Positions 1 through 57,191 of a DNA stretch of 57,191 nt are shown here, in pieces. The notes below the pieces were generated by a model. That model searched no databases. It was given only the letters and a program-made list of their open reading frames with translations, and was not told the origin of the DNA. The stretch lies in contig CALWVS010000013.1 of the NCBI GenBank assembly GCA_944385095.1, positions 1 to 57,191 on the forward strand, in the 5' to 3' direction. Within the stretch, counting starts at the first letter, position 1, and every line of letters starts with the position of its first letter. The translations under genes and the position numbers were made by a program. The stretch comes from an uncultured Oscillospiraceae bacterium (GTDB lineage: Bacteria; Bacillota; Clostridia; Oscillospirales; Oscillospiraceae).

Positions 1-26
1 ATTTCTTCCTGTTCTTTTGTGTACAT
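1..26 (-). CDS. IS3-family transposase OrfA, N-terminal fragment (runs off left edge)
   Basis: On the minus strand an AAAGGAG ribosome binding site (about 34-40) precedes an ATG at 24-26. It reads MYTKEQEE before leaving the window. This start resembles OrfA of IS3-type insertion sequences, and a terminal inverted repeat lies just upstream (49-72). The matching other end of such an element, with the OrfB C-terminus, occurs at the right edge of the window. Only eight or nine codons are visible, so the call rests mainly on the inverted repeat. Confidence 0.5.
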
Positions 27-48
27 TTTGTTAGCTCCTTTTTGTGGA

Positions 49-72
49 GTCCAACTTTCTATCCGCACCCCC
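49..72 (-). repeat. Left terminal inverted repeat of an IS3-family element
   Basis: Read on the minus strand this 24-mer begins GGGGGTGCGGATAG and ends AAAGTTGGAC. It matches positions 57115-57138 of the plus strand at 22 of 24 bases. In both places the conserved part lies just outside transposase-like reading frames, as expected for IRL and IRR of one IS type. The element extends leftward out of the window. Confidence 0.7.
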
Positions 73-116
73 GTCTCTCAAACCTCTTGTATTTCACGAA
101 GTTCTAGGCTTTTCTT

Positions 117-830
117 TTATTTTCCGATACAGGAAGCAGCTACACACAAATCCCGCTTTGCATCCATTAAATTCATGATAGACACTTCAAATGCCATACG
201 CTCCTCTGAATAATCCCCCATATTTTTGGTGTAAGTACGGCTTTGCAGTCGTCCTTCCAGACAGAGAGGAGTTCCAACCTGCATTTCCCCACAGCGGTGT
301 GCCAGACTCCCCCATGCGATACAGGGCAGATAATCTGCTCTCCCATACCTCCGATTGACTGCCAGAATCATATCACAGATACTTCTGCCCAGTGGTGTGG
401 AGCGAACACTTGGCTGTTTGCACAGAGTTCCAGTCAGCAAAAGTTGGTTTTCATCCTCGCCTTGCTCTATTACCAGTTCTTTTGCAAAGACACTAATTAC
501 AAGCCGATTCCCCACTCCACTGCGGTTGTTGAATGTACGAACTTCACCCCTCACTGTCAACTCGTCATCCCGTTCTAACCATGACACCTGTTCCAACAAG
601 CCCTTGGGCGCAATTACATTCATCTGGTCTGCTGCACCAGACAGCCGGCTGACAATCATAGAAAAGGAATAAAATTCAACCTCATGATTTTGGTGGGAAA
701 AAACAGGTGGTTTACAGACATGCCCATGTAGTACTACACAATTGGTATCAATCCCTGTTGGCTTCACAATGATCACTCTCCTGATTTCGTTTGTTTGCAG
801 GTGTTCTGTTCTCCACATTGTATGAGCCAT
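117..830 (-). CDS. Single-stranded DNA-binding protein-like, tandem OB folds
   Basis: A 237-residue protein with two SSB-like OB-fold units. Unit one is about residues 30-118 (from CVVLHGHVCKPPVF to LVISVFAKEL). Unit two is about 128-222 (from LLLTGTLCKQPSVRSTPLG to MAFEVSIMNL). The second unit keeps the SSB/PriB-like pattern of gGtLtkdPevr..p.G followed by W/R-rich strands. Ordinary bacterial SSB is about 150-180 residues with one OB fold and an acidic tail. Here there are two folds and no acidic DDDIPF-type tail. It probably binds ssDNA or is an accessory SSB of some clostridia, and would lack the usual C-terminal partner-docking motif. The start is the ATG at 828-830, with a weak GGAAAAG upstream. 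An in-frame ATG at residue 5 is possible. It is a lone gene beside the IS end. Confidence 0.7.
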   Translation of the reverse strand: MAHTMWRTEHLQTNEIRRVIIVKPTGIDTNCVVLHGHVCKPPVFSHQNHEVEFYSFSMIVSRLSGAADQMNVIAPKGLLEQVSWLERDDELTVRGEVRTFNNRSGVGNRLVISVFAKELVIEQGEDENQLLLTGTLCKQPSVRSTPLGRSICDMILAVNRRYGRADYLPCIAWGSLAHRCGEMQVGTPLCLEGRLQSRTYTKNMGDYSEERMAFEVSIMNLMDAKRDLCVAASCIGK

Positions 831-859
831 CTTTTCCAGCTATGCCCATAAAAAAGGGA

Positions 860-888
860 TTGATTTTTTTTCATGGTTGATGTATAAT
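860..888 (+). promoter_or_regulatory. Sigma-A type promoter of ribU
   Basis: A -35 TTGATT (860-865), a 17-bp spacer and a perfect -10 TATAAT (883-888) lie about 25 bp upstream of the FMN riboswitch. Transcription would therefore start close to 895 and include the whole aptamer. Confidence 0.7.
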
Positions 889-911
889 TTCTCCCGGACA
901 ACTGAATGAAG

Positions 912-1135
912 TGTCTTCAGGGCGGGGTGAGATTCCCCACTGGCGGTATAGTCCGCGACCAGATACAGTTTTGTATCTGCTGACTCGGTGCAACTCCGGG
1001 ACCAACGGTTACAGTCCGGATGGAAGAAGATGTGTAAAAACAATATACACGCCTGTATGGCGTGTCTGTCGCACCTCCTTTGTTGTTTTTCACCTGGAAG
1101 GCATGTCTTTTCAGGTGTACCAAAACAATAAGGAG
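912..1135 (+). ncRNA. FMN riboswitch (RFN element) with expression platform, upstream of ribU
   Basis: The aptamer spans about 912-1034 and shows the hallmark RFN segments: CTTCAGGGCGGGGTGAGATT, CCCCACTGGCGGTA, the CCGCGACC block, GACTCGGTGCAACTCCGG, GACCAACGGTTACAGTCCGG and ATGGAAGAAGATG. P1 is closed by TCTTC pairing with GAAGA. The platform follows: a perfect 7-bp hairpin (1047-1065), then CTCCTT (1075-1080) that can pair with the ribU Shine-Dalgarno AAGGAG (1130-1135), enclosing a CACCTG/CAGGTG stem (1091-1117). No run of T follows these stems, which suggests control at translation start. FMN binding should shut off RibU synthesis. Confidence 0.93.
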
Positions 1136-1143
1136 TGTTTTTT

Positions 1144-1848
1144 ATGTCTACACAAACCTCAGCAATCAAACAACCCCAGACACAAACCCAATCTCTCACC
1201 AATGTTCGCACCATCACCACTTTGGCTATGATTACCGCCATCTCTTTTGTCATCTCCTATCTGTCCAAAGCCATCCCCAGTGTGATGGGTTTTTTGGACT
1301 TTGACTTTAAGGATGTTGTCATCTGTATTGGTGGCTTTGTGTTTGGTCCTGTGGCTGCCGCCGTGGTATCCATTGTATCTTCTGTCATCAATATGTTCTT
1401 TGCCAGCAGTACCGGTCCTATTGGCTGTCTGATGAACATTCTTGCTACCTGTGCATTCTGCTGCACTGCTTCTTTCTTCTATAAAAAGTTCCACACCATG
1501 AAAGGTGCTATTGTGGGACTGTTTGTTGGTATTGTGATGCTGACTGCTGTCATGTTGCTGTGGAACTATTTGATCACCCCCTACTATATGGAGGGTGTCA
1601 GCCGTGAGTATGTGGCAAGTCTGCTGGTTCCTGTATTTTTACCCTTCAACATTGCAAAAGGTGGCTTGAATATGGCAGCGACTCTGCTGCTCTATAAACC
1701 TGTTGTAACTGCATTGCGTCGGGCTGGCTTGGTTGAAATTGCCGCTGGTGCCCCTGAGCGCAAGAGTTATACTGGTGTATTTCTGTTTGCACTGGCTCTG
1801 TTGGCTACCTTTATTGTATTCGCACTGGTTCTCTTGGGCATTCTGTAA
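1144..1848 (+). CDS. ribU: Riboflavin ECF transporter S component RibU
   Basis: A 234-residue, very hydrophobic protein with about five or six membrane segments. The signature is ITTLAMITAISFVISYLSK followed by LDFDFKDVVICIGGFVFG, typical of RibU-type S components (short membrane proteins that bind riboflavin with high affinity). It would work with the EcfA1/EcfA2/EcfT module encoded at 11568-14118 in this same window. The start is the ATG at 1144 with AGGAG at 1131-1135. A GTG at 1135 overlaps the ribosome binding site and is not credible. The FMN riboswitch directly upstream independently supports a flavin function. It is a single-gene transcript, closed by the terminator at 1881-1935. Confidence 0.93.
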   Translation: MSTQTSAIKQPQTQTQSLTNVRTITTLAMITAISFVISYLSKAIPSVMGFLDFDFKDVVICIGGFVFGPVAAAVVSIVSSVINMFFASSTGPIGCLMNILATCAFCCTASFFYKKFHTMKGAIVGLFVGIVMLTAVMLLWNYLITPYYMEGVSREYVASLLVPVFLPFNIAKGGLNMAATLLLYKPVVTALRRAGLVEIAAGAPERKSYTGVFLFALALLATFIVFALVLLGIL

Positions 1849-1880
1849 ATACACTAATTTGCTTCTATCAAACAACTGTA

Positions 1881-1935
1881 AACCCCCAGCAGAATGGAAG
1901 GCAATCCGCCTCCTCTCTGCTGGGGGTTGTCTTTT
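1881..1935 (+). terminator. Rho-independent terminator of ribU
   Basis: A perfect 13-bp stem (1881-1893 with 1915-1927, AACCCCCAGCAGA on the left arm) is followed by GTCTTTT. It lies 33 bp after the ribU stop codon and before the convergent HPr-like gene. Confidence 0.88.
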
Positions 1936-1966
1936 ATCTATGGCACAGTGGTATCAAGGCTGTTCT

Positions 1967-2224
1967 TTATGGCTCCTCCTCAATGAATTTGACAAGAGCC
2001 TCCAATGCCTTTTCCTCATCAGGTCCATCTGCCATCAATTCAATCTCATCTCCACGTTTTACCTTTAATGAGAGGACACCCAACAAACTTTTTGCATTGA
2101 TGGTATGCCCTGGACGACAGATGGTCAATCTGCTTTTGTACCGATTGGCTACCTCAATAAACCGAGTTGCTGTACGATTGGTTAAACCGTCTTGTGCTGA
2201 TACAATGATTGTAGTTTTTTGCAT
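1967..2224 (-). CDS. HPr/Crh-like phosphocarrier-family protein lacking His15
   Basis: An 85-residue PTS HPr-family protein. The start is the ATG at 2222-2224, preceded by a strong GGGAGG. The upstream in-frame methionine would overlap that site. HPr normally has the loop GLHARPA with the PEP-phosphorylated His15. Here it reads GLTNRTA, with Thr exactly at position 15 and Pro18 also lost. The regulatory HPr-kinase site is intact: NAKSLLGVLSL with Ser46 at position 46. B. subtilis Crh has the same logic (no His15, Ser46 kept) and serves only as a CcpA co-repressor. The likely role is therefore regulation rather than sugar uptake, although catabolite repression is an inference. It is a single gene with its own promoter (2282-2310). 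Confidence 0.88.
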   Translation of the reverse strand: MQKTTIIVSAQDGLTNRTATRFIEVANRYKSRLTICRPGHTINAKSLLGVLSLKVKRGDEIELMADGPDEEKALEALVKFIEEEP

Positions 2225-2281
2225 AGAGATCCCTCCCAATGACAAAATTGATGCTTATTTTGTCTCTGTTTTACTAACCTT

Positions 2282-2310
2282 ATTATAGCACAACTGGCAA
2301 ATGAACACAA
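2282..2310 (-). promoter_or_regulatory. Promoter of the HPr/Crh-like gene
   Basis: Read on the minus strand: -35 TTGTGT (2305-2310), a 17-bp spacer and a perfect -10 TATAAT (2282-2287), about 58 bp upstream of the start codon. Confidence 0.6.
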
Positions 2311-2392
2311 TGACTCCTTCTCTACTTTTCTTCTTGGAAGTCTGCAATCACCTCTAAAAACAGACTATTTTCTTCTCAAGTAGTTGTTGATT

Positions 2393-5300
2393 CTATTTTA
2401 AACCTCCTTTTCCATCATTCTTCCACTTTTTGAAATACAGCATAGCCAACAACACTGACATTGTAGCGGATAGAACCATTCCTGCAATCAGACCATATTC
2501 CAATGGGCAATCCCTGTTTTGGGAATAGCAGTTTCTGTTTTGGAAGTCAAATCTATCCTGTCTCCTGAGTCGCTAATCTCCGTTTTTGCTGTATCTGAAG
2601 GTGGTGGTGGTGTGGCATCTATGGAACTTGTCTCCTCTAATGAATTTGACCCAACATTTGGTGGAAGCTCCCCATTGGCTCCCTCCTCTGTGGAACTTTG
2701 GTCATCATGACTGTTATTGGATGGGACTTCTCCACTGTTCTCCTCATTTGAGGGATTCTGTTCCCCATCGTCTCCACCGTCGGGGGGATTCTGCTCCCCA
2801 TCGTCTCCACCGTCGGGTGGGGTTCCTTCACCGTCTCCACCGTCGGGGGGATTCTGCTCCCCATCGTTTCCACCGTCTGGTAGGGTTCCTTCACCGTCTC
2901 CGCTGTCGGGGGGATTCTGTTCCCCATCGTCCCCGCCATCTGGTGGGGTTCCTTCACCGTCTCCACCATCGGGGGGATTCTGTTCCCCATCGTCTCCACC
3001 GTCGGGTGGGGTTCCTTCACCGTCTCCACCATCGGGGGGATTCTGCTCCCTATCGTCCCCGCCATCTGGTGGGGTTCCTTCACCGTCTCCGCCGTCGGGA
3101 GGATTCTGCTCTCCATCGTCCCCGCCATCAGGGGGGTTCCTTCACCATCTCCTTCATCAGGAGGATTCTGTCCTCCATCGTCTCCATCGTCTCCACCGTC
3201 TGAACCAACTTGTGCAGGAATTTCTACTACTATTGTGTCATCAGTAACCGCACCTACAGAACCTTCTTTTTTATCCAGATGATATTCCTCTGGCATATCC
3301 ACCAACCGAATAAAATATTCATGACCTTCCACCAAATTATCAAAGGTGAGTGTTCCAAAAATATTGGTCTGACGCACCATAAATGGTTCCTTGTCATCTT
3401 CATATTTGTATAGTGCAAATTCTGCCATTGGAACCGGTTCTTCAGTCAGTACATCATACACTTCCAATGTGATATGTGCCTCTCGCCCTTGTTCCATTGG
3501 TTCGTTTTCAAATCGAATTGGTGTGTCCTGTATTTCATTGATTGAAATCCCATACCAGTGAACATCTTGTTTATACCCATCTGGTGCATTCAGTTCTTTG
3601 TAATATAACATATCTATATTTTGTAACAGCTTTTTCTTTACAGACAGTACACACAATCCATTTTCATCTGTGATTCCACTGGTCAGCATAGATGTTTCAT
3701 CGTACTTGTTCCAGTATAGCCCTATTTCTGCACCTGACAGTGGTTTCCCTGATGTCTGGTCTACTTTTTGAATACACAAAGAAATATACATATTCTTTGG
3801 TGGCAAGGTACCCCCACCACCTGCATTGGAAATATTGGTCAGTGTATTTGCCTCCAAACTCTGCCAATCCTGTTCCCATGCCTGAGCTCCCTGTAAGGAT
3901 ACACGATTACTCAGGTTTTTCAGGCGTGTGGCATAGGTTGTATAAGTCAGTATATAGGGCTGGTTCGATTTGGGAAGTATCACAGTAAACGTGTGGTACA
4001 CAGAATCAACAGATATCTGTGTATCTGCTTCCAACTGCCCCTTACTCAAAACCAAGCTCCCATTTTGGTTGCTCACATTGGCTTCATATAACTGTATGGA
4101 GTCCTCATTGAGAATCAGTCCATCCCCAAGTTCATCCAATAGCCAGACATTTCCTTCCTGTCCATTCAGCAAATCCACACCACTGGGATTGATTTCAATC
4201 CGATAGTCAATTTTGTTGCTTCCATTTTCTTTTCCAACCACTGCCTCTTTGGTAATCACTGGTTGGTCTATGGTCACTGTCTCCTTTCGTTTGTCATCGT
4301 TTAGCAGTATGGTATCCTGCCATTTGTTGTCCTCCCAAATATAGAGTTGTGCCTGATTTGTGAGTGAAACCTTTCGTTTTGCCTTTAGCACAGTTTCACT
4401 TACCTCAGTCTGGTAGGTCAATGTTTTTGCATTTGTCACCTGCTCAATTTGAAGTACAATATCATTTCCATCTATCTGAGAAACTTCAATGGGGACACCA
4501 TTTACTTTTGCACTGCCGTCCACATAACTGACACCCTGAGGCAGCCAATCCTTTACCTGTACTGTGCCCAGATTGGCTCCTCTCTGGTTGAGAGAAATGG
4601 TCCAAGTTAAGATATGGCTGTCTGGTGTATAGGTTGGCATATTTTTGACAAGAGCATCTCCACCTGCCACCCACCTTATAGCCTGTGACACAATATTTTT
4701 ACCCAATGGTGTGTCTTTGATGGTTGTACCTGATTTAAGTAATGTGACAGTATTTTCATAAGGATAATTACTTGCATTTCCTGCCCAATAGAATGGGTTC
4801 TTTTCATAAGTAGCCACAGGAATCTCTAATGTCCTTTGCCCCAGTCCCTCTATTTTGATATCAAGTTGTTTTTCTTCTAATGTCAGACTGGAAACATGAC
4901 CGCCTGCCTGTTCAACCGCTTTTTTGATGGTCTGCTCCTGCTGTTTTTTTGTGTCTCATTCAAAAAGAATACATGTGCCTGTCCTGTTGATGGGATGGAA
5001 TCCCGTAAATGAATGGAGGTAAAGTTTGCAAGGGGTTCCCCAATTTCAGAAGATGGATTGATGGTAATCTTCCACTGTATCTTGCGTTCTCTCACATCGT
5101 ATCCAATTCCCTCTTTCTCCAGAACAACTTGCTCATAAGATGGGGCTGTACCTGTTACCGTCTGTGTTTGATAAGGCTGTGTCTCTTGCCCTGTTATTTT
5201 ATATTGGGCTGACACTCCATGATTCATAGAAACCTGAGAAAATCTGCACCAGGTGTACTCATTTCACGGTTGGTTCGCATGGAGTATCGAACGGAAAAAC

Positions 5301-5565
5301 GTCCATTCTGAAATTTCGTTTGATAATCCGTCAAATCCAGAACAATCTGGTTCCTGTCATAATCATAGGAGATACTGTGAATATCAATGGGGATGGTTAC
5401 TCCATTGCTTTGTAAAACGATGGAACCATTCTCTACCCAATTTGTAAAATCTTCCAGATATCCTTCTGTATAGGACAGCGTTACCATCAACTCTGGCAAC
5501 TGCTTTCCCAGTGTATTTCCTTCCACCACCCAGTTGATTTGATAATTTCCTGCTGCGTGGAGAGT
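2393..5565 (-). pseudogene. Broken LPXTG-type surface adhesin (isopeptide/Cna-B-like), several frameshifts
   Basis: Joining frames gives one large cell-wall protein of about 1050 residues. It has an adhesin-like beta-rich N-terminal region, an SpaA/Cna-B-like domain (MYISLCIQKVDQTSGKPLSGAEIGLY), a second such domain (ITLEVYDVLTEEPVPMAEFALY), a Pro/Gly/Asp/Glu repeat stalk, an IPKTG sorting signal, a hydrophobic span and a KKWKN basic tail ending in TAG at 2393-2395. The frame breaks by one missing base at four homopolymers: T4 near 5235, A7 near 4955, C6 near 3131-3136 and G3 near 2520, where IPKTG should continue into the anchor. The N-terminus and signal peptide are missing and replaced by a junction with the sortase remnant. 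Intact, it would be a sortase-anchored adhesin or pilin-like protein. As read, it cannot be anchored. Confidence 0.8.
2754..3188 (-). repeat. Tandem repeats encoding a PPDGGDGE-type stalk in the adhesin
   Basis: About seven units of roughly 60-63 bp. In the intact minus-strand frame they encode alternating EGTPPDGGDGE and QNPPDGGD motifs, an acidic proline-rich cell-wall spacer. Units differ by scattered substitutions (GTC/ATC, CCG/CCA). Long serine-proline frames on the plus strand are shadows of this repeat. A C6 run at 3131-3136 in the unit nearest the globular domain breaks the frame. Confidence 0.85.
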
Positions 5566-6226
5566 ATACAAAGTTGTGTGTTCTCGTCCACTTCCACCTG
5601 AATATTTACCATAGAGTGTGTCTGAACCCAGTCCAAAAAAGAGGTTCTCTCCTCTACTGTCTCAAAATTTTCTGGATATGGTTCAGACCCTGACACCAAA
5701 CATACCCCTATAACCTCTGCTGATAACTCCTTCTCTGGGGTAGTGATGAAAAACCTTCCATATTCCTCACAAAATGTTTCATCTCGAAACTGTTCTAATG
5801 GTGCAAACATGGTTCCATTGCTGGTGGTATGCCCATAAATCACCATAATATCACCATCCAAATCAGATGGATCCCTTGCATCCAAGAAAATTGCACCCAT
5901 GATATTGGGGGTTTGGTCTGCCAGATGGTTCAGATAAAATTCGTTATCCTGCCCCTGTACAATGGGATAATCCAAATTTTCACCCTGAATCCATCCAATC
6001 AAATCTGGATATTGTTCTTTCTGCAATTCCCACCACGGTATTCTATCCTGTTGCCTTTTTCCCTGTTCTTCTAAAACTGGTTGCTTTGCATGGTTAAATG
6101 ACGCTTTTTGGTACACTTGTCCTGCTTCTGTCTCCTCCTGTTCTATCCACAGGTAGCCAAAATAACAGACCAAAAATACCAATATACACCCTATTTGCAG
6201 GAATCTGTAGACCCTTTTTTTGTCAT
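5566..6226 (-). pseudogene. Class B-like sortase remnant lacking the catalytic cysteine
   Basis: The protein reads as a sortase of the SrtB type: an N-terminal signal anchor, the core DLIGWIQGENLDYPIVQG, the catalytic His in VIYGHTTSNGTMFAPL, then QLCILST. In intact enzymes the next residue is the nucleophilic Cys of TLxTC, followed by a strand with the catalytic Arg. Here ST is followed directly by adhesin sequence (AAGNYQINWVVEG in another frame). Cys, Arg and the last strand are lost. The natural start, ATG at 6224-6226 (MTKKRVYRFLQIG in the restored frame), is separated from the body by one missing A in an A7 run at 6214-6220. Without it only a TTG at 6182 remains. The gene is non-functional as read. 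Confidence 0.8.
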
Positions 6227-6382
6227 TTTGTTTTCCAATGCAACCATCCTTTAAATGATACCACCCTAAACGTTGACCCTATCAGTTTATCACTATTGTC
6301 TCTAATTTTCAACATTTTTTCATATTTTATGTGCAAGATTACTAGATTAATTTTTCTTATGTTCCACATAGTGTCTCTTTTG

Positions 6383-6436
6383 GACATATAAAATGCTCCC
6401 TATAGAGTAGTGCTGTATCACTACTCTATAGGGAGC
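6383..6436 (-). terminator. Terminator downstream of the clpE-like operon
   Basis: A perfect 18-bp inverted repeat (6395-6412 with 6419-6436, 6-nt loop) lies 20 bp beyond the stop codon of the clpE-like gene. On the minus strand it is followed by ATTTTATAT. Confidence 0.75.
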
Positions 6437-6456
6437 TATGTTAGAACATATGAATT

Positions 6457-8790
6457 TTACTCTGACTGTGTGTTATGATTGTGCTCATCCTGCAAAGAAA
6501 TGGAATTACCATCACTATTTGCAAAGAGACATGTGACAGGATGTTGATAGGTCTCTATCAACCGCAGTGCAATGGCATCCTCCAGTTCCTTCTGAATCAC
6601 ACGGCGCAGATTTCTTGCGCCATAGGTGGCAGAATAGGACTTCTTCACAAGATAGTCCAGCAACTCCTCTGACCAGGTAAAGGAAATGCCCTTTTCAGCC
6701 ATGGACTGTTTCAGCTCATCCAACATGAGACCAGCAATGCGCTTGAAATTCTCCTCTGTCAATTGTCTGAAGTGTACAATTTCATCCACACGGTTGATAA
6801 ATTCAGGTCTCAGGAAATCTTGCAGTGCTTTCATCGCTCTGTCTTTTCCCTGTTCATCCACAGTGCGGTTAAAGCCCACAGAGCCTACCTTGGAATTACT
6901 TCCTGCATTGGAAGTCATTACAATGACTGTATTTTCAAAATTGACCTTGCGACCATGGGAATCTGTGATATGCCCATCATCCAAAATCTGCAACAGAATA
7001 TTCAGTACATCAGGATGTGCCTTTTCGATTTCATCAAACAGAACCACAGAATATGGCTTACGGCGGATTTTTTCGGTCAGTTGCCCTGCCTCATCATAGC
7101 CCACATATCCCGGTGGAGAACCAATGATACGGGATGTGGCATACTTCTCCATATACTCAGACATATCCAGGCGAATCAGAGAATCTGGTGTATTAAACAG
7201 ATCCTGTGCCAGTTGTTTCACAAGCTCTGTTTTGCCCACACCAGTGGAGCCAACAAAAATAAAGGACACCGGTTTTCTTTTTGGACTAATTCCCACACGA
7301 CCACGGCGAATGGCAGCCGCTACTGCATGTACTGCCTCATCCTGTCCAATGATGTGCTGTTTCAGACGGTCCTCCAGCTTGGAAAGCCGCTCAAATTCCT
7401 GTTCCTGAATTTGGGTGGCTGGAATATTGGTCCAAAGCTCAATCACATTGGCAAGGTGTTCCGCAGTCAGTGCTGGCACAGACTGCTGATTCAGCTCCTG
7501 CTGTTCTGCTTCCAACCGCAGTTCCATACTCCGAATGGTAGCAAGACGTGCATATGCCTCCTCTGTATCTGCTGCCATCATCACATCTTTCTCTTTGGAC
7601 AGGTCTGCCAGTTCCTTGGTAATCTCTGCGCCACGGGCAAGGGATTTATTGTGCAGGTTTACATTAGAACACGCCTCATCAATCAGGTCAATGGCCTTGT
7701 CTGGCAGATATCGGTCTGTGATATATCGCTCACTCATGGTCACTGCCAAACGGCACATCTCTTTGGAGATAGCCACTTGATGGTAAGCCTCATAGTATGG
7801 GGCAATCCCCTCCAGAATTGCCACACTGGCATCAATGGATGGCTCCTCCACAATCACAGGCTGGAAGCGTCGCTCCAATGCACTGTCCTTTTCGATATGT
7901 TTGCGATATTCGTTGAGGGTAGTGGCACCAATCACCTGTAGCTCACCACGGCTGAGGGCAGGTTTTAAAATATTGGCAGCATTCATGGAGCCTTCTGCAT
8001 CTCCTGCCCCCACAATATTGTGAACCTCATCAATCACCAGAATGATATTGCCCAGCTTTCTGATTTCCTCAATCAACCCTTTCATGCGGCTTTCAAACTG
8101 CCCACGGAATTGGGTGCCAGCCACTAGTGCAGTGAGGTCCAGCAAATAGACCTCCTTATCCAGCAGCTTGTATGGAACATCACCTTTTGCAATGCGGATG
8201 GCAAGACCCTCTGCAATGGCAGTTTTACCTACACCAGGTTCACCAATGAGACAGGGGTTGTTCTTTTGTCTGCGGTTGAGAATCTGAATCACACGCTCCA
8301 GCTCACGCTCTCTGCCAATGAGGGAATCCAATTTTCCCTCCTTTGCCTTTTTGGTGAGACAGATACAGTAATTTTCCAAAAATTTTCGTTTGGGGGCTTT
8401 TTCACTTTTTCCACCAGATGAGGATTTTTCATTTCGCTTGCTTTCTCCTCCATCTGCATTGGGAACAGAACCTGGTCCTCCTCCAAACAGTTGGCTTAAA
8501 AATGGGAATGTGGCAGTACGTCCATCATCTTCCTCTCCATCCACTGGTTGAGGAAACAGACTCTCCAAACCCTCTGCGCCACCAAAAGCAGACATCATCT
8601 CATTGTTGAGACTATCCAGCTCCTCATCTGTAATGCCCATTTTCTGCATCATATCATCCAGCGGTTTCAGACCCAGTTCTCTTGCACATTTCATGCAGAG
8701 TCCCTCATTTTTGGTCTCATTGCCCTCCACCCTGGTAATAAACACAACGGCAATATTTTTCTTGCATCGACTGCACATGGTCGGCTGCAT
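6457..8790 (-). CDS. clpE: ClpE/ClpC-type AAA+ protease unfoldase
   Basis: 777 residues. The N-terminus has a four-cysteine zinc-finger (MCSRCKK and CMKCARELG), the hallmark of ClpE rather than of ClpC, which has Clp-N repeats. Then come two AAA+ modules. D1 has Walker [10 protein letters not shown] (about residue 187) and Walker B VIDEVHN. D2 has Walker [10 protein letters not shown] (about 515), Walker [10 protein letters not shown] and sensor MTSNAGS. A VGF tripeptide in KVGSVGFN fits the ClpP-binding loop. It would unfold damaged proteins for ClpP degradation. The start ATG (8788-8790) has GGAG nine bases upstream. It is the last gene of the minus-strand run from the methyltransferase. 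No CtsR box was recognised upstream, so regulation differs from that in bacilli or is read from the operon. Confidence 0.88.
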
Positions 8791-8839
8791 GTTTCATCAC
8801 TCCTTTCGGGGAAACCTTCGTTTCAAATGGAATCATACA

Positions 8840-9595
8840 CTATAGTTGTGAACTGGCTGTGAATCCCTGTAAAAAAGATGCCAATAATGTGAAGGGATTT
8901 GTTGTACAGAAAAATTGTAGTAAGATACTAGTTGCAATCACCTCTGGTGGAAACAATCCCCACAATAACCAGCAGGCAATAAACATCAGGGCTGACCCTC
9001 GTATCAGACCAATCACCGCACCCCCTAGGTCATTGACCGTAGACAGGATGGGAATTTGTACGGCAAAATCCAAGGTACGGCTCAGTAACTTCCATAGTAC
9101 CATAATTACTGCAAAACTCAGGGTAAACAGCACCATCCTTGTTACTTCATATGCCAGATAGTTGGATACAGCAGAGGCTGCATTGGATGCCATATTAGAA
9201 AGTTCAGTGCCAATGGTATCCTGAATGGTCTCCACCAAATTGGACAGCACTGGAAGTTCCTGCAAGAAAACCACAACCTCTTCCAAGGACAATTGCTCTG
9301 TCAAAGATTGTGTCCACTCCTCCAAGGAACTGTCTGACATAGATGCATCATGATACAATAGACCCTGATCCTTCAATCCCTGTTCAATCACCTGTGTCAC
9401 CTTTTCCTCAATCACAGGTTGTATTGTATGGCTTACTGATTCAGCCAGTGCATCTGAAATCAATGTAGCTCCTATAAATGCCACAAACACTGCCAAAAAT
9501 CCACACAATGTCAAAACAAGACCCTTACGATATCCCTGCATCACACTGAGTATCAATACAACAGCAATCGCCAGATCGAAAATCAGTCCATTCAT
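8840..9595 (-). CDS. CvpA-family-like integral membrane protein
   Basis: 251 residues. The N-terminus MNGLIFDLAIAVVLILSVMQGYRKGLV with a following hydrophobic helix (QGYRKGL matches the g..rKGl motif of the CvpA family), a soluble amphipathic middle (about 55-135), then three hydrophobic helices in the C-terminal half. CvpA was named for colicin V production in E. coli, and the molecular function of clostridial members is unknown. The start has GGAAGGAG upstream. It is 49 bp ahead of clpE and 27 bp after the DUF5711 gene, so it is probably co-transcribed with both. Confidence 0.7.
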   Translation of the reverse strand: MNGLIFDLAIAVVLILSVMQGYRKGLVLTLCGFLAVFVAFIGATLISDALAESVSHTIQPVIEEKVTQVIEQGLKDQGLLYHDASMSDSSLEEWTQSLTEQLSLEEVVVFLQELPVLSNLVETIQDTIGTELSNMASNAASAVSNYLAYEVTRMVLFTLSFAVIMVLWKLLSRTLDFAVQIPILSTVNDLGGAVIGLIRGSALMFIACWLLWGLFPPEVIATSILLQFFCTTNPFTLLASFLQGFTASSQL

Positions 9596-9622
9596 GGTAA
9601 CTCCTTCCTATTGATTCCATGC

Positions 9623-10783
9623 CTATTGGGGCAAATACAGCCAAAGCTGCTGGGCATTTGCCAGCATGGCTGATCCATCCTCAGAGAGAGACAAATATCT
9701 TGCATTCCCAGTCTGTGTCAAATTACTGTAAGGTGTAAATTCCCATGTGTAAATAGACAATGCATCTCCACTGAGCAGAGCCACATACCGCCCTGCCGCA
9801 CTTTGCGCCAATGCAGTGGATGTGATGGTCATGGAAGCAAGTTCTGTTCCATCTGCCCCTATGGTTACAGCCCGATTGGCTGACCCGCTGCGATAGCGAC
9901 CTAATAACAACAGAGCAAATCCATCGCCACCTAGGCTTGCCCCCTTCAGATAATCACGTCCCAGAGAGTAAGTATTGGAGGTTGCTCCATTTTCTCCAAT
10001 AATGGTCAAACTGCTCTCCTCCAGCACCCATAGTGTACTATCTTCATAATCTAAATCCAACACCACTCGGTTGCCAAGGTTGACAATGGCTGATGGCTCC
10101 TTTGCATCAATGGGGTAAAACCACACTTGACTCTGAAATGCACCAGCCTCCTGATTCATCGTCACCACTGCCACTGTTTTATTGTCTGGTGAGATGGCAG
10201 CATCCACTATAAATGTGCTGGACAGGTTAATTTGTATCATCTTACGAGTATAGGAGTTATCATAAACTGTCACGGAACCTTTATAACCACTTTCCTGCGC
10301 TGTCACCACCAGCCAGCCATTTCCATTGACTCTGGCACTGAGTAAATCTCCATTTCCTTCCAATTCTAACTGAAAGACCATTTCTCGCTCTCGAAATACA
10401 AGGAGATTTTTTCCTCCTGCATCATAAGCCACCCCTGTATCTCCTGCACTTTGCAAAACAGGATGTTCCATGTTCAATACTTCTTCTGTATAGAGATCTC
10501 CTGAAATGGAATAGTAACGCACCCCTGTGGACGAGGCTGTCAACACACCACTTTCCAGATAGGCAATGCTCATCTGCTTGCCACCTGCATGGGAAAAGGG
10601 CACCGCTTCCCCTGTCTGGCTTGTCTGCAAATGGCGGTACTCCAATAGCCGTCTCAGTGCATCTAAATTCAGATAATCCCGATACACAACCACTGCAACT
10701 CCACCCAGAAGCAGGCAGCATGTCAAAAGCAATGCCAATATTCGGCTTAAAATATTTTGTTTTTTCGGTGCTTTTTCGTCCAT
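9623..10783 (-). CDS. DUF5711-like membrane-anchored beta-propeller protein
   Basis: 386 residues. One N-terminal membrane span (residues 13-34, ILALLLTCCLLLGGVAVVVY) follows a basic cytoplasmic tip, so the rest is outside the cell. The exterior part is built of repeated four-strand units with GN-GDLLSARVNGNGW- and SLSEDGSAML-like turns, a PQQ/WD-like propeller fold. It resembles the DUF5711 family of Clostridia, of unknown function. It sits between truA (13 bp) and the CvpA-like gene in one minus-strand operon. Confidence 0.7.
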   Translation of the reverse strand: MDEKAPKKQNILSRILALLLTCCLLLGGVAVVVYRDYLNLDALRRLLEYRHLQTSQTGEAVPFSHAGGKQMSIAYLESGVLTASSTGVRYYSISGDLYTEEVLNMEHPVLQSAGDTGVAYDAGGKNLLVFREREMVFQLELEGNGDLLSARVNGNGWLVVTAQESGYKGSVTVYDNSYTRKMIQINLSSTFIVDAAISPDNKTVAVVTMNQEAGAFQSQVWFYPIDAKEPSAIVNLGNRVVLDLDYEDSTLWVLEESSLTIIGENGATSNTYSLGRDYLKGASLGGDGFALLLLGRYRSGSANRAVTIGADGTELASMTITSTALAQSAAGRYVALLSGDALSIYTWEFTPYSNLTQTGNARYLSLSEDGSAMLANAQQLWLYLPQ

Positions 10784-10796
10784 AATTCAGCCTTTT

Positions 10797-11549
10797 CTAC
10801 AAAATATCCTCATCATACCAGAGTTTTGTCATATATAGCCCACCAGGCGGCACAGTAGGTCCTGCCAATGTTCTGTCCCCTGACTGGAGAATAGCAGGAA
10901 TATCCTCTGGTGCTAACTTTCCATCTGCTGCATAGACCACCGTGCCTACCATAGCTCTTACCATATTATAGAGAAAGCCATTGGCACACACCTTACATTC
11001 TATCAAATCTCCTGTACGAGAAATGTCGAAATAGTATACTGTACGCACTGTGGTTTTCGTTTCTGTTCCAACGGAACGTACTGCACGAAAATCATGGGTT
11101 CCTACAAACTGGTCTGCTGCCTTTTGCATGATGGATTCATCCAAATATTTTGGATAAAACCATGCCCGATCCACATAAAAGGGATTTCCTAATCTGGAAT
11201 TATAAATCCGATAGGTATATTCCTTACGATGGCAGGAACCAATGGCATTGAATCCCTCTGGCACTTCTGTCGCTTTGACCACTACAATATCATTGGGCAA
11301 TCTGGTGTTTACTGCCAAAGGGATACGGTCACAGGGAATGGATGAGGTAGTGCGAAAGTTGGCAATATAGGTCTCTGCATGCACCCCTGCATCGGTCCGC
11401 CCTGCCCCTGTACATTTGACTGGATGGCACACCACAGTGGACAGAGCCTTTTCCAAGGTCTCTGCCACTGTCACTGCGTTTTTCTGCACCTGCCAACCGT
11501 GGTAGGCAGAGCCATTATACATCAGTTTTAATGCAATGTTTCGCTCCAT
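10797..11549 (-). CDS. truA: tRNA pseudouridine(38-40) synthase TruA
   Basis: 250 residues, normal for the family. The N-terminus is LKLMYNGSAYHGWQVQKNAVTV. The catalytic Asp lies in GRTDAGVHA (about residue 52), followed by NTRLPNDIVV, FNAIGSCHRKEYTYRI and the C-terminal FLYNMVRAMVGTV. It isomerises uridines 38-40 in the anticodon arm. The ATG at 11547-11549 with GGAG seven bases upstream is preferred over the GTG six bases earlier. It lies 18 bp after ecfT, a linkage common in Firmicutes (ecfA1-ecfA2-ecfT-truA). Confidence 0.95.
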   Translation of the reverse strand: MERNIALKLMYNGSAYHGWQVQKNAVTVAETLEKALSTVVCHPVKCTGAGRTDAGVHAETYIANFRTTSSIPCDRIPLAVNTRLPNDIVVVKATEVPEGFNAIGSCHRKEYTYRIYNSRLGNPFYVDRAWFYPKYLDESIMQKAADQFVGTHDFRAVRSVGTETKTTVRTVYYFDISRTGDLIECKVCANGFLYNMVRAMVGTVVYAADGKLAPEDIPAILQSGDRTLAGPTVPPGGLYMTKLWYDEDIL

Positions 11550-11567
11550 ATTCACTCCATTGTTTCC

Positions 11568-12377
11568 TCAATAACCCCGAAATCCTAAAATTCCAACTGC
11601 AACCGCAATCACAAGCATTGCAACCAGTACCACCATATCACTGGTTTTGAACTGTAACTGTCTCATTCTGGTGCGTCCCTCTCCGCCGTGGTAGCAGCGG
11701 CACTCCATTGCCACTGCAAGTTCATCTGCCCGCCGAAATGCGGAGATAAACAGAGGAACCAACAGTGGAATCAGGGCTTTTGCCCGTTGAATCAGATTTC
11801 CACCATCAAAATCGGCACCTCTTGCCCGTTGGGCAGACATAATTTTATCTGTCTCCTCAATGAGTGTGGGAATAAATCGTAATGCAATAGACATCATCAT
11901 AGACAACTCATGCACAGGTACACGAATCGCCTTGAGGGGGTTCATCAATGCCTCCATACCATCTGTCAGCAGAATGGGGGATGTGGTATAAGTGAGCAAA
12001 AAGGTGCAGGAAATCAGCATCAAAATCCGCACCACCATAAAGAAAGCATTCCATACCCCTTCCATGGTAACGGTCAGAACCCAAAATTTCACCAACACAT
12101 GGTCTCCTGGTGTATAAAAGACATTGATTACGGCTGTAAACACCAGAATAAATACCACTGGCTTCATCCCCCGTACCAGAGAACGCAACGGCACTTTGGA
12201 AACTGCCACAGCCACAGCCAGCACACCAAACATGATGAGATAGGTCACAAAGGACTTTGCCAAAAACAGTGCCACAATATAGAGTACCACTGTAAGAATT
12301 TTCGTTCTGGGGTCCAATTTATGAATCAGTGATGTACCGGGGAAGTACTGTCCAAGGGTAATATCTTTTAGTGCCAT
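11568..12377 (-). CDS. ecfT: ECF transporter transmembrane component EcfT
   Basis: 269 residues with several membrane helices. Start: ITLGQYFPGTSLIHKLDPRTKI, the classic EcfT N-terminus. It carries the coupling motifs SAQRARGADF (Ala-Arg-Gly) and ECRCYHGGEGRTR (second x-R-G-type helix in degenerate form) that dock on the two ATPases. It forms the energising module that serves several S components, including RibU (1144), the CoaX-linked S protein (44163) and BioY (54989) of this window. GGAGG precedes the ATG, and the gene begins 2 bp after ecfA2. Confidence 0.95.
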   Translation of the reverse strand: MALKDITLGQYFPGTSLIHKLDPRTKILTVVLYIVALFLAKSFVTYLIMFGVLAVAVAVSKVPLRSLVRGMKPVVFILVFTAVINVFYTPGDHVLVKFWVLTVTMEGVWNAFFMVVRILMLISCTFLLTYTTSPILLTDGMEALMNPLKAIRVPVHELSMMMSIALRFIPTLIEETDKIMSAQRARGADFDGGNLIQRAKALIPLLVPLFISAFRRADELAVAMECRCYHGGEGRTRMRQLQFKTSDMVVLVAMLVIAVAVGILGFRGY

Positions 12378-12379
12378 TT

Positions 12380-13246
12380 TTAAGTTCCTCCCCCTGTGGA
12401 AAGTGTATCTAAAATTGCCTTCTTTGCCTGCTCAATGGTAAAAACAGAGCTACCTATATCAAAGCCCATTCCCTTCAGGCGATTGAACACCCTTGTCATC
12501 TGAGGAACACCCAGTCCCATTGCCTCCAGCTCCTGCCCATGCTGGAACACCTCACTAGGTGTACCCTGATAAGGTAGTGTGCCATCGTTGACCACCACCA
12601 GACGGTCCACAGTTCGTGCCACATCTTCCATGGAATGGGAAACCAGAATAATGGTGGCATTGTGTGCCTCATGATAGTCTCGAATGTTCCCTAAAATGGA
12701 CTCCACTCCAACGGGGTCCAGACCAGCTGTTGGCTCGTCTAAAATCAGCACCTTTGGCTCCATTGCAATCACACCAGCTATGGCAACCCGTCGCTTTTGA
12801 CCGCCGGACAGCTCAAAAGGGGATTTCTCCAACTGCTCCTCTTTCAGTCCTACAAAACGGGCTGCCTCTCGCACTCTGCGGTCCACTTCTTCTTCACTCA
12901 GTCCCATATTTTTGGGTCCAAAGGCAATATCTTTGTAGATGGTCTCCTCAAACAGCTGATATTCTGGATATTGAAACACCAAACCCACCTGAAATCTGGT
13001 TTCACGGGTGGTTTTGGCATCTTTCCAGATATCTGTCCCCTGAAAAAGCACCTGTCCAGAAGTGGGCTTCAGCAGTCCATTCAAATGTTGAATCAGTGTA
13101 GATTTACCAGAGCCAGTGTGCCCAATAATGCCCAAATATTCCCCCTGATAGGCAGTAAACTCCACATCCAGCAGGGCAGCACGTTCAAATGGTGTCCCTG
13201 CACTGTAAATATGCGAGAGCTTTTTGGTTTCCAAAATTGCTTCCAT
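12380..13246 (-). CDS. ecfA2: ECF transporter ATPase EcfA2
   Basis: 288 residues. Walker A GHTGSGKST, Q-loop FQYPEYQLFEETIYKDI, signature LSGGQKRRVAIAG, Walker B VLILDEPTAGLDP, H-loop VSHSM. FQYPEYQLF and the Cys-free Q-loop are typical of EcfA2 (second ATPase). The start is the ATG at 13244-13246 (MEAILETKK) with AAGGA upstream. The longer frame starting 60 bp earlier would overlap the end of ecfA1. It pairs with EcfA1 to hydrolyse ATP for vitamin import. Confidence 0.93.
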   Translation of the reverse strand: MEAILETKKLSHIYSAGTPFERAALLDVEFTAYQGEYLGIIGHTGSGKSTLIQHLNGLLKPTSGQVLFQGTDIWKDAKTTRETRFQVGLVFQYPEYQLFEETIYKDIAFGPKNMGLSEEEVDRRVREAARFVGLKEEQLEKSPFELSGGQKRRVAIAGVIAMEPKVLILDEPTAGLDPVGVESILGNIRDYHEAHNATIILVSHSMEDVARTVDRLVVVNDGTLPYQGTPSEVFQHGQELEAMGLGVPQMTRVFNRLKGMGFDIGSSVFTIEQAKKAILDTLSTGGGT

Positions 13247-13251
13247 ATGTT

Positions 13252-14118
13252 CTATTCCATCCTTTGGATTGATTGACTCAGAAGTTGTCTCAGTGCCAAT
13301 GCACATTCTTCATCGCTGAGGGCATCCAATGGCACATCCAGCCCCTCCTGTCTCAACTCCCACATAAGCTGTACTGTGTCTGGCACTGTCAAGCCAACTG
13401 CTTTCAGACCTTCCACATCCTGAAACACCTGCTTGGGTGTACCATCTGCAATGACCTTCCCCTTTGTCATAACCACAAGGCGGTCTGCCTGTGCAGCCTC
13501 ATCCATGTGGTGGGTAATCAGCACCACCGTCACACCACGCTCACGGTTCAGGGTTTTGATGGTTTTCAGTACATCTGCTCTGCCGATAGGGTCAAGCATG
13601 GCAGTTGGCTCATCCAGCACAATACACTGTGGTGCCATGGCAATCACACCAGCGATAGCAATGCGCTGTTTCTGCCCACCAGAGAGTAAATGGGGGGCAT
13701 GTTCTCGAAATTCATACATCCCTACTGCTTTCAGGGCGTCATCCACACGTCTGCGGATTTCCTGTGGATCTACACCCAGATTTTCTGGCGCAAATGCCAC
13801 ATCTTCCTCCACCACATTTGCTACAATCTGGTTGTCTGGATTTTGAAACACCATCCCCACCGTTTGACGAATCTGCAACAACAACGCCTCGTCAGAAGTA
13901 TCCATCCCATTCACATATACTTTGCCACCAGTAGGCAGCAAAATAGAATTCATGTGTTTTGCCAAAGTAGACTTTCCAGACCCATTGTGCCCTAAAATTG
14001 CCACAAAACTCCCCTGCTCAATGGTCAAATCCACACCATCTAACACCAGTGGTGCCACACCTTGGGCAGAGACATAAGAAAATCGTACCTGCTTTGCTTC
14101 CAACATTGCTTCACTCAT
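13252..14118 (-). CDS. ecfA1: ECF transporter ATPase EcfA1
   Basis: 288 residues. Walker A GHNGSGKST, Q-loop VFQNPDNQIVANVVEEDVAF (the NPDNQ form typical of EcfA1), signature LLSGGQKQRIAIAG, Walker B CIVLDEPTAMLDP, H-loop ITHHMDEA. The start ATG has GAGAGG nearby. It is separated from ecfA2 by five bases, so the two are translationally coupled. Confidence 0.93.
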   Translation of the reverse strand: MSEAMLEAKQVRFSYVSAQGVAPLVLDGVDLTIEQGSFVAILGHNGSGKSTLAKHMNSILLPTGGKVYVNGMDTSDEALLLQIRQTVGMVFQNPDNQIVANVVEEDVAFAPENLGVDPQEIRRRVDDALKAVGMYEFREHAPHLLSGGQKQRIAIAGVIAMAPQCIVLDEPTAMLDPIGRADVLKTIKTLNRERGVTVVLITHHMDEAAQADRLVVMTKGKVIADGTPKQVFQDVEGLKAVGLTVPDTVQLMWELRQEGLDVPLDALSDEECALALRQLLSQSIQRME

Positions 14119-14136
14119 TGGGATATAACCTCTCTT

Positions 14137-15003
14137 TTACCGTCCACTGACCCAGCGACCTGTGGCACCACATGGCAGAACCAGCCCGCTTTCCGTCACT
14201 GGCAAGCCCAATTCCTGTGCCTCTGTATGACCGCCATATTTTTTACTCACAATGGTTTCCAAAATATAGGTCAATACAGATGGGGCAAGCCCTGTGGTAT
14301 AGGAATTTAAAATCAAAAACAGGGGGTTGTCTGACAACACACCAGACACCAACTCCACAAAGGGATAGAGATTTTCCTCCAATCTCCACACCTCGCCAGA
14401 CGGTCCTCGCCCATAACTGGGTGGGTCCATAATAATGGCATCATAGCGACGTCCCCGTCGGATTTCCCGCTCCACAAATTTTGCACAGTCATCCACAATC
14501 CAACGGATGGGAGCATCTTCCAGATGGGACGTTTTTGCATTCTCCTTTGCCCATGCCACCATTCCTTTTGCTGCATCCACATGGCACACACTGGCTCCTG
14601 CCGCTGCACATGCCACAGTGGCACCACCTGTATAGGCAAACAGATTCAATACTTGAATGGGTCTACCTGCCTTTCGGATTTGCTCCTGTGCAAAATCCCA
14701 GTTAGCAGCCTGTTCAGGAAACAACCCAGTATGTTTAAAATTCATTGGTTTCACATTGAAGGTCAGACTGCCATAGGACACGGTCCAACGCTCAGGCATA
14801 GACTTATTGAGCCACTGTCCACCACCTGTTGAAGAACGGGCATAGCGACCTGCATTCTGTTTCCATCCCTTATGTATACGGGGAGTATTCCAAATCGCCT
14901 GTGGGTCTGGACGCACCAGAAGCTGATCTCCCCAGCGTTCCAGTTTCTCCCCTCCTCCACAATCCAGCAATTCATAGTCCTTCCAATGGTCGGATACCCA
15001 CAT
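14137..15003 (-). CDS. SAM-dependent RNA methyltransferase (RlmI/COG1092-like)
   Basis: 288 residues from the ATG at 15001-15003, which has GAGGAG five bases upstream. A longer open frame exists but has no ribosome binding site. Class I methyltransferase fold: motif I NLFAYTGGATVACAAAGA, motif II acidic VDAAKGMVAWAKENA, motif IV DPPSYGRGP. The KHTGLFPEQ segment before motif I is typical of the 23S rRNA (cytosine-C5) RlmI/RlmK/YccW group. It lacks the N-terminal PUA domain of RlmI and is shorter. The target base is unknown. It is the first gene of the ecf-truA run. Confidence 0.8.
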   Translation of the reverse strand: MWVSDHWKDYELLDCGGGEKLERWGDQLLVRPDPQAIWNTPRIHKGWKQNAGRYARSSTGGGQWLNKSMPERWTVSYGSLTFNVKPMNFKHTGLFPEQAANWDFAQEQIRKAGRPIQVLNLFAYTGGATVACAAAGASVCHVDAAKGMVAWAKENAKTSHLEDAPIRWIVDDCAKFVEREIRRGRRYDAIIMDPPSYGRGPSGEVWRLEENLYPFVELVSGVLSDNPLFLILNSYTTGLAPSVLTYILETIVSKKYGGHTEAQELGLPVTESGLVLPCGATGRWVSGR

Positions 15004-15250
15004 AGTGTAACTCCTCTCATGTTGAATATAAAACCAACTCAGTATACCATTGCACTGAAACAGTGTCAATGGATAGACGGGATTCCACCCAGATTTGAAA
15101 CAAAAAAGTCCTCTAAAAACATGGTAGTAAAATTTGCACTGCCCCACTTGTGAGACAGAATGGTATGTCCAACAAAAGCCCAAACGGGGTAGTTTACATT
15201 GAGGGAACTTTTCAACCAAAGATAGACATCAACAGAGAATCAACCTATGT

Positions 15251-15592
15251 TTACGGGAGCACCCCCGCATGTGCAGTACTTTCCATATCTGCAAGGTGAT
15301 GAAGCAGTGGAAGCAGTGCAACCAGACTCTCCTCTGGCAGACTACGAAGCATTCTGATTGCCAAACTCAGCGTTGGTGAGTCCTGATGGTCTGGATTAAA
15401 AAACTCCGATGGTGTCATATCAAAATAGTCAATGATATTAAACAACTGCTCCATAGATGGCATCGTTCTGCCAGAGGTAATTGCTTGGACATAGCCAGAG
15501 CTTTTCCCTAATTCAGCCGACATTTGATATTCTGATACATTGCGTGCAAGCCGCAGTTGGGTAATCCGCTCTCGAATAAAATTTTCTGTCAT
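15251..15592 (-). CDS. XRE-family HTH transcriptional regulator
   Basis: 113 residues. Residues 6-63 form a Cro/CI helix-turn-helix (ITQLRLARNVSEYQMSAELG, then KSSGYVQAITSGRTMPSME). The C-terminal 45 residues are a leucine-rich helical tail. AAGGAG lies ten bases before the ATG (15590-15592). It is divergent from the CIS operon across a 335-bp intergenic region, so control of that operon is plausible but not shown. TATCGAATGA motifs overlap its own start codon and lie 67 bp ahead of the CIS operon. Confidence 0.85.
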   Translation of the reverse strand: MTENFIRERITQLRLARNVSEYQMSAELGKSSGYVQAITSGRTMPSMEQLFNIIDYFDMTPSEFFNPDHQDSPTLSLAIRMLRSLPEESLVALLPLLHHLADMESTAHAGVLP

Positions 15593-15927
15593 TCGATATC
15601 AACTCCTTATTTTGATGATACCGAATTATGAATTTTTCTAATCCGTTCAAAATATTTGTATTGATTCGAATCCATATACTGTAATTATCTGATTTCTCTT
15701 TATAATACCTATTATTGCTATTATTCATCTAATATCAGTATGATTTATATTTATGAAGCTGTTCTAGGCACTTTTATCCTGGTGTTTGTGAAATCATCTC
15801 TCATCATTTTATAACAAAAAGAGTAGAAAAATGGAGGATAGACTAGAAATATATCGAATGATATGATAACCCAAAAATATGAATCTGTATCTCTTCATGC
15901 TGTATAGATTGCTAAGGGGGCAGGAAC
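15593..15927. promoter_or_regulatory. AT-rich divergent control region between xre and the CIS operon
   Basis: No gene was seen in these 335 bp. A good plus-strand promoter candidate is TTGTGA (15786-15791), 17 bp, TTATAA (15809-15814). Possible operators share a TCGAAT core: TATCGAATGA at 15852-15861, its inverted copy at 15589-15598, and the palindrome GATTCGAATC at 15663-15672. AAGGGGG just before the ATG at 15928 is a strong ribosome binding site. The long leader (about 110 nt) leaves room for repression or RNA control. Confidence 0.5.
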
Positions 15928-17700
15928 ATGCAAAAACAGTTATATCCCTTTGTCAAAAATCGCTACTTCCAGAAAAAGCGAATGCGGGCAGTGGATTTTG
16001 AGCGAGATCAGGCATTTGCTGATCATAAGCTTTCTTTTTTGAATCATTGGGTATTTGGTACTGGAGTTGCCTTTGGTTTGGGTGTACAGCGCATTGATTC
16101 TGACTCCCTGCTGGTAGAGCCTGGTTTAGCCATTGATGCCCAAGGACGCTATCTGATTGTGGATGAACCTGCCATCTGTCGTTTGCGTACTTTAGACGGC
16201 TTCCGTGCACTTCAGGGTGAGAATGCATTGTTGTGGCTCTGTTATCAGGAGGAACTTCTGGACCCTATGTTTGTAACTGACAGTGAGGGACAAAGTGCAC
16301 AGTATGCAGTAGCCAAGGAGCGTTTTTCCTTCTCTCTCAGTGAGGAGTCTATGCTCCCTCTCTCCCCTGTTGAGCGTGTTCTTCTGTCTGAACATATCTT
16401 GTATGAAGATGATGAACTTCGAGTGGTTCAAAGTATTCCTCGCATCTTATCTGCCACAGAATCCTGTCAGGTACAACTCTATATACAGTGTTTCAGTTTG
16501 GAGTCACTGGAACTAAATCTGTACTACTCCCCCAATATTCCCGGATTTTCAGGAACAGATGGTCAACCACCAAAACTGAACCTACAACTCCGTGTAGAGA
16601 AAGGAGAAACCAAAATTCCCCTCTGGTTACAGCCTGTTCAACCTGCTCAGGTGACATGGATTGTACTGCATGAAACTGGATTTTCATTAGAGAAACGTGG
16701 TGTGTGCTTTGGGCTGCAAAACCCATTTCAAGAGGAGTTTCCCACAGTGAATGGCAGTATCTTTTCTGCTTTTGCTGCCAAATTGAATGGTTTGTCTCCA
16801 CAAGAATTGTGGGACAACCAGCCACTGGGGGTCCCTATCGCGGGAATCAAAATGATTCGCTATGATGACAAGGTATTGTTAGATGATATTGTTCCATTGG
16901 GTGTAAGGCATCAGGCATCCGTTCCAATTCTACATGAATGTCTACGTCGGGTGTTGGAGCGATTTCAAGAAAACCCCAATATAATCCATCCAGATTGTGA
17001 ACAGCCCCAATCTGGTGCTATAGGCAATGGAGAACCCCATCCATTACCTACATCGCAAGTGACCACCGGCTCTGTGGTTCTCAACACAGCAGGGCACACA
17101 AAGACTGGCAGCATCCTAACCTCAGATGAGATTATCCACATGCTTGGTCCTGGTATGGTATATGTGTCGTTTGGGATTGAGCACATTTACCCAGTGGTCA
17201 ACAGTGAACAGAACCGAACAGACTTGCTGTTGGGAGATGTCTCTCTGTTTGAACAGGTCAGTGGAAGCTATGATAGAGATTTTGATCGGGGTGTGCGTGT
17301 TCACCCAGAGAAAGGTACCTTTGAGCTGGCAGTGCGCCCACGGACAGACCTGCATCAATCCAGTATTCGATTGCGTTGGTTTGCATGGAAACCTACAGAA
17401 AATATCCAAGCAACTGTTCCAAATGGGGTGCTCTGTCGACTGGAACCTGACATCATCCATGTGCACCCTGGAGCGATTGTAGCATTCACCCCTATCTTTA
17501 CTGGTGGAACTGGTGGTACCTGTGACTTCTTCGTAGAGGGAAAACGCAATGGGGTTATTACCCGTGACGGTATTTTTACTGCACCCAATCGGGCATGTCT
17601 CTGCCAGGTTCATGCTCAAGTACGGGGAAAACCAGAGGAGCGTGTACATGCCTTCATCATTGTAGAGGTGGAGGAAGGCAATGAACAAAACAGTGTTTGA
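15928..17700 (+). CDS. CIS-associated protein with RYF..DFE N-terminal domain and Ig-like C-terminus
   Basis: 590 residues, first gene of the CIS operon. Residues 8-75 carry NRYFQKKRMRAVDFERDQ, then HWVFGTGVAFGLGV and LVEPGLAIDAQGRYLIV. This block recurs as the N-terminus of proteins in CIS clusters of other Gram-positives and is probably baseplate- or structure-associated. This is recalled from memory of the families, not searched. The middle (about 180-500) is beta-rich. The last 85 residues look like an Ig-like domain (VHPGAIVAFTPIFTGGTG then GVITRDGIFTAPN), as in bacterial surface and tail proteins. No signal peptide or membrane span. It overlaps the next gene by 20 bp. The function is unproven. 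Confidence 0.6.
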   Translation: MQKQLYPFVKNRYFQKKRMRAVDFERDQAFADHKLSFLNHWVFGTGVAFGLGVQRIDSDSLLVEPGLAIDAQGRYLIVDEPAICRLRTLDGFRALQGENALLWLCYQEELLDPMFVTDSEGQSAQYAVAKERFSFSLSEESMLPLSPVERVLLSEHILYEDDELRVVQSIPRILSATESCQVQLYIQCFSLESLELNLYYSPNIPGFSGTDGQPPKLNLQLRVEKGETKIPLWLQPVQPAQVTWIVLHETGFSLEKRGVCFGLQNPFQEEFPTVNGSIFSAFAAKLNGLSPQELWDNQPLGVPIAGIKMIRYDDKVLLDDIVPLGVRHQASVPILHECLRRVLERFQENPNIIHPDCEQPQSGAIGNGEPHPLPTSQVTTGSVVLNTAGHTKTGSILTSDEIIHMLGPGMVYVSFGIEHIYPVVNSEQNRTDLLLGDVSLFEQVSGSYDRDFDRGVRVHPEKGTFELAVRPRTDLHQSSIRLRWFAWKPTENIQATVPNGVLCRLEPDIIHVHPGAIVAFTPIFTGGTGGTCDFFVEGKRNGVITRDGIFTAPNRACLCQVHAQVRGKPEERVHAFIIVEVEEGNEQNSV

Positions 17701-18505
17701 CCATCTTCGGGTCATCCGCAAAGAGTGTGAAAGTAAAATTGGGGATTCAGATGTCTGCGAATCCCCAGATGGACAGTTGCATATTCGACTGCAAATCAAA
17801 GATAGCCGATGTCAGAAAGAGTATCTTTCCAACCAATCTGTGGTACCAGTTCGTCTGAATCAAGGGATATTGGAAGTGCTTCTTCCATACCAAGAAGGGA
17901 GTCTACTGGGTCCATGGCTGGAACAGAAACCAAATCTTGCGCAACGACGGGATGCCTGTCTGTCGCTCATTGCACAATGCCTAAACTTACAGTCTGCTCC
18001 CTGTGTCCTTGCTCTGTCTGCACAGCTGAAAAACCTGCGGTTTATAGAAAAGTCTGCTTGTCTGCAACTATTACCAAACTGGAGCGAATGGTACCCCAAT
18101 GCCCACCCAGGAAACGATGTAGCCGCTGTAGCAATGATATGCAGACACATTCTGACAGATGGTTATTCAATGTTGCAAACACATCAGTATCCCTATGAAT
18201 TGCAGCTATTCTGCATCCGGCAGCGGTGGGATGACTACCAGACATGGGGGCAGCTGCAACAGGATTTGTCAGCAATCCCAGACTGTCTGTTGCCACTGAC
18301 AAACTCGTATCAGGTCTGGGCAAAACGCTTTATGACATGGGTCAAACAGTGGATAAAGCCAGCAACTTGTCTTGTTGTGGCACTTCTTGTTGTAGCTGCA
18401 CTGATTTCATTATGGAATGTGTACCAGAACTGGAAAAACCAGAACAATGAATCATCATGGTCTGGAATGGTCTCTGTGGGAGACCAGAAACTCGATGATG
18501 GTTAA
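17681..18505 (+). CDS. Single-span membrane protein with degenerate kinase-like domain (EssB/YukC-like logic)
   Basis: 274 residues. Residues 60-200 follow the layout of a protein-kinase C-lobe with the catalytic residues gone: YQEGSLLGPWLEQKPNLAQR, the ACLSLIAQCLNL helix, CVLALSAQLKNLRF where HRDLKPxN would be, then NDVAAVAMICRHIL and YPYELQLFCIRQRWDD..WGQLQQDL. A hydrophobic helix follows at about 228-247 with a short outside tail of 27 residues. Pseudokinase plus one span is the architecture of EssB/YukC in type VII secretion. Here it would be a membrane partner of the CIS. Similarity is by pattern only. Alternative: a lineage-specific anchor of other fold. Confidence 0.5.
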   Translation: MNKTVFDHLRVIRKECESKIGDSDVCESPDGQLHIRLQIKDSRCQKEYLSNQSVVPVRLNQGILEVLLPYQEGSLLGPWLEQKPNLAQRRDACLSLIAQCLNLQSAPCVLALSAQLKNLRFIEKSACLQLLPNWSEWYPNAHPGNDVAAVAMICRHILTDGYSMLQTHQYPYELQLFCIRQRWDDYQTWGQLQQDLSAIPDCLLPLTNSYQVWAKRFMTWVKQWIKPATCLVVALLVVAALISLWNVYQNWKNQNNESSWSGMVSVGDQKLDDG

Positions 18506-18516
18506 GGAGGTACAGG

Positions 18517-21174
18517 ATGAGGGAAACATGGAAAAAATGGTTTCCAAGCGTTAGCAAAATTGTCTTACGGGAACTACTGCTCCTCCTGTGTGCTGTAGCA
18601 ATGGGACTGGGATGGGGTGTATATCAATCTCCTAAATATCTGCCCACCATGAGTGGCAATGTTTACGCCATGGACCCCACTGGAGATTCCCTGTTTATGG
18701 TGCTTTCCAAAGAATCCAACAATAGTCTGGTCCATGTGGATTACCGTGGCAATCTGCTCCACTATGCTGTGACAGAAACCAATCAGGCATTTGAAAATCT
18801 GGTGGTACTGGATGACACCATTTATGCTGTGTTGACCACCTATGACACAGGAAACAGCACACAGGAACTGGTCTCTCTCTCTATGGAACATACTTCTATG
18901 CATGCAAATGTGTTGCTGGATTTATCCACAGTGGAGGGGGCAGTTGACATTACCTGGAGTGGTGCCTACCTGCCTCTGGATGAAGAACCAAAGGAACTTT
19001 GCCTCGGTGGAATAGATGATGCTGGAAATGGATATCTGCTCCACTGGGACCTGAATTCTGAGCACCCAAGGTTGGAACCAATCCTTGACGGTGAAAAAAT
19101 CTATAAACTGAACTATGTGGATGATAACCATTATGTATGGATTGACGCTGAAGGGCAATTATGTCAATCTGTAAATGGGAGATTGCGACGCAACCTTTTT
19201 GCATCAACAGATGACAGTACCCCTTACCACATATCGACCTGTGCAAATCGGGTACTGGTATCCGACAGCCTCAGTGGCAATATCTATGAAATTACCTCAG
19301 AAGGCACTGCCCATATAACTTGGTATGGCACAGAAACCATTCAAAACACAGATTATCAGTATGAGGACATAGCAATCTACACCACCTACCTAGATGACGA
19401 CAACCAAATTCAGGTAATAGCACTGTGTCATGATGGTGACTCCAATGTAGTCATTGGACCTGATGGAATCATCAAAGAACTGCATATGGGCTCTAATACT
19501 GTTTATATGGTCATTGGCTATTCTTTACCATTTATGCTGTTCTGTTTTGTACTATTGACAGTTCTGGCAGAGGTGCTTCGTGCAGCATTCCGCTCCCCAC
19601 GAATGGCGGTACGGCTGGCTATGTGCGAGCTAATCATGGCTGGTGTCATGTTGGGTGCTGTACTGGGCATTCAATATAGCTTCTATCAGGACACCATTCA
19701 GGAAGATGCCCAGCAAAAACTTCAACTTCTGGGCGGTAATCTTGCAGATGTACTGAGTGCAGGTGGTGTCATGAAAAACGAAGAAGTGGGGCAACTTGCC
19801 ACAGAAGTCTTGCAACGGACACAAAACAGCCATCAATATACTGTAAATGTGATATGGCTCAACAGGAAAGCTCTTCCCATCATTGGTTATGACAATACCA
19901 TTCCTGTAAACTATGCTGTGGAGGATGTGAAAAGTCGAGACTATGATACCACCATTCGCAGCTTTCTGACACATGGAAAAGAGAATGAACTCAGGGAGAT
20001 CCGCAATGCTCTTAATGTGAAGGACTTTATTTATATACAGCGAATTACACAGACAAACGCCAATACACAGGAATATTGGGTGGGTTGTGTTACAGTATCC
20101 CAGAGTGAGCGTGATATTCTGGCTGGTCGTACCAGCTTTTGGCTGCAGATGGCTCCTGTTTTGATTGCGTGTCCCTTTTTATTTGCACTTCTGATTTTCA
20201 TTACTTGGCGATTGCTTCACCCTCTGGGCATTGTACGAGAGTCTCTTGAGGAATTTTATGATACTGGTGGCGGTAATCAGATGGAGCTAACCCATATACC
20301 AAAAACAGAACTTTATCAGGTAGGGTTGGTTTTTAACGAATTATCTCATCAAACAAAGGTACAGCTAAATTCGCTCCATCACATCAATGGAGCCTACGCC
20401 CGTCTCGTGCCTGACTGCTTGTGCCAAATGCTCCACAAAGTGGATATTTTGTCCCTTGTACCTGGGGACTATCAGATTGTGGATGGTGCCCTACTGATTC
20501 TGGTTCCAGAAACCCCTGCCCGAACAGCGAAGGATTTGGAGCGGCTTTTTGCCCCAGCAGCGGAGCAAATTGTTATGCAAGGTGGCATGATTATGGACTA
20601 TGATGAGGGGTTAGGTGCTGTAACAGCACTGTTCAGCAATGCAAGATGCGCTGAGGTCTGTGCCCAAGAAACCATCTTCAACTACCAGGATACCCACACT
20701 GGTCGTGTTATGGTTACAATGATTCAGGATTCTGTGGAGTTGGGGGTCTTTGGTTCTGACCACCATCTTTACCCTGTGGCAGTCTCCGGTTCACTCCACC
20801 GTCGGCAGGAGGTACTCTCACTCATGTTGGAATTTGGGGCTGTATTGGTATTCAGCAAACCTGTGGAACAGCCCAATCTCCGGCTTTTAGGTTGGGACGG
20901 AGAAGCCAACTACTATGAAGATCCTGCATTTCGCCCCAGCAGTTGGCGCAGTCAGTGGGTAAAAGCATCCTCTATCTGGAATGAGGCTATCACATTGTTT
21001 CGCCAGCAACAGTTTGCCCAGTCTATGCGACGCTTTGCTCAGTTTCTGCGACTTCTGCCAGAGGACAACGCCGCACGCTGGTATCTGTTTCGCTGTGAAT
21101 CCCTGCGGGATATGGACCACACCAAGCCACTGGATACTGGTCTTCTGTTTCACTGGAGGGATCAATATGGATAA
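18517..21174 (+). CDS. Four-span membrane sensor with degenerate class III cyclase domain and TPR-like tail
   Basis: 885 residues. Span 1 about 14-36. An exterior beta-rich sensor (37-325) with propeller-like strands. Spans about 327-352 and 363-385, a second exterior region (about 388-540, Cache-like position), and span 4 about 543-565. The cytoplasmic part (620-780) matches the class III nucleotidyl cyclase outline: AYARLVPDCLCQML, the IVMQGGMIMDYDEGLGAV region where cyclases read hGG.i.k..GD..mA.F, and a second half with ELGVFGSDHHLYPVAVSG. The two metal Asp positions are not kept (LLILVPET and DEGLG), so it is probably inactive. The C-terminus (818-865) resembles the TPR-like end of bacterial cyclases (P-E-D-N-A-A-R). 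GGAGG upstream, 11 bp after the kinase-like gene. Its role may be to sense the envelope state and signal to the CIS. Confidence 0.55.
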   Translation: MRETWKKWFPSVSKIVLRELLLLLCAVAMGLGWGVYQSPKYLPTMSGNVYAMDPTGDSLFMVLSKESNNSLVHVDYRGNLLHYAVTETNQAFENLVVLDDTIYAVLTTYDTGNSTQELVSLSMEHTSMHANVLLDLSTVEGAVDITWSGAYLPLDEEPKELCLGGIDDAGNGYLLHWDLNSEHPRLEPILDGEKIYKLNYVDDNHYVWIDAEGQLCQSVNGRLRRNLFASTDDSTPYHISTCANRVLVSDSLSGNIYEITSEGTAHITWYGTETIQNTDYQYEDIAIYTTYLDDDNQIQVIALCHDGDSNVVIGPDGIIKELHMGSNTVYMVIGYSLPFMLFCFVLLTVLAEVLRAAFRSPRMAVRLAMCELIMAGVMLGAVLGIQYSFYQDTIQEDAQQKLQLLGGNLADVLSAGGVMKNEEVGQLATEVLQRTQNSHQYTVNVIWLNRKALPIIGYDNTIPVNYAVEDVKSRDYDTTIRSFLTHGKENELREIRNALNVKDFIYIQRITQTNANTQEYWVGCVTVSQSERDILAGRTSFWLQMAPVLIACPFLFALLIFITWRLLHPLGIVRESLEEFYDTGGGNQMELTHIPKTELYQVGLVFNELSHQTKVQLNSLHHINGAYARLVPDCLCQMLHKVDILSLVPGDYQIVDGALLILVPETPARTAKDLERLFAPAAEQIVMQGGMIMDYDEGLGAVTALFSNARCAEVCAQETIFNYQDTHTGRVMVTMIQDSVELGVFGSDHHLYPVAVSGSLHRRQEVLSLMLEFGAVLVFSKPVEQPNLRLLGWDGEANYYEDPAFRPSSWRSQWVKASSIWNEAITLFRQQQFAQSMRRFAQFLRLLPEDNAARWYLFRCESLRDMDHTKPLDTGLLFHWRDQYG

Positions 21175-22711
21175 AACCGTCTTTTCAAAATTCATTCACT
21201 CTCCCAGAGACTATTGGAAAATCGGACCTATTTTTATTTGGAAATGGTTGCTTCTGGTCTTAATTGGGGTTGTTGCTGTCCTTGTTCTACAGGTCTTTGG
21301 GCTTCCAGATGGTTTTTTGTTTTGTCCCACTGCTGAGGTTCCTTCCTATCGTTATGATGACCCTGCACTCCAAAAAATCTCCGGTGTAGTACAAGTCCTA
21401 GATTACCAAGGACGTATCCGGTATGAGGGGGAAGTGTCCTCTGGCTCTTTCACTGGTACAGGCAAAGTCTATGACACAAATGGCTTATTGGTCTATGATG
21501 GACCAGTGGTAGATGGTGTATACGAAGGGGAAGATGCCAAGGTATATTCTGATGGAATCCTGATTTATGAAGGTGCAATGGCTGCCAATCTTTATGAGGG
21601 TGCAGGGCGACGCACTGATCCCATAAGTGGTGAGGTCAGTGAAGGGCAATTTCTGGCTGGTGTTTTTGAAGGAGAAGGTCAACAGTTTCATGCCAATGGT
21701 ACCTTGATTCGTACTGGTACTTTTGTACAGGAATTGCTCAATGGGGAGGGGCAAGAATACTCCTCTAATGGTGTGCTACTGCGTGAAGGTACTTTTCAAG
21801 ATGGTCTGCTGCATGGTACAGGCACACAATACACTTCCAATGGTGTTCTAGCATATAAAGGAGAATTCTATACTGGCTTTTACCATGGACAGGGCGCACT
21901 CTATGATACCCTGAATGAAGTGCTGGTTTATGAAGGTGCATTCGTCTGGGGTAAAGCAACGGGATTGGGTCGAATCTACCACCCCAGTGGACAGCTTCTT
22001 TATGAAGGGCAAGTCTTCGATGGGCAACCCAGAGCGGATGCGTTTCTTGGGCTATCTCTGATAGATGTGGAATCTGCTTTCAAAGAACATTGGCTCCTCT
22101 ACTCCTATGAAGGTACCACTGCCTTTGTCTATCCCTATTTCCACCTTATGTTTATCACCCAATTTCCTGTACAACTGGTATCCCCAAGTCAACAGGAGGC
22201 AAAGGTGGAGCAGGAACGACAGGAACTTTTGGAAGCCATTACCACACAGATAGGGCAAAATCAGTCATTGGATGCACCAGCCTCTCAGGTTTCCTTGATA
22301 GAGGAATCCAATATAGGTGCAACAAAAAACATTCTGGCTGCACAATCAATTTGTGGTATAGAATTGTCTCAGGATACAGTCAAATCGGATGTGCTGATTT
22401 CTGAGGCACTATCTTATGGTGCTCCTTTGGCTGGTGTTCCCCAGCCTGAGTCTGGTCAAGTTTCAAGTATACATAAGACAGGATGGCATGAGTGGTTCAG
22501 TGATTATGCAATGGACCAGATGCTCGTTGGTGCTGTGGCTTTGCAAACTGGCCCCTATATCTATGAGTTTACTGCTCTTACCACTGCCTCTACACAAGAC
22601 AGCGACTGTTATCTGGCAAATGACCGAGGTGTAGAATCTACAACTGTATACCGAAGCTGGAAAGACAATCCCATATGGTATCAGAGTGCAGTCAGGAGGG
22701 ATAACCCATGA
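21167..22711 (+). CDS. Membrane-anchored MORN-repeat protein
   Basis: 514 residues from the ATG at 21167 (GGAGGG upstream), overlapping the previous gene by 8 bp. The longer open frame lies inside that gene. One membrane span at about 24-45 (WLLLVLIGVVAVLVL). Residues 80-290 hold about nine MORN-like repeats of 22-24 residues with the pattern YEGe...G...G.G..y...G.l (for example LHGTGTQYTSNGVLAYKG). The C-terminal 220 residues are unclassified, with a Gln/Glu-rich helix at about 340-365. MORN repeats bind membranes or partner proteins, and here they probably face outside the cell. Toxin-immunity and cell-wall roles are other options. The coupling to CIS genes on both sides argues for a part of the apparatus. 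Confidence 0.65.
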   Translation: MDKTVFSKFIHSPRDYWKIGPIFIWKWLLLVLIGVVAVLVLQVFGLPDGFLFCPTAEVPSYRYDDPALQKISGVVQVLDYQGRIRYEGEVSSGSFTGTGKVYDTNGLLVYDGPVVDGVYEGEDAKVYSDGILIYEGAMAANLYEGAGRRTDPISGEVSEGQFLAGVFEGEGQQFHANGTLIRTGTFVQELLNGEGQEYSSNGVLLREGTFQDGLLHGTGTQYTSNGVLAYKGEFYTGFYHGQGALYDTLNEVLVYEGAFVWGKATGLGRIYHPSGQLLYEGQVFDGQPRADAFLGLSLIDVESAFKEHWLLYSYEGTTAFVYPYFHLMFITQFPVQLVSPSQQEAKVEQERQELLEAITTQIGQNQSLDAPASQVSLIEESNIGATKNILAAQSICGIELSQDTVKSDVLISEALSYGAPLAGVPQPESGQVSSIHKTGWHEWFSDYAMDQMLVGAVALQTGPYIYEFTALTTASTQDSDCYLANDRGVESTTVYRSWKDNPIWYQSAVRRDNP

Positions 22712-23277
22712 GTCAAGAGCCAATTTTTATAAAAGCAGTCCATATCTTGTTGCAGTATCTACAGGGTGAACTAGTCCCAACCATACTCAACTCCCCAGAC
22801 ATGATTAAGCTGACCTATCCCGGTCAGGAGGATGAGTTCCGACTGGGTCTGTTTCTCTACGACCTGGAGGAGGTTCGACCAAATGGACCACCTGGGATGA
22901 CCCAACTCAGCGAGGATACACGACGGCACCCAGATTTATCCCTCATAATGCGGCTTATGGTCTTTGCCAACCGAAATGTTGCATTCAACAGTATGGAGAC
23001 AGCAGATGAACTGCTTATGCTGGAAGCAGTATATCGTGCTGTACACAGTGCAACAAAACTGGAATTGGATGGTCAAAATTTACAGCTTCGTTTTTTACCC
23101 ATAACTCAAAGTGAAAAAATCTCTCTTTGGCAATCCATTGGTTCTCCCCTCCAGTCAGCTGTCTATATTTCCTTGGAGCCCATCCCTGTCCCCAGTACCC
23201 GCATTCAGCGAATCCCACCCATTAGGGAAGTGGAAATTCATACCAATCGGATGGGAAGGGGGCTTGCAAGCCTATGA
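22708..23277 (+). CDS. CIS tail terminator-like protein, DUF4255 (Pvc16/Afp16-like)
   Basis: 189 residues. The DUF4255 outline is clear: an N-terminal helix (FIKAVHILLQYLQGELV), YDLEEVRPNGPP, the PDLSLIMRLMVFANR strand pair, and the C-terminal EKISLWQSIGSPLQSAVYISLEPIPV. In Afp/PVC particles this protein caps the tube and sheath and attaches to the sheath. ATGA overlap with the MORN gene and again with the next gene shows tight coupling. Confidence 0.85.
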   Translation: MSQEPIFIKAVHILLQYLQGELVPTILNSPDMIKLTYPGQEDEFRLGLFLYDLEEVRPNGPPGMTQLSEDTRRHPDLSLIMRLMVFANRNVAFNSMETADELLMLEAVYRAVHSATKLELDGQNLQLRFLPITQSEKISLWQSIGSPLQSAVYISLEPIPVPSTRIQRIPPIREVEIHTNRMGRGLASL

Positions 23278-23660
23278 GTTTTTTTCTTTGCACTGGAGCA
23301 ACCTTGCAGTGTTCCTTTGGTGCTGCTCCTGTGCCGTTCAGTCCCCTGCCCACTCCTTGTGTTTTTACAGGTGGACGCCCAATGGGGGTAATGACTGACG
23401 TGACTCCCATGATCAACATACCAACCTTTGGGATGTGCAGCAGTCTTTCAAATCCCACAGTAGCCAGTGCCACAACAGCAGCATTGGGTGTACTAACCCC
23501 TATGCCCTGTATCCCTGCCCCTTCTGGTTCCTGGCTCATGTCTTCACAAAAGGTATTGATTGGTGGACAGCCAGCAATTACCGATGACAGTCAACTGATG
23601 TGTGTTTGGGGCGGTCAGATTTCTGTCCAGTTTGCTGGTCAAACCAGTGTACTGCTATAA
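23274..23660 (+). CDS. PAAR-like spike tip protein, DUF4280
   Basis: 128 residues. It fits the DUF4280/PAAR-like family: ATLQCSFG at the N-terminus, GGRPMGVMTDVTPMINIPTFGMC, SLSNPTVASATTAALG, TPMPCIPAP, and VLIGGQPAITDDSQLMCVWGGQISV. Such proteins cap the spike trimer and sharpen the tip, with Cys/His residues often binding metal (Cys at 6, 13, 29, 54, 79 and 110). It overlaps the tail-terminator gene by 4 bp, although its physical place is the other end of the particle. Confidence 0.85.
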   Translation: MSFFLCTGATLQCSFGAAPVPFSPLPTPCVFTGGRPMGVMTDVTPMINIPTFGMCSSLSNPTVASATTAALGVLTPMPCIPAPSGSWLMSSQKVLIGGQPAITDDSQLMCVWGGQISVQFAGQTSVLL

Positions 23661-23689
23661 CAAAAACAATCCGAAAGAGGGTAACGAAA

Positions 23690-25405
23690 ATGGCAGAGTA
23701 TTTAGCCCCAGGCGTGTATGTAGAAGAATTCGATAGCGGTGTAAAAGCGATGGAAGGTGTTGGCACCAGTACAGCCGGCTTTGTTGGGCTGGCTGCCCGT
23801 GGTCCAGTGTCAGGGCGTCCTGTCCTGCTCACAAGTTTTGCTGATTACAGACGGCGATTTGGTGGATATCTGTCTGAATTGGAATATGGTGGTTATCGCT
23901 ATTTACCCAATTGTGTGGAGCAATTTTTCACCAATGGTGGAAGCACCTGCTATGTTATGCGTGTAGCACCAGAGAACGCAGTAGCAGCCAAAAGTGCCGA
24001 CGGTCCTATGGTAGTAACTGCTATGGACCCCGGCACATGGGCCAATACCATGTTGGCTTTTGTAACCCGCACTGTGCGAGCCAGAACTCAGATTTTATCC
24101 ATTCAGGACAGCACCAACGGAAAACAGTACCAGTTGAAAAATACAGCTGGTTTTCGAGCGGGTGACTTAGTTGCTTTTAAGGAAAATAACCAGATAACCT
24201 ACAACCAAATCACTTCGGTCAATGGGCAACTGGTCACTATGGCTGAACCACTGTCAGAGGATGCCGCTGATGTCTCTTTGGTGCCTCAGAAAACACTGGA
24301 AGCCTGTGGTGTAGACTTGGTCATCCTATGGGATGACATTCAGGAGTCCTATACTGGATGCTCTCTCAACCCCAGTACTTCCGATTACCTTGGTGATGCC
24401 CTTGTGAAATCCACTATGGCGAAGATTACCTTAAATTTGGAAACCAAACTGGATGACCCACTGGTACTGCTGGGTGCTCCCCCAGAATCAGAAAGTCTAC
24501 GAATTGAACTCAGTGGTGGTCTCAATGGAACTATGGACGCAGTGAATGCTGGCACCTTCAATGGTGTGGACAATGGTCCTGGTAAACGGACAGGTATTGA
24601 GGCATTTCAGGAAATATCTGATGTAAGCATTATGGCAGTACCTGGCATTACAGATGCCAATGTACAAGCAAAACTGATTGCCCACTGTGAGGGGCTGATC
24701 AGCCGTTTTGCTGTGCTGGATGCACCACAGGATGCTACTTCAGTCAACGACCTGAATGAACATAAAAGTGCCTATGATACCAGTTATGCAGCACTCTATG
24801 CACCTTGGGTACAGGTTTTTGACCCCTCATTGAAACGCCCCACCTTCCTGCCGCCTTCTGGCTCTGTCTGCGGTATCTATGCCCGCACTGACATTGAACG
24901 GGGAGTACACAAGGCTCCTGCCAATGAGGTGGTTCGTGGCTGCACAGGTCTGTCCGTCACTTACAACACGGCAGAACAGGGCAAACTCAATCCAAACGGT
25001 ATCAACCTGATTCGGGCACTGCCTGGTCAGGGCATTCGGGTCTGGGGTGCTCGTACCTGCTCCAGTGATGGAAACTGGAAATATGTCAACGTACGGCGGC
25101 TTTTTATCTTTCTGGAGGAGTCCATCCGTGCCAATACCAACTGGGCTGTCTTTGAGCCAAACGATGAAGGTCTTTGGTCGCGGGTCAAAGGTACCATTAC
25201 ACTTTTTTTGGAAACCCAACGCCGCAATGGTGCTCTGATGGGAACGACTCCTGAGGAGGCCTACTATGTGGATGTAGGACGTAATACCATGAGTCAGGAC
25301 GATATTCTAAATGGTCGTCTCATCTGTGAAATTGGTGTAGCACCCGTCAGACCGGCAGAATTTGTAATCTTCCGCATTACCCAGAAAATGCAGGATGCAA
25401 CTTAA
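23690..25405 (+). CDS. CIS contractile sheath protein
   Basis: 571 residues, start ATG 23690 with AGAGGG upstream. The N-terminal linker strand is LAPGVYVEEFDSGVKAMEGVGTST with AGFVG.AARGP, the standard sheath opening. The C-terminal domain holds VFEPNDEGLWSRVKGTITLF and TPEEAYYVDVGRNTMSQDDI, which form the mesh between subunits. This is the only sheath gene here, whereas PVC/Afp carry three paralogues. It contracts to drive the inner tube. Confidence 0.95.
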   Translation: MAEYLAPGVYVEEFDSGVKAMEGVGTSTAGFVGLAARGPVSGRPVLLTSFADYRRRFGGYLSELEYGGYRYLPNCVEQFFTNGGSTCYVMRVAPENAVAAKSADGPMVVTAMDPGTWANTMLAFVTRTVRARTQILSIQDSTNGKQYQLKNTAGFRAGDLVAFKENNQITYNQITSVNGQLVTMAEPLSEDAADVSLVPQKTLEACGVDLVILWDDIQESYTGCSLNPSTSDYLGDALVKSTMAKITLNLETKLDDPLVLLGAPPESESLRIELSGGLNGTMDAVNAGTFNGVDNGPGKRTGIEAFQEISDVSIMAVPGITDANVQAKLIAHCEGLISRFAVLDAPQDATSVNDLNEHKSAYDTSYAALYAPWVQVFDPSLKRPTFLPPSGSVCGIYARTDIERGVHKAPANEVVRGCTGLSVTYNTAEQGKLNPNGINLIRALPGQGIRVWGARTCSSDGNWKYVNVRRLFIFLEESIRANTNWAVFEPNDEGLWSRVKGTITLFLETQRRNGALMGTTPEEAYYVDVGRNTMSQDDILNGRLICEIGVAPVRPAEFVIFRITQKMQDAT

Positions 25406-25424
25406 TTGATTGGATGTGTATGAA

Positions 25425-25859
25425 ATGGCAGAGATTATCTACCCCTACAAAAAATATAACTATAAGGTGCTTCTGGACAATACAGAGGAAGCTGGGTTCA
25501 GTGAAGTTTCTGCCCCCGATATTACCTCTGATCCTGTGGAGTACCGTGAGGGCAACATGACCGGCAGAACCCCTGGTAAGCAGCCAGGTCTTATGAAATA
25601 CTCCAATGTGACCTTAAAGCGTGGCACCACCGATTCACAAGTGTTTGTCACATGGATGAAGGACATTCAAGATGGAAAGGCTACTCGAAAAACAGTGGTC
25701 ATTACCCTGATGGATGACGAGATGAATGAGGTGGCTTCTTGGCAGCTAGAGAAGTGCTGGCCCACCAAGTACACCGCTCCCGATTTCAATTCCACCAGCA
25801 ATGAGGTTGCCATTGAAAGTTTAGAACTGGTGACAGAAGGTGTCACCCGAATCAAATAA
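25425..25859 (+). CDS. CIS inner tube protein (gp19-like), copy 1
   Basis: 144 residues from ATG 25425, 19 bp after the sheath. A T4 gp19/Hcp-type beta barrel: YKKYNYKVLLDNTEEAGFSEVSA, the central VEYREGNMTGRTPGKQPGLMKY and the C-terminal NEVAIESLELVTEGVTRI. Hexameric rings of this protein build the tube inside the sheath. Its length and the EYREG..pg.Kl.G pattern match Afp1/Pvc1. A TTG start 15 bp earlier is possible but has no better ribosome binding site. Confidence 0.92.
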   Translation: MAEIIYPYKKYNYKVLLDNTEEAGFSEVSAPDITSDPVEYREGNMTGRTPGKQPGLMKYSNVTLKRGTTDSQVFVTWMKDIQDGKATRKTVVITLMDDEMNEVASWQLEKCWPTKYTAPDFNSTSNEVAIESLELVTEGVTRIK

Positions 25860-25875
25860 AAAAGGGGCATAACAG

Positions 25876-26244
25876 ATGGAACTGCAAACAGTATATCCAT
25901 TCCGGCTTCCAAAAGGCTATATAGATCGGGAGGGCAATTTACATCGGGAAGGTCAGATGCGGCTGGCTACCGCAGGGGATGAACTCAGTTCACTGCGTGA
26001 CCCACGGGTCAAGGCAGATGAGAGTATGATGAATGTGATGCTGCTCTCCAAGGTAGTGACCTCTTTGGGTACACTGACAGAGATTACTCCTGAAGTGATA
26101 GAAGGTCTTTTTATCAGTGATTTGGAATTTCTGCAAAACATGTATGAAACCATCAACAAGGTGGACAATCCCAAAATTCAAGTAACCTGCCCTCACTGTG
26201 GGCACCAGTTTACCGATACCCTAAATTTTCAGGGGGCGGTATAA
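25876..26244 (+). CDS. Tail assembly chaperone-like protein with zinc knuckle
   Basis: 122 residues in the zero frame. N-terminus: YPFRLPKGYIDREGNLHREGQMRLATAGDE, the opening seen in tail-assembly proteins of CIS and phage Mu/P2-like clusters. A helical middle (LLSKVVTSLGTLTEITPEVIEGL) and a single CPHCG knuckle with a downstream His follow, then LNFQGAV and stop. The end carries a -1 frameshift signal (26223-26274) that would give a 181-residue longer product, as lambda gpG/gpGT do. Chaperones of this kind guide tube polymerisation. AAAGGGG upstream. Confidence 0.82.
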   Translation: MELQTVYPFRLPKGYIDREGNLHREGQMRLATAGDELSSLRDPRVKADESMMNVMLLSKVVTSLGTLTEITPEVIEGLFISDLEFLQNMYETINKVDNPKIQVTCPHCGHQFTDTLNFQGAV

Positions 26245-26274
26245 GCCTTCGACCGCAGAAAGAGCTATACCGCC
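26223..26274 (+). other. Programmed -1 ribosomal frameshift signal
   Basis: In the zero frame of the chaperone gene the codons read CTA AAT TTT. The heptamer A AAT TTT (26223-26229) has the X XXY YYZ slippery form. After 5 nt comes a perfect 9-bp stem, GGCGGTATA (26235-26243) with TATACCGCC (26266-26274), 22-nt loop. The stop TAA (26242-26244) lies in the stem. The -1 frame then reads S-G-G-G-I-S-L-R and continues 63 residues to TGA at 26418. The -1 frame has no ATG, GTG or TTG between its upstream stop (26145) and the domain. Confidence 0.8.
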
Positions 26275-26420
26275 AGCTCTCGTTTATTGCTTACTATTTC
26301 CACTGGGATTTGGACCGAACACTGGCACTCCCCCATTTGGAACGGGAAAAATTTTGCCGGGAGATTAGTCAGATCAACAAGGAATCCAATGCCCAAGAAA
26401 AGAATCTTTTTGACCTTTGA
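26229..26420 (+). CDS. DUF6760-like C-terminal extension, -1 frame of the chaperone gene
   Basis: 63 codons in the -1 frame with no initiation codon of their own. After an SGGG linker the peptide reads KELYRQLSFIAYYFHWDLDR, then LPHLEREKFCREISQIN. This is the compact helical pattern (AyhfhW, HleRe.w..EI..iN) of small DUF6760-type proteins found beside tail genes in CIS clusters. Only frameshifting from 25876 would express it, giving chaperone-linker-domain of 181 residues. Alternative: non-canonical CTG start at 26187 or 26196. Confidence 0.72.
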   Translation, partial: SGGGISLRPQKELYRQLSFIAYYFHWDLDRTLALPHLEREKFCREISQINKESNAQEKNLFDL

Positions 26421-26437
26421 CAGGAGTTGGAGCAGCC

Positions 26438-26872
26438 ATGTTAAATCTACTGCATCAGAACCCACTTTCTTCCTATAACTTCCATGTTCGACTTGGAGTG
26501 TTTGAATTTGGATTCTCCAAAGTTTCCGGTTTACAGCGGGAAACAGAACCCTTTACTTATCAGGAGGGTGGTTTGAACGACAGAATCCATGTGCTACCAG
26601 GTCCAGTCAAAAACTGTGGTACACTGCGTCTGGAACGTGGTGCTTACGCAGGGGAGTATTTCCCCTTCTATCTTGTAGGAGAAAAATTGACTGTTCCACT
26701 GAGACTTGAAATTTGGAATGAAGCCAACTCTATGCTGGGTGGTAAGGTCTACACCTTGGTGGGACTGGTGGTGAAAAAATTTGAGGTGGGTGACATGGAT
26801 GCAATGCAAAACACACTGCTTATCGACCGGTTTGAGCTCAACTATGAATCTATGTACATCTCGCCGGTCTAA
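26438..26872 (+). CDS. CIS inner tube-like protein, copy 2 (tube initiator type)
   Basis: 144 residues from ATG 26438, with AGGAG 12 bases upstream. gp19-like barrel: SYNFHVRLGVFEFGFSKVSGLQRE, YQEGGLNDRIHVLPGPVKN, LRLERGAYAGE and MLIDRFELNYE-like end (LLIDRFELNYESMYISPV). It differs from copy 1 in the loop residues and in keeping the family pattern of the second tube protein of Afp/PVC (Afp5-like), which starts the tube on the hub. It ends just before a gene without a standard start codon. Confidence 0.88.
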   Translation: MLNLLHQNPLSSYNFHVRLGVFEFGFSKVSGLQRETEPFTYQEGGLNDRIHVLPGPVKNCGTLRLERGAYAGEYFPFYLVGEKLTVPLRLEIWNEANSMLGGKVYTLVGLVVKKFEVGDMDAMQNTLLIDRFELNYESMYISPV

Positions 26873-26885
26873 GTATATTGGGCTG

Positions 26886-27791
26886 TTGACTGACCATTGT
26901 TGTACTGGTCGCAGTTTAGGCTGCCACAGCGTCATCCATACACCAATCACACTAATTCAACGCCGGGTACAGACAATTCGGCAGACACCTTCTGCTGTTC
27001 CACAGAAGATTCACAATCCCATCTATCAATCCGCCATCCATATTCACCGTACCACCTTGCAGCATATTCATCAGCAGCTTCATTCTACCAGCTATCTGAA
27101 ACAGGACGCATTTCTGTTTGTCCTTCCTCAGCTGGCAGCCCATCTTTCTGGGGAGCGACTGGACCCAGCGCAACCTACCAGAGCAGCTCATACCTTTATA
27201 CGAATTTTTTCAAAAGAAAGTGCAAAACGGGAAATGCGCCCCTTTTACAGTGATGTGGTGCGCAGTGTACTGCGAGAAGAACAGGAGCGGTATAGGACCA
27301 AACCCACCAAAGCCATATCGCTGATTTGGAACCTGTTTGGTCAGCACAATGCCTTTCGTACATTGACCCGATTTTATCTGGGCACCGTGGAAAAGATGGG
27401 CAGTCATTATTTCCCCGCTCTTACCAGTCAGAATGCACTGTACTTAGCAGCCGGAGTTTTGATTCACAGTCGAGTTTATCAACGGTACATCCATCAAATC
27501 TGGAATCAGGAAAACCGAGGAGTGCCTCTACGATATAACTCCAAAGAGGCACCGCTCACCGAAGAATTGATGCGTCTTCCCATTGTACGCCGTACCTTCT
27601 TCCCGTCTCGGGAAGAATTGGAACGCATGGTACGCTCCTCTGATCAGGAACATACACCAGCATCTACTCCTCCTCAGACAACACCAGAGGTACGACTGAG
27701 CGAGTCCGATTTTCGGGCTTTGGTACGAGGTGTAACCAGCTCTATCGGGCGTCAGACCCGGCTGGAATCTCTGCGGAAAGGTGGCATGTAG
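26886..27791 (+). CDS. Unrecognised CIS-operon protein
   Basis: About 301 residues if translation begins at the TTG at 26886. There is no ATG or GTG near the gene start. An in-frame ATG lies only inside the preceding tube gene (26781). I do not recognise a family. It has no membrane span or signal peptide. It is basic and His/Gln-rich in the first 90 residues (HIHRTTLQHIHQQLH), then helical (IRIFSKESAKREMRPFYSD, FRTLTRFYLGTVEKMG). The tail is Pro/Thr-rich (TPASTPPQTTPEVRLSES) and ends in DFRALVRGVTSSIGRQTRLE. It is joined directly to the next gene (27792). The position between tube and hub adaptor suggests a structural or assembly role. Confidence 0.55.
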   Translation: MTDHCCTGRSLGCHSVIHTPITLIQRRVQTIRQTPSAVPQKIHNPIYQSAIHIHRTTLQHIHQQLHSTSYLKQDAFLFVLPQLAAHLSGERLDPAQPTRAAHTFIRIFSKESAKREMRPFYSDVVRSVLREEQERYRTKPTKAISLIWNLFGQHNAFRTLTRFYLGTVEKMGSHYFPALTSQNALYLAAGVLIHSRVYQRYIHQIWNQENRGVPLRYNSKEAPLTEELMRLPIVRRTFFPSREELERMVRSSDQEHTPASTPPQTTPEVRLSESDFRALVRGVTSSIGRQTRLESLRKGGM

Positions 27792-28361
27792 ATGGATAAG
27801 GCAAAAATCTATGAACCTGGGAAGGAAAGACAAGGATTTACTGTACAGTTCAACCCCAACTCACTGGAATATATGATTTATTCCAATGAGAAAAAGAAAA
27901 AGGGAACCAAAAGCAAAAAAAGTGACAGTGCATCCAATGAACCACACTTTCAGCGAGATCCGACTGGTTATACAGATAGAGCAGTTTTATCAGTGCATCT
28001 ATTCTATCACACCTATTACAACAGCACCACCTACACTGATGTGCGGGACGAAATTAAGAAACTGCGAAAGTTTGTCCGATACTCTGGAAATACCACAAAA
28101 GAAACCATCAAAATGGCATTTGCATGGGGTTCTCTGATTCATATTGGCGAACTGAACAGCCTCTCTGTCTCCTATCGCATGTTTGCATCAGATGGAACCC
28201 CTGTTCAGGCAGAAGTTTCCCTCTCCATTGTCGGTGATGAAGCAGACCGGGCAACAGAGCAGGCAAATCAGTTGAGTGGCACCAAAGCAAAATTAAACGC
28301 TCTGTATGACAGCAATCTGGAAGACCCACTTCAAACAATGTGGGCATGGCTCTACTTCTGA
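27792..28361 (+). CDS. CIS hub-tube adaptor (Afp7/gp53-like), lacking LysM
   Basis: 189 residues. FTVQFNPNSLEYMIYSNEK is the FNP..y.. opening of the CIS tube-adaptor domain, followed by LSVHLFYHTYY, TDVRDEIKKLRKFV and the second strand set MAFAWGSLIHIGELNSLSVSYRMF with GTPVQAEVSLS. Homologues in many CIS end with a LysM domain, whereas this one ends at WAWLYF with none. The stop of the previous gene and this ATG are adjacent (TAG ATG). Confidence 0.82.
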   Translation: MDKAKIYEPGKERQGFTVQFNPNSLEYMIYSNEKKKKGTKSKKSDSASNEPHFQRDPTGYTDRAVLSVHLFYHTYYNSTTYTDVRDEIKKLRKFVRYSGNTTKETIKMAFAWGSLIHIGELNSLSVSYRMFASDGTPVQAEVSLSIVGDEADRATEQANQLSGTKAKLNALYDSNLEDPLQTMWAWLYF

Positions 28362-28370
28362 GAGGTATTT

Positions 28371-29432
28371 ATGAAGTTCTCTGTATTATATGATAAATAT
28401 AATGGGTTTCGTACTCCCACTTTTACTCTGAACGTTTCGGGCAGAACGCTGGATGTTGTTTCTGGTGTGCAACTGGAAAGCATGGAATGCCGTCTCACTA
28501 CACTTTGTGAAGCTGGCACACTGACCCTACGGGCTGAATTAGACTCCAGCACAGATGGGGCAAACGTCTGGCTGGAAAGTGTTCAACTGGGGGCTGTTTG
28601 CACTCTGTCTCTGGGCTATGTGGGGACAGAACAAGTTGTGTTTTCTGGCTTTGTCTATGACGTTGTGTGGGATGATCCTCTGGACCATGCTAGGATGATA
28701 CTGGAAATGACTTGTATGGATGTGCGTGGGCAGCTCATGTTGTCCTCCTGTTCTGATGCTGGTGCATCTCGTACCCTGTCCCAGTTGGTCAGAAAACTGC
28801 TCAATCAATCCTGCTGTACCCGTATGGCTACTGCCCAGATTCAGACCATTCCACAAGATTGGGACCTACCCTTCCAGCGAACTGGTTCCACTGATTTTGA
28901 GATTTTGTGTTCTGTTGCAGATTTTCTCTGCTTTGAATTTTATACCTATGCTGATACTGTCTACTTTGGTCCAGCACGGGATTCATCAGAGACCGCTGTA
29001 ACCTTTGACGGACCCAATGGACTGATCCATCTAAGTCGACGCCGCTCTTTGGCTGGGCAATGTGCAGGGATGGCTGTCAGCAGTGCAGACGATAAGGGGG
29101 AGCGTATTTACGCCAGAGAAGCCCGTACCACAGACAATGGCTTTGGAGTTGACCACATCGAAAGTGCCTTGATTTTGGATCGACTGGAAGCAGAACCGGC
29201 AATCAGAACCATGGCTCAAGCGCAATATTTAGCAAAACAGCGCATGAACAAATGCCAACACCACAGCAGCATGTTACTGGGGCAATGTACTGGTCTACCT
29301 GAACTGCGACCAGGACGATTTGTTGAGGTTACTGACCTAAGCCAACAGGTCAATGGTTCCTATTATATTCAGACCGTCATTCACACCATAGATGAAACCG
29401 GTTTTGAAACAAGCTTTGAAGCACAAGAATGA
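28371..29432 (+). CDS. CIS baseplate hub protein (gp27/phage late-control D-like)
   Basis: 353 residues. It has the gpD/gp27 fold outline: an opening strand pair (PTFTLNVSGRTLDVVSGVQLES), LGAVCTLSLGYVGTEQVVFSGFVYDV, a helical insert (TLSQLVRKLLNQSC), DWDLPFQRTGSTDFEILCSVADFLCFEFYTYADTVYF typical of VgrG/D hubs, and the end RPGRFVEVTDLSQQVNGSYYIQTVIHTI. It trimerises to link tube and spike. GAGG upstream, 9 bp after the adaptor gene. Confidence 0.88.
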   Translation: MKFSVLYDKYNGFRTPTFTLNVSGRTLDVVSGVQLESMECRLTTLCEAGTLTLRAELDSSTDGANVWLESVQLGAVCTLSLGYVGTEQVVFSGFVYDVVWDDPLDHARMILEMTCMDVRGQLMLSSCSDAGASRTLSQLVRKLLNQSCCTRMATAQIQTIPQDWDLPFQRTGSTDFEILCSVADFLCFEFYTYADTVYFGPARDSSETAVTFDGPNGLIHLSRRRSLAGQCAGMAVSSADDKGERIYAREARTTDNGFGVDHIESALILDRLEAEPAIRTMAQAQYLAKQRMNKCQHHSSMLLGQCTGLPELRPGRFVEVTDLSQQVNGSYYIQTVIHTIDETGFETSFEAQE

Positions 29433-29444
29433 GGAGGGGTCGAC

Positions 29445-30182
29445 ATGTTTCACTATGATCTCCTCCGTGGAAAGGTAACTGCCCATCTAGGCGATACAGA
29501 AAAGGGAATGGTGGAGGTCTCTCTGGGCGGCTACCACGAGGAACAGGATAAACTTCATGCTCGGGTAGAGCAAAACATCTCTGGTCTTTACTGGCTCCCT
29601 GAAATTGGCGATGTAGTTGAAGTATTTGTGCCCCAAATACCAGGATATGAAGCCCATGTACTGTGTGTACATCGCCCAGAGGGTGATGCACAGGTTACGG
29701 CATGTTGGACAGAAAAAAATGACCACAAACAGATTAAGACCCGTTCCGGTCACATCATTACATTGGACGACACACAGGATAAAACCAGTATCACTGTCCA
29801 AAGTACTGGTGGGCTACAGGTGAGTCTGGAGGATGAACTCAAGACAGTTACTGTACAAGGGAAAGACAGTGATACTCCCAAACTTATCCTTGATGTGAAA
29901 AATGACACCATTGGCTTAGATGCAGGTGCGAAATGCTCCATCACCTGCGGTGGAGCCTCTATTGAAATAGACAGCAGTGGCAACATCAGTATCCATGCCA
30001 AGGGAACACTGGAACTCAGTGGTCAAAACATTACCCTCAATGCCCAGAGTAATCTTACAGTAAAAGGACAACAAGTGGAGTTATCTGGCGGCATGACTAC
30101 AAAAATATCCGGTGAAACACAACTACAAATGTCTTCCTCTGGAATGACCGAGGTAAAGGGCAGTATGATTAAGCTGAATTGA
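29445..30182 (+). CDS. CIS spike protein (gp5/VgrG-type OB fold plus beta-helix)
   Basis: 245 residues. N-terminal OB domain (LRGKVTAHLGDTEKGMVEVSL, YWLPEIGDVVEVFVPQ, YEAHVLCV), then TRSGHIITLDDTQDKTSITVQS and a regular beta-helix with eight-residue turns (SGNISIHAKGTLELSGQNI, LNAQSNLTVKGQQVELSGG). The trimer makes the piercing needle that carries the PAAR-like tip (23274). GAGGAGG lies 5-10 bases before the ATG. Confidence 0.93.
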   Translation: MFHYDLLRGKVTAHLGDTEKGMVEVSLGGYHEEQDKLHARVEQNISGLYWLPEIGDVVEVFVPQIPGYEAHVLCVHRPEGDAQVTACWTEKNDHKQIKTRSGHIITLDDTQDKTSITVQSTGGLQVSLEDELKTVTVQGKDSDTPKLILDVKNDTIGLDAGAKCSITCGGASIEIDSSGNISIHAKGTLELSGQNITLNAQSNLTVKGQQVELSGGMTTKISGETQLQMSSSGMTEVKGSMIKLN

Positions 30183-30234
30183 TGGTTTCATATCATCCAA
30201 TCAGAATAGCAACTGAGAAAGGTGGTGTGTGGCT

Positions 30235-30603
30235 ATGTCAGCAATGACATTTCCCATGAAACTGGATGCCGGTTTGGGTCGATTCCGACGGATGACTGAT
30301 GAGGAGGAAATTGCCCAGTCTGTTCGCCTGATTTTATCTACAAACCGAGGTGAGCGACCATACCGCCCCAAATTTGGTTCCAACTTGGTACAATTTGCCT
30401 TTGAGCCTGTGACAACCACATTGAAGCACCAGCTTCAGATTGAAATCATCTCCACTCTACAGGTGTGGGAACCACGTATCTGGAACATTCAGGTGGATTT
30501 TATACCAGAGCAAAACAATGGCACCCTAATTGCACAGATTTCCTATCAAATTCTGAGCAATGGACAGAGGGATCAGGTCCATATTCCTGTACAAACCACC
30601 TGA
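30235..30603 (+). CDS. Baseplate wedge protein gp25/GpW-like
   Basis: 122 residues from ATG 30235 (AAAGGTGG upstream). The upstream GTG at 30229 lies closer to the ribosome binding site and is less likely. gp25 family: RRMTDEEEIAQSVRLILSTNRGERPYRPKFGSNLVQFAFEP, the lysozyme-like wedge fold with the conserved t..GErp..p.fG motif that starts sheath assembly. Confidence 0.93.
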   Translation: MSAMTFPMKLDAGLGRFRRMTDEEEIAQSVRLILSTNRGERPYRPKFGSNLVQFAFEPVTTTLKHQLQIEIISTLQVWEPRIWNIQVDFIPEQNNGTLIAQISYQILSNGQRDQVHIPVQTT

Positions 30604-30644
30604 ATGATTCTTAAAATATATTATTTTGGTGAGGAGGAATGGGT

Positions 30645-33155
30645 ATGAACGATTTTTGGACACAGTTTGAATTGTATGCCCGCTCCTATCTCCCTGACTG
30701 GCAGTATCAACCAGGTGGTTCAGAGCTGGAAGCTGCATTGATGACAGCCCTAGGTGAAATGCTAGAAGATTCCAGACATCGTCTGGAGCATCTGCCAGAA
30801 AAACATCTGCGAGAATATTTGTCCACTTGGTACGATGCGCTACAAAAAGAGGAACCTGGCTATGTTTATGTCAATCTGACCGCTCCACACAGTATGGTGC
30901 TCCCAAAAGGAACCCAATTTTATCAATCCGGTGATGGTACTAAGCTCTGGGAAACCACAATGGAGACCTGTGTTGAAACCAGCAAACTATGTGAGCAGAT
31001 TGTGTCCAGTGGCAACTTGGGAAAGCTGGTTGCACTGTCAGTACCAACAAAAGAAACACCAAGTAAACTGTTCGATTTCCACCTGCCCGGAATACAGCAG
31101 CGTGAAGTACGGTTTCGACATTCATTTGCGTTCACATCTCAAGCCGGTTGTCAGGTAGGTTTAAATCTGGAACATGCATCTCATACACTATTATCCTTTC
31201 TCTGTGATCCTGCTTGCTCTCTCTGGTATTTGGAATTGGAATATGAAACCATACCTCTGAAGCAGCCAACACAGATCAATCATTCATTACAGTTTCACCT
31301 TCCATCTTCCAAAAACATGCCCGCTTCCCTGCTTGTCAAGGTTGTAGATGGAAAGATACCTCCTTCCACATCTATTCAAAGGGCAACTGTAGAAACTGTG
31401 CGTACTCCAAATGAACAGATACTACTTTTGACAGAGGATGGACCTGTTCACAGTCAAAATTATGTCCCTTTTGGCAACAAACTAATGCAATGGAATCTCT
31501 GTTATGTTTCCTGTCCCGATGCTCTAACTTTGCCTGGTGCCAAAGTAACACTCTCCTGGCTGCAATCCTACCAGACACAAGAGGACTTGCTTCCTGGTAT
31601 GGAACAAAAGCCAGAATATCACCCTATCATGCTCCACATGCCCCAAACACCTCCCACCATTCGGGATGTTTGGGCAGATCAAGTATTATGGGAATATTGG
31701 GATGGTCTCACCTGGCGTATCGTGCCAGGAACGGAAAACTGTACACAGATGTTCTCCAATTTTAGAGAAACGCAAACTGTACAGCAGGAGGTGAACATTT
31801 TGTGGCCGTTGGATGCCCAGCCATGTATGGTACAAGGAATCAGTACCCACTGGCTGCGTTGGCGGCTGCTCTCCTGTGAAGGCTTTGGATGGCTCCCAGT
31901 CCGCTATCATGTTCCGGTTCTCTCCCATATCTCCATAAATGCCTCACTTTTCAATGAAGAAACAACTGTGGAACAGCTCTGTGGTGTTGAGCACTCTTTC
32001 CATCGTCTTACCAGTACCCCAAAATTGCTGTTCCCATCCATTACGCAAAAACAGGACTGTTGGTGGCTGGGATTTGATACACCACCCAGTGGAGCATCCT
32101 TTCATCTCTACTTAACCCTTCGTGACCATATATTAGGCGGGCAATTGACCGTTTATGAGGCAACTTCCCATACTGGAGCACGTCAGTTGTCCCTAAGTGA
32201 TGGTACAAATGGTCTCTCTCATAGTGGAATCATATCCCTAAGTGGATTTCAGGGGCAAAAAACCATTCAATATGGGATAGAGTGTTGGTGGCTCTGTTTT
32301 CGGGAGGAATCTGGTGTCTTTCAGAATGGTAGTCAAAAGCCTGTTTTGACAGGCTTATTCTGTGGCGCAGTTCTTCTTCGTGCAATGCAGGTGGGGGACT
32401 GTGTTGCAGGAGAATCGTTTATGCCACTTCAAGGTGGTACCATCAGTGGATATGCTGTGTCAGACTGCTTTGGTGGTGTGTTACAGGAGTCAGACTCCGA
32501 GGTGCAGTGCCGCCTTCTGGGTGAGCGTCACCACCTTGACCGTATTGTATCTGCCACCGACGCTGAACAACTCATCTGTACTCATATCCGAAATGTTGTA
32601 CAGGTGTGTTGTGTCCCCAATAAAACTGTTCTCCAGATTGGTATTCTCATGCGAGATGTGAGACACCATGAGGTATCATTTCAACAACAAAAACCTGTCA
32701 TTGAACAGCTGATCAAGGTGAAAAGTGCTCTGCTCACCCTTGGAATGGATATGGAAGTGCGGGAACCTTCTTTTTACCCAATCCATGTAATGGTGTGGAT
32801 TGAGCTACACAATGGTAGTGAATTTTCAGATGTCAAATATCAAATTGAGCAGATTCTAAACCAGTTCTTTCACCCAGTCATTGGTAACTTTGGTGGTACA
32901 GGCTGGAGAATGGGAGAGCTCCCCACCTTGGAACAAATCCGTATCTTTCTGCAATCTGCTATACCAAATATTTTTTTGACAGAACTGGTCATCAGTACCA
33001 CCACACCAGATGGAACAGAACAAAATCCGGTTTCTGTCTATGACCCTTTTGCTCTACCAATAGAGGGAACCTATACAATTTACACCATAGAAAAGGGGGG
33101 CATGCAGTATGATACCCATAGACTTAAATACAACCAATCAAAAGGGCCTCTATGA
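30645..33155 (+). CDS. Baseplate assembly protein J-like, large (Afp11/Pvc11-like)
   Basis: 836 residues from ATG 30645, GAGGAGG seven bases upstream. The N-terminus (WQYQPGGSELEAALMTALGEMLEDSRHRLEHLPEKHL) is the helical start of gpJ/gp6-like wedge proteins. GYVYVNLTAPHSMVLPKGTQF is the conserved leader strand. The C-terminal third (EVSFQQQKPVIEQLIKVKSALLTLGMDMEVREPSFYPIHVMVWIEL, split in DVKYQIEQILNQFFHPVIGN) is the gpJ C-terminal domain. The long beta-rich middle is typical of CIS J proteins. Its 3' end overlaps the next gene by 47 bp. Confidence 0.85.
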   Translation: MNDFWTQFELYARSYLPDWQYQPGGSELEAALMTALGEMLEDSRHRLEHLPEKHLREYLSTWYDALQKEEPGYVYVNLTAPHSMVLPKGTQFYQSGDGTKLWETTMETCVETSKLCEQIVSSGNLGKLVALSVPTKETPSKLFDFHLPGIQQREVRFRHSFAFTSQAGCQVGLNLEHASHTLLSFLCDPACSLWYLELEYETIPLKQPTQINHSLQFHLPSSKNMPASLLVKVVDGKIPPSTSIQRATVETVRTPNEQILLLTEDGPVHSQNYVPFGNKLMQWNLCYVSCPDALTLPGAKVTLSWLQSYQTQEDLLPGMEQKPEYHPIMLHMPQTPPTIRDVWADQVLWEYWDGLTWRIVPGTENCTQMFSNFRETQTVQQEVNILWPLDAQPCMVQGISTHWLRWRLLSCEGFGWLPVRYHVPVLSHISINASLFNEETTVEQLCGVEHSFHRLTSTPKLLFPSITQKQDCWWLGFDTPPSGASFHLYLTLRDHILGGQLTVYEATSHTGARQLSLSDGTNGLSHSGIISLSGFQGQKTIQYGIECWWLCFREESGVFQNGSQKPVLTGLFCGAVLLRAMQVGDCVAGESFMPLQGGTISGYAVSDCFGGVLQESDSEVQCRLLGERHHLDRIVSATDAEQLICTHIRNVVQVCCVPNKTVLQIGILMRDVRHHEVSFQQQKPVIEQLIKVKSALLTLGMDMEVREPSFYPIHVMVWIELHNGSEFSDVKYQIEQILNQFFHPVIGNFGGTGWRMGELPTLEQIRIFLQSAIPNIFLTELVISTTTPDGTEQNPVSVYDPFALPIEGTYTIYTIEKGGMQYDTHRLKYNQSKGPL

Positions 33156-35019
33156 ACGGGCATGCCGTCGGATGTCAGAGTTAGTACCTGGTTGGTCGGA
33201 TGCAATCCCAAGTGATCCTGCTGTGGTAATTCTGGAGCTAGCCTCTCAACTATCCAATATGCAAAATTATAAATGGAATCTGGTGGGACCTGAGCACTAT
33301 CTTGCCTATTTGAAATTGTTGGGAGGAACCCGTAGGATGCTGACACCTGCCTCCCTGTTGGCCAGAACCCTAGGAGGTATAAATCCCTATAAAGGGCAGC
33401 GTTACTGGGTGGACGGTGTACCTTATGAGGTGATAGAAACGCGTCACATGGAAGCTGAACTACAGTTCGTCCATATAGAGTGTGGAAATGAGATATTAAA
33501 CTGGGAATCTGGCAGAACCATAACATTAAATGGCGAAACGGTTGGTATCCATATATCCTTTACCACAGAACTTCCAGCCAAAAAGCCTATCCGAATCTGG
33601 TGTGGCTTGGAACCTGAACAAGGTCGGGTTCCACCAGCACCTGACACGCCACCACCTGTCATTTTGAAGGCACAGACGTCAATAAAAGGAGTCTGGCAGA
33701 ATGTCTCTCTGGAAGATAGCACCTGTGGTTTATTACAGAGTGGATACTGGACCATTTCATCTGATGATCCCTTTGTTTCCCTTCAAATCAAACTACATGG
33801 ACAGTTGGAGGGAACTCCCCGTATTCAGCAACTGGTTTTGGAGCCTGTCCATCTGGAGCAATGTTTGACCAGAAGCACAATGGTTGACCTTCCACCGCCT
33901 TTTCTTCTTCCGAAAGGCTGGATAGGCAGTCGGGTGCTTCGCTACTTTCTGCCATCTGACAAGGACGGATGGCAGGAAGCTCCCTTCTTATTTGCTCAAA
34001 ACGGTTGTGTCGTCGGTTGGACAGAGAAACCACCAGCCACCATTCGGGTTATTGCTTCAGAACCGGACTTTACCTTTGAATTTGCCATTCAGCCCACAGC
34101 CTGTGAGGAAATCAAACTGGATGAGGAAGGAATTCTTCCAGAACGTCTGAAAGTTATGGTGCAGGAAAATGGGGTTTGGTATGACTGTCCCATTACCTTA
34201 CCCGATCCTCATCATACCCTTTCCCGTGGCTGTCGATGGGATGAAATACAAAACGCACTTCGTTTTGGAGATGGTAGAGATTATGAGATTCCTACTGGTG
34301 GAGCCGTCCTAATTGCCGGTTGCACCATTACTTTAGGAGAGAAAGGAAATGGTGCTACTGGTATCTTGCAGCAAGGTGACAGCACACTGTCAGTATTGGC
34401 ACCTGCTTCTGGTGGCTGTGAGCGAGAAACTGTATATGATGCCTTTCGCCGTGTAGCAAAAGAACAACGTGTGCCGCTGCGAGCTGTGACCCTTGCAGAT
34501 TATGAGATGCTGGCACATCAGACACCAGGACTGGCACTGGGACAGGTACATGCTGTCAGCCATCAATCTCAGGGACAGCAGAATGCTGGTGTCATCCTAT
34601 TCGCCCGCCCCCTCTCTCCAAACCCACTGGCTGTTTTGACCTCATGGCAACGGGACCGACTACAGGATTGGTTGGAGCAATATCGAATGATTGGTGTACC
34701 AGTATCGGTTCAGATTCCTCGTTATCTTCCACTTGCGGTTCATGTTACTTTGCGAGTCAGTGAGATGATTGATGAACAGACCATCCGAACTGTAATAGTG
34801 GCACAGACTGACGGGATTACAGGTCCTGTAGGGTTTGGTACAAAAATCTCCAGTACGGGAATCACCGCTGCACTGAGCAAGCTGGAGCATGTTCTTTCTG
34901 TGACTACACTGGAAATACACCCTTTAACTGGTGGAGTAAATTGCAGACAGGATGGGACCATCCATCTCAAGTCGGATATGCTACCCTATTTGAAAGAACT
35001 AAAGGTAAACCAAATTTAA
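33109..35019 (+). CDS. Baseplate assembly protein J-like, second copy (Afp12/Pvc12-like)
   Basis: 636 residues. N-terminus: LYERACRRMSELVPGWSDA with PSDPAVVILELASQLSNMQNY, the standard opening of CIS J proteins. LRFGDGRDYEIPTGG in the middle is the FGDG..G..P motif shared by gpJ proteins. The C-terminal half holds TLADYEMLAHQTPGLALGQVHAV and PVSVQIPRYLPLAVHVTLRV. It forms the baseplate wedge with the larger copy upstream. The overlapping start (ATG 33109, GGGGGG upstream) suggests translational coupling. Confidence 0.88.
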   Translation: MIPIDLNTTNQKGLYERACRRMSELVPGWSDAIPSDPAVVILELASQLSNMQNYKWNLVGPEHYLAYLKLLGGTRRMLTPASLLARTLGGINPYKGQRYWVDGVPYEVIETRHMEAELQFVHIECGNEILNWESGRTITLNGETVGIHISFTTELPAKKPIRIWCGLEPEQGRVPPAPDTPPPVILKAQTSIKGVWQNVSLEDSTCGLLQSGYWTISSDDPFVSLQIKLHGQLEGTPRIQQLVLEPVHLEQCLTRSTMVDLPPPFLLPKGWIGSRVLRYFLPSDKDGWQEAPFLFAQNGCVVGWTEKPPATIRVIASEPDFTFEFAIQPTACEEIKLDEEGILPERLKVMVQENGVWYDCPITLPDPHHTLSRGCRWDEIQNALRFGDGRDYEIPTGGAVLIAGCTITLGEKGNGATGILQQGDSTLSVLAPASGGCERETVYDAFRRVAKEQRVPLRAVTLADYEMLAHQTPGLALGQVHAVSHQSQGQQNAGVILFARPLSPNPLAVLTSWQRDRLQDWLEQYRMIGVPVSVQIPRYLPLAVHVTLRVSEMIDEQTIRTVIVAQTDGITGPVGFGTKISSTGITAALSKLEHVLSVTTLEIHPLTGGVNCRQDGTIHLKSDMLPYLKELKVNQI

Positions 35020-35076
35020 CCAGATAAACAGTCATTGACCCTTTTCGTGGCTTGTGTACAAAGGTGGTAGAAGAAT

Positions 35077-36018
35077 ATGGAACAACAATTGCGAAGATAC
35101 CGCTCAAATCGAGACCTGAGACAATGTGGTGTTTTTGAGGGCACAAGGTATCGTTCTCAATGGTATCGTGGAACCATGAACGGGATGGAGTGGCTGCGCC
35201 TTTCATTGGAAGGTGTAACCGCTGCAAAAGTATGTGTTTTTACAACCGATGCTCCCCTTGAAGAATGGGACACATCCGCAGAACCAGTTCTGAAGCGGGA
35301 AGCCACAGACCTCAGTCTCTATGGTGTGTATGGTCTTTATTTGGCTTTTACAGTGGAGCCAGCAGATTGTCTACAGGGATTCACTTTGTTATTTCCAGGT
35401 TATTCTATTGACATTGGGCTACCCCTTGTTATGCAGAATGATACCACACTGCGCCAATTTTTGGCAGTTTATCAGTCTGTATATATGGATACCAACCAAC
35501 TGGCTGCTCGATTTCCGGGACGTTTGAATCCTTATGATGCAGCAACACTTCCTGACCTGAGATTTTGGGTCGGTGCTGCACAATGGATGTGGGACACCGT
35601 TCAGTTACCAGAACTTTTGGCATCTGCCCCCCTATTAAATCGGATGCGGGGTACCCGACGAGGATTGGAACAACTCATCAAATTGGTAACTGGAGGTCAT
35701 GGGGAAATCATAGAAAACTTTCAATGGCGCACTCTGCCACTGAATTTAGAAGAACACACAAACTGCACCAAGCTCTATGGGGGACAACATGCAAATATAA
35801 TGGTGCTGCTTCCCGCAAACATTACTTCTGCAACTTTGCGCTTTTTAGAATATATTTTGGATGACTTCATTCCAATTGGTGAAACATACAGCATATTCCA
35901 GCTTCAAGAGGGCGTAGAGCTGGATGGTCACTTTTATATGGATGTCAATACCATACTACAGGAACCACCATCTGCTGCTATGGATGAATGTGATCTGGAT
36001 GATCTGATTTTGGAGTAA
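35077..36018 (+). CDS. Phage tail protein I-like baseplate wedge component
   Basis: 313 residues. The C-terminal part is gpI-like: FLAVYQSVYMDTNQLAARFPGRLNPYDA, LRFWVGAAQWMWD, LNRMRGTRRGLEQLIKLVTGG, the r.RGT..gLe..i.l.tG signature. The N-terminal 130 residues are a beta-rich module. It ends in an acidic tail (MDECDLDDLILE). It completes the gp25-J-J-I wedge set. AAGGTGG lies upstream, 57 bp after the J gene. Confidence 0.85.
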   Translation: MEQQLRRYRSNRDLRQCGVFEGTRYRSQWYRGTMNGMEWLRLSLEGVTAAKVCVFTTDAPLEEWDTSAEPVLKREATDLSLYGVYGLYLAFTVEPADCLQGFTLLFPGYSIDIGLPLVMQNDTTLRQFLAVYQSVYMDTNQLAARFPGRLNPYDAATLPDLRFWVGAAQWMWDTVQLPELLASAPLLNRMRGTRRGLEQLIKLVTGGHGEIIENFQWRTLPLNLEEHTNCTKLYGGQHANIMVLLPANITSATLRFLEYILDDFIPIGETYSIFQLQEGVELDGHFYMDVNTILQEPPSAAMDECDLDDLILE

Positions 36019-36033
36019 AGTGAGGTGAGCAGT

Positions 36034-37977
36034 ATGGCTGGTTGGTCCAATAATTCTGCGTGTATTCTTGATTTTCTCAAACTATTTCAGACCCTTTCTG
36101 CTGAGCATGTAAATTTGTCTATCTGCGCAACACAGTGGCAGGAACTGCAAAATACAGAACTGGTTACACCAGATACCATCCTATTGGCACCCCGCACTTT
36201 GAGAGAACATTTTACATTGGATTTATGGGAATATTTGTTGGTCATGGCTGCCTTGACCATAGAAATGGACAACGACCTTCGTACCACCTTTCGCAGTCAA
36301 TATGGTCTCACATTTCCTACCATAGAGTATGGCTTGAAGCTGATTTCCCCTCTTTGCCCAAATCGTGTGGAAATTCTGGCTGACCTCAACGGTCTCAATA
36401 CATTGACTGGTTTGCTTTTGACCACTTCTCAACAGACGGCTTACCCCTTGGAGCGTCCACTAATTCTGTGTCGGGCAGTTGTCTCTTTTCTGACTGGTCT
36501 GTCTCTGCCAGATTTACATAGCATCCAGCCACTCCTGCCTGAACGCTCCACTGTGTATCTGCCCATCCATACTTGGGCACTGGAACAGGTGCAACTCTGG
36601 TACCAAACCGGTACAGAATACCCCCTCTATCTCCTTGGAGCTGTAGGCTGTGGTCGCCGTACATTGGTCAAACAAGCCTGCGGGGGTGCTGTATGTCTGG
36701 AATTTCAGGGGCTGACTGAGCTTTCCGCTTTGGATCGGGACCACCTGTTTCGAGAGGCTGCCATATTATCCAAGTTACTCTCTATCCCAATCTGTGCAGT
36801 CTATTCCCATACCAGTCCAGCAACAGCAATACAAGCACTTCAGACATTGTGCAAAAAATTTCACTTGCCATTGGTGATTGTGAGTGATTCAGAAGATTCT
36901 TTATCCCATTCCGCCGAGGTGATTCGTCTGCCATCTCAATTGACCTCTCAGGAGCGGGACCAAGTATGGCACACCATGCTTCCCACAGCAGCACCTGATT
37001 CCATCCCCAATGGTTCTATGCATGTTGGTGCTGTGTTGGAGACTGCCACCTTGGCACAACGATATGCAACCGCCAATGAACACCATAATGTACAGCGAGA
37101 GGATACCATCCACGCTTTGCGTCATCGTAGCAGTGCACTTGTCTATGGTCTGCATTATGAGCCGTATGCCTCTTTGAACGACATGGTGCTTTCAGAATCC
37201 ATACTGAAACAGATTCATCAAATCTGTACAGCTGCTCAATGTGGACCTCACCTGACCCACTGGGGCATCCCCTATGAACGTGAGGGAGTGACTGCTGTTT
37301 TTCATGGTCCATCTGGCACAGGCAAAACCATGGCAGCCAACGCCATCGCCAGAGAACTTGGGATGCCGCTGCTGCATGCAGACCTCTCACAGATTATGGA
37401 CAAATATGTGGGCGAAACAGAAAAGCACCTTGGTCAGCTCATGCGCTGTGCCAGAGAAAATCGGTGTGTTCTTTTATTCGATGAGGCTGACGCTCTATTT
37501 GGAAAACGTACTTCTGTGTCCACTGGACATGACAAATTCGCCAACCTGTCTACCTCTTACCTTCTTCAGGAAATTGAACAGTATGATGGTGTGGCACTCC
37601 TATCTACCAATCTTCTCAATCATTTTGATGATGCATTTCTGCGCCGTTTGCAGTATATTGTTCGATTTTCTATGCCAGATGCCAAACTTCGTGAGCAACT
37701 GTGGCGGCGTGCGCTGCCATCTGACCGACTGGAAGACAATATCCCATTTGCTGAACTTGCCCAGGCAGAACTAAGCCCTGCTCGAATCAATGGCGTTGCC
37801 CGAACTGCCGCAATCGCCGCTATGTGTGAAGGAAAAGAGCGCATCAACACTGCCATGATACTCTGTGCACTGCGTCTGGAACTTGAGAAAAACGGAAAGG
37901 CATTGCCCAGGGAACTGGGGGCTCTGTTGATAAAACCACAGCAAGAGGAAATTCAAACTACAGTAAAGTTCATATAA
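36034..37977 (+). CDS. CIS AAA+ ATPase (Afp15/Pvc15-like)
   Basis: 647 residues from ATG 36034 (GTGAGGTG upstream). A helical N-terminal part is followed by a degenerate P-loop (LLGAVGCGRRTLVKQ, about 205-219, GRRT for GKT). A full AAA+ module follows at about 370-600: Walker A GPSGTGKTMAA (about 425), Walker B CVLLFDEADALFG (about 478), sensor 1 LLSTN, and arginine finger region DAFLRRLQYIVRF. CIS clusters of the Afp/PVC type nearly always carry this ATPase, whose role is unclear (assembly or sheath remodelling). It is the last structural gene. Confidence 0.9.
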   Translation: MAGWSNNSACILDFLKLFQTLSAEHVNLSICATQWQELQNTELVTPDTILLAPRTLREHFTLDLWEYLLVMAALTIEMDNDLRTTFRSQYGLTFPTIEYGLKLISPLCPNRVEILADLNGLNTLTGLLLTTSQQTAYPLERPLILCRAVVSFLTGLSLPDLHSIQPLLPERSTVYLPIHTWALEQVQLWYQTGTEYPLYLLGAVGCGRRTLVKQACGGAVCLEFQGLTELSALDRDHLFREAAILSKLLSIPICAVYSHTSPATAIQALQTLCKKFHLPLVIVSDSEDSLSHSAEVIRLPSQLTSQERDQVWHTMLPTAAPDSIPNGSMHVGAVLETATLAQRYATANEHHNVQREDTIHALRHRSSALVYGLHYEPYASLNDMVLSESILKQIHQICTAAQCGPHLTHWGIPYEREGVTAVFHGPSGTGKTMAANAIARELGMPLLHADLSQIMDKYVGETEKHLGQLMRCARENRCVLLFDEADALFGKRTSVSTGHDKFANLSTSYLLQEIEQYDGVALLSTNLLNHFDDAFLRRLQYIVRFSMPDAKLREQLWRRALPSDRLEDNIPFAELAQAELSPARINGVARTAAIAAMCEGKERINTAMILCALRLELEKNGKALPRELGALLIKPQQEEIQTTVKFI

Positions 37978-38089
37978 ATCTGGAATTTCTTGTGTAGTAG
38001 TTTGTTTTCTTAGTATCTGACTTTGCATCTGATGCCATAAAATAAATTCAGAGATTTCATCCATTTTTGCAGGAGAGAGGGGGATTTGC

Positions 38090-40420
38090 TTGACAGAGAA
38101 ACATGTGGTGATACCCCATCGTCTGCATAAAGCAATTCAAGACCAACTTCCAGATTATAAAATTCTATTTGTCTCCGCTGGTGTAGGATGGGGAAAAACC
38201 ACTGGAACTCTGGCAAGTTTGAATCATAACAGAGCAGTCTATATTTCGGTGCAGAGGAACCGAATCCCTCGACTTCCAGCTAAGGAGCCATTGGTTGTTC
38301 TGGATGATTTTCAAAATCTCTCTCCTCATTTTGATAAACACATGTCAGAGATCTTACTACGCTCATCAAAGCGACAACGGATTATTATATTGTCCCGTGG
38401 CATGTTACCAGATTATCTACTTCCATACCAGTACTCAGGAAGTCTGTTATTGATGACTGCGGAAGACCTGGCACTGAACAGTGCAGAGGTGATGCAGTTG
38501 GTTCATGATTTTGGAGTCATACTTACGGGGAGCGACTTGCGCCAAATTCTCCATGAGACATATGGATATCCACCCTTAATCAAATATGTTCTTCACAATA
38601 TACAAGCAATCGGTTTGTGTTCGGAAGCACTGAAACACTCTCGAATGGAGCTGTATTGTGATTGGGATATTACCCTTTTTGGTATTCTGAACAAGGAGCT
38701 TTGTATGGCATTGCTCTGTACCTCATACTTCAAAACAGTCACCACACCACTGATGGTACATATATTGTCCAAACCCAATGCAGATGACATACTACGACAG
38801 ATATGCCACAGAACTGGTATTTTGAAACCTGAGCTTGGGAATGCCTGGCGTTATGACATTCCAAATTTGGTTATTCCATACCTCAAACAGAAGGTCAAGC
38901 AAATCATGGTTCCCCAACATGTGGAACGACTTCATATTCTTGGCGGAGATTGGTGCAGAGAACAAAAGGATTATGTAAATGCTTTAGTACACTACCAATC
39001 CGCTGGACACTTTGAATTGGTACAACAGACAATTGTTGATGCAGTACAACAGGATAATCGAGCCTTTGTACTATGTGAATGTGCTGATTCTCTCTTTAGT
39101 ATGGCAGAAAATGACCTCTGCTCAACACCAGAATTGGTCTATGCAATGAGCCGGGTTTCCAGTTTGTTTTTCGATTATCAACAAACAAAATATTGGTATC
39201 ATATACTAGAGAACATGGCTTGTAAACTGGTAGTAAATGCTGACCTCTATCTCTCTCATCTGAAACTTTGTTTGCCTCAAACGATATCAAATCAAAAGAT
39301 TGAGCCTGCCCAGACAAACCTTCCACAACATACAACACTTCCCATAGGAGCATATTCCCTCACAGCCACCTTGCCAAGTATTCTGCGGGGCGAACAGGAT
39401 TTGACTTGTCTTGTCCAACAGCCCATGACTGCAACTGGTCAATCTATGTTGGAAAGGATTCAAACAATCTTTGGCAAGAATACAGGGCGGATTTTGGAAC
39501 TGCTACAGGCAGAGTACCATCAGGAACAAGGAGAAGATATCAACGCAATACTCCACCAATGGCACCCCCTGCAACTGCAATTTCGTGCACTGGGGGCTGT
39601 GGATTTGGAGTTTGTCTGTGTAGTTCTCACCGCAAGAACTCTCTGTATGGAGGGTCAAATTCCAGAGGCTGCCTCCTACCTACTTCGGTTTCGCCATCGT
39701 GCAGAGGTATCTGGAGCACACGAACTTCTCCCTAATATAGATGCTGCACGATGCAGAATTGCACTGATGGAAGACAGCATCTACTGGGTCAGGTGGCTAG
39801 AAACACAGCCTCCAACTGGTGGCGTTGTCCGTCTGTTGGACGGATACCGCTTACTTACCAAGGTACGATGCCACATCAAGAGAGAAGAATATGCCACAGC
39901 CATGCTATTTTTAGGTCATCTATTAGACGGCTATGAGCGTAGTGGCAGAACGCTGGACTATATGGAATCTTTAATTCTGGCAGCCATTTGTCTTTATCGG
40001 CAAGGGAAGAAAGAATGGAGTACATTTTTAGAACAGGCATTTCTTTTAGGGGAAAGCAAAAAATTCATTTCTGTTTTTGCCCGAGAGGGTGCTGCTATCC
40101 TCCCCTTGTTAGAAGAACATGGTCGAAACACCTGCATTTCACCCCAGTATAAAAACAAAATCCTTAGAAAAACAATGGTTCAATCTGCGCATTGCGCCTC
40201 TTATCTTCGTCCCGAACACCATCTGTCAAAACCTTTAACCTCCACAGAGTATACCATATTACTTTTACTGATGCGTCATAGAAGTATTGAGCAGATGGCT
40301 CAGACCTTGGGCATCAAGGTAAGCACTGTACGGACACACCTGCGAAATCTGTTTTCTAAGTTGGGTGTTCACACCCAAGAGGACGCCCGTAATGCGGCAA
40401 TCCGTCTGAAATTAGTTTAA
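38090..40420 (+). CDS. LuxR/MalT-type (LAL-like) transcriptional regulator
   Basis: 776 residues. An N-terminal P-loop NTPase (VSAGVGWGKTTG, about 29-40) and Walker B-like PLVVLDDFQNL, a long helical-repeat centre, and a C-terminal LuxR helix-turn-helix (about 716-776, LTSTEYTILLLLMRHRSIEQMAQTLG, VSTVRTHLRNLFSKLGVHTQEDA). This is the MalT/LAL design: ATP-driven, ligand-gated activator. The TTG at 38090 has GAGAGAGGGGG seven bases upstream. It follows the ATPase by 112 bp and is a good candidate for CIS control. Confidence 0.85.
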   Translation: MTEKHVVIPHRLHKAIQDQLPDYKILFVSAGVGWGKTTGTLASLNHNRAVYISVQRNRIPRLPAKEPLVVLDDFQNLSPHFDKHMSEILLRSSKRQRIIILSRGMLPDYLLPYQYSGSLLLMTAEDLALNSAEVMQLVHDFGVILTGSDLRQILHETYGYPPLIKYVLHNIQAIGLCSEALKHSRMELYCDWDITLFGILNKELCMALLCTSYFKTVTTPLMVHILSKPNADDILRQICHRTGILKPELGNAWRYDIPNLVIPYLKQKVKQIMVPQHVERLHILGGDWCREQKDYVNALVHYQSAGHFELVQQTIVDAVQQDNRAFVLCECADSLFSMAENDLCSTPELVYAMSRVSSLFFDYQQTKYWYHILENMACKLVVNADLYLSHLKLCLPQTISNQKIEPAQTNLPQHTTLPIGAYSLTATLPSILRGEQDLTCLVQQPMTATGQSMLERIQTIFGKNTGRILELLQAEYHQEQGEDINAILHQWHPLQLQFRALGAVDLEFVCVVLTARTLCMEGQIPEAASYLLRFRHRAEVSGAHELLPNIDAARCRIALMEDSIYWVRWLETQPPTGGVVRLLDGYRLLTKVRCHIKREEYATAMLFLGHLLDGYERSGRTLDYMESLILAAICLYRQGKKEWSTFLEQAFLLGESKKFISVFAREGAAILPLLEEHGRNTCISPQYKNKILRKTMVQSAHCASYLRPEHHLSKPLTSTEYTILLLLMRHRSIEQMAQTLGIKVSTVRTHLRNLFSKLGVHTQEDARNAAIRLKLV

Positions 40421-40520
40421 TTTGGAATTATAGCAAATAATGATATCCCCACAATGAAACACTTTGCATAAAAAGAACATCCTGTTATTATTTTTAACAT
40501 CAGTTCCATTTATCAGCATA

Positions 40521-40559
40521 GAAAAACAGACAGGTAAGGGAATTCCCTCACCTGTCTGT
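40521..40559 (-). terminator. Terminator of the perR-rbr-mop-rubredoxin operon
   Basis: ACAGACAGGT (40526-40535) pairs with 40550-40559, with an inner perfect AGGGAATTCCCT palindrome (40537-40548). On the minus strand it is followed immediately by TTTTTC. Confidence 0.82.
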
Positions 40560-40572
40560 CAATCAAGTTGTA

Positions 40573-40728
40573 TTACTCCTGCTCAAAGACATCTTTGCCC
40601 ATGCCACAAACAGGGCATACCCAATCTTCGGGCACCTGCTCCCATGGAGTACCTGGGGCAACTCCATTGTCGGGATCGCCTACAGCAGGGTCATATACAT
40701 AGCCACAAGGGCAAACATACTTATCCAT
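40573..40728 (-). CDS. Rubredoxin with a C-P-C first knuckle
   Basis: 51 residues, too short for many gene callers. Start ATG 40726-40728 with GGAG upstream. [20 protein letters not shown], then [19 protein letters not shown]. The second Fe knuckle is the normal CPVCG. The first reads C-P-C-G, one residue shorter than the usual CxxCG. It would carry a single Fe and hand electrons to the rubrerythrin encoded in the same operon. The short knuckle may alter iron geometry or redox potential. Confidence 0.93.
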
Positions 40729-40742
40729 CAAAAAAACTCCTT

Positions 40743-40955
40743 TCAGTCATCTACACCAACCATCACAGAGGTAGCCTTTACAACAGCGTAAGCCTCACCG
40801 CCTACCTGCAAGCCCAGCTCCTTGATGGAAGCCATAGAGATAGTGGAAGTGATGATGTTACCGCCACCAATATCAATACGGACGATTCCATTCACAGAAC
40901 CTTCCTCGATAGCGACAACCGTTCCTTTAAACTGATTTCTCGCACTTAGCTTCAT
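40743..40955 (-). CDS. Mop-domain (molbindin-like) protein
   Basis: 70 residues forming one Mop/TOBE domain: [31 protein letters not shown] and [33 protein letters not shown]. Single-domain Mop proteins bind molybdate (molbindins). AAGAGGG upstream. It sits between rubrerythrin and rubredoxin genes, 20 bp from the former. Why a Mo store belongs to a PerR operon is not clear from sequence. Confidence 0.9.
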
Positions 40956-40975
40956 CTGAGGAATGCCCTCTTAAA

Positions 40976-41542
40976 TTAGCCGAAGTAACGCTTCAGCAGA
41001 CCCTCAAAAGCCTTGCCGTGGCGGGCCTCGTCACGAGCCATCTCATGAACGGTATCATGAATGGCATCCAGATTGTACTGCTTTGCCAGCTTTGCCAGCT
41101 CAAACTTACCCAGAGTTGCACCATTCTCAGCCTCAACACGCATCTCCAAGTTCTTCTTGGAGGAGTCAGTCACAACCTCACCCAGCAGCTCTGCAAACTT
41201 GGCAGCGTGTTCAGCTTCCTCATAGGCAGCCTTCTCCCAGTACAGACCAATCTCAGGATAACCCTCACGATGAGCCACACGGGCCATAGCCAGATACATA
41301 CCAACCTCAGTGCACTCACCGTTGAAGTTTGCACGCAGACCCTCAATAATCTCGTTCTGTACCTCAGCAGGAACGTCTACACCAAAAGACTTGCCAACGC
41401 CCACTACATGCTCAGCAGCCCAGCTCTTGTCGCCAGCCTGCTCAGTGAACTTGGAGCCAGGCACACCACACTGTGGGCACTTCTCAGGAGCTGCCTCACC
41501 CTCGTAGACATAACCGCATACAGAACAAACAAACTTTTTCAT
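40976..41542 (-). CDS. rbr: Reverse rubrerythrin (NADH peroxidase)
   Basis: 188 residues. The rubredoxin-like centre is at the N-terminus ([12 protein letters not shown] and CPQCGVPG), the diiron four-helix bundle follows ([23 protein letters not shown], ExxxAxx[11 protein letters not shown], and [13 protein letters not shown]). This order, opposite to classical rubrerythrin, defines reverse rubrerythrins such as C. acetobutylicum RevRbr, which reduce H2O2 and O2 with NADH via a reductase. It overlaps perR by ATGA and is preceded by GAGGAGG inside perR. Regulation by PerR is likely. Confidence 0.95.
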
Positions 41543-41955
41543 GATAAAATTGCCTCCTCAAATTTATTTTGCATACATTTTTTACAGGTTCCATAGAATG
41601 TAAGCTCGTGACGCTGCACCTGAACCCCATACAGTTCCTCTACCTGTTTTGAGAGGTTTGCATCCATAGGAATTTGGTCTAAATCCATCACGGCTCCACA
41701 TTTGCTGCAAACAAAGTGGCTATGTGGGTTGGTTTCGCCATCAAAACGCTCCTGCCCATTGACAACCCCTACGCTCTGTATCATGCCCTGTTGTTGAAAA
41801 AACAACAAATTTCGATACACAGTACCCAGACTCAGATCTGGATGCTCTGGCTTGAGGGTGTGATAAATCCACTCAGCAGAGGGGTGGGCTTTGGAGCATC
41901 GAATGGCATTGAGAATTGCTTCTCTTTTTTTGCTATATCGTATTGCCCGCTCCAA
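41539..41955 (-). CDS. perR: Fur-family peroxide regulator PerR
   Basis: 138 residues. It starts at TTG 41953-41955 (AAGGAGGAG upstream). Winged helix: [30 protein letters not shown] with SLGTVYRNL. Metal site residues include [15 protein letters not shown] and the second zinc pair GTCKKCMQ (two CxxC). DNA-binding and metal sites fit PerR better than Fur. It probably represses this operon (perR-rbr-mop-rubredoxin) in the absence of peroxide. Confidence 0.9.
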
Positions 41956-41997
41956 ACGAACTCCTCCTTAACAGTATTCATTCTTGTTTGCATCTGA

Positions 41998-42026
41998 ATA
42001 ATACCACATTAGGTTCCGTTTGTAAA
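41998..42026 (-). promoter_or_regulatory. Promoter of the perR operon
   Basis: Minus strand: -35 TTTACA (42021-42026), 17-bp spacer, -10 TATTAT (41998-42003), 43 bp upstream of the TTG start. No clear PerR box (TTATAATNATTATAA) was recognised. Confidence 0.65.
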
Positions 42027-42069
42027 GAGGAATTTTTATATTTTTTTGTTATTTTCTGTCATCCTGTTT

Positions 42070-42747
42070 TCATAGTTTTCCGATATAGTGGAGTAGCCAC
42101 TTCTCTATTTGTTCTCCATAACACAAAATGACCAAAAAAATAATCATACCCAGCAGACCAAACAGCGCAATACACCAAACAGGCATACGAATCACAGAAT
42201 CCCCAAAGAATGCTGCAAAAAGCAATCCCCATGGTCTTGCCAACAAAACCAGTACAAAAAACCGGCGATAAGAAATAGCTGTCAATCCTGCCAGAATACA
42301 TAAAATATCATCTGGAAAAAATGGCAACAAAAAAGCCAACAGTAGAAACACACCGGCTTTTTTTTCCACATATGCCATATAGGTTTCCATATGCGTCTTG
42401 CCAATCCAGTTTGAAATTCTGCGTTGTCCCAACTGCCGTCCCAGCCAGAAAACCAGCATAGACCCCAGCACCACAGCCAGATAGGTTAGAAAAAAGGACA
42501 TCCAGCCACCAAATAACACACCACCTGCCATAGCGGTGACATTACTTGGGATGGGTGCCACAACCACAGAACAGAGCTGGATGAGAAAAAACACAAGATG
42601 GGAATAGGGTGCCCACTGCTGAATATATGCCTGCATGGTCTCCTGAGAGGATATCGCCTGAAAAAAGCCACTCTTACCCAGAAACCATACACCAAGCACA
42701 CAACACACCACAAATATTGCCAACAGAGTTCGACTGATTTTTTCCAT
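42070..42747 (-). CDS. TVP38/TMEM64 (VTT/DedA-like) membrane protein
   Basis: About 225 residues from the ATG at 42745-42747. An alternative GTG at 42760-42762 is five codons longer and has AAAGGA very close. Five or six spans. The VTT core is visible: LVFFLIQLCSVVVAPIPSNVTAMAGGVLFG, the re-entrant motif SMLVFWLGRQLG and PFFPDDILCILAG. The family are scramblase-like or ion-driven transporters of the cytoplasmic membrane. The substrate here is unknown. Confidence 0.85.
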   Translation of the reverse strand: MEKISRTLLAIFVVCCVLGVWFLGKSGFFQAISSQETMQAYIQQWAPYSHLVFFLIQLCSVVVAPIPSNVTAMAGGVLFGGWMSFFLTYLAVVLGSMLVFWLGRQLGQRRISNWIGKTHMETYMAYVEKKAGVFLLLAFLLPFFPDDILCILAGLTAISYRRFFVLVLLARPWGLLFAAFFGDSVIRMPVWCIALFGLLGMIIFLVILCYGEQIEKWLLHYIGKL

Positions 42748-42957
42748 ATTTTCATTCGTCACTTTCCTTTGTGTCTCTCCATACCACACAGTCTCTCCCA
42801 TTGACAACATGGATAAACCATTTTATTTGTATCTGTAAAACTACCATTGCTCAAAATAACAGACCCCCCTAAAAATGTCTTTCTGATCCTGTTTGTTGGG
42901 AGGTCTGCCTTTTCATCAACCCCGATTCCATTCTTTATTAGGGTATCATATAGAGAC
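42748..42957. other. Intergenic stretch between the TVP38 and ComFB-like genes
   Basis: About 210 bp with a 97-codon minus frame (42759-43052) that overlaps both neighbours and matches no pattern I know. Apart from possible promoter elements for the downstream gene, nothing is recognised. Confidence 0.4.
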
Positions 42958-43230
42958 TCATTCTTTTTGCATCTCATGTCTGGGGGATTTTTTGACAAGT
43001 TCCACCGCCTGAAGTACAGCTGTATGTAACTTGTTTTGATGTTCCTGATCATTCATCTTGGTAGATACCACAATTTCTCCACCACTTCGATTGACATATT
43101 TTGTAGGCAGGCGATTCAATGCAAGTGCAATCACATCTCCTCTACACTGCTCACAGGTGCAACAATCCAAGCTATCCTTAATCTTGTCATAGTATTCCTC
43201 AACAAAAATTTCCATGACATTTCGGTACAT
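42958..43230 (-). CDS. ComFB-like late competence family protein
   Basis: 90 residues. NVMEIFVEEYYDKIKDSLDCCTCEQCRGDVIALALNRLPTKYV fits the ComFB family: E..V......C.C..C..Dv.alaLN.lppkYv, with the Cys residues that bind Zn in B. subtilis ComFB. The exact role is unknown. c-di-nucleotide binding was reported for cyanobacterial members. Single gene. Confidence 0.85.
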   Translation of the reverse strand: MYRNVMEIFVEEYYDKIKDSLDCCTCEQCRGDVIALALNRLPTKYVNRSGGEIVVSTKMNDQEHQNKLHTAVLQAVELVKKSPRHEMQKE

Positions 43231-43339
43231 AGTACAACCCCCTTTTGACTATCAAAGTGTTGCCAATTTCACTTTACTTTTTCATCTTTATTATATCAAT
43301 TTCATCTATAAAAATCAACCTGCCTCTATTGTTTCCACA

Positions 43340-43371
43340 ACAAATGGGGGCAACCCATTTGTTGCCCCCAT
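43340..43371 (-). terminator. Terminator of panT-coaX
   Basis: A perfect 11-bp stem ATGGGGGCAAC (43344-43354) with 43361-43371, six-base loop, ending four bases from the coaX stop codon. The T-rich tract after it on the minus strand is short (TTTGTTGT). Confidence 0.65.
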
Positions 43372-43375
43372 CGTA

Positions 43376-44143
43376 TCACTTTTTATTCTTCCTATAAATG
43401 ATGTTCAAACCTTTTAATAATAAATCTTTTTCCAGCTTCATTTCTCTTTTACAGAGAGGGGCAATAAACTGTGCCATTCCACCTGTTGCCACAACAGTAG
43501 TTTTTTTGCCCAGTTCATCTTCCATTCTGTCCAGCATCCCATCCAACATAGCTGCCGCACCATACATAATACCACTGCGCATACACTCCACAGTATTCTT
43601 TCCAATGACACGTTTGGGCTTATCCAACTGAATCCCTGGAAGCTGGGAAGCACGACTGGACAGGGCTTCTGCGGATACCCGTACACCAGGAATAATGCAC
43701 CCTCCCAGATAAGTATTCCCCTGATCTACCACTTCAATGGTGGTGGCTGTTCCCATATCCACCAGAATCAGTGGTGGCTTATACTCCTGCAATGCTGCCA
43801 CTGCAATCACAATTCGGTCACTGCCCACAGAAGTTGGGTCATCCATATGAATATTCAGACCTGTTTTAATCCCTGGTCCCACCACCATAGGATTTTTTCC
43901 TGTGACCTTCACCACTCCTGTCCGCACTGCATTAAAGACAGGTGGCACAACTGACGAAATGATGCAGCCCTCCACCTCATCAAGAGCAACATGAAACAAG
44001 TCCAACATACTCTTAATTTCTACACCGTACTGGTCAGAGGTTTTGATGCGATCTGTGGCAATTCTTGCCTCAAATCTGGTCTGATTGTCCTCAATGCCTC
44101 CAATTACGATGTTACTATTTCCTATATCAATGGCTAACAGCAT
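43376..44143 (-). CDS. coaX: Type III pantothenate kinase CoaX
   Basis: 255 residues from the ATG at 44141-44143 (GAGGTGACGAGG upstream). ASKHA-fold motifs: LLAIDIGNSNIVIGG (phosphate 1), LVDMGTATTIEVV (phosphate 2), GPGIKTGL and GGCIIPGVRVSAEAL. It phosphorylates pantothenate, the first CoA step. It needs a monovalent cation and is not feedback-inhibited by CoA. It follows the S-component gene and stands opposite coaBC, so uptake and three CoA steps cluster here. Confidence 0.96.
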   Translation of the reverse strand: MLLAIDIGNSNIVIGGIEDNQTRFEARIATDRIKTSDQYGVEIKSMLDLFHVALDEVEGCIISSVVPPVFNAVRTGVVKVTGKNPMVVGPGIKTGLNIHMDDPTSVGSDRIVIAVAALQEYKPPLILVDMGTATTIEVVDQGNTYLGGCIIPGVRVSAEALSSRASQLPGIQLDKPKRVIGKNTVECMRSGIMYGAAAMLDGMLDRMEDELGKKTTVVATGGMAQFIAPLCKREMKLEKDLLLKGLNIIYRKNKK

Positions 44144-44162
44144 CCTCGTCACCTCTTTATTT

Positions 44163-44804
44163 TTATGCAACCTGTACTTTGGTCATTGTAACCTTCCGCA
44201 ATGCCTTTCCGATGGCTGCCACCAGAACCATAGCAAGCAGTGCCTCTGGCACACCATTCATCAGCACAGTACCCAAAATCAGCCCAGACACTGCCTCCAT
44301 GGCAACCTCTTTCGCCTGAGCATATTGCTGGGTAAAGAGTACAAAGATACTGCCCATCACAAACACTGTATTGACCATAGAACCCACAAATCCCACAATG
44401 GACAGGGAAGCCCACTCATTCACCTTCCCTTTGCTCAGTGCAATCCACAGCCAACCTGCCACTACACCAATGAGCACACGACAGCCAACAGAGACCCAAA
44501 CGGCTTTTACTGCTCCTGAAAGTCCGGTTGTACTCAAAAAGGGAGAAAAGGCAAAGGAAGTGAGTGCAGGTGTGAAGGTATTGCTCAACATGGAACAAAT
44601 GCCAAATACACCGCCTAAAATCCCTCCTGCCAGTGGACCTAATAAAATGGCCCCTAGTATCACTGGGATATGGGTGGTAGTTGCCTTTGTCACTGGCAGA
44701 GGAATCATACCCAGTGGGGTATTGGCAAGCAAAATGATAATGGCTGCCATCATCGCCACTGCTACCATCCAACGTGTGTCCTTCTTGTTGCTTTTCATAT
44801 TCAA
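44163..44804 (-). CDS. ECF transporter S component, probably pantothenate (PanT-like)
   Basis: 213 residues with about six spans. A Lys-rich start, then MVAVAMMAAIIILLANTPLGMIPLPVTKATTTHIPVILGAILLGPLAGG, the S-component pattern with ....H.pvi.ga. The gene pair with coaX (20 bp apart) and divergent coaBC suggests pantothenate as ligand. It would use EcfA1/A2/T of 11568-14118. It starts with GGAGG nearby. Confidence 0.82.
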   Translation of the reverse strand: MNMKSNKKDTRWMVAVAMMAAIIILLANTPLGMIPLPVTKATTTHIPVILGAILLGPLAGGILGGVFGICSMLSNTFTPALTSFAFSPFLSTTGLSGAVKAVWVSVGCRVLIGVVAGWLWIALSKGKVNEWASLSIVGFVGSMVNTVFVMGSIFVLFTQQYAQAKEVAMEAVSGLILGTVLMNGVPEALLAMVLVAAIGKALRKVTMTKVQVA

Positions 44805-44889
44805 TTACCTCCTGCTGTCGCTCTCCTCTCTGGGAGATGCAACGCATATTTTCAGAAACAGAGAATCACCTCTATTTCTCAACCGCCTC

Positions 44890-44918
44890 ATTATAGCGAA
44901 TGTCCCTTTTATTTGCAA
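44890..44918 (-). promoter_or_regulatory. Promoter of panT-coaX
   Basis: Minus strand: -35 TTGCAA (44913-44918), 17-bp spacer, perfect -10 TATAAT (44890-44895), 86 bp upstream of the S-component start. Confidence 0.7.
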
Positions 44919-44964
44919 GGGTGCTGGTAAAATTTCTGTAAATTCTTTTTCCCATGGCTGCCAC

Positions 44965-44993
44965 TTTACTTTACTCTATCCCTGTGTCATAAT
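44965..44993 (+). promoter_or_regulatory. Promoter of coaBC
   Basis: TTTACT (44965-44970), 17-bp spacer, CATAAT (44988-44993), 43 bp ahead of the coaBC ATG. It diverges from the panT-coaX promoter with their -35 boxes 47 bp apart. Confidence 0.55.
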
Positions 44994-45036
44994 GCCTATA
45001 TATCAAGTCTAATCTGTTAGAAAGGGATTTTCTGTT

Positions 45037-46236
45037 ATGCTTCAAGGAAAAACTGTACTATTGGGTGTCACTGGTGGCATTGCTGCCTACAAGGCAGCTG
45101 CCCTTGCCTCTGCATTGGTCAAACAACACTGTCAAGTGGAGGTGATTATGACAGAACATGCCACCCAATTTATCTCCCCTCTCACATTTGAACAGCTTAC
45201 TGGGCATCGTACTATGGTGGATACATTTGACCGCAACTTCTCCCATCAGGTAGAACATATCTCCCTTGCCCACCGAACCGACCTTGTTCTGATTGCTCCA
45301 GCCACTGCCAACATCTGCGCCAAACTGGCACATGGTTTGGCAGATGATATGCTGACCACCACTGTGCTGGCCTGTAAATGCCCAAAACTCATTGCCCCCG
45401 CGATGAACACCAACATGTATGAAAATCCCATTACACAGGTTAATCTGGACCTTTTGCGCAATTATCAGTGGGAAGTCATTGACCCTGCCAGTGGACGCCT
45501 TGCCTGTGGGGACGTGGGGGCTGGTAAAATGCCAGAGCCAGAACAGCTCCTACAACATATTTTACGTGCTATTGCCCTTCCTCACGACCTTGCCGGAAAG
45601 CAGGTATTGGTGACAGCGGGACCTACTCAAGAATCCCTTGACCCTGTCCGTTATCTGACCAACCATTCCACCGGAAAAATGGGATATGCCATTGCCCGTA
45701 TGGCTATGCTCAGAGGTGCCAAAGTCACTTTAATCTCTGGTCCCACCGCCCTGACCCCACCGCCTTTTGTAGATGTCATTTCTGTTGTCTCTGCTCAGGA
45801 TATGTATGAGGCAGTCACAGCACACTGTGAACAGGCAGATTTTATTTTTAAAGCCGCCGCTGTGGCGGACTATACCCCTGTTGGTTATAGCGATGACAAA
45901 CTGAAAAAGGAAGACAATGACCTGTGTATCCCTCTGAAACGGACTCAGGATATTTTACAATATTTAGGGGTACATAAGCGAGAGGGGCAAATCATCTGTG
46001 GATTCTCTATGGAGACGCGAGATATGCTGGAAAACAGCCGCTCCAAGCTGAAAAAGAAAAAGGTAGATATGATTTGTGCCAACAACTTAAAGGTAGCTGG
46101 TGCTGGTTTTGGTGTGGATACCAATGTGATTACCATTATCACAGCCAACCACTCACAGGAACTTCCACTTTTGTCAAAAGAAGAAGCTGCAAATTGCATT
46201 CTGGATGCCGCCATTGCACAGACCGCAGCCCAATAG
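45037..46236 (+). CDS. coaBC: Bifunctional phosphopantothenoylcysteine decarboxylase/phosphopantothenate-cysteine ligase CoaBC
   Basis: 399 residues. The N-terminal FMN-binding CoaC half (about 1-185): LLGVTGGIAAYKAAALAS, the catalytic His in FDRNFSHQVEHISLAH, PAMNTNMYENP and RLACGDVGAGKMPEP. The C-terminal CoaB half: VLVTAGPTQESLDPVRYLTNHSTGKMGYA (CTP ligase signature) and KAAAVADYTP with KLKK. It makes 4'-phosphopantetheine from phosphopantothenate and cysteine. GAAAGGGA upstream. Confidence 0.96.
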   Translation: MLQGKTVLLGVTGGIAAYKAAALASALVKQHCQVEVIMTEHATQFISPLTFEQLTGHRTMVDTFDRNFSHQVEHISLAHRTDLVLIAPATANICAKLAHGLADDMLTTTVLACKCPKLIAPAMNTNMYENPITQVNLDLLRNYQWEVIDPASGRLACGDVGAGKMPEPEQLLQHILRAIALPHDLAGKQVLVTAGPTQESLDPVRYLTNHSTGKMGYAIARMAMLRGAKVTLISGPTALTPPPFVDVISVVSAQDMYEAVTAHCEQADFIFKAAAVADYTPVGYSDDKLKKEDNDLCIPLKRTQDILQYLGVHKREGQIICGFSMETRDMLENSRSKLKKKKVDMICANNLKVAGAGFGVDTNVITIITANHSQELPLLSKEEAANCILDAAIAQTAAQ

Positions 46237-46250
46237 GGCTGTGGTCTTTT
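46217..46250 (+). terminator. Terminator of coaBC
   Basis: AGACCGCAGCCC (from 46218) pairs with GGGCTGTGGTCT across the loop AATA, then TTTTTG. The stem overlaps the last codons and stop of coaBC. Confidence 0.85.
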
Positions 46251-46383
46251 TGTGCAGTTTCACAATACATGAAGTTTTATTTTCTCCTATTTTTTCTTGC
46301 TACAAATGGAGAATTATACAATTTTTTGTCGTTAATTTTTCGTTTTTCATTTCTTTCGCTGTGTTAAGATACTGTTAAAATTG

Positions 46384-46412
46384 TTGTTTTAGACGAATAA
46401 ATTCAGTATCAT
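46384..46412 (+). promoter_or_regulatory. Candidate promoter for the activase gene
   Basis: TTGTTT (46384-46389), 17-bp spacer, TATCAT (46407-46412), 51 bp before the ATG at 46464. Confidence 0.4.
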
Positions 46413-46463
46413 AGTGAATAGCATGGATTGACATGAAGTATGTAATTTAAAGGCGGTTTCAGA

Positions 46464-49397
46464 ATGAGTCTGCGTGTTGGTATTGATATTGGCTCTACCA
46501 CAGTCAAGGTGGTAGTCATTGATGAACAAAATAAACTCCTGTTTCGGTCCTATGAGCGTCATTTCTCCAAAACGAGAGAGCGTACCTGTGAGACACTGCA
46601 CTCCATAGCTTCCATGCTTTCTGGCAAGGATATTAAATTGGTCATTACTGGTTCTGCTGGTTTAGGTGTGGCAAATTCCTCTGGTGTGGACTTTGTGCAG
46701 GAGGTCTATGCCACTGCGGCCGCAGTGACCACCTACATCCCAGATACTGATGCAGTCATTGAGCTGGGTGGTGAGGATGCCAAAATTATCTTCTTTGGTG
46801 GGGCATTAGAGGAACGAATGAATGGCTCCTGTGCAGGTGGTACTGGTGCGTTCATTGATCAGATGGCAACCCTGATGAATGTAACCGTACCGGAATTGGA
46901 TGCCCTTTCTTTGAAACACGAAAAAATTTACCCCATCGCCTCCCGTTGTGGAGTGTTTGCCAAAACTGATATCCAACCCATTTTGAATCAAGGTGGGCGG
47001 AAGGAAGATGTGGCTGCCTCTATTTTTCAGGCAGTGGTGGACCAAACGGTTGCTGGTCTGACACAGGGTCGTGAACTGAAAGGAAAGATTGTTTTTCTGG
47101 GCGGTCCCCTTCACTTCTTGCAGGGTCTGCGTGCTCGATTTGTGGAGACACTGAAGCTGGACAGTGACCATGCCATTTTCCCCGAGGATGGGGATTGTTT
47201 TGCAGCCCTTGGTGCTGCCCTGTGTGCCACTGACTATGAACCAAAACCATTTGACGCTGTTTTGAAAAAACTGGAGGAGAGTGTAGACAACACCACCTTG
47301 GTGGACACCATGCCTCCCCTCTTTCAATCTGAGGCAGACTATACCGCATTCCAGCAGCGGCACAGTGCAAACCATCCCCCTGAGTTGGATATCCATACCT
47401 ATCAGGGTGATGCCTGGCTTGGCATTGATGCCGGTTCTACCACTACAAAACTGGCTCTCATTGACAAAGATGGTGGACTACTTTATACCTACTACCACTC
47501 CAATCTGGGCAACCCTGTTGCCATTGTATTGGAACAACTACGCCATATCTATGAACTGTGTGCAGACCGCATTACCATCAAAGGCGTTGCCGTCACCGGT
47601 TATGGTGAGGAACTGATTCTCAACGCCTTCTCCTGTGATTTGGGACTGGTAGAAACTGTGGCACACTACAAAGCAGCTGCCCATTTCAATCCCAATGTAG
47701 ATTTTATCATTGACATTGGTGGACAGGACATGAAATGCTTTAAAATCCGCAACGGTGCAGTGGACTCCATCATGCTCAATGAGGCTTGTTCTTCCGGCTG
47801 TGGTTCTTTCATTGAGACCTTTGCCAAGGCTCTGGGTTATACCATTGCTGACTTTGCAAAACTGGGATTGTTTGCAAAGCATCCTGTGAATTTGGGCAGT
47901 CGATGCACTGTCTTTATGAACTCCAGTGTCAAGCAGGCACAAAAAGATGGTGCCAGTGTGGAAGATATTTCTGCTGGTCTCTCCATTTCCATTGTAAAAA
48001 ATGCCATCTACAAGGTAATTCGTGCTGCCTCTGCGGACGATTTGGGCAAAGAGATTGTCGTACAGGGTGGCACATTCCACAATGATGCTGTGCTGCGTGC
48101 CTTTGAACAGGAACTGGGACGCAATGTGACAAGACCCACCATCTCCGGTATCATGGGTGCATTTGGTGCTGCACTGGCTGCCCGTGATTTACATTTAGAG
48201 AAAAGTTCCGTACTCACTGCATCTGACCTTCAAACATTCCAGCACACTGCCAAACCTGCCACCTGTGGTCTGTGTACCAACCACTGTTCTTTGACCGTGA
48301 ACTCCTTTGATGGTGGTCGCCGCTTTATCTCTGGCAATCGCTGTTCCCGTCCTCTGGGTAAGGAACCCTCCAGACAGCCAGATTTGATGCGCTATAAGTA
48401 TGATACCTTGCGAAAGCTCCATGGCAAGGGAACTGGGACTGGTGCAAGAGGCAGAATTGGAATTCCCTTTGGTCTTAACATGTATGAGAATCTGCCCTTC
48501 TGGTATGAGCTGTTTACCCATCTCAACTTCGAGATTGTACTCTCTCCAGAATCTTCCCGTAAACTATACCTGAAGGGGCAGCGCACCATCCCATCAGATA
48601 CCGTCTGTTACCCTGCAAAGCTGCTCCACGGTCATGTAGAGGCACTGGTTGAGGATGGTGTAGATTGCATTTTCTATCCCTGCATGCCATATAATTTTGA
48701 TGAAGGGGTCAGTGATAACCACTATAACTGCCCTGTTGTGGCCTACTATCCAGAACTGTTGTCTGCCAATGTACCAAACTTAAAGAAAACCCGTTTTCTA
48801 TACCCCTATTTTGGACTACACCGTCCAAAGGATTTTGAAAAACACGCTTCCAAGTGGTTTTTGGAGGAATTTGGGGTGCCAAAGCGTGAAACGGTACAGG
48901 CTGTACGTGCTGCCTATCAGGCTTATGACAGTTATAAAGAAAATCTGCGCACTGTGGGATGGGACTATATCACCAAAGCCCGTGAAGAAGGAAAACCCAT
49001 CCTTGTAGTGGCTGGTCGTCCCTATCATATGGACCCAGAAATCAACCACGGTATCAATGATTTGATTACCTCTTTTGGTTTTGTTCTGGTAACAGAGGAT
49101 GCAGTGGCACATTTGGAGGGCAAAGCACCCAGACATGTGCTCAACCAGTGGACTTACCACGCCCGTATGTACAACGCCGCCCGCTATGTCTGCTCCCAGC
49201 CAGATATGGAGCTGATTCAACTAGTCTCCTTTGGCTGTGGCATTGATGCCATTACTGGAGATGAGATGCGCTCTATTTTGGAGGAAGGCGGCAAGCTATA
49301 TACCCAGCTTAAAATTGATGATATCAGCAATCTGGGGGCTGTTACCATTCGTATTCGCTCCCTGATGGCTGCCATTGAGGCCCGTAAAACCCAGTAA
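46464..49397 (+). CDS. Acyl-CoA dehydratase activase-related protein (tandem BcrD/HgdC ATPases plus DUF2229)
   Basis: 977 residues. Two ASKHA ATPase units: the first starts RVGIDIGSTTVKVVVID and holds the iron-sulfur Cys in SCAGGTGAFID. The second starts WLGIDAGSTTTKLALID (about 317), with EACSSGCGSFIETFA. Each has a Cys for the bridging 4Fe-4S cluster of HgdC-like homodimers. Then a Cys-rich link (CGLCTNHCSLTV) and a DUF2229-like C-terminal part (FGLNMYENLPFWYELF, CYPAKLLHGHVE, ..YPCMP). These large fusions are widespread in anaerobes, and the substrate is unknown. They may drive ATP-dependent low-potential electron transfer to the partner encoded at 49449. Confidence 0.85.
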   Translation: MSLRVGIDIGSTTVKVVVIDEQNKLLFRSYERHFSKTRERTCETLHSIASMLSGKDIKLVITGSAGLGVANSSGVDFVQEVYATAAAVTTYIPDTDAVIELGGEDAKIIFFGGALEERMNGSCAGGTGAFIDQMATLMNVTVPELDALSLKHEKIYPIASRCGVFAKTDIQPILNQGGRKEDVAASIFQAVVDQTVAGLTQGRELKGKIVFLGGPLHFLQGLRARFVETLKLDSDHAIFPEDGDCFAALGAALCATDYEPKPFDAVLKKLEESVDNTTLVDTMPPLFQSEADYTAFQQRHSANHPPELDIHTYQGDAWLGIDAGSTTTKLALIDKDGGLLYTYYHSNLGNPVAIVLEQLRHIYELCADRITIKGVAVTGYGEELILNAFSCDLGLVETVAHYKAAAHFNPNVDFIIDIGGQDMKCFKIRNGAVDSIMLNEACSSGCGSFIETFAKALGYTIADFAKLGLFAKHPVNLGSRCTVFMNSSVKQAQKDGASVEDISAGLSISIVKNAIYKVIRAASADDLGKEIVVQGGTFHNDAVLRAFEQELGRNVTRPTISGIMGAFGAALAARDLHLEKSSVLTASDLQTFQHTAKPATCGLCTNHCSLTVNSFDGGRRFISGNRCSRPLGKEPSRQPDLMRYKYDTLRKLHGKGTGTGARGRIGIPFGLNMYENLPFWYELFTHLNFEIVLSPESSRKLYLKGQRTIPSDTVCYPAKLLHGHVEALVEDGVDCIFYPCMPYNFDEGVSDNHYNCPVVAYYPELLSANVPNLKKTRFLYPYFGLHRPKDFEKHASKWFLEEFGVPKRETVQAVRAAYQAYDSYKENLRTVGWDYITKAREEGKPILVVAGRPYHMDPEINHGINDLITSFGFVLVTEDAVAHLEGKAPRHVLNQWTYHARMYNAARYVCSQPDMELIQLVSFGCGIDAITGDEMRSILEEGGKLYTQLKIDDISNLGAVTIRIRSLMAAIEARKTQ

Positions 49398-49448
49398 ATA
49401 TGTGTGATTGCGGTTTTGACCGCATAAATTGGAAAGGAACATGGAGTT

Positions 49449-50783
49449 ATGGCTAAACTGGTATACGATGAAACCGGTCGTCTTTTATTTACCAAAGAGA
49501 TGAAGGAGGAGTACACCCTTCTCATGCCCCAGATGTTGCCCGTCCACTTCGGTATGCTTCAAAAACTACTGCAAAACGACGGCTATCGGGTAGAGATGCT
49601 CACCACAAACCACCGTGGTATTGTGGATGAAGGTCTAAAGTATGTTCACAATGATACTTGCTATCCTGCCCTGCTGGTCATTGGACAGCTCATTGATGCA
49701 GTCAAGCATGGTGGCTATGACCCCCACAAGGTTGGATTATTGATTACACAGACCGGCGGTGGCTGTCGTGCCTCCAACTACATCCATCTGTTGCGTAAGG
49801 CTCTGGAAAAGGCTGGCATGGACTATATTCCTGTTGTCTCTGTTAATCTGTCCGGTCTTGAGAAAAACCCCGGATTTTCTCTGTCTCTCCCCTTTGTTCG
49901 CAAGGCAATTTATGCCATGATGTATGGTGATTTGATTGTGAATGTTGCCAATCAGGTTCGCCCCTATGAGGTGGAATCTGGTGCTACTGATGCCATGATT
50001 GAGGCATGGAGCCATCAACTAGTCTCTGGCTTTGAACAGGGAAAGGGAATGTCCCGGAAGCAGATGCGCCATATTTTCCGTGAAATCTGTCGGGATTTCG
50101 CCTCTATCCCTGTGGCTGGCGAGCCTAAAATCCGTGTGGGCATTGTAGGAGAAATTTATGTGAAATTTGCTCCCCTTGGCAACAACAATTTGGAGGCATT
50201 TTTATTGAATGAAGGTGTGGAACCAGTGGTTCCCGGTCTCACCGACTTTATCATTTTCAAAATTTTCAACCGTGTGACAGATGTGGAACTGTATGGCGGA
50301 AAGTGGATGAAAAAGGCAGCTTGTCAGGTATTTATGCACTACATAGAAGGCTGTCAGAAGGATATGATTGAGGCATTAAAGGACTCCAACCGATTCCGTG
50401 CCCCAGGTACCTTCCAGGACCTGCGTAAACTGGTACATGGCTATCTGGGTGAGGGCAACAAAATGGGAGAAGGCTGGTTGCTGACCGCTGAAATGCTGGA
50501 ACTCATTCACTCTGGAACTGAAAATATCGTCTGTACACAGCCCTTTGGCTGTCTGCCTAACCATATTGTGGGTAAGGGTATGATTCGCAAGTTGAAAGAT
50601 GAATATCCCAAAAGTAATATTGTAGCCATTGACTACGACCCAGGTGCTACAAAGATTAACCAGGAGAACCGCATCAAATTGATGCTTGCCAATGCAAAAG
50701 GGCTGTCCCATCAGGAAACTACCACATCTCGTGAGACACAGCCCGAATTTGTCTCTCAAAAGCTGGCACATGCTCACAGCTAA
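49449..50783 (+). CDS. 2-hydroxyacyl-CoA dehydratase (HgdB/DUF2229)-like protein, partner of the activase
   Basis: 444 residues. NDTCYPALLVIGQLI, TQTGGGCRASNY and QPFGCLPNHIVGKG supply conserved Cys that can hold a 4Fe-4S or double-cubane cluster. Overall it resembles the HgdB-type fold of dehydratases and of double-cubane cluster proteins (family known, specific reaction not). AAAGGA upstream. It lies 51 bp after the activase-fusion gene, ahead of the terminator at 50787-50825. Confidence 0.85.
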   Translation: MAKLVYDETGRLLFTKEMKEEYTLLMPQMLPVHFGMLQKLLQNDGYRVEMLTTNHRGIVDEGLKYVHNDTCYPALLVIGQLIDAVKHGGYDPHKVGLLITQTGGGCRASNYIHLLRKALEKAGMDYIPVVSVNLSGLEKNPGFSLSLPFVRKAIYAMMYGDLIVNVANQVRPYEVESGATDAMIEAWSHQLVSGFEQGKGMSRKQMRHIFREICRDFASIPVAGEPKIRVGIVGEIYVKFAPLGNNNLEAFLLNEGVEPVVPGLTDFIIFKIFNRVTDVELYGGKWMKKAACQVFMHYIEGCQKDMIEALKDSNRFRAPGTFQDLRKLVHGYLGEGNKMGEGWLLTAEMLELIHSGTENIVCTQPFGCLPNHIVGKGMIRKLKDEYPKSNIVAIDYDPGATKINQENRIKLMLANAKGLSHQETTTSRETQPEFVSQKLAHAHS

Positions 50784-50786
50784 CAA

Positions 50787-50825
50787 CCATCGCCTCTATT
50801 GTAAGAATAGGGGCGATTTTTCTTG
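50787..50825 (+). terminator. Terminator after the activase/dehydratase pair
   Basis: ATCGCCTCTATT pairs with AATAGGGGCGAT across a short loop, followed by TTTTCTTG. It lies just before the ruvX promoter. Confidence 0.8.
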
Positions 50826-50851
50826 TCATCTATTAGAATTTCTTGTATAGT
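50823..50851 (+). promoter_or_regulatory. Promoter of ruvX
   Basis: TTGTCA (50823-50828), 17-bp spacer, TATAGT (50846-50851), 28 bp before the ATG. Confidence 0.65.
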
Positions 50852-50879
50852 AGGGATACAAGGAAGGAGGCGTAATTGT

Positions 50880-51302
50880 ATGCGTATTATGGCAGTTGAC
50901 TATGGAGATGCCCACACCGGTGTGGCACTCTCTGACCCCACTGGTTTTCTTGCTGGTACAACAACCACCATACACAGCAGAAAAACAGAGGTAGTTTTGG
51001 AGGAACTTTCTAAACTGGTTCAAGAGTATCAAGTAGAAGAACTTGTGATGGGCTTTCCTAAAAATATGGACGGCACAGAGGGACCTAGAGCGGAACTGTA
51101 CCGTGCTTTTGCAGAGCAGCTCTCTCAGGCAACTGGTCTGACCCCTATTTTATGGGATGAACGCCGCACCACTGTGGATGCCCACCGTATTTTATTTGAT
51201 GCTGGAAAAAATGCAAAAAAGCGAAAAAAAACAGTGGATGCAGTGGCAGCATCTCTTATTTTGGAAAATTATTTGGATTTTAAGAGATTACAATCTCATT
51301 AA
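50880..51302 (+). CDS. ruvX: Putative Holliday junction resolvase RuvX (YqgF)
   Basis: 140 residues, start ATG 50880 with AAGGAGG. RNase H-like motifs: RIMAVDYGDAHTGVALSD (first Asp), ELVMGFPKNMDGTEGPRAE, WDERRTTVDAHRIL (Glu) and VDAVAASLILENYL (last Asp). The family acts on rRNA 5' ends (pre-16S processing) and is also called a Holliday junction resolvase. It may be the first gene of a group with the EFR1 gene 24 bp downstream. Confidence 0.95.
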   Translation: MRIMAVDYGDAHTGVALSDPTGFLAGTTTTIHSRKTEVVLEELSKLVQEYQVEELVMGFPKNMDGTEGPRAELYRAFAEQLSQATGLTPILWDERRTTVDAHRILFDAGKNAKKRKKTVDAVAASLILENYLDFKRLQSH

Positions 51303-51326
51303 ACTTTATGTGGGGAGGAATTTTCA

Positions 51327-52160
51327 ATGAACATCAAAACAGTATGGACCGTGTATTTCAGTGGTACAGGTACCACCAAAAAAGTGGTGTCCACCATGGG
51401 AACCGCACTTTCTGAACAACTGGGAGTGCCTCTGAAAGAGTATTGTTTCAATCTGCCCAAAGCCCGTGAGCAGGCACTTTCCTTTACCTCAGAAGATTTG
51501 GTGATTGTGGGTACCCCTGTCTATGCCGGTCGTGTGCCCAATCTGCTGTTGCCCTACATTCGGGATATGCTCTCTGGCAACCAGACCCCAGCAATCCCTG
51601 TGGTTCTGTATGGCAACCGCAACTATGATGACGGTTTGATTGAACTGAGAAATGTGTTGGCAGAACATGGATTCTGCCCCATTGGTGCCGCTGCCATTGT
51701 AGGAGAACACTCCTTCTCCCGTATTCTGGGTGCAGGTCGTCCCGACCAGGAGGACATGGCAGAGGTACAAAAACTCATTGATGGTGTGCTGTCCAAACTC
51801 AACACTATGGAAACAGTACCAGGTGAACCTGTTTCTGTCACAGGCTGTGACCCCATTCGACCCTACTACACTCCCCGTGACCGCCACGGCGAACCCATCA
51901 AAGATTTTCTGAAAGCCAAACCTGTTACCAATCCAGATACCTGTGTATCCTGTGGTCTGTGTGCAAAACTGTGCCCAATGGGTTCCATTGACCCACAAAA
52001 TGTATCGGACGTTATTGGAAAATGTATTAAGTGTTGTGCCTGTGTTAAGAACTGCCCCAAGGGTGCTAAATATTTTGACCATGAGGGTTACTTATATCAC
52101 CAACATGAATTGGAGGAGCAATACAGTTCTCGCCGTGCTCCCAGTGAGATTTTTCTGTAA
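51327..52160 (+). CDS. EFR1-family ferrodoxin (flavodoxin-like domain plus two 4Fe-4S clusters)
   Basis: 277 residues. N-terminal flavodoxin-like half (VYFSGTGTTKKVVSTMG, the FMN loop, and GTPVYAGRVPN) and C-terminal ferredoxin with two clusters: CVSCGLCAKLCP and CIKCCACVKNCP. The combination defines EFR1 (EF-hand-free) ferrodoxins of anaerobes, used as low-potential electron carriers. GGGGAGGA upstream, 24 bp after ruvX, 15 bp before the aldolase. Confidence 0.92.
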   Translation: MNIKTVWTVYFSGTGTTKKVVSTMGTALSEQLGVPLKEYCFNLPKAREQALSFTSEDLVIVGTPVYAGRVPNLLLPYIRDMLSGNQTPAIPVVLYGNRNYDDGLIELRNVLAEHGFCPIGAAAIVGEHSFSRILGAGRPDQEDMAEVQKLIDGVLSKLNTMETVPGEPVSVTGCDPIRPYYTPRDRHGEPIKDFLKAKPVTNPDTCVSCGLCAKLCPMGSIDPQNVSDVIGKCIKCCACVKNCPKGAKYFDHEGYLYHQHELEEQYSSRRAPSEIFL

Positions 52161-52175
52161 GGGTGGTCATGTTGA

Positions 52176-52856
52176 ATGAACGCTCTCCGTTCTCTCTGCT
52201 GTGAAATCTGTCACCAACTCTATCAACGTGGCTATGTGGTGGGTCATGATGGCAATGTATCTGTGAAAGTGGATTCTAACCGGCTTTTGATTACACCATC
52301 TGGAGTCAGCAAAGGGCGTATCTCTCCAGATATGCTCGTCCTCTGTGATTTAGATGGAACCATATTGGAAGGAGACCGCTACCCATCCTCCGAAATTGCC
52401 ATGCACCTGCTTGTCTATCAGGAACGACCTGAAATACAGGCGGTTGTCCATGCCCATCCCCCTGTCTCCACTGCATTTGCCATTGCAGGTCATCCCCTAT
52501 CTGAACCATATCTGACAGAAACCATCAGTGGTTTAGGAGAAATTCCTGTGGCTCCATTTGCTATGCCCTCTACACAGGAAGTACCAGACAGCATTCAGCC
52601 CTATGTCCAAACCCATCAGGCTGTCCTTCTGGCAAACCATGGAGTCCTCACTTGGGGAACCGATTTATATGCTGCCTTTGATGCACTGGAAACAGTAGAA
52701 CAGACTGCAAAAATCTTTTTGGCTGTCCATCAGTTGGGCGGTGGTATTCCTCTATCCCCTCAGCAAGTAGCTGCTTTGAAAGAACTGAATGGGCACTACC
52801 AAACATTAGCAGGTAAACGAACCCACAAGGAGGAATCTTTCAATGGAAGCCTTTGA
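52176..52856 (+). CDS. Class II aldolase (probable 5-deoxyribulose/5-methylthioribulose phosphate aldolase)
   Basis: 226 residues of the adducin/aldolase II fold. Zn ligands: [10 protein letters not shown] and [11 protein letters not shown]. Catalytic Glu in PSSEIAMH and GHDGNVSV at the phosphate end. It overlaps mtnA by 14 bp. A class II aldolase beside MtnA is the DHAP-shunt arrangement, splitting 5-deoxyribulose 1-P (or 5-methylthioribulose 1-P) to DHAP and acetaldehyde (or methylthioacetaldehyde). A fuculose-1-phosphate aldolase cannot be excluded by sequence. The proximity to bioB (a 5'-deoxyadenosine producer) supports the shunt. Confidence 0.85.
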
Positions 52857-53889
52857 GGCACTTTCCCTTGGTGCAGACCACCTCAGCATTACCATTTTAG
52901 ACCAGTCTCAGCTCCCCAATCGTATGGTGTATCATACCGCCACCACATTGGAGGAAATGACAGAGGCGATTCACAGCCTCCGTGTTCGTGGTGCACCTGC
53001 CATTGGTATCTATGCTGGGTACTGTGTGTATGTGCTTGCACAACAACTCTCCCAGACCTGTCAGGATATCAATACCATACAGAAACAACTCATCCATATG
53101 GGTGAAGTGCTGATTGCAGCAAGACCTACTGCCGTTAATCTTCCTTGGGCAGTAAAACGGATGCTGCAAAAAGCCTCTGTCTGTACTTCTGTCCCCCACC
53201 TTTTATCCTGTCTTGGTGAGGAATGTGTTGCCATTCATCGAGAGGATATGGAGATGTGTCTGAAAATTTCAGAATATGGGCTATCCCTCTTAAAAGAGGG
53301 AGACGGCGTTTTGACGCATTGTAACGCAGGTCCCCTTGCCACTTCCCGTTATGGCACTGGACAGGGACCCTTTCATTTGGCTGCGGAACGTGGGTTTCCT
53401 CTCCATGTCTATGCGGACGAGACACGCCCTTTGCTTCAGGGTGCCCGTCTGACTGCGTGGGAATTGAAGCGGGCTGGTGTGGATGTCACTCTGATTTGTG
53501 ACAACATGGCATCTATGGTCATGAAAGAGGGTCGTATTCAGGCATGTTTTGTAGGCTGTGACCGTGTGGCAGCCAATGGCGATGTGGCAAACAAAATTGG
53601 AACCAGTGGTGTTGCCATTCTGGCCAAACATTATGGCATCCCTTTTTATGTGCTTGGTCCCACTTCTACCATTGATTTATCCTGCACAGATGGAGCACAC
53701 ATCCCCATTGAACTGCGTGACCCAGAAGAAATCCGCAGTCTGTGGTATCAGGAACCTATGGCTCCACAAGATGTACCCTGTCTGAATCCCGCCTTTGATG
53801 TCACAGACCACAGTCTGATTACTGCCATTATCACAGAAAAAGGAATTTGTAGACCTCCCTTTACCCAATCACTGGCATCTCTCTTTTGA
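52843..53889 (+). CDS. mtnA: S-methyl-5-thioribose-1-phosphate isomerase MtnA
   Basis: 348 residues of the eIF2B-like fold. Substrate loop RVRGAPAIG, catalytic Cys in [17 protein letters not shown] and Asp in [30 protein letters not shown]. It isomerises MTR-1-P (and, in shunt organisms, 5-deoxyribose 1-P) to the ribulose form, which the aldolase upstream then cleaves. AAGGAGG sits inside the aldolase gene. It is closed by the terminator at 53899-53935. Confidence 0.95.
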
Positions 53890-53898
53890 TGTAAAAAC

Positions 53899-53935
53899 CG
53901 TGGACAGCTTATCTATGGGCTGTCCACGATTTTTG
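53899..53935 (+). terminator. Terminator of the ruvX/aldolase/mtnA transcript
   Basis: CGTGGACAGC (53899-53908) pairs with GCTGTCCACG across a 10-nt loop, followed by ATTTTTG. Confidence 0.85.
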
Positions 53936-54005
53936 TAAACCATAATTCTTATTGGTTGACAAATACATAACATTATTGTATACTATCATAGAATAAAGGT
54001 TTACA
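53933..54005 (+). promoter_or_regulatory. bioBY promoter with candidate BirA operator half-sites
   Basis: Promoter: TTGACA (53957-53962), 17-bp spacer, TATACT (53980-53985). Left half TTGTAAACC (53933-53941) and GGTTGACAA (53954-53962) frame 12 bp and overlap the -35. A second perfect right half GGTTTACAA lies at 53997-54005, 13 bp after a weaker TTGTATACT (53975-53983). These are BirA consensus halves, but the spacers are shorter than the usual 14-16 bp. Biotin-dependent repression of bioB-bioY is likely but not proven. Confidence 0.6.
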
Positions 54006-54021
54006 AAATGGAGGGGATTGT

Positions 54022-54984
54022 GTGAATACACTCATACAAAAGGTGCTCAGTGGTCAACACCTCCACCGCAGGGATGATTTGACCTCTCTTTTATGTATGG
54101 ATTTGGACACACTTTGCAACTATGCCAACGAAATTCGACAAACATTCTGTGGCAATCAAGCAGAATTGTGTACCATTCTCAACGCACGCAGTGGTCGCTG
54201 TGGGGAGGACTGCAAATTCTGTGCCCAGTCCTGTCACCACAAAACAGCGGTTGATGAATATCCCTTCTGTTCCAAAGAGGAAATTCTCTCCCATGGAGCA
54301 TACAACCAAAACGCTGGTGTCCAACGGTTTTCTCTGGTAACAGCCGGTCGTGGTCTACATGGAGAAGAATTTTCCATGGCACTAGATGCCTACAGACAAT
54401 TACAAAAAAACACTAGTCTGTCTCTCTGTGCCTCTCACGGTTTTCAATCTTTGGAAGAATTTCGTGCTTTGAAAGCCTGTGGTGTCACTCGTTACCATGC
54501 CAATCTGGAAACATCCAGAAGAAATTTTCCCAATATTTGTACCACCCATAGTTATGAGGACAAATTGGAAAACATTCGCAGAGCCAAAGAAGCCGGTCTG
54601 GAAATTTGCTCCGGTGGTATCTTGGGCATGGGTGAAACCTTTGAAGATCGCATTGACATGGCATTTGACCTTGCTGAGTTGGGGGTTGTATCTATTCCTT
54701 TGAATTTACTCAATCCCATTCCTGGAACCCCCTTTGCACATCTGTCACCAATCTCCAACGATGATGTGCTGCGTACCGTTTCCATTTTTAGAATCATTAA
54801 TCCCACAGTATGGATTCGCATGGCTGCTGGACGAAACCGTTTTTCAGATGGTGGTGCTGCTCTGTTCCTCTCTGGTGCCAATGCAGCCATCACAGGGGAT
54901 ATGCTCACCACCACTGGTACCAACATTCAACAAGACAAAACTATGCTGACATCCCTTGGGTATCAGCTTACCGAAAAGGAGTAA
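54022..54984 (+). CDS. bioB: Biotin synthase BioB
   Basis: 320 residues, GTG start at 54022 with GGAGGGG upstream. The radical-SAM cluster motif is GRCGEDCKFCAQS (CxxxCxxC), preceded by ILNARS. Further marks: YHANLETSRRNFPNI, ICSGGILGMGE, NLLNPIPGTPF and the C-terminal 2Fe-2S site Cys/Arg residues. It inserts sulfur into dethiobiotin, releasing two 5'-deoxyadenosines per turn. No other biotin genes (bioA, D, F) appear here, so dethiobiotin must come from elsewhere. Confidence 0.96.
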   Translation: MNTLIQKVLSGQHLHRRDDLTSLLCMDLDTLCNYANEIRQTFCGNQAELCTILNARSGRCGEDCKFCAQSCHHKTAVDEYPFCSKEEILSHGAYNQNAGVQRFSLVTAGRGLHGEEFSMALDAYRQLQKNTSLSLCASHGFQSLEEFRALKACGVTRYHANLETSRRNFPNICTTHSYEDKLENIRRAKEAGLEICSGGILGMGETFEDRIDMAFDLAELGVVSIPLNLLNPIPGTPFAHLSPISNDDVLRTVSIFRIINPTVWIRMAAGRNRFSDGGAALFLSGANAAITGDMLTTTGTNIQQDKTMLTSLGYQLTEKE

Positions 54985-54988
54985 GCAT

Positions 54989-55555
54989 ATGGAAGAAACA
55001 ATAAAGATGAAATCCCAAAGCAAAACCTACCGACTGGTTATGACTGCACTAATGGCATCTGTCATTTGTATTTTGGCTCCTATGTCCATTCAAATTGGGG
55101 ATATTCCCATTTCCTTGACCAATCTGGCAATCTATGTGATTCTGTACATTCTTGGTTGGAAACAGGGCAGTATCAGTTATCTGGTCTATATGCTCATTGG
55201 CATGGTGGGAGTCCCTGTGTTTTCTGGCTTTACTGGTGGACTGGGGAAACTTCTTGGCTACACAGGTGGCTATATCATTGGCTTTCTCCCTATGGCTATT
55301 GTGGCTGGTCTTGTGATTGACCACACCAAAAACCGTTTTTTACATCTTCTGGGCATGATTGCTGGTACCATCATCTGCTATTCCTTAGGTACTGCATGGT
55401 ATTGTTTTAGCAGTGGTGCCCCAATAGGTGCTGCACTAGCGGTATGTGTCATTCCGTTTATTCCATTCGACCTTCTTAAAATGGTATTTGCCATTGGAGT
55501 TGGTCCTCTCATCCGCTCCCGTCTCTGCTCTGCTGGTGTCTACCACAAAATTTAA
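54989..55555 (+). CDS. bioY: Biotin ECF transporter S component BioY
   Basis: 188 residues with six spans. TALMASVICILAPMSIQIGDIPISLTNLAIY is the BioY pattern. GVPVFSGFTGGLGKLLGYTGGYIIGF is its signature. Start ATG 54989 with AAAGGAG five bases upstream, 4 bp after bioB. It would join the EcfA1/A2/T module of this window to import biotin. It shares the candidate BirA control with bioB. Confidence 0.95.
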   Translation: MEETIKMKSQSKTYRLVMTALMASVICILAPMSIQIGDIPISLTNLAIYVILYILGWKQGSISYLVYMLIGMVGVPVFSGFTGGLGKLLGYTGGYIIGFLPMAIVAGLVIDHTKNRFLHLLGMIAGTIICYSLGTAWYCFSSGAPIGAALAVCVIPFIPFDLLKMVFAIGVGPLIRSRLCSAGVYHKI

Positions 55556-55557
55556 TC

Positions 55558-55600
55558 CATCTGCTGTAATCCTTATGGATTGCAGCAGATTTCTTTTTCT
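55558..55600 (+). terminator. Terminator of bioB-bioY
   Basis: ATCTGCTGTAATCC pairs with GGATTGCAGCAGAT across TTAT, then TTCTTTTTC. The 3' arm overlaps the -35 of the next promoter. Confidence 0.85.
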
Positions 55601-55608
55601 GCTACAAT
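55580..55608 (+). promoter_or_regulatory. Promoter of the fumarase operon
   Basis: TTGCAG (55580-55585), 17-bp spacer, TACAAT (55603-55608), 33 bp before the ATG, inside the bioY terminator. Confidence 0.5.
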
Positions 55609-55641
55609 GGAGAAAACAGATTAGAAAAGAGGGTATTGTCT

Positions 55642-56481
55642 ATGCGAACCATTCCAGCATCTCAACTGACAGATGCAGTGGCACGTCTGTGCATTCAGGC
55701 AAACACACAACTCCCAGATGACATTGTATCTGCACTCGACCAAAGCAGAACAACAGAACCGTGGTCTCTTGCCAAAGAAACCCTTTCCCTTCTCTGGGAC
55801 AACCTGGAGGTTGCTACACAACAGTCTTTACCTATCTGTCAGGATACTGGTATGGCATGTGTATTTGTAGAACTGGGGCAGGATGTCTACATAGATGGAA
55901 ACTTTGAAGAAGCCATTCATGAAGGGGTACGGAAGGGCTATGGAGAAGGATATTTGCGAAAATCCATTGTAGGTGATCCTTTACGCCGTGTAAATACAGG
56001 TGATAATACCCCTGCTGCCATTACGGTTCGACTGGTTCCTGGAGATGGTTGTCAAATTACAGTTGCCCCCAAAGGCTTTGGTTCTGAAAATATGAGCCGT
56101 CTTGCCATGCTAAAACCTGCGGATGGTGTAGAAGGAGTGAAACAATTTGTACTGGACACGGTACAACAGGCAGGCTCTAACCCCTGTCCCCCCATTGTAC
56201 TGGGCATTGGCATAGGTGGTTCTTTTGACAAAGTAGCTTACCTTGCCAAACATGCCCTCCTCCGACCCATTGATGTGCCCAATCCTGACCCCTACTATGC
56301 ACAACTGGAACAGGAACTGCTCTCTGCCGTCAATGCTCTGGGGATTGGTCCACAGGGCTTTGGTGGGCAAACCACCTGTCTGGGACTCTCTATTGAAGCT
56401 GCTCCAACCCATGTGGCTGGTCTGCCTGTGGCTGTAAATGTAAGCTGTCATGTCACAAGACGTGCAAGCTGCACACTTTAA
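55642..56481 (+). CDS. Fumarate hydratase class I, alpha subunit
   Basis: 279 residues from ATG 55642 (AGAGGG upstream). LPICQDTGMACVFVELGQ holds the first cluster Cys. GEGYLRKSIVGDPLRRVNTGDNTPA, KGFGSENMSRLAML, NPCPPIVLGIGIGGSFD and QGFGGQTTCLG complete the family pattern with the other two Cys. Fe-S dependent hydration of fumarate to malate, oxygen sensitive, fitting the anaerobic setting. An L-tartrate dehydratase alpha has the same fold, but the fumarase is more likely. Confidence 0.9.
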   Translation: MRTIPASQLTDAVARLCIQANTQLPDDIVSALDQSRTTEPWSLAKETLSLLWDNLEVATQQSLPICQDTGMACVFVELGQDVYIDGNFEEAIHEGVRKGYGEGYLRKSIVGDPLRRVNTGDNTPAAITVRLVPGDGCQITVAPKGFGSENMSRLAMLKPADGVEGVKQFVLDTVQQAGSNPCPPIVLGIGIGGSFDKVAYLAKHALLRPIDVPNPDPYYAQLEQELLSAVNALGIGPQGFGGQTTCLGLSIEAAPTHVAGLPVAVNVSCHVTRRASCTL

Positions 56482-56500
56482 AGAAAGGGAGGCATTTTGG

Positions 56501-57055
56501 ATGCAATATCACTTAACAACTCCTGTTACCCCTGCCGATTTGGCTCCTCTCCATGCAGGAGATACTGTTTTGCTCTCTGGCGTGGTATACACTGCAAGAG
56601 ATGCTGCACATAAGCGCATGATGGAACTTTTGGATGCTGGAGAGCCACTTCCATTTCCTCTGGAAGGCTCTGCGATTTATTATGTCGGTCCCACCCCAGA
56701 ACGCCCCGGTCAGGTGATCGGCTCCGCTGGTCCAACTACCAGTGGTCGTATGGATGCCTATTCTCCTCGCCTGCTGGATCTGGGTCAGTCTATTATGATT
56801 GGTAAAGGGAAACGCAATCAGGCTGTGAAAGATGCAGTTGTGAAAAATGGAGCTGTCTATCTGGCTGCGCTGGGTGGTGCTGGTGCTCTCATGGCCGCCA
56901 GTGTGAAAGAGTTGGAGGTTATTTGCTGGGAAGATTTGGGCTGTGAGGCGGTACGTCGCCTCTATGTAGAAGATTTCCCCCTCACTGTCATTTTAGATAC
57001 CCATGGTGGGGATCTCTATGAAAGTGGTCCTGTTGCCTATTTGTCTCAGCGATAA
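56501..57055 (+). CDS. Fumarate hydratase class I, beta subunit
   Basis: 184 residues from ATG 56501 (GGGAGG nine bases upstream). The longer frame starting at 56450 lies inside the alpha gene. LLSGVVYTARDAAHKRMMELLDAGEPLPF, IYYVGPTPERPGQVIGSAGPTTSGRMDAYSP and MIGKGKRNQAV are the beta motifs. 19 bp after the alpha gene. Confidence 0.92.
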   Translation: MQYHLTTPVTPADLAPLHAGDTVLLSGVVYTARDAAHKRMMELLDAGEPLPFPLEGSAIYYVGPTPERPGQVIGSAGPTTSGRMDAYSPRLLDLGQSIMIGKGKRNQAVKDAVVKNGAVYLAALGGAGALMAASVKELEVICWEDLGCEAVRRLYVEDFPLTVILDTHGGDLYESGPVAYLSQR

Positions 57056-57114
57056 AATACTATTTTGACTTGTCCGTCTTGCTGTCTTTTCGGAATATTT
57101 AAATATATCCATTT

Positions 57115-57138
57115 GGGGGTGCGGACAAAAAGTTGGAC
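57115..57138 (+). repeat. Right terminal inverted repeat of an IS3-family element
   Basis: GGGGGTGCGGACAAAAAG followed by TTGGAC, matching the left-edge repeat (49-72, opposite strand) at 22 of 24 bases. The element extends to the right out of the window. Confidence 0.75.
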
Positions 57139-57141
57139 AAG

Positions 57142-57191
57142 TTATGTCGTGAACCCAAGATGCTGTCTATATTCCAAAGGGCTGAGTCCAC
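57142..57191 (-). CDS. IS3-family transposase OrfB, C-terminal fragment (runs off right edge)
   Basis: The minus-strand frame reads GLSPLEYRQHLGFTT then stop (TTA at 57142-57144). The last residues of IS3-type integrase-like OrfB proteins end in such a SPxEYR motif. Three bases after the stop the inverted repeat begins. Only 16 codons are seen, but the repeat, orientation and motif agree. Confidence 0.8.
   Translation of the reverse strand, partial: GLSPLEYRQHLGFTT

Follow-up and report, generated by a model that had tools for sequence, protein, structure and literature searches.

The operon described here encodes a contractile injection system (CIS) of a type supposed to act as a free particle, together with three consecutive genes for predicted membrane proteins. 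Nearly every related system examined in the Bacillota has such proteins too, which suggests that injectors of this supposedly free kind may be held at the membrane of their own cell or fired from it.

Organization of the CIS operon

The window, meaning the whole stretch of 57,191 nucleotides that was analysed, comes from what is probably a gut Clostridia bacterium. An Omp85 search of the host returned no match, as expected of a monoderm. The operon spans 15928-37977 and begins with g590, kin, cyc and MORN, followed by cap16, a PAAR-like gene and the sheath gene. Its features are as follows.

15928..17700, +, g590, CIS13-type baseplate-anchor N-terminus (NCBIfam CIS13_fam, below cut-off), proposed adaptor
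17681..18505, +, kin, predicted bitopic pseudokinase, TM 229-247, short outer tail (profile against NEK1, AF2 model)
18517..21174, +, cyc, four predicted spans, HAMP-like linker, class III pseudocyclase, TPR-like end
21167..22711, +, MORN protein, TM 28-46 (Pfam MORN_2 8.2e-12)
22708..23277, +, cap16, tail terminator, Pvc16_N (Pfam E 2e-10)
23274..23660, +, DUF4280 PAAR-like protein (Pfam E 3.7e-27)
23690..25405, +, sheath (Pfam E 2.4e-23)
25410..25859, +, inner tube 1 (Pfam E 1.5e-42)
25876..26244, +, 122-aa conserved CIS protein with zinc-ribbon-like end, recurring in most sheath-bearing loci read
26417..26872, +, tube 2 (Pfam E 1.3e-12)
26844..27791, +, 315-aa protein; many relatives have proteins of ~1000-1660 aa at the same place
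27792..28361, +, CIS_tube protein (Pfam E 1.1e-18)
28371..29432, +, hub, GPD-like (Pfam E 2.6e-4, below cut-off)
29445..30182, +, spike, VgrG/gp5-like (Pfam, below cut-off)
30229..30603, +, gp25 wedge (Pfam E 1.1e-18)
30639..33155, +, baseplate J-like 1 (position; no Pfam or PHROGs match)
33109..35019, +, baseplate J-like 2 (PHROGs baseplate wedge E 2.8e-6)
35077..36018, +, Tail_P2_I-like protein (Pfam E 0.022, below cut-off; position)
36025..37977, +, AAA ATPase (Pfam E 4.6e-26)
38090..40420, +, MalT/LuxR-type regulator adjoining the operon (TPR_MalT 3.9e-13, GerE 5.1e-9)

A sequence-only reading of this DNA had placed three consecutive membrane-span genes, starting at 17681, 18517 and 21167, inside one operon. 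All three frames are open, each is preceded by a Shine-Dalgarno-like sequence and hydropathy predicts spans in each product, which bears that reading out. The maximum 19-residue hydropathy mean is 2.45 for kin, 2.48 for cyc and 2.98 for MORN, and it does not exceed 1.61 in the remaining 17 of the 20 window proteins compared; clear transmembrane spans among these 20 occur in kin, cyc and MORN only. The module also runs into the tail terminator and sheath genes as had been described. The few-base overlaps that had been reported are present at g590/kin (20 nt), cyc/MORN (8), MORN/cap16 (4) and cap16/PAAR (4), but kin and cyc are separated by 11 nt and the PAAR-like and sheath genes by 29 nt. Promoter- and terminator-like patterns in 15500-27000 are no commoner than in shuffled sequence, so the argument for co-transcription is one of gene spacing only.

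An eCIS-type gene set (sheath, tube, CIS_tube, Pvc16 cap, gp25 and AAA) lies in one cluster. Pfam matches above cut-off cover Pvc16_N, DUF4280, the sheath, two gp19-type tubes, CIS_tube, gp25, AAA and MORN. Within the full structural set that had been claimed, the hub, spike and Tail_P2_I assignments are below the cut-off, J2 was recognized via PHROGs and J1 by position alone. The earlier gene list also lacked the second tube protein, the 315-aa protein and the regulator.

Two pseudoenzymes and a MORN protein

Pfam found no match for kin alone, and a first profile of 5 kin sequences gave nothing significant against the PDB. A profile of 14 sequences matched NEK1 (E 4.6e-4), and the AF2 model matched kinases in Foldseek, with YukC (6z0f) at rank 37. 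The Asp residues of the kinase HRD and DFG motifs are kept in none of the 14. By sequence and model, kin is a predicted membrane pseudokinase, having a kinase fold without the catalytic Asp residues, in agreement with the earlier proposal. No match to the EssB/YukC family PF10140 was listed for the 14 kin members, and the same family gave a single match, below cut-off, in 118 genomes of the class.

Hydropathy places spans in cyc at 15-33, 332-350, 367-385 and 545-563, leaving two predicted outer regions of ~300 and ~160 aa, neither of which matched Pfam. HAMP and TPR were found in homologues, but not above threshold in the window copy. Likeness to class III cyclases is given by a PDB profile (E 2.3e-7), and Pfam Guanylate_cyc matches 2 of 21 cyc members. 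Both metal-binding Asp residues are kept in 0 of 58 cyc copies from CIS-bearing genomes versus 6 of 8 CIS-free relatives. This count excludes L124 (G467) and any domain in which gaps exceed 90. The degenerate cyclase of the earlier reading is therefore upheld, and cyc is predicted to be a four-span receptor with a dead class III cyclase domain. Its role as a cAMP producer was rejected because the metal-binding sites are lost.

The MORN protein has its span (28-46) behind a short N-terminus, and the predicted topology puts the repeats outside the cell. Pfam MORN matches were obtained for all eight aligned homologues, and that of the window copy is above cut-off. The recognized domains of the proposed membrane complex differ from those of TssJLM.

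The g590 protein

The N-terminus of g590 resembles NCBIfam CIS13_fam (E 9e-19; 68 bits against a model cut-off of 370) and matches All3314, the crown protein of tCIS, in register but weakly (E 0.74 and 0.12). Its middle appears Ig/macroglobulin-like, with a weak C3/macroglobulin fold resemblance in a low-confidence model, and its C-terminus gives a weak Big-like match. Hydropathy indicates no transmembrane span. With one copy taken per locus, parts of the C-terminus are conserved as much as residues 100-200; these parts are conserved across classes and length is steady. The gene comes after the Tail_P2_I-like gene in 12 clusters. A structure search (low-confidence model, VIA) had neither TssK nor 7b5h among the matches listed, an absence that carries no weight against a TssK-like fold. 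We propose g590 as a baseplate-to-membrane adaptor.

Distribution and co-inheritance of the module

Distribution was evaluated in 391 genomes of the class, the window's own included, and in named loci representing the best 80 of at least 570 relatives; these samples overlap (for example, G350 and G542 are the same place, as are G235 and G582). In all eight class genomes with this sheath type, cyc shares the contig of the sheath and lies no more than 25 kb from it; matches to the HAMP part only were left out of that search. Fifty of the 80 named, sheath-bearing genomes, mostly without cyc in the stretch examined and 7 with it, were searched whole, and cyc was found in 48 and MORN in 47, with same-contig placement tallied by hand. 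The other 30 named loci include 15 with cyc in the locus; the remaining 15, L090 among them, were covered at the locus only, and 10 of these are on contigs under 10 kb. The gene kin lies directly 3' of g590 in 16/16 loci where it was found, a count that leaves out a 147-aa minus-strand match in L089 (E 0.0014). Within the Bacilli loci read, kin was not found; cyc and MORN are retained, also in those with split genes.

The block stays together in relatives with a rotated operon. In G559 the order is TailI-g590-kin-MORN-cap16-PAAR with two divergent cyc genes before AAA, and reading of the locus identified its weak cyc match as genuine. Sheath and cyc distances correlate (Mantel r 0.889, 49 loci, 0/5000 permutations as high), indicating that the two sequences co-diverge. 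Values of dN/dS were 0.07-0.28 for cyc, 0.10-0.27 for MORN and 0.29 for kin (one pair), which places the module genes under purifying selection.

These comparisons support a membrane module that is a steady companion of the CIS. The sequence-only reading had named relatives without the module as the case against it. Most relatives keep the module, but the locus of G557 (Acetatifactor sp. SC0310) passes from g590 to cap16-PAAR-sheath without kin, cyc or MORN, cyc and MORN were not found in its whole genome, and in L090 the kin and MORN genes lie next to each other with cyc missing from its place. The mix of pseudokinase, cyclase-like and MORN modules is present in the window as stated but is not peculiar to it, and the Bacilli loci read show it split. 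No description of a kin-cyc-MORN module with a CIS was found in the literature searched.

More distant sheath-bearing genomes of the phylum (G789, G682, G769) gave no cyc match, and cyc relatives exist in genomes without this CIS type. A 2e-10 "cyc" match near G557 was rejected as a HAMP-SpoIIE-type protein (domains named by eye from sequence), and a weak "cyc" frame in L031 proved to be the one matched by the SpoIIE query. HAMP-SpoIIE phosphatases lie near several CIS clusters. The module as a chance neighbour in the window was rejected because the block recurs in many species. A phage-borne module was also rejected, with kin, cyc and MORN in 0 of 80 viral-contig sheath loci listed (E 1e-4, limited flanks); the g590 profile gave two weak matches among these 80, and 8 candidate stretches of viral contigs held no g590 relatives.

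A proposed membrane-docked CIS and its alternatives

We lean slightly towards the view that the operon encodes a CIS of a Bacillota clade and that its baseplate operates on the cytoplasmic membrane of the producing cell itself. Sequence shows the operon, the spans, the pseudoenzyme status, the co-inheritance and the purifying selection; that the particle docks physically, how the proteins are oriented, that they act as a trigger and which way firing goes is what we infer. The anchor domain of g590 would bind the baseplate, and its conserved C-terminal part would be offered, TssK-like, to a membrane complex rather than to a foreign receptor. That complex would comprise the two pseudoenzymes and MORN as a rod. 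In it, kin may serve as an EssB/YukC-like scaffold in the membrane, cyc as a receptor with outer sensor regions and the dead cyclase and TPR-like end inside, and bitopic MORN may reach into the wall with its repeats. An outside cue would be sensed by cyc and signalled by conformation, not cAMP, passing to kin and g590 and then to sheath release.

Docking is favoured by the constancy of cyc and MORN in sheath-bearing genomes, the sheath-cyc correlation, the absence of catalytic residues from both enzymes, the low dN/dS of cyc, MORN and kin, and the position of kin after g590. It is further favoured by the C-terminal conservation of g590 and by its location after the Tail_P2_I-like gene, which is the place of a tail fibre or of Streptomyces CisA (PMC12237407). 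In addition, eBAP3 systems resemble TssG/TssK (PMC12923769), and TssK uses its head to bind the membrane complex (PMC6300606). Against docking stand G557, L090, the Bacilli loci without kin, and a 2026 paper in which anchored Bacillota proteins of this kind are taken to be receptor-binding fibres (PMC12923769).

That paper bears on an unlikely alternative in which the CIS is released and extracellular, with g590 as a short tail fibre for binding a target. The membrane proteins would then form a linked signalling set, sensing cues from the envelope or a host and regulating when the particle is expressed or released. The paper describes eBAP3 fibres in Bacillota. It also describes a fibre from Paenibacillus with folds like those of C3b and haemagglutinin; when placed on PVC, the receptor-binding part of this fibre bound THP-1 cells (PMC12923769), and the modelled middle of g590 has its weak C3/macroglobulin resemblance. 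The HAMP-SpoIIE phosphatases and the LuxR-type regulator would also suit it. However, the conserved C-terminal parts and steady length of g590 are unlike a diversifying tip, the cyclase has lost its metal sites, and cap and baseplate genes are interleaved with the module in many species, which a mere regulator would not need. We give still less credence to a CIS that acts inside its producer in cell death or development, as in Streptomyces. Such particles would stay free in the cytoplasm until cyc sensed a stress signal, and would only then reach the membrane and fire. The precedent is CisA, where contraction in a monoderm needs a membrane protein outside the particle (PMC12237407), and in 12 clusters a gene likewise stands behind those for the baseplate, but the module is much larger than CisA. 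Least probable is passive linkage, whereby a membrane signalling cassette came to lie beside an old CIS and has simply been inherited with it vertically. Organismal phylogeny alone would give part of the Mantel correlation, cyc relatives occur without this CIS and G557 manages without the module; yet the block persists despite operon rotation, both metal sites are lost throughout only in copies from CIS-bearing genomes, and cyc and MORN persist in Bacilli despite the splitting of the genes.

Comparison with known systems

The haloarchaeal T6SS (Halogeometricum borinquense CIS) likewise combines an eCIS-type cluster, no outer membrane and an adjoining, clade-conserved membrane protein, but the latter is one 6-TM protein of another kind, and the part of the report available mentions no pseudokinase, pseudocyclase or MORN (PMC11566945). 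Streptomyces, also monoderm, encodes CisA directly after the baseplate genes and requires it for firing; unlike the module, CisA is a single bitopic protein, disordered at its N-terminus, whose outer domain is substrate-binding-like (PMC12237407). The thylakoid-anchored tCIS of Anabaena is an eCIS-like particle held at a membrane (PMC8894136), as is proposed here. The tCIS crown protein is weakly like the g590 N-terminus, but tCIS has a TM helix in the tail-fibre-like Cis13, whereas g590 has none and separate membrane proteins are proposed. EssB/YukC (T7SSb) and TraF (Gram-positive T4SS) share with kin a cytoplasmic pseudokinase followed by one TM (220-243 in YukC) and are parts of secretion machines (PMC9600267, PMC13037476); kin differs from EssB/YukC in its short outer tail without an outer domain, its lack of a PF10140 match and its CIS operon. 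The eBAP3-anchored tail fibres of Bacillota eCIS have a baseplate-anchor N-terminus like g590 (PMC12923769), whose C-terminus is, by comparison, partly conserved and which is co-encoded with membrane proteins.

Possibly, although we hold this extension in some doubt, Bacillota have a T6SS-like docked machine of their own, its baseplate joined through an adaptor of phage-fibre origin to a complex that consists of the two dead enzymes with MORN as rod. In one subclade, a TolC/OEP-family protein together with a bitopic coiled-coil protein would extend that complex into a trans-wall conduit. Docking would then be the usual CIS mode of this clade, and many Clostridia and Paenibacillus "eCIS" would be misnamed.

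Should the module dock the particle, ordinary monoderm bacteria of gut and soil would be among those with contact-dependent contractile injection. Named species for testing are Oscillibacter valericigenes An890, Flavonifractor sp. An82, Petralouisia muris, Angelakisella massiliensis, Paenibacillus elgii and Brevibacillus porteri, and kin, cyc and MORN offer a genetic handle on the placement and firing of Bacillota CIS.

Membrane genes of the CIS operon

The contig belongs to a 2.43-Mb genome assembly, and the closest match of its sheath among the best 80 of 570 relatives is an Oscillibacter MAG (75%), which makes Oscillospiraceae the probable family and Clostridia the probable class of the host. 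Open frames and domain matches define the contractile injection system (CIS) operon.

15928-37977, + strand, genes of the CIS operon
38090-40420, + strand, MalT/LuxR-type regulator behind the CIS operon

The operon runs g590 (a 590-residue protein proposed as baseplate-to-membrane adaptor), kin (membrane pseudokinase), cyc (four-span receptor with a pseudocyclase domain), MORN (bitopic MORN-repeat protein), cap16 (Pvc16_N tail terminator), PAAR-like (DUF4280), sheath, tube, 122-aa protein, tube 2, 315-aa protein, CIS_tube, hub, spike, gp25, J, J, Tail_P2_I-like and AAA; kin, cyc and MORN are here called the module and, together with g590, the module block. The sequence-only reading had placed membrane spans in three consecutive operon genes, and kin, cyc and MORN were indeed the only proteins with hydropathy peaks above 1.61 among 20 window proteins compared. 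It had also taken the host for a monoderm, which fits the lack of an Omp85 match in the host genome, against matches in 7 of 14 control genomes. The 315-aa protein (26844-27791) occupies a slot between tube 2 and CIS_tube that in many relatives holds proteins of ~1000-1660 aa, and may determine length or serve as cargo. Elsewhere in the window, 2640-6182 (- strand) holds a 726-aa frame, then two frames of ~115 aa and another of 231 aa; judged by eye, they may encode proteins of the surface or pilus type.

Co-occurrence of the module and CIS

Genomes were sampled from the family (150), class (391) and phylum (299), own genome included each time. In the family sample, cyc and sheath each occurred in 7 genomes and together in 6; the sheath without cyc (G068) lies on a 7-kb contig starting inside the MORN gene, and the cyc without sheath (G011) on a contig starting inside a baseplate gene. 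The sheath profile matched 22 class genomes, 8 with an eCIS-type sheath (at least 564 bits) and 14 with weaker matches only, which are probably phage-type. cyc was on the sheath contig, less than 25 kb away, in all 8 eCIS-type genomes (own included), and none of the 14 others was in the cyc list. Altogether, cyc reached at least 75 bits in 19 of 391 class genomes; 11 of the 383 others carried a cyc-like protein without an eCIS-type sheath (G467, three members of genus g169 and seven small-genome members of family f10). In the phylum sample, cyc was present in 3/3 genomes with a sheath above 850 bits and was not found in six whose sheath matches were weaker (G789, G682, G769, G784, G588, G751). 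G668 has g590-kin-MORN-cap16-x-cyc on a 7.4-kb contig, and in G839 a sheath-like fragment adjoins cyc.

The best 80 sheath loci of named genomes come from Oscillospiraceae, Lachnospiraceae, Paenibacillus, Brevibacillus, Cohnella and others. Within the analysed stretch cyc was found in 22 of them, a figure limited by flank length and leaving out a weak match in L031. Whole-genome search of 50 of the 80 recovered sheath in 50, cyc in 48 and MORN in 47. cyc shared the sheath contig in 34 of the 48, less than 40 kb apart in 32 of these and 80-90 kb apart in Paenibacillus G561 and G562; in the other 14, including three Paenibacillus isolates (G564, G567, G571), the contigs were separate. Misses concerned G581, whose sheath contig starts ~2 kb ahead of the sheath, G558 (MORN only) and G557. 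In G557, cap16, PAAR and sheath directly follow g590, cyc and MORN are both absent on whole-genome search, and the genome looks like a real exception; locus L090 has g590-kin-MORN and no cyc. The module accompanies this CIS clade steadily; these two exceptions, structural genes lacking all or part of the membrane genes, argue against a strict requirement.

Gene order varies among relatives. The module block stands ahead of the sheath in the window and O. valericigenes, and between the Tail_P2_I-like gene and PAAR and AAA in Flavonifractor An82, KH1P17, G580, G011 and G046; PAAR precedes cyc in Petralouisia muris and Angelakisella massiliensis, and module parts are split in P. elgii, B. porteri, G561 and G731. 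Wherever kin was found it directly follows g590 (16/16 loci: window, L036, L038, L078, L090, L017, L023, L025, L027, L160, L162, L168, L169, L171, L261, L264); it was not found in the loci of P. elgii, B. porteri, G561, G731, G006 and G557. Several aligned kin sequences end, after a short post-TM tail, in an IGT/VGT/IGN-like motif. In Angelakisella massiliensis (G559, L264:3112-8495), one CIS locus holds a pair of adjacent, divergent cyc genes with PAAR on one side and AAA on the other.

Further proteins occur at related loci. One subclade (L171:8779-13679 of O. valericigenes An890; L021; L018; L155:14143-15876 of Paenibacillus elgii) has a TolC/OEP-family protein near MORN (PF02321 E 4.5e-16 in L171), and its Clostridia members also a ~900-aa bitopic coiled-coil protein. 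With the OEP query, 29 locus records gave matches, some of them sharing a genome, and the window gave none; such a protein next to a CIS in monoderms is odd. HAMP-SpoIIE (PP2C-type) phosphatases lie near AAA in L162:12908-15001 (identified by Pfam) and, by similarity, L025:919-2961, L027:15194-16855 and L019:2595-4487. By eye, L027 also fuses a cyc-like outer part to a transporter-like part.

A degenerate cyclase under selection

The cyc profile matched class III cyclases (E 2.3e-7). HAMP was detected in 9/21 homologues and Guanylate_cyc in 2/21; in the window protein both fell below match level at the E 0.1 threshold. The outer regions gave no domain matches and resemble, by eye only, a propeller and a Cache-like sensor. 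Charges flanking the spans, though not clear at every span, favour outer regions at TM1-TM2 and TM3-TM4 with the cyclase part inside.

Catalytic columns (metal Asp1 and Asp2, Lys, Asn and Arg) were taken from PDB alignments. CIS-bearing genomes supplied 58 distinct domains, none of which kept Asp1 (Asp2 8, Lys 7, Asn 10, Arg 5), so that 0/58 had both metal Asp, in agreement with the degenerate cyclase first proposed. Eight CIS-free relatives kept Asp1 in 7, Asp2 in 6 and both in 6. Paenibacillus copies retain traces of the catalytic motifs. From these counts and traces, the CIS branch of cyc is predicted to have lost catalysis while selection kept the gene. Close pairs gave dN/dS of 0.07-0.28 for cyc and 0.10-0.27 for MORN, with 0.29 for kin (a single pair) and 0.04-0.15 for sheath (pairs with a computed value). 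Sheath and cyc distances correlated at r 0.889 over 49 loci (highest of 5000 permutations, 0.192), which owes part to shared host phylogeny. Sheath-free relatives with both metal Asp (L115, L116 and L119 of g169; L118, L121 and L123 of f10) are candidate active cyclases of similar architecture.

MORN, g590 and the proposed function

All eight aligned homologues of the MORN protein gave a MORN match, and the single TM behind its N-terminus suggests that the repeats would lie outside the cell. Residues 8-139 of g590 match NCBIfam CIS13_fam (E 9e-19; 68 bits, under the cut-off of 370). A 16-sequence g590 profile also aligned in register with All3314, the crown protein of the thylakoid-anchored CIS of Anabaena, at E 0.12, which may hint at likeness.

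PMC12923769 defines eBAP3, a baseplate-anchor type of eCIS fibres spread across Bacillota and Actinobacteriota. It has crown-like shoulders and Tail_P2_I adaptors and resembles TssG/TssK; the paper interprets such proteins as target-binding fibres. Each of the 18 loci with a g590-type protein has a single copy and no second (524-602 aa in 16 aligned). Mean column identity falls from 0.50 (1-100) through 0.31 (100-200) to 0.17 (200-300), with 0.28 (300-370), 0.34 (370-470), 0.25 (470-520) and 0.41 at the end (520-590); such conservation at the end points to a partner that is itself conserved, but the Ig-like folds that PMC12923769 names would fit the weak g590 model too.

Among the top-ranked papers of a literature search with limited coverage of subscription journals, none describes the module, whose gene families may be listed elsewhere, and no paper joined contractile injection to a pseudokinase. 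Precedents exist for the parts. The TssK shoulder binds the baseplate and its head the membrane complex (PMC6300606), the membrane pseudokinases EssB and TraF, which act as hubs in the secretion machines of monoderms (PMC9600267, PMC13037476), offer precedents for kin, and three membrane-linked CIS are already known (PMC11566945, PMC8894136, PMC12237407). Because of the TssK analogy and these precedents together, the best reading is that the module would dock or trigger the CIS at the producer's own membrane.
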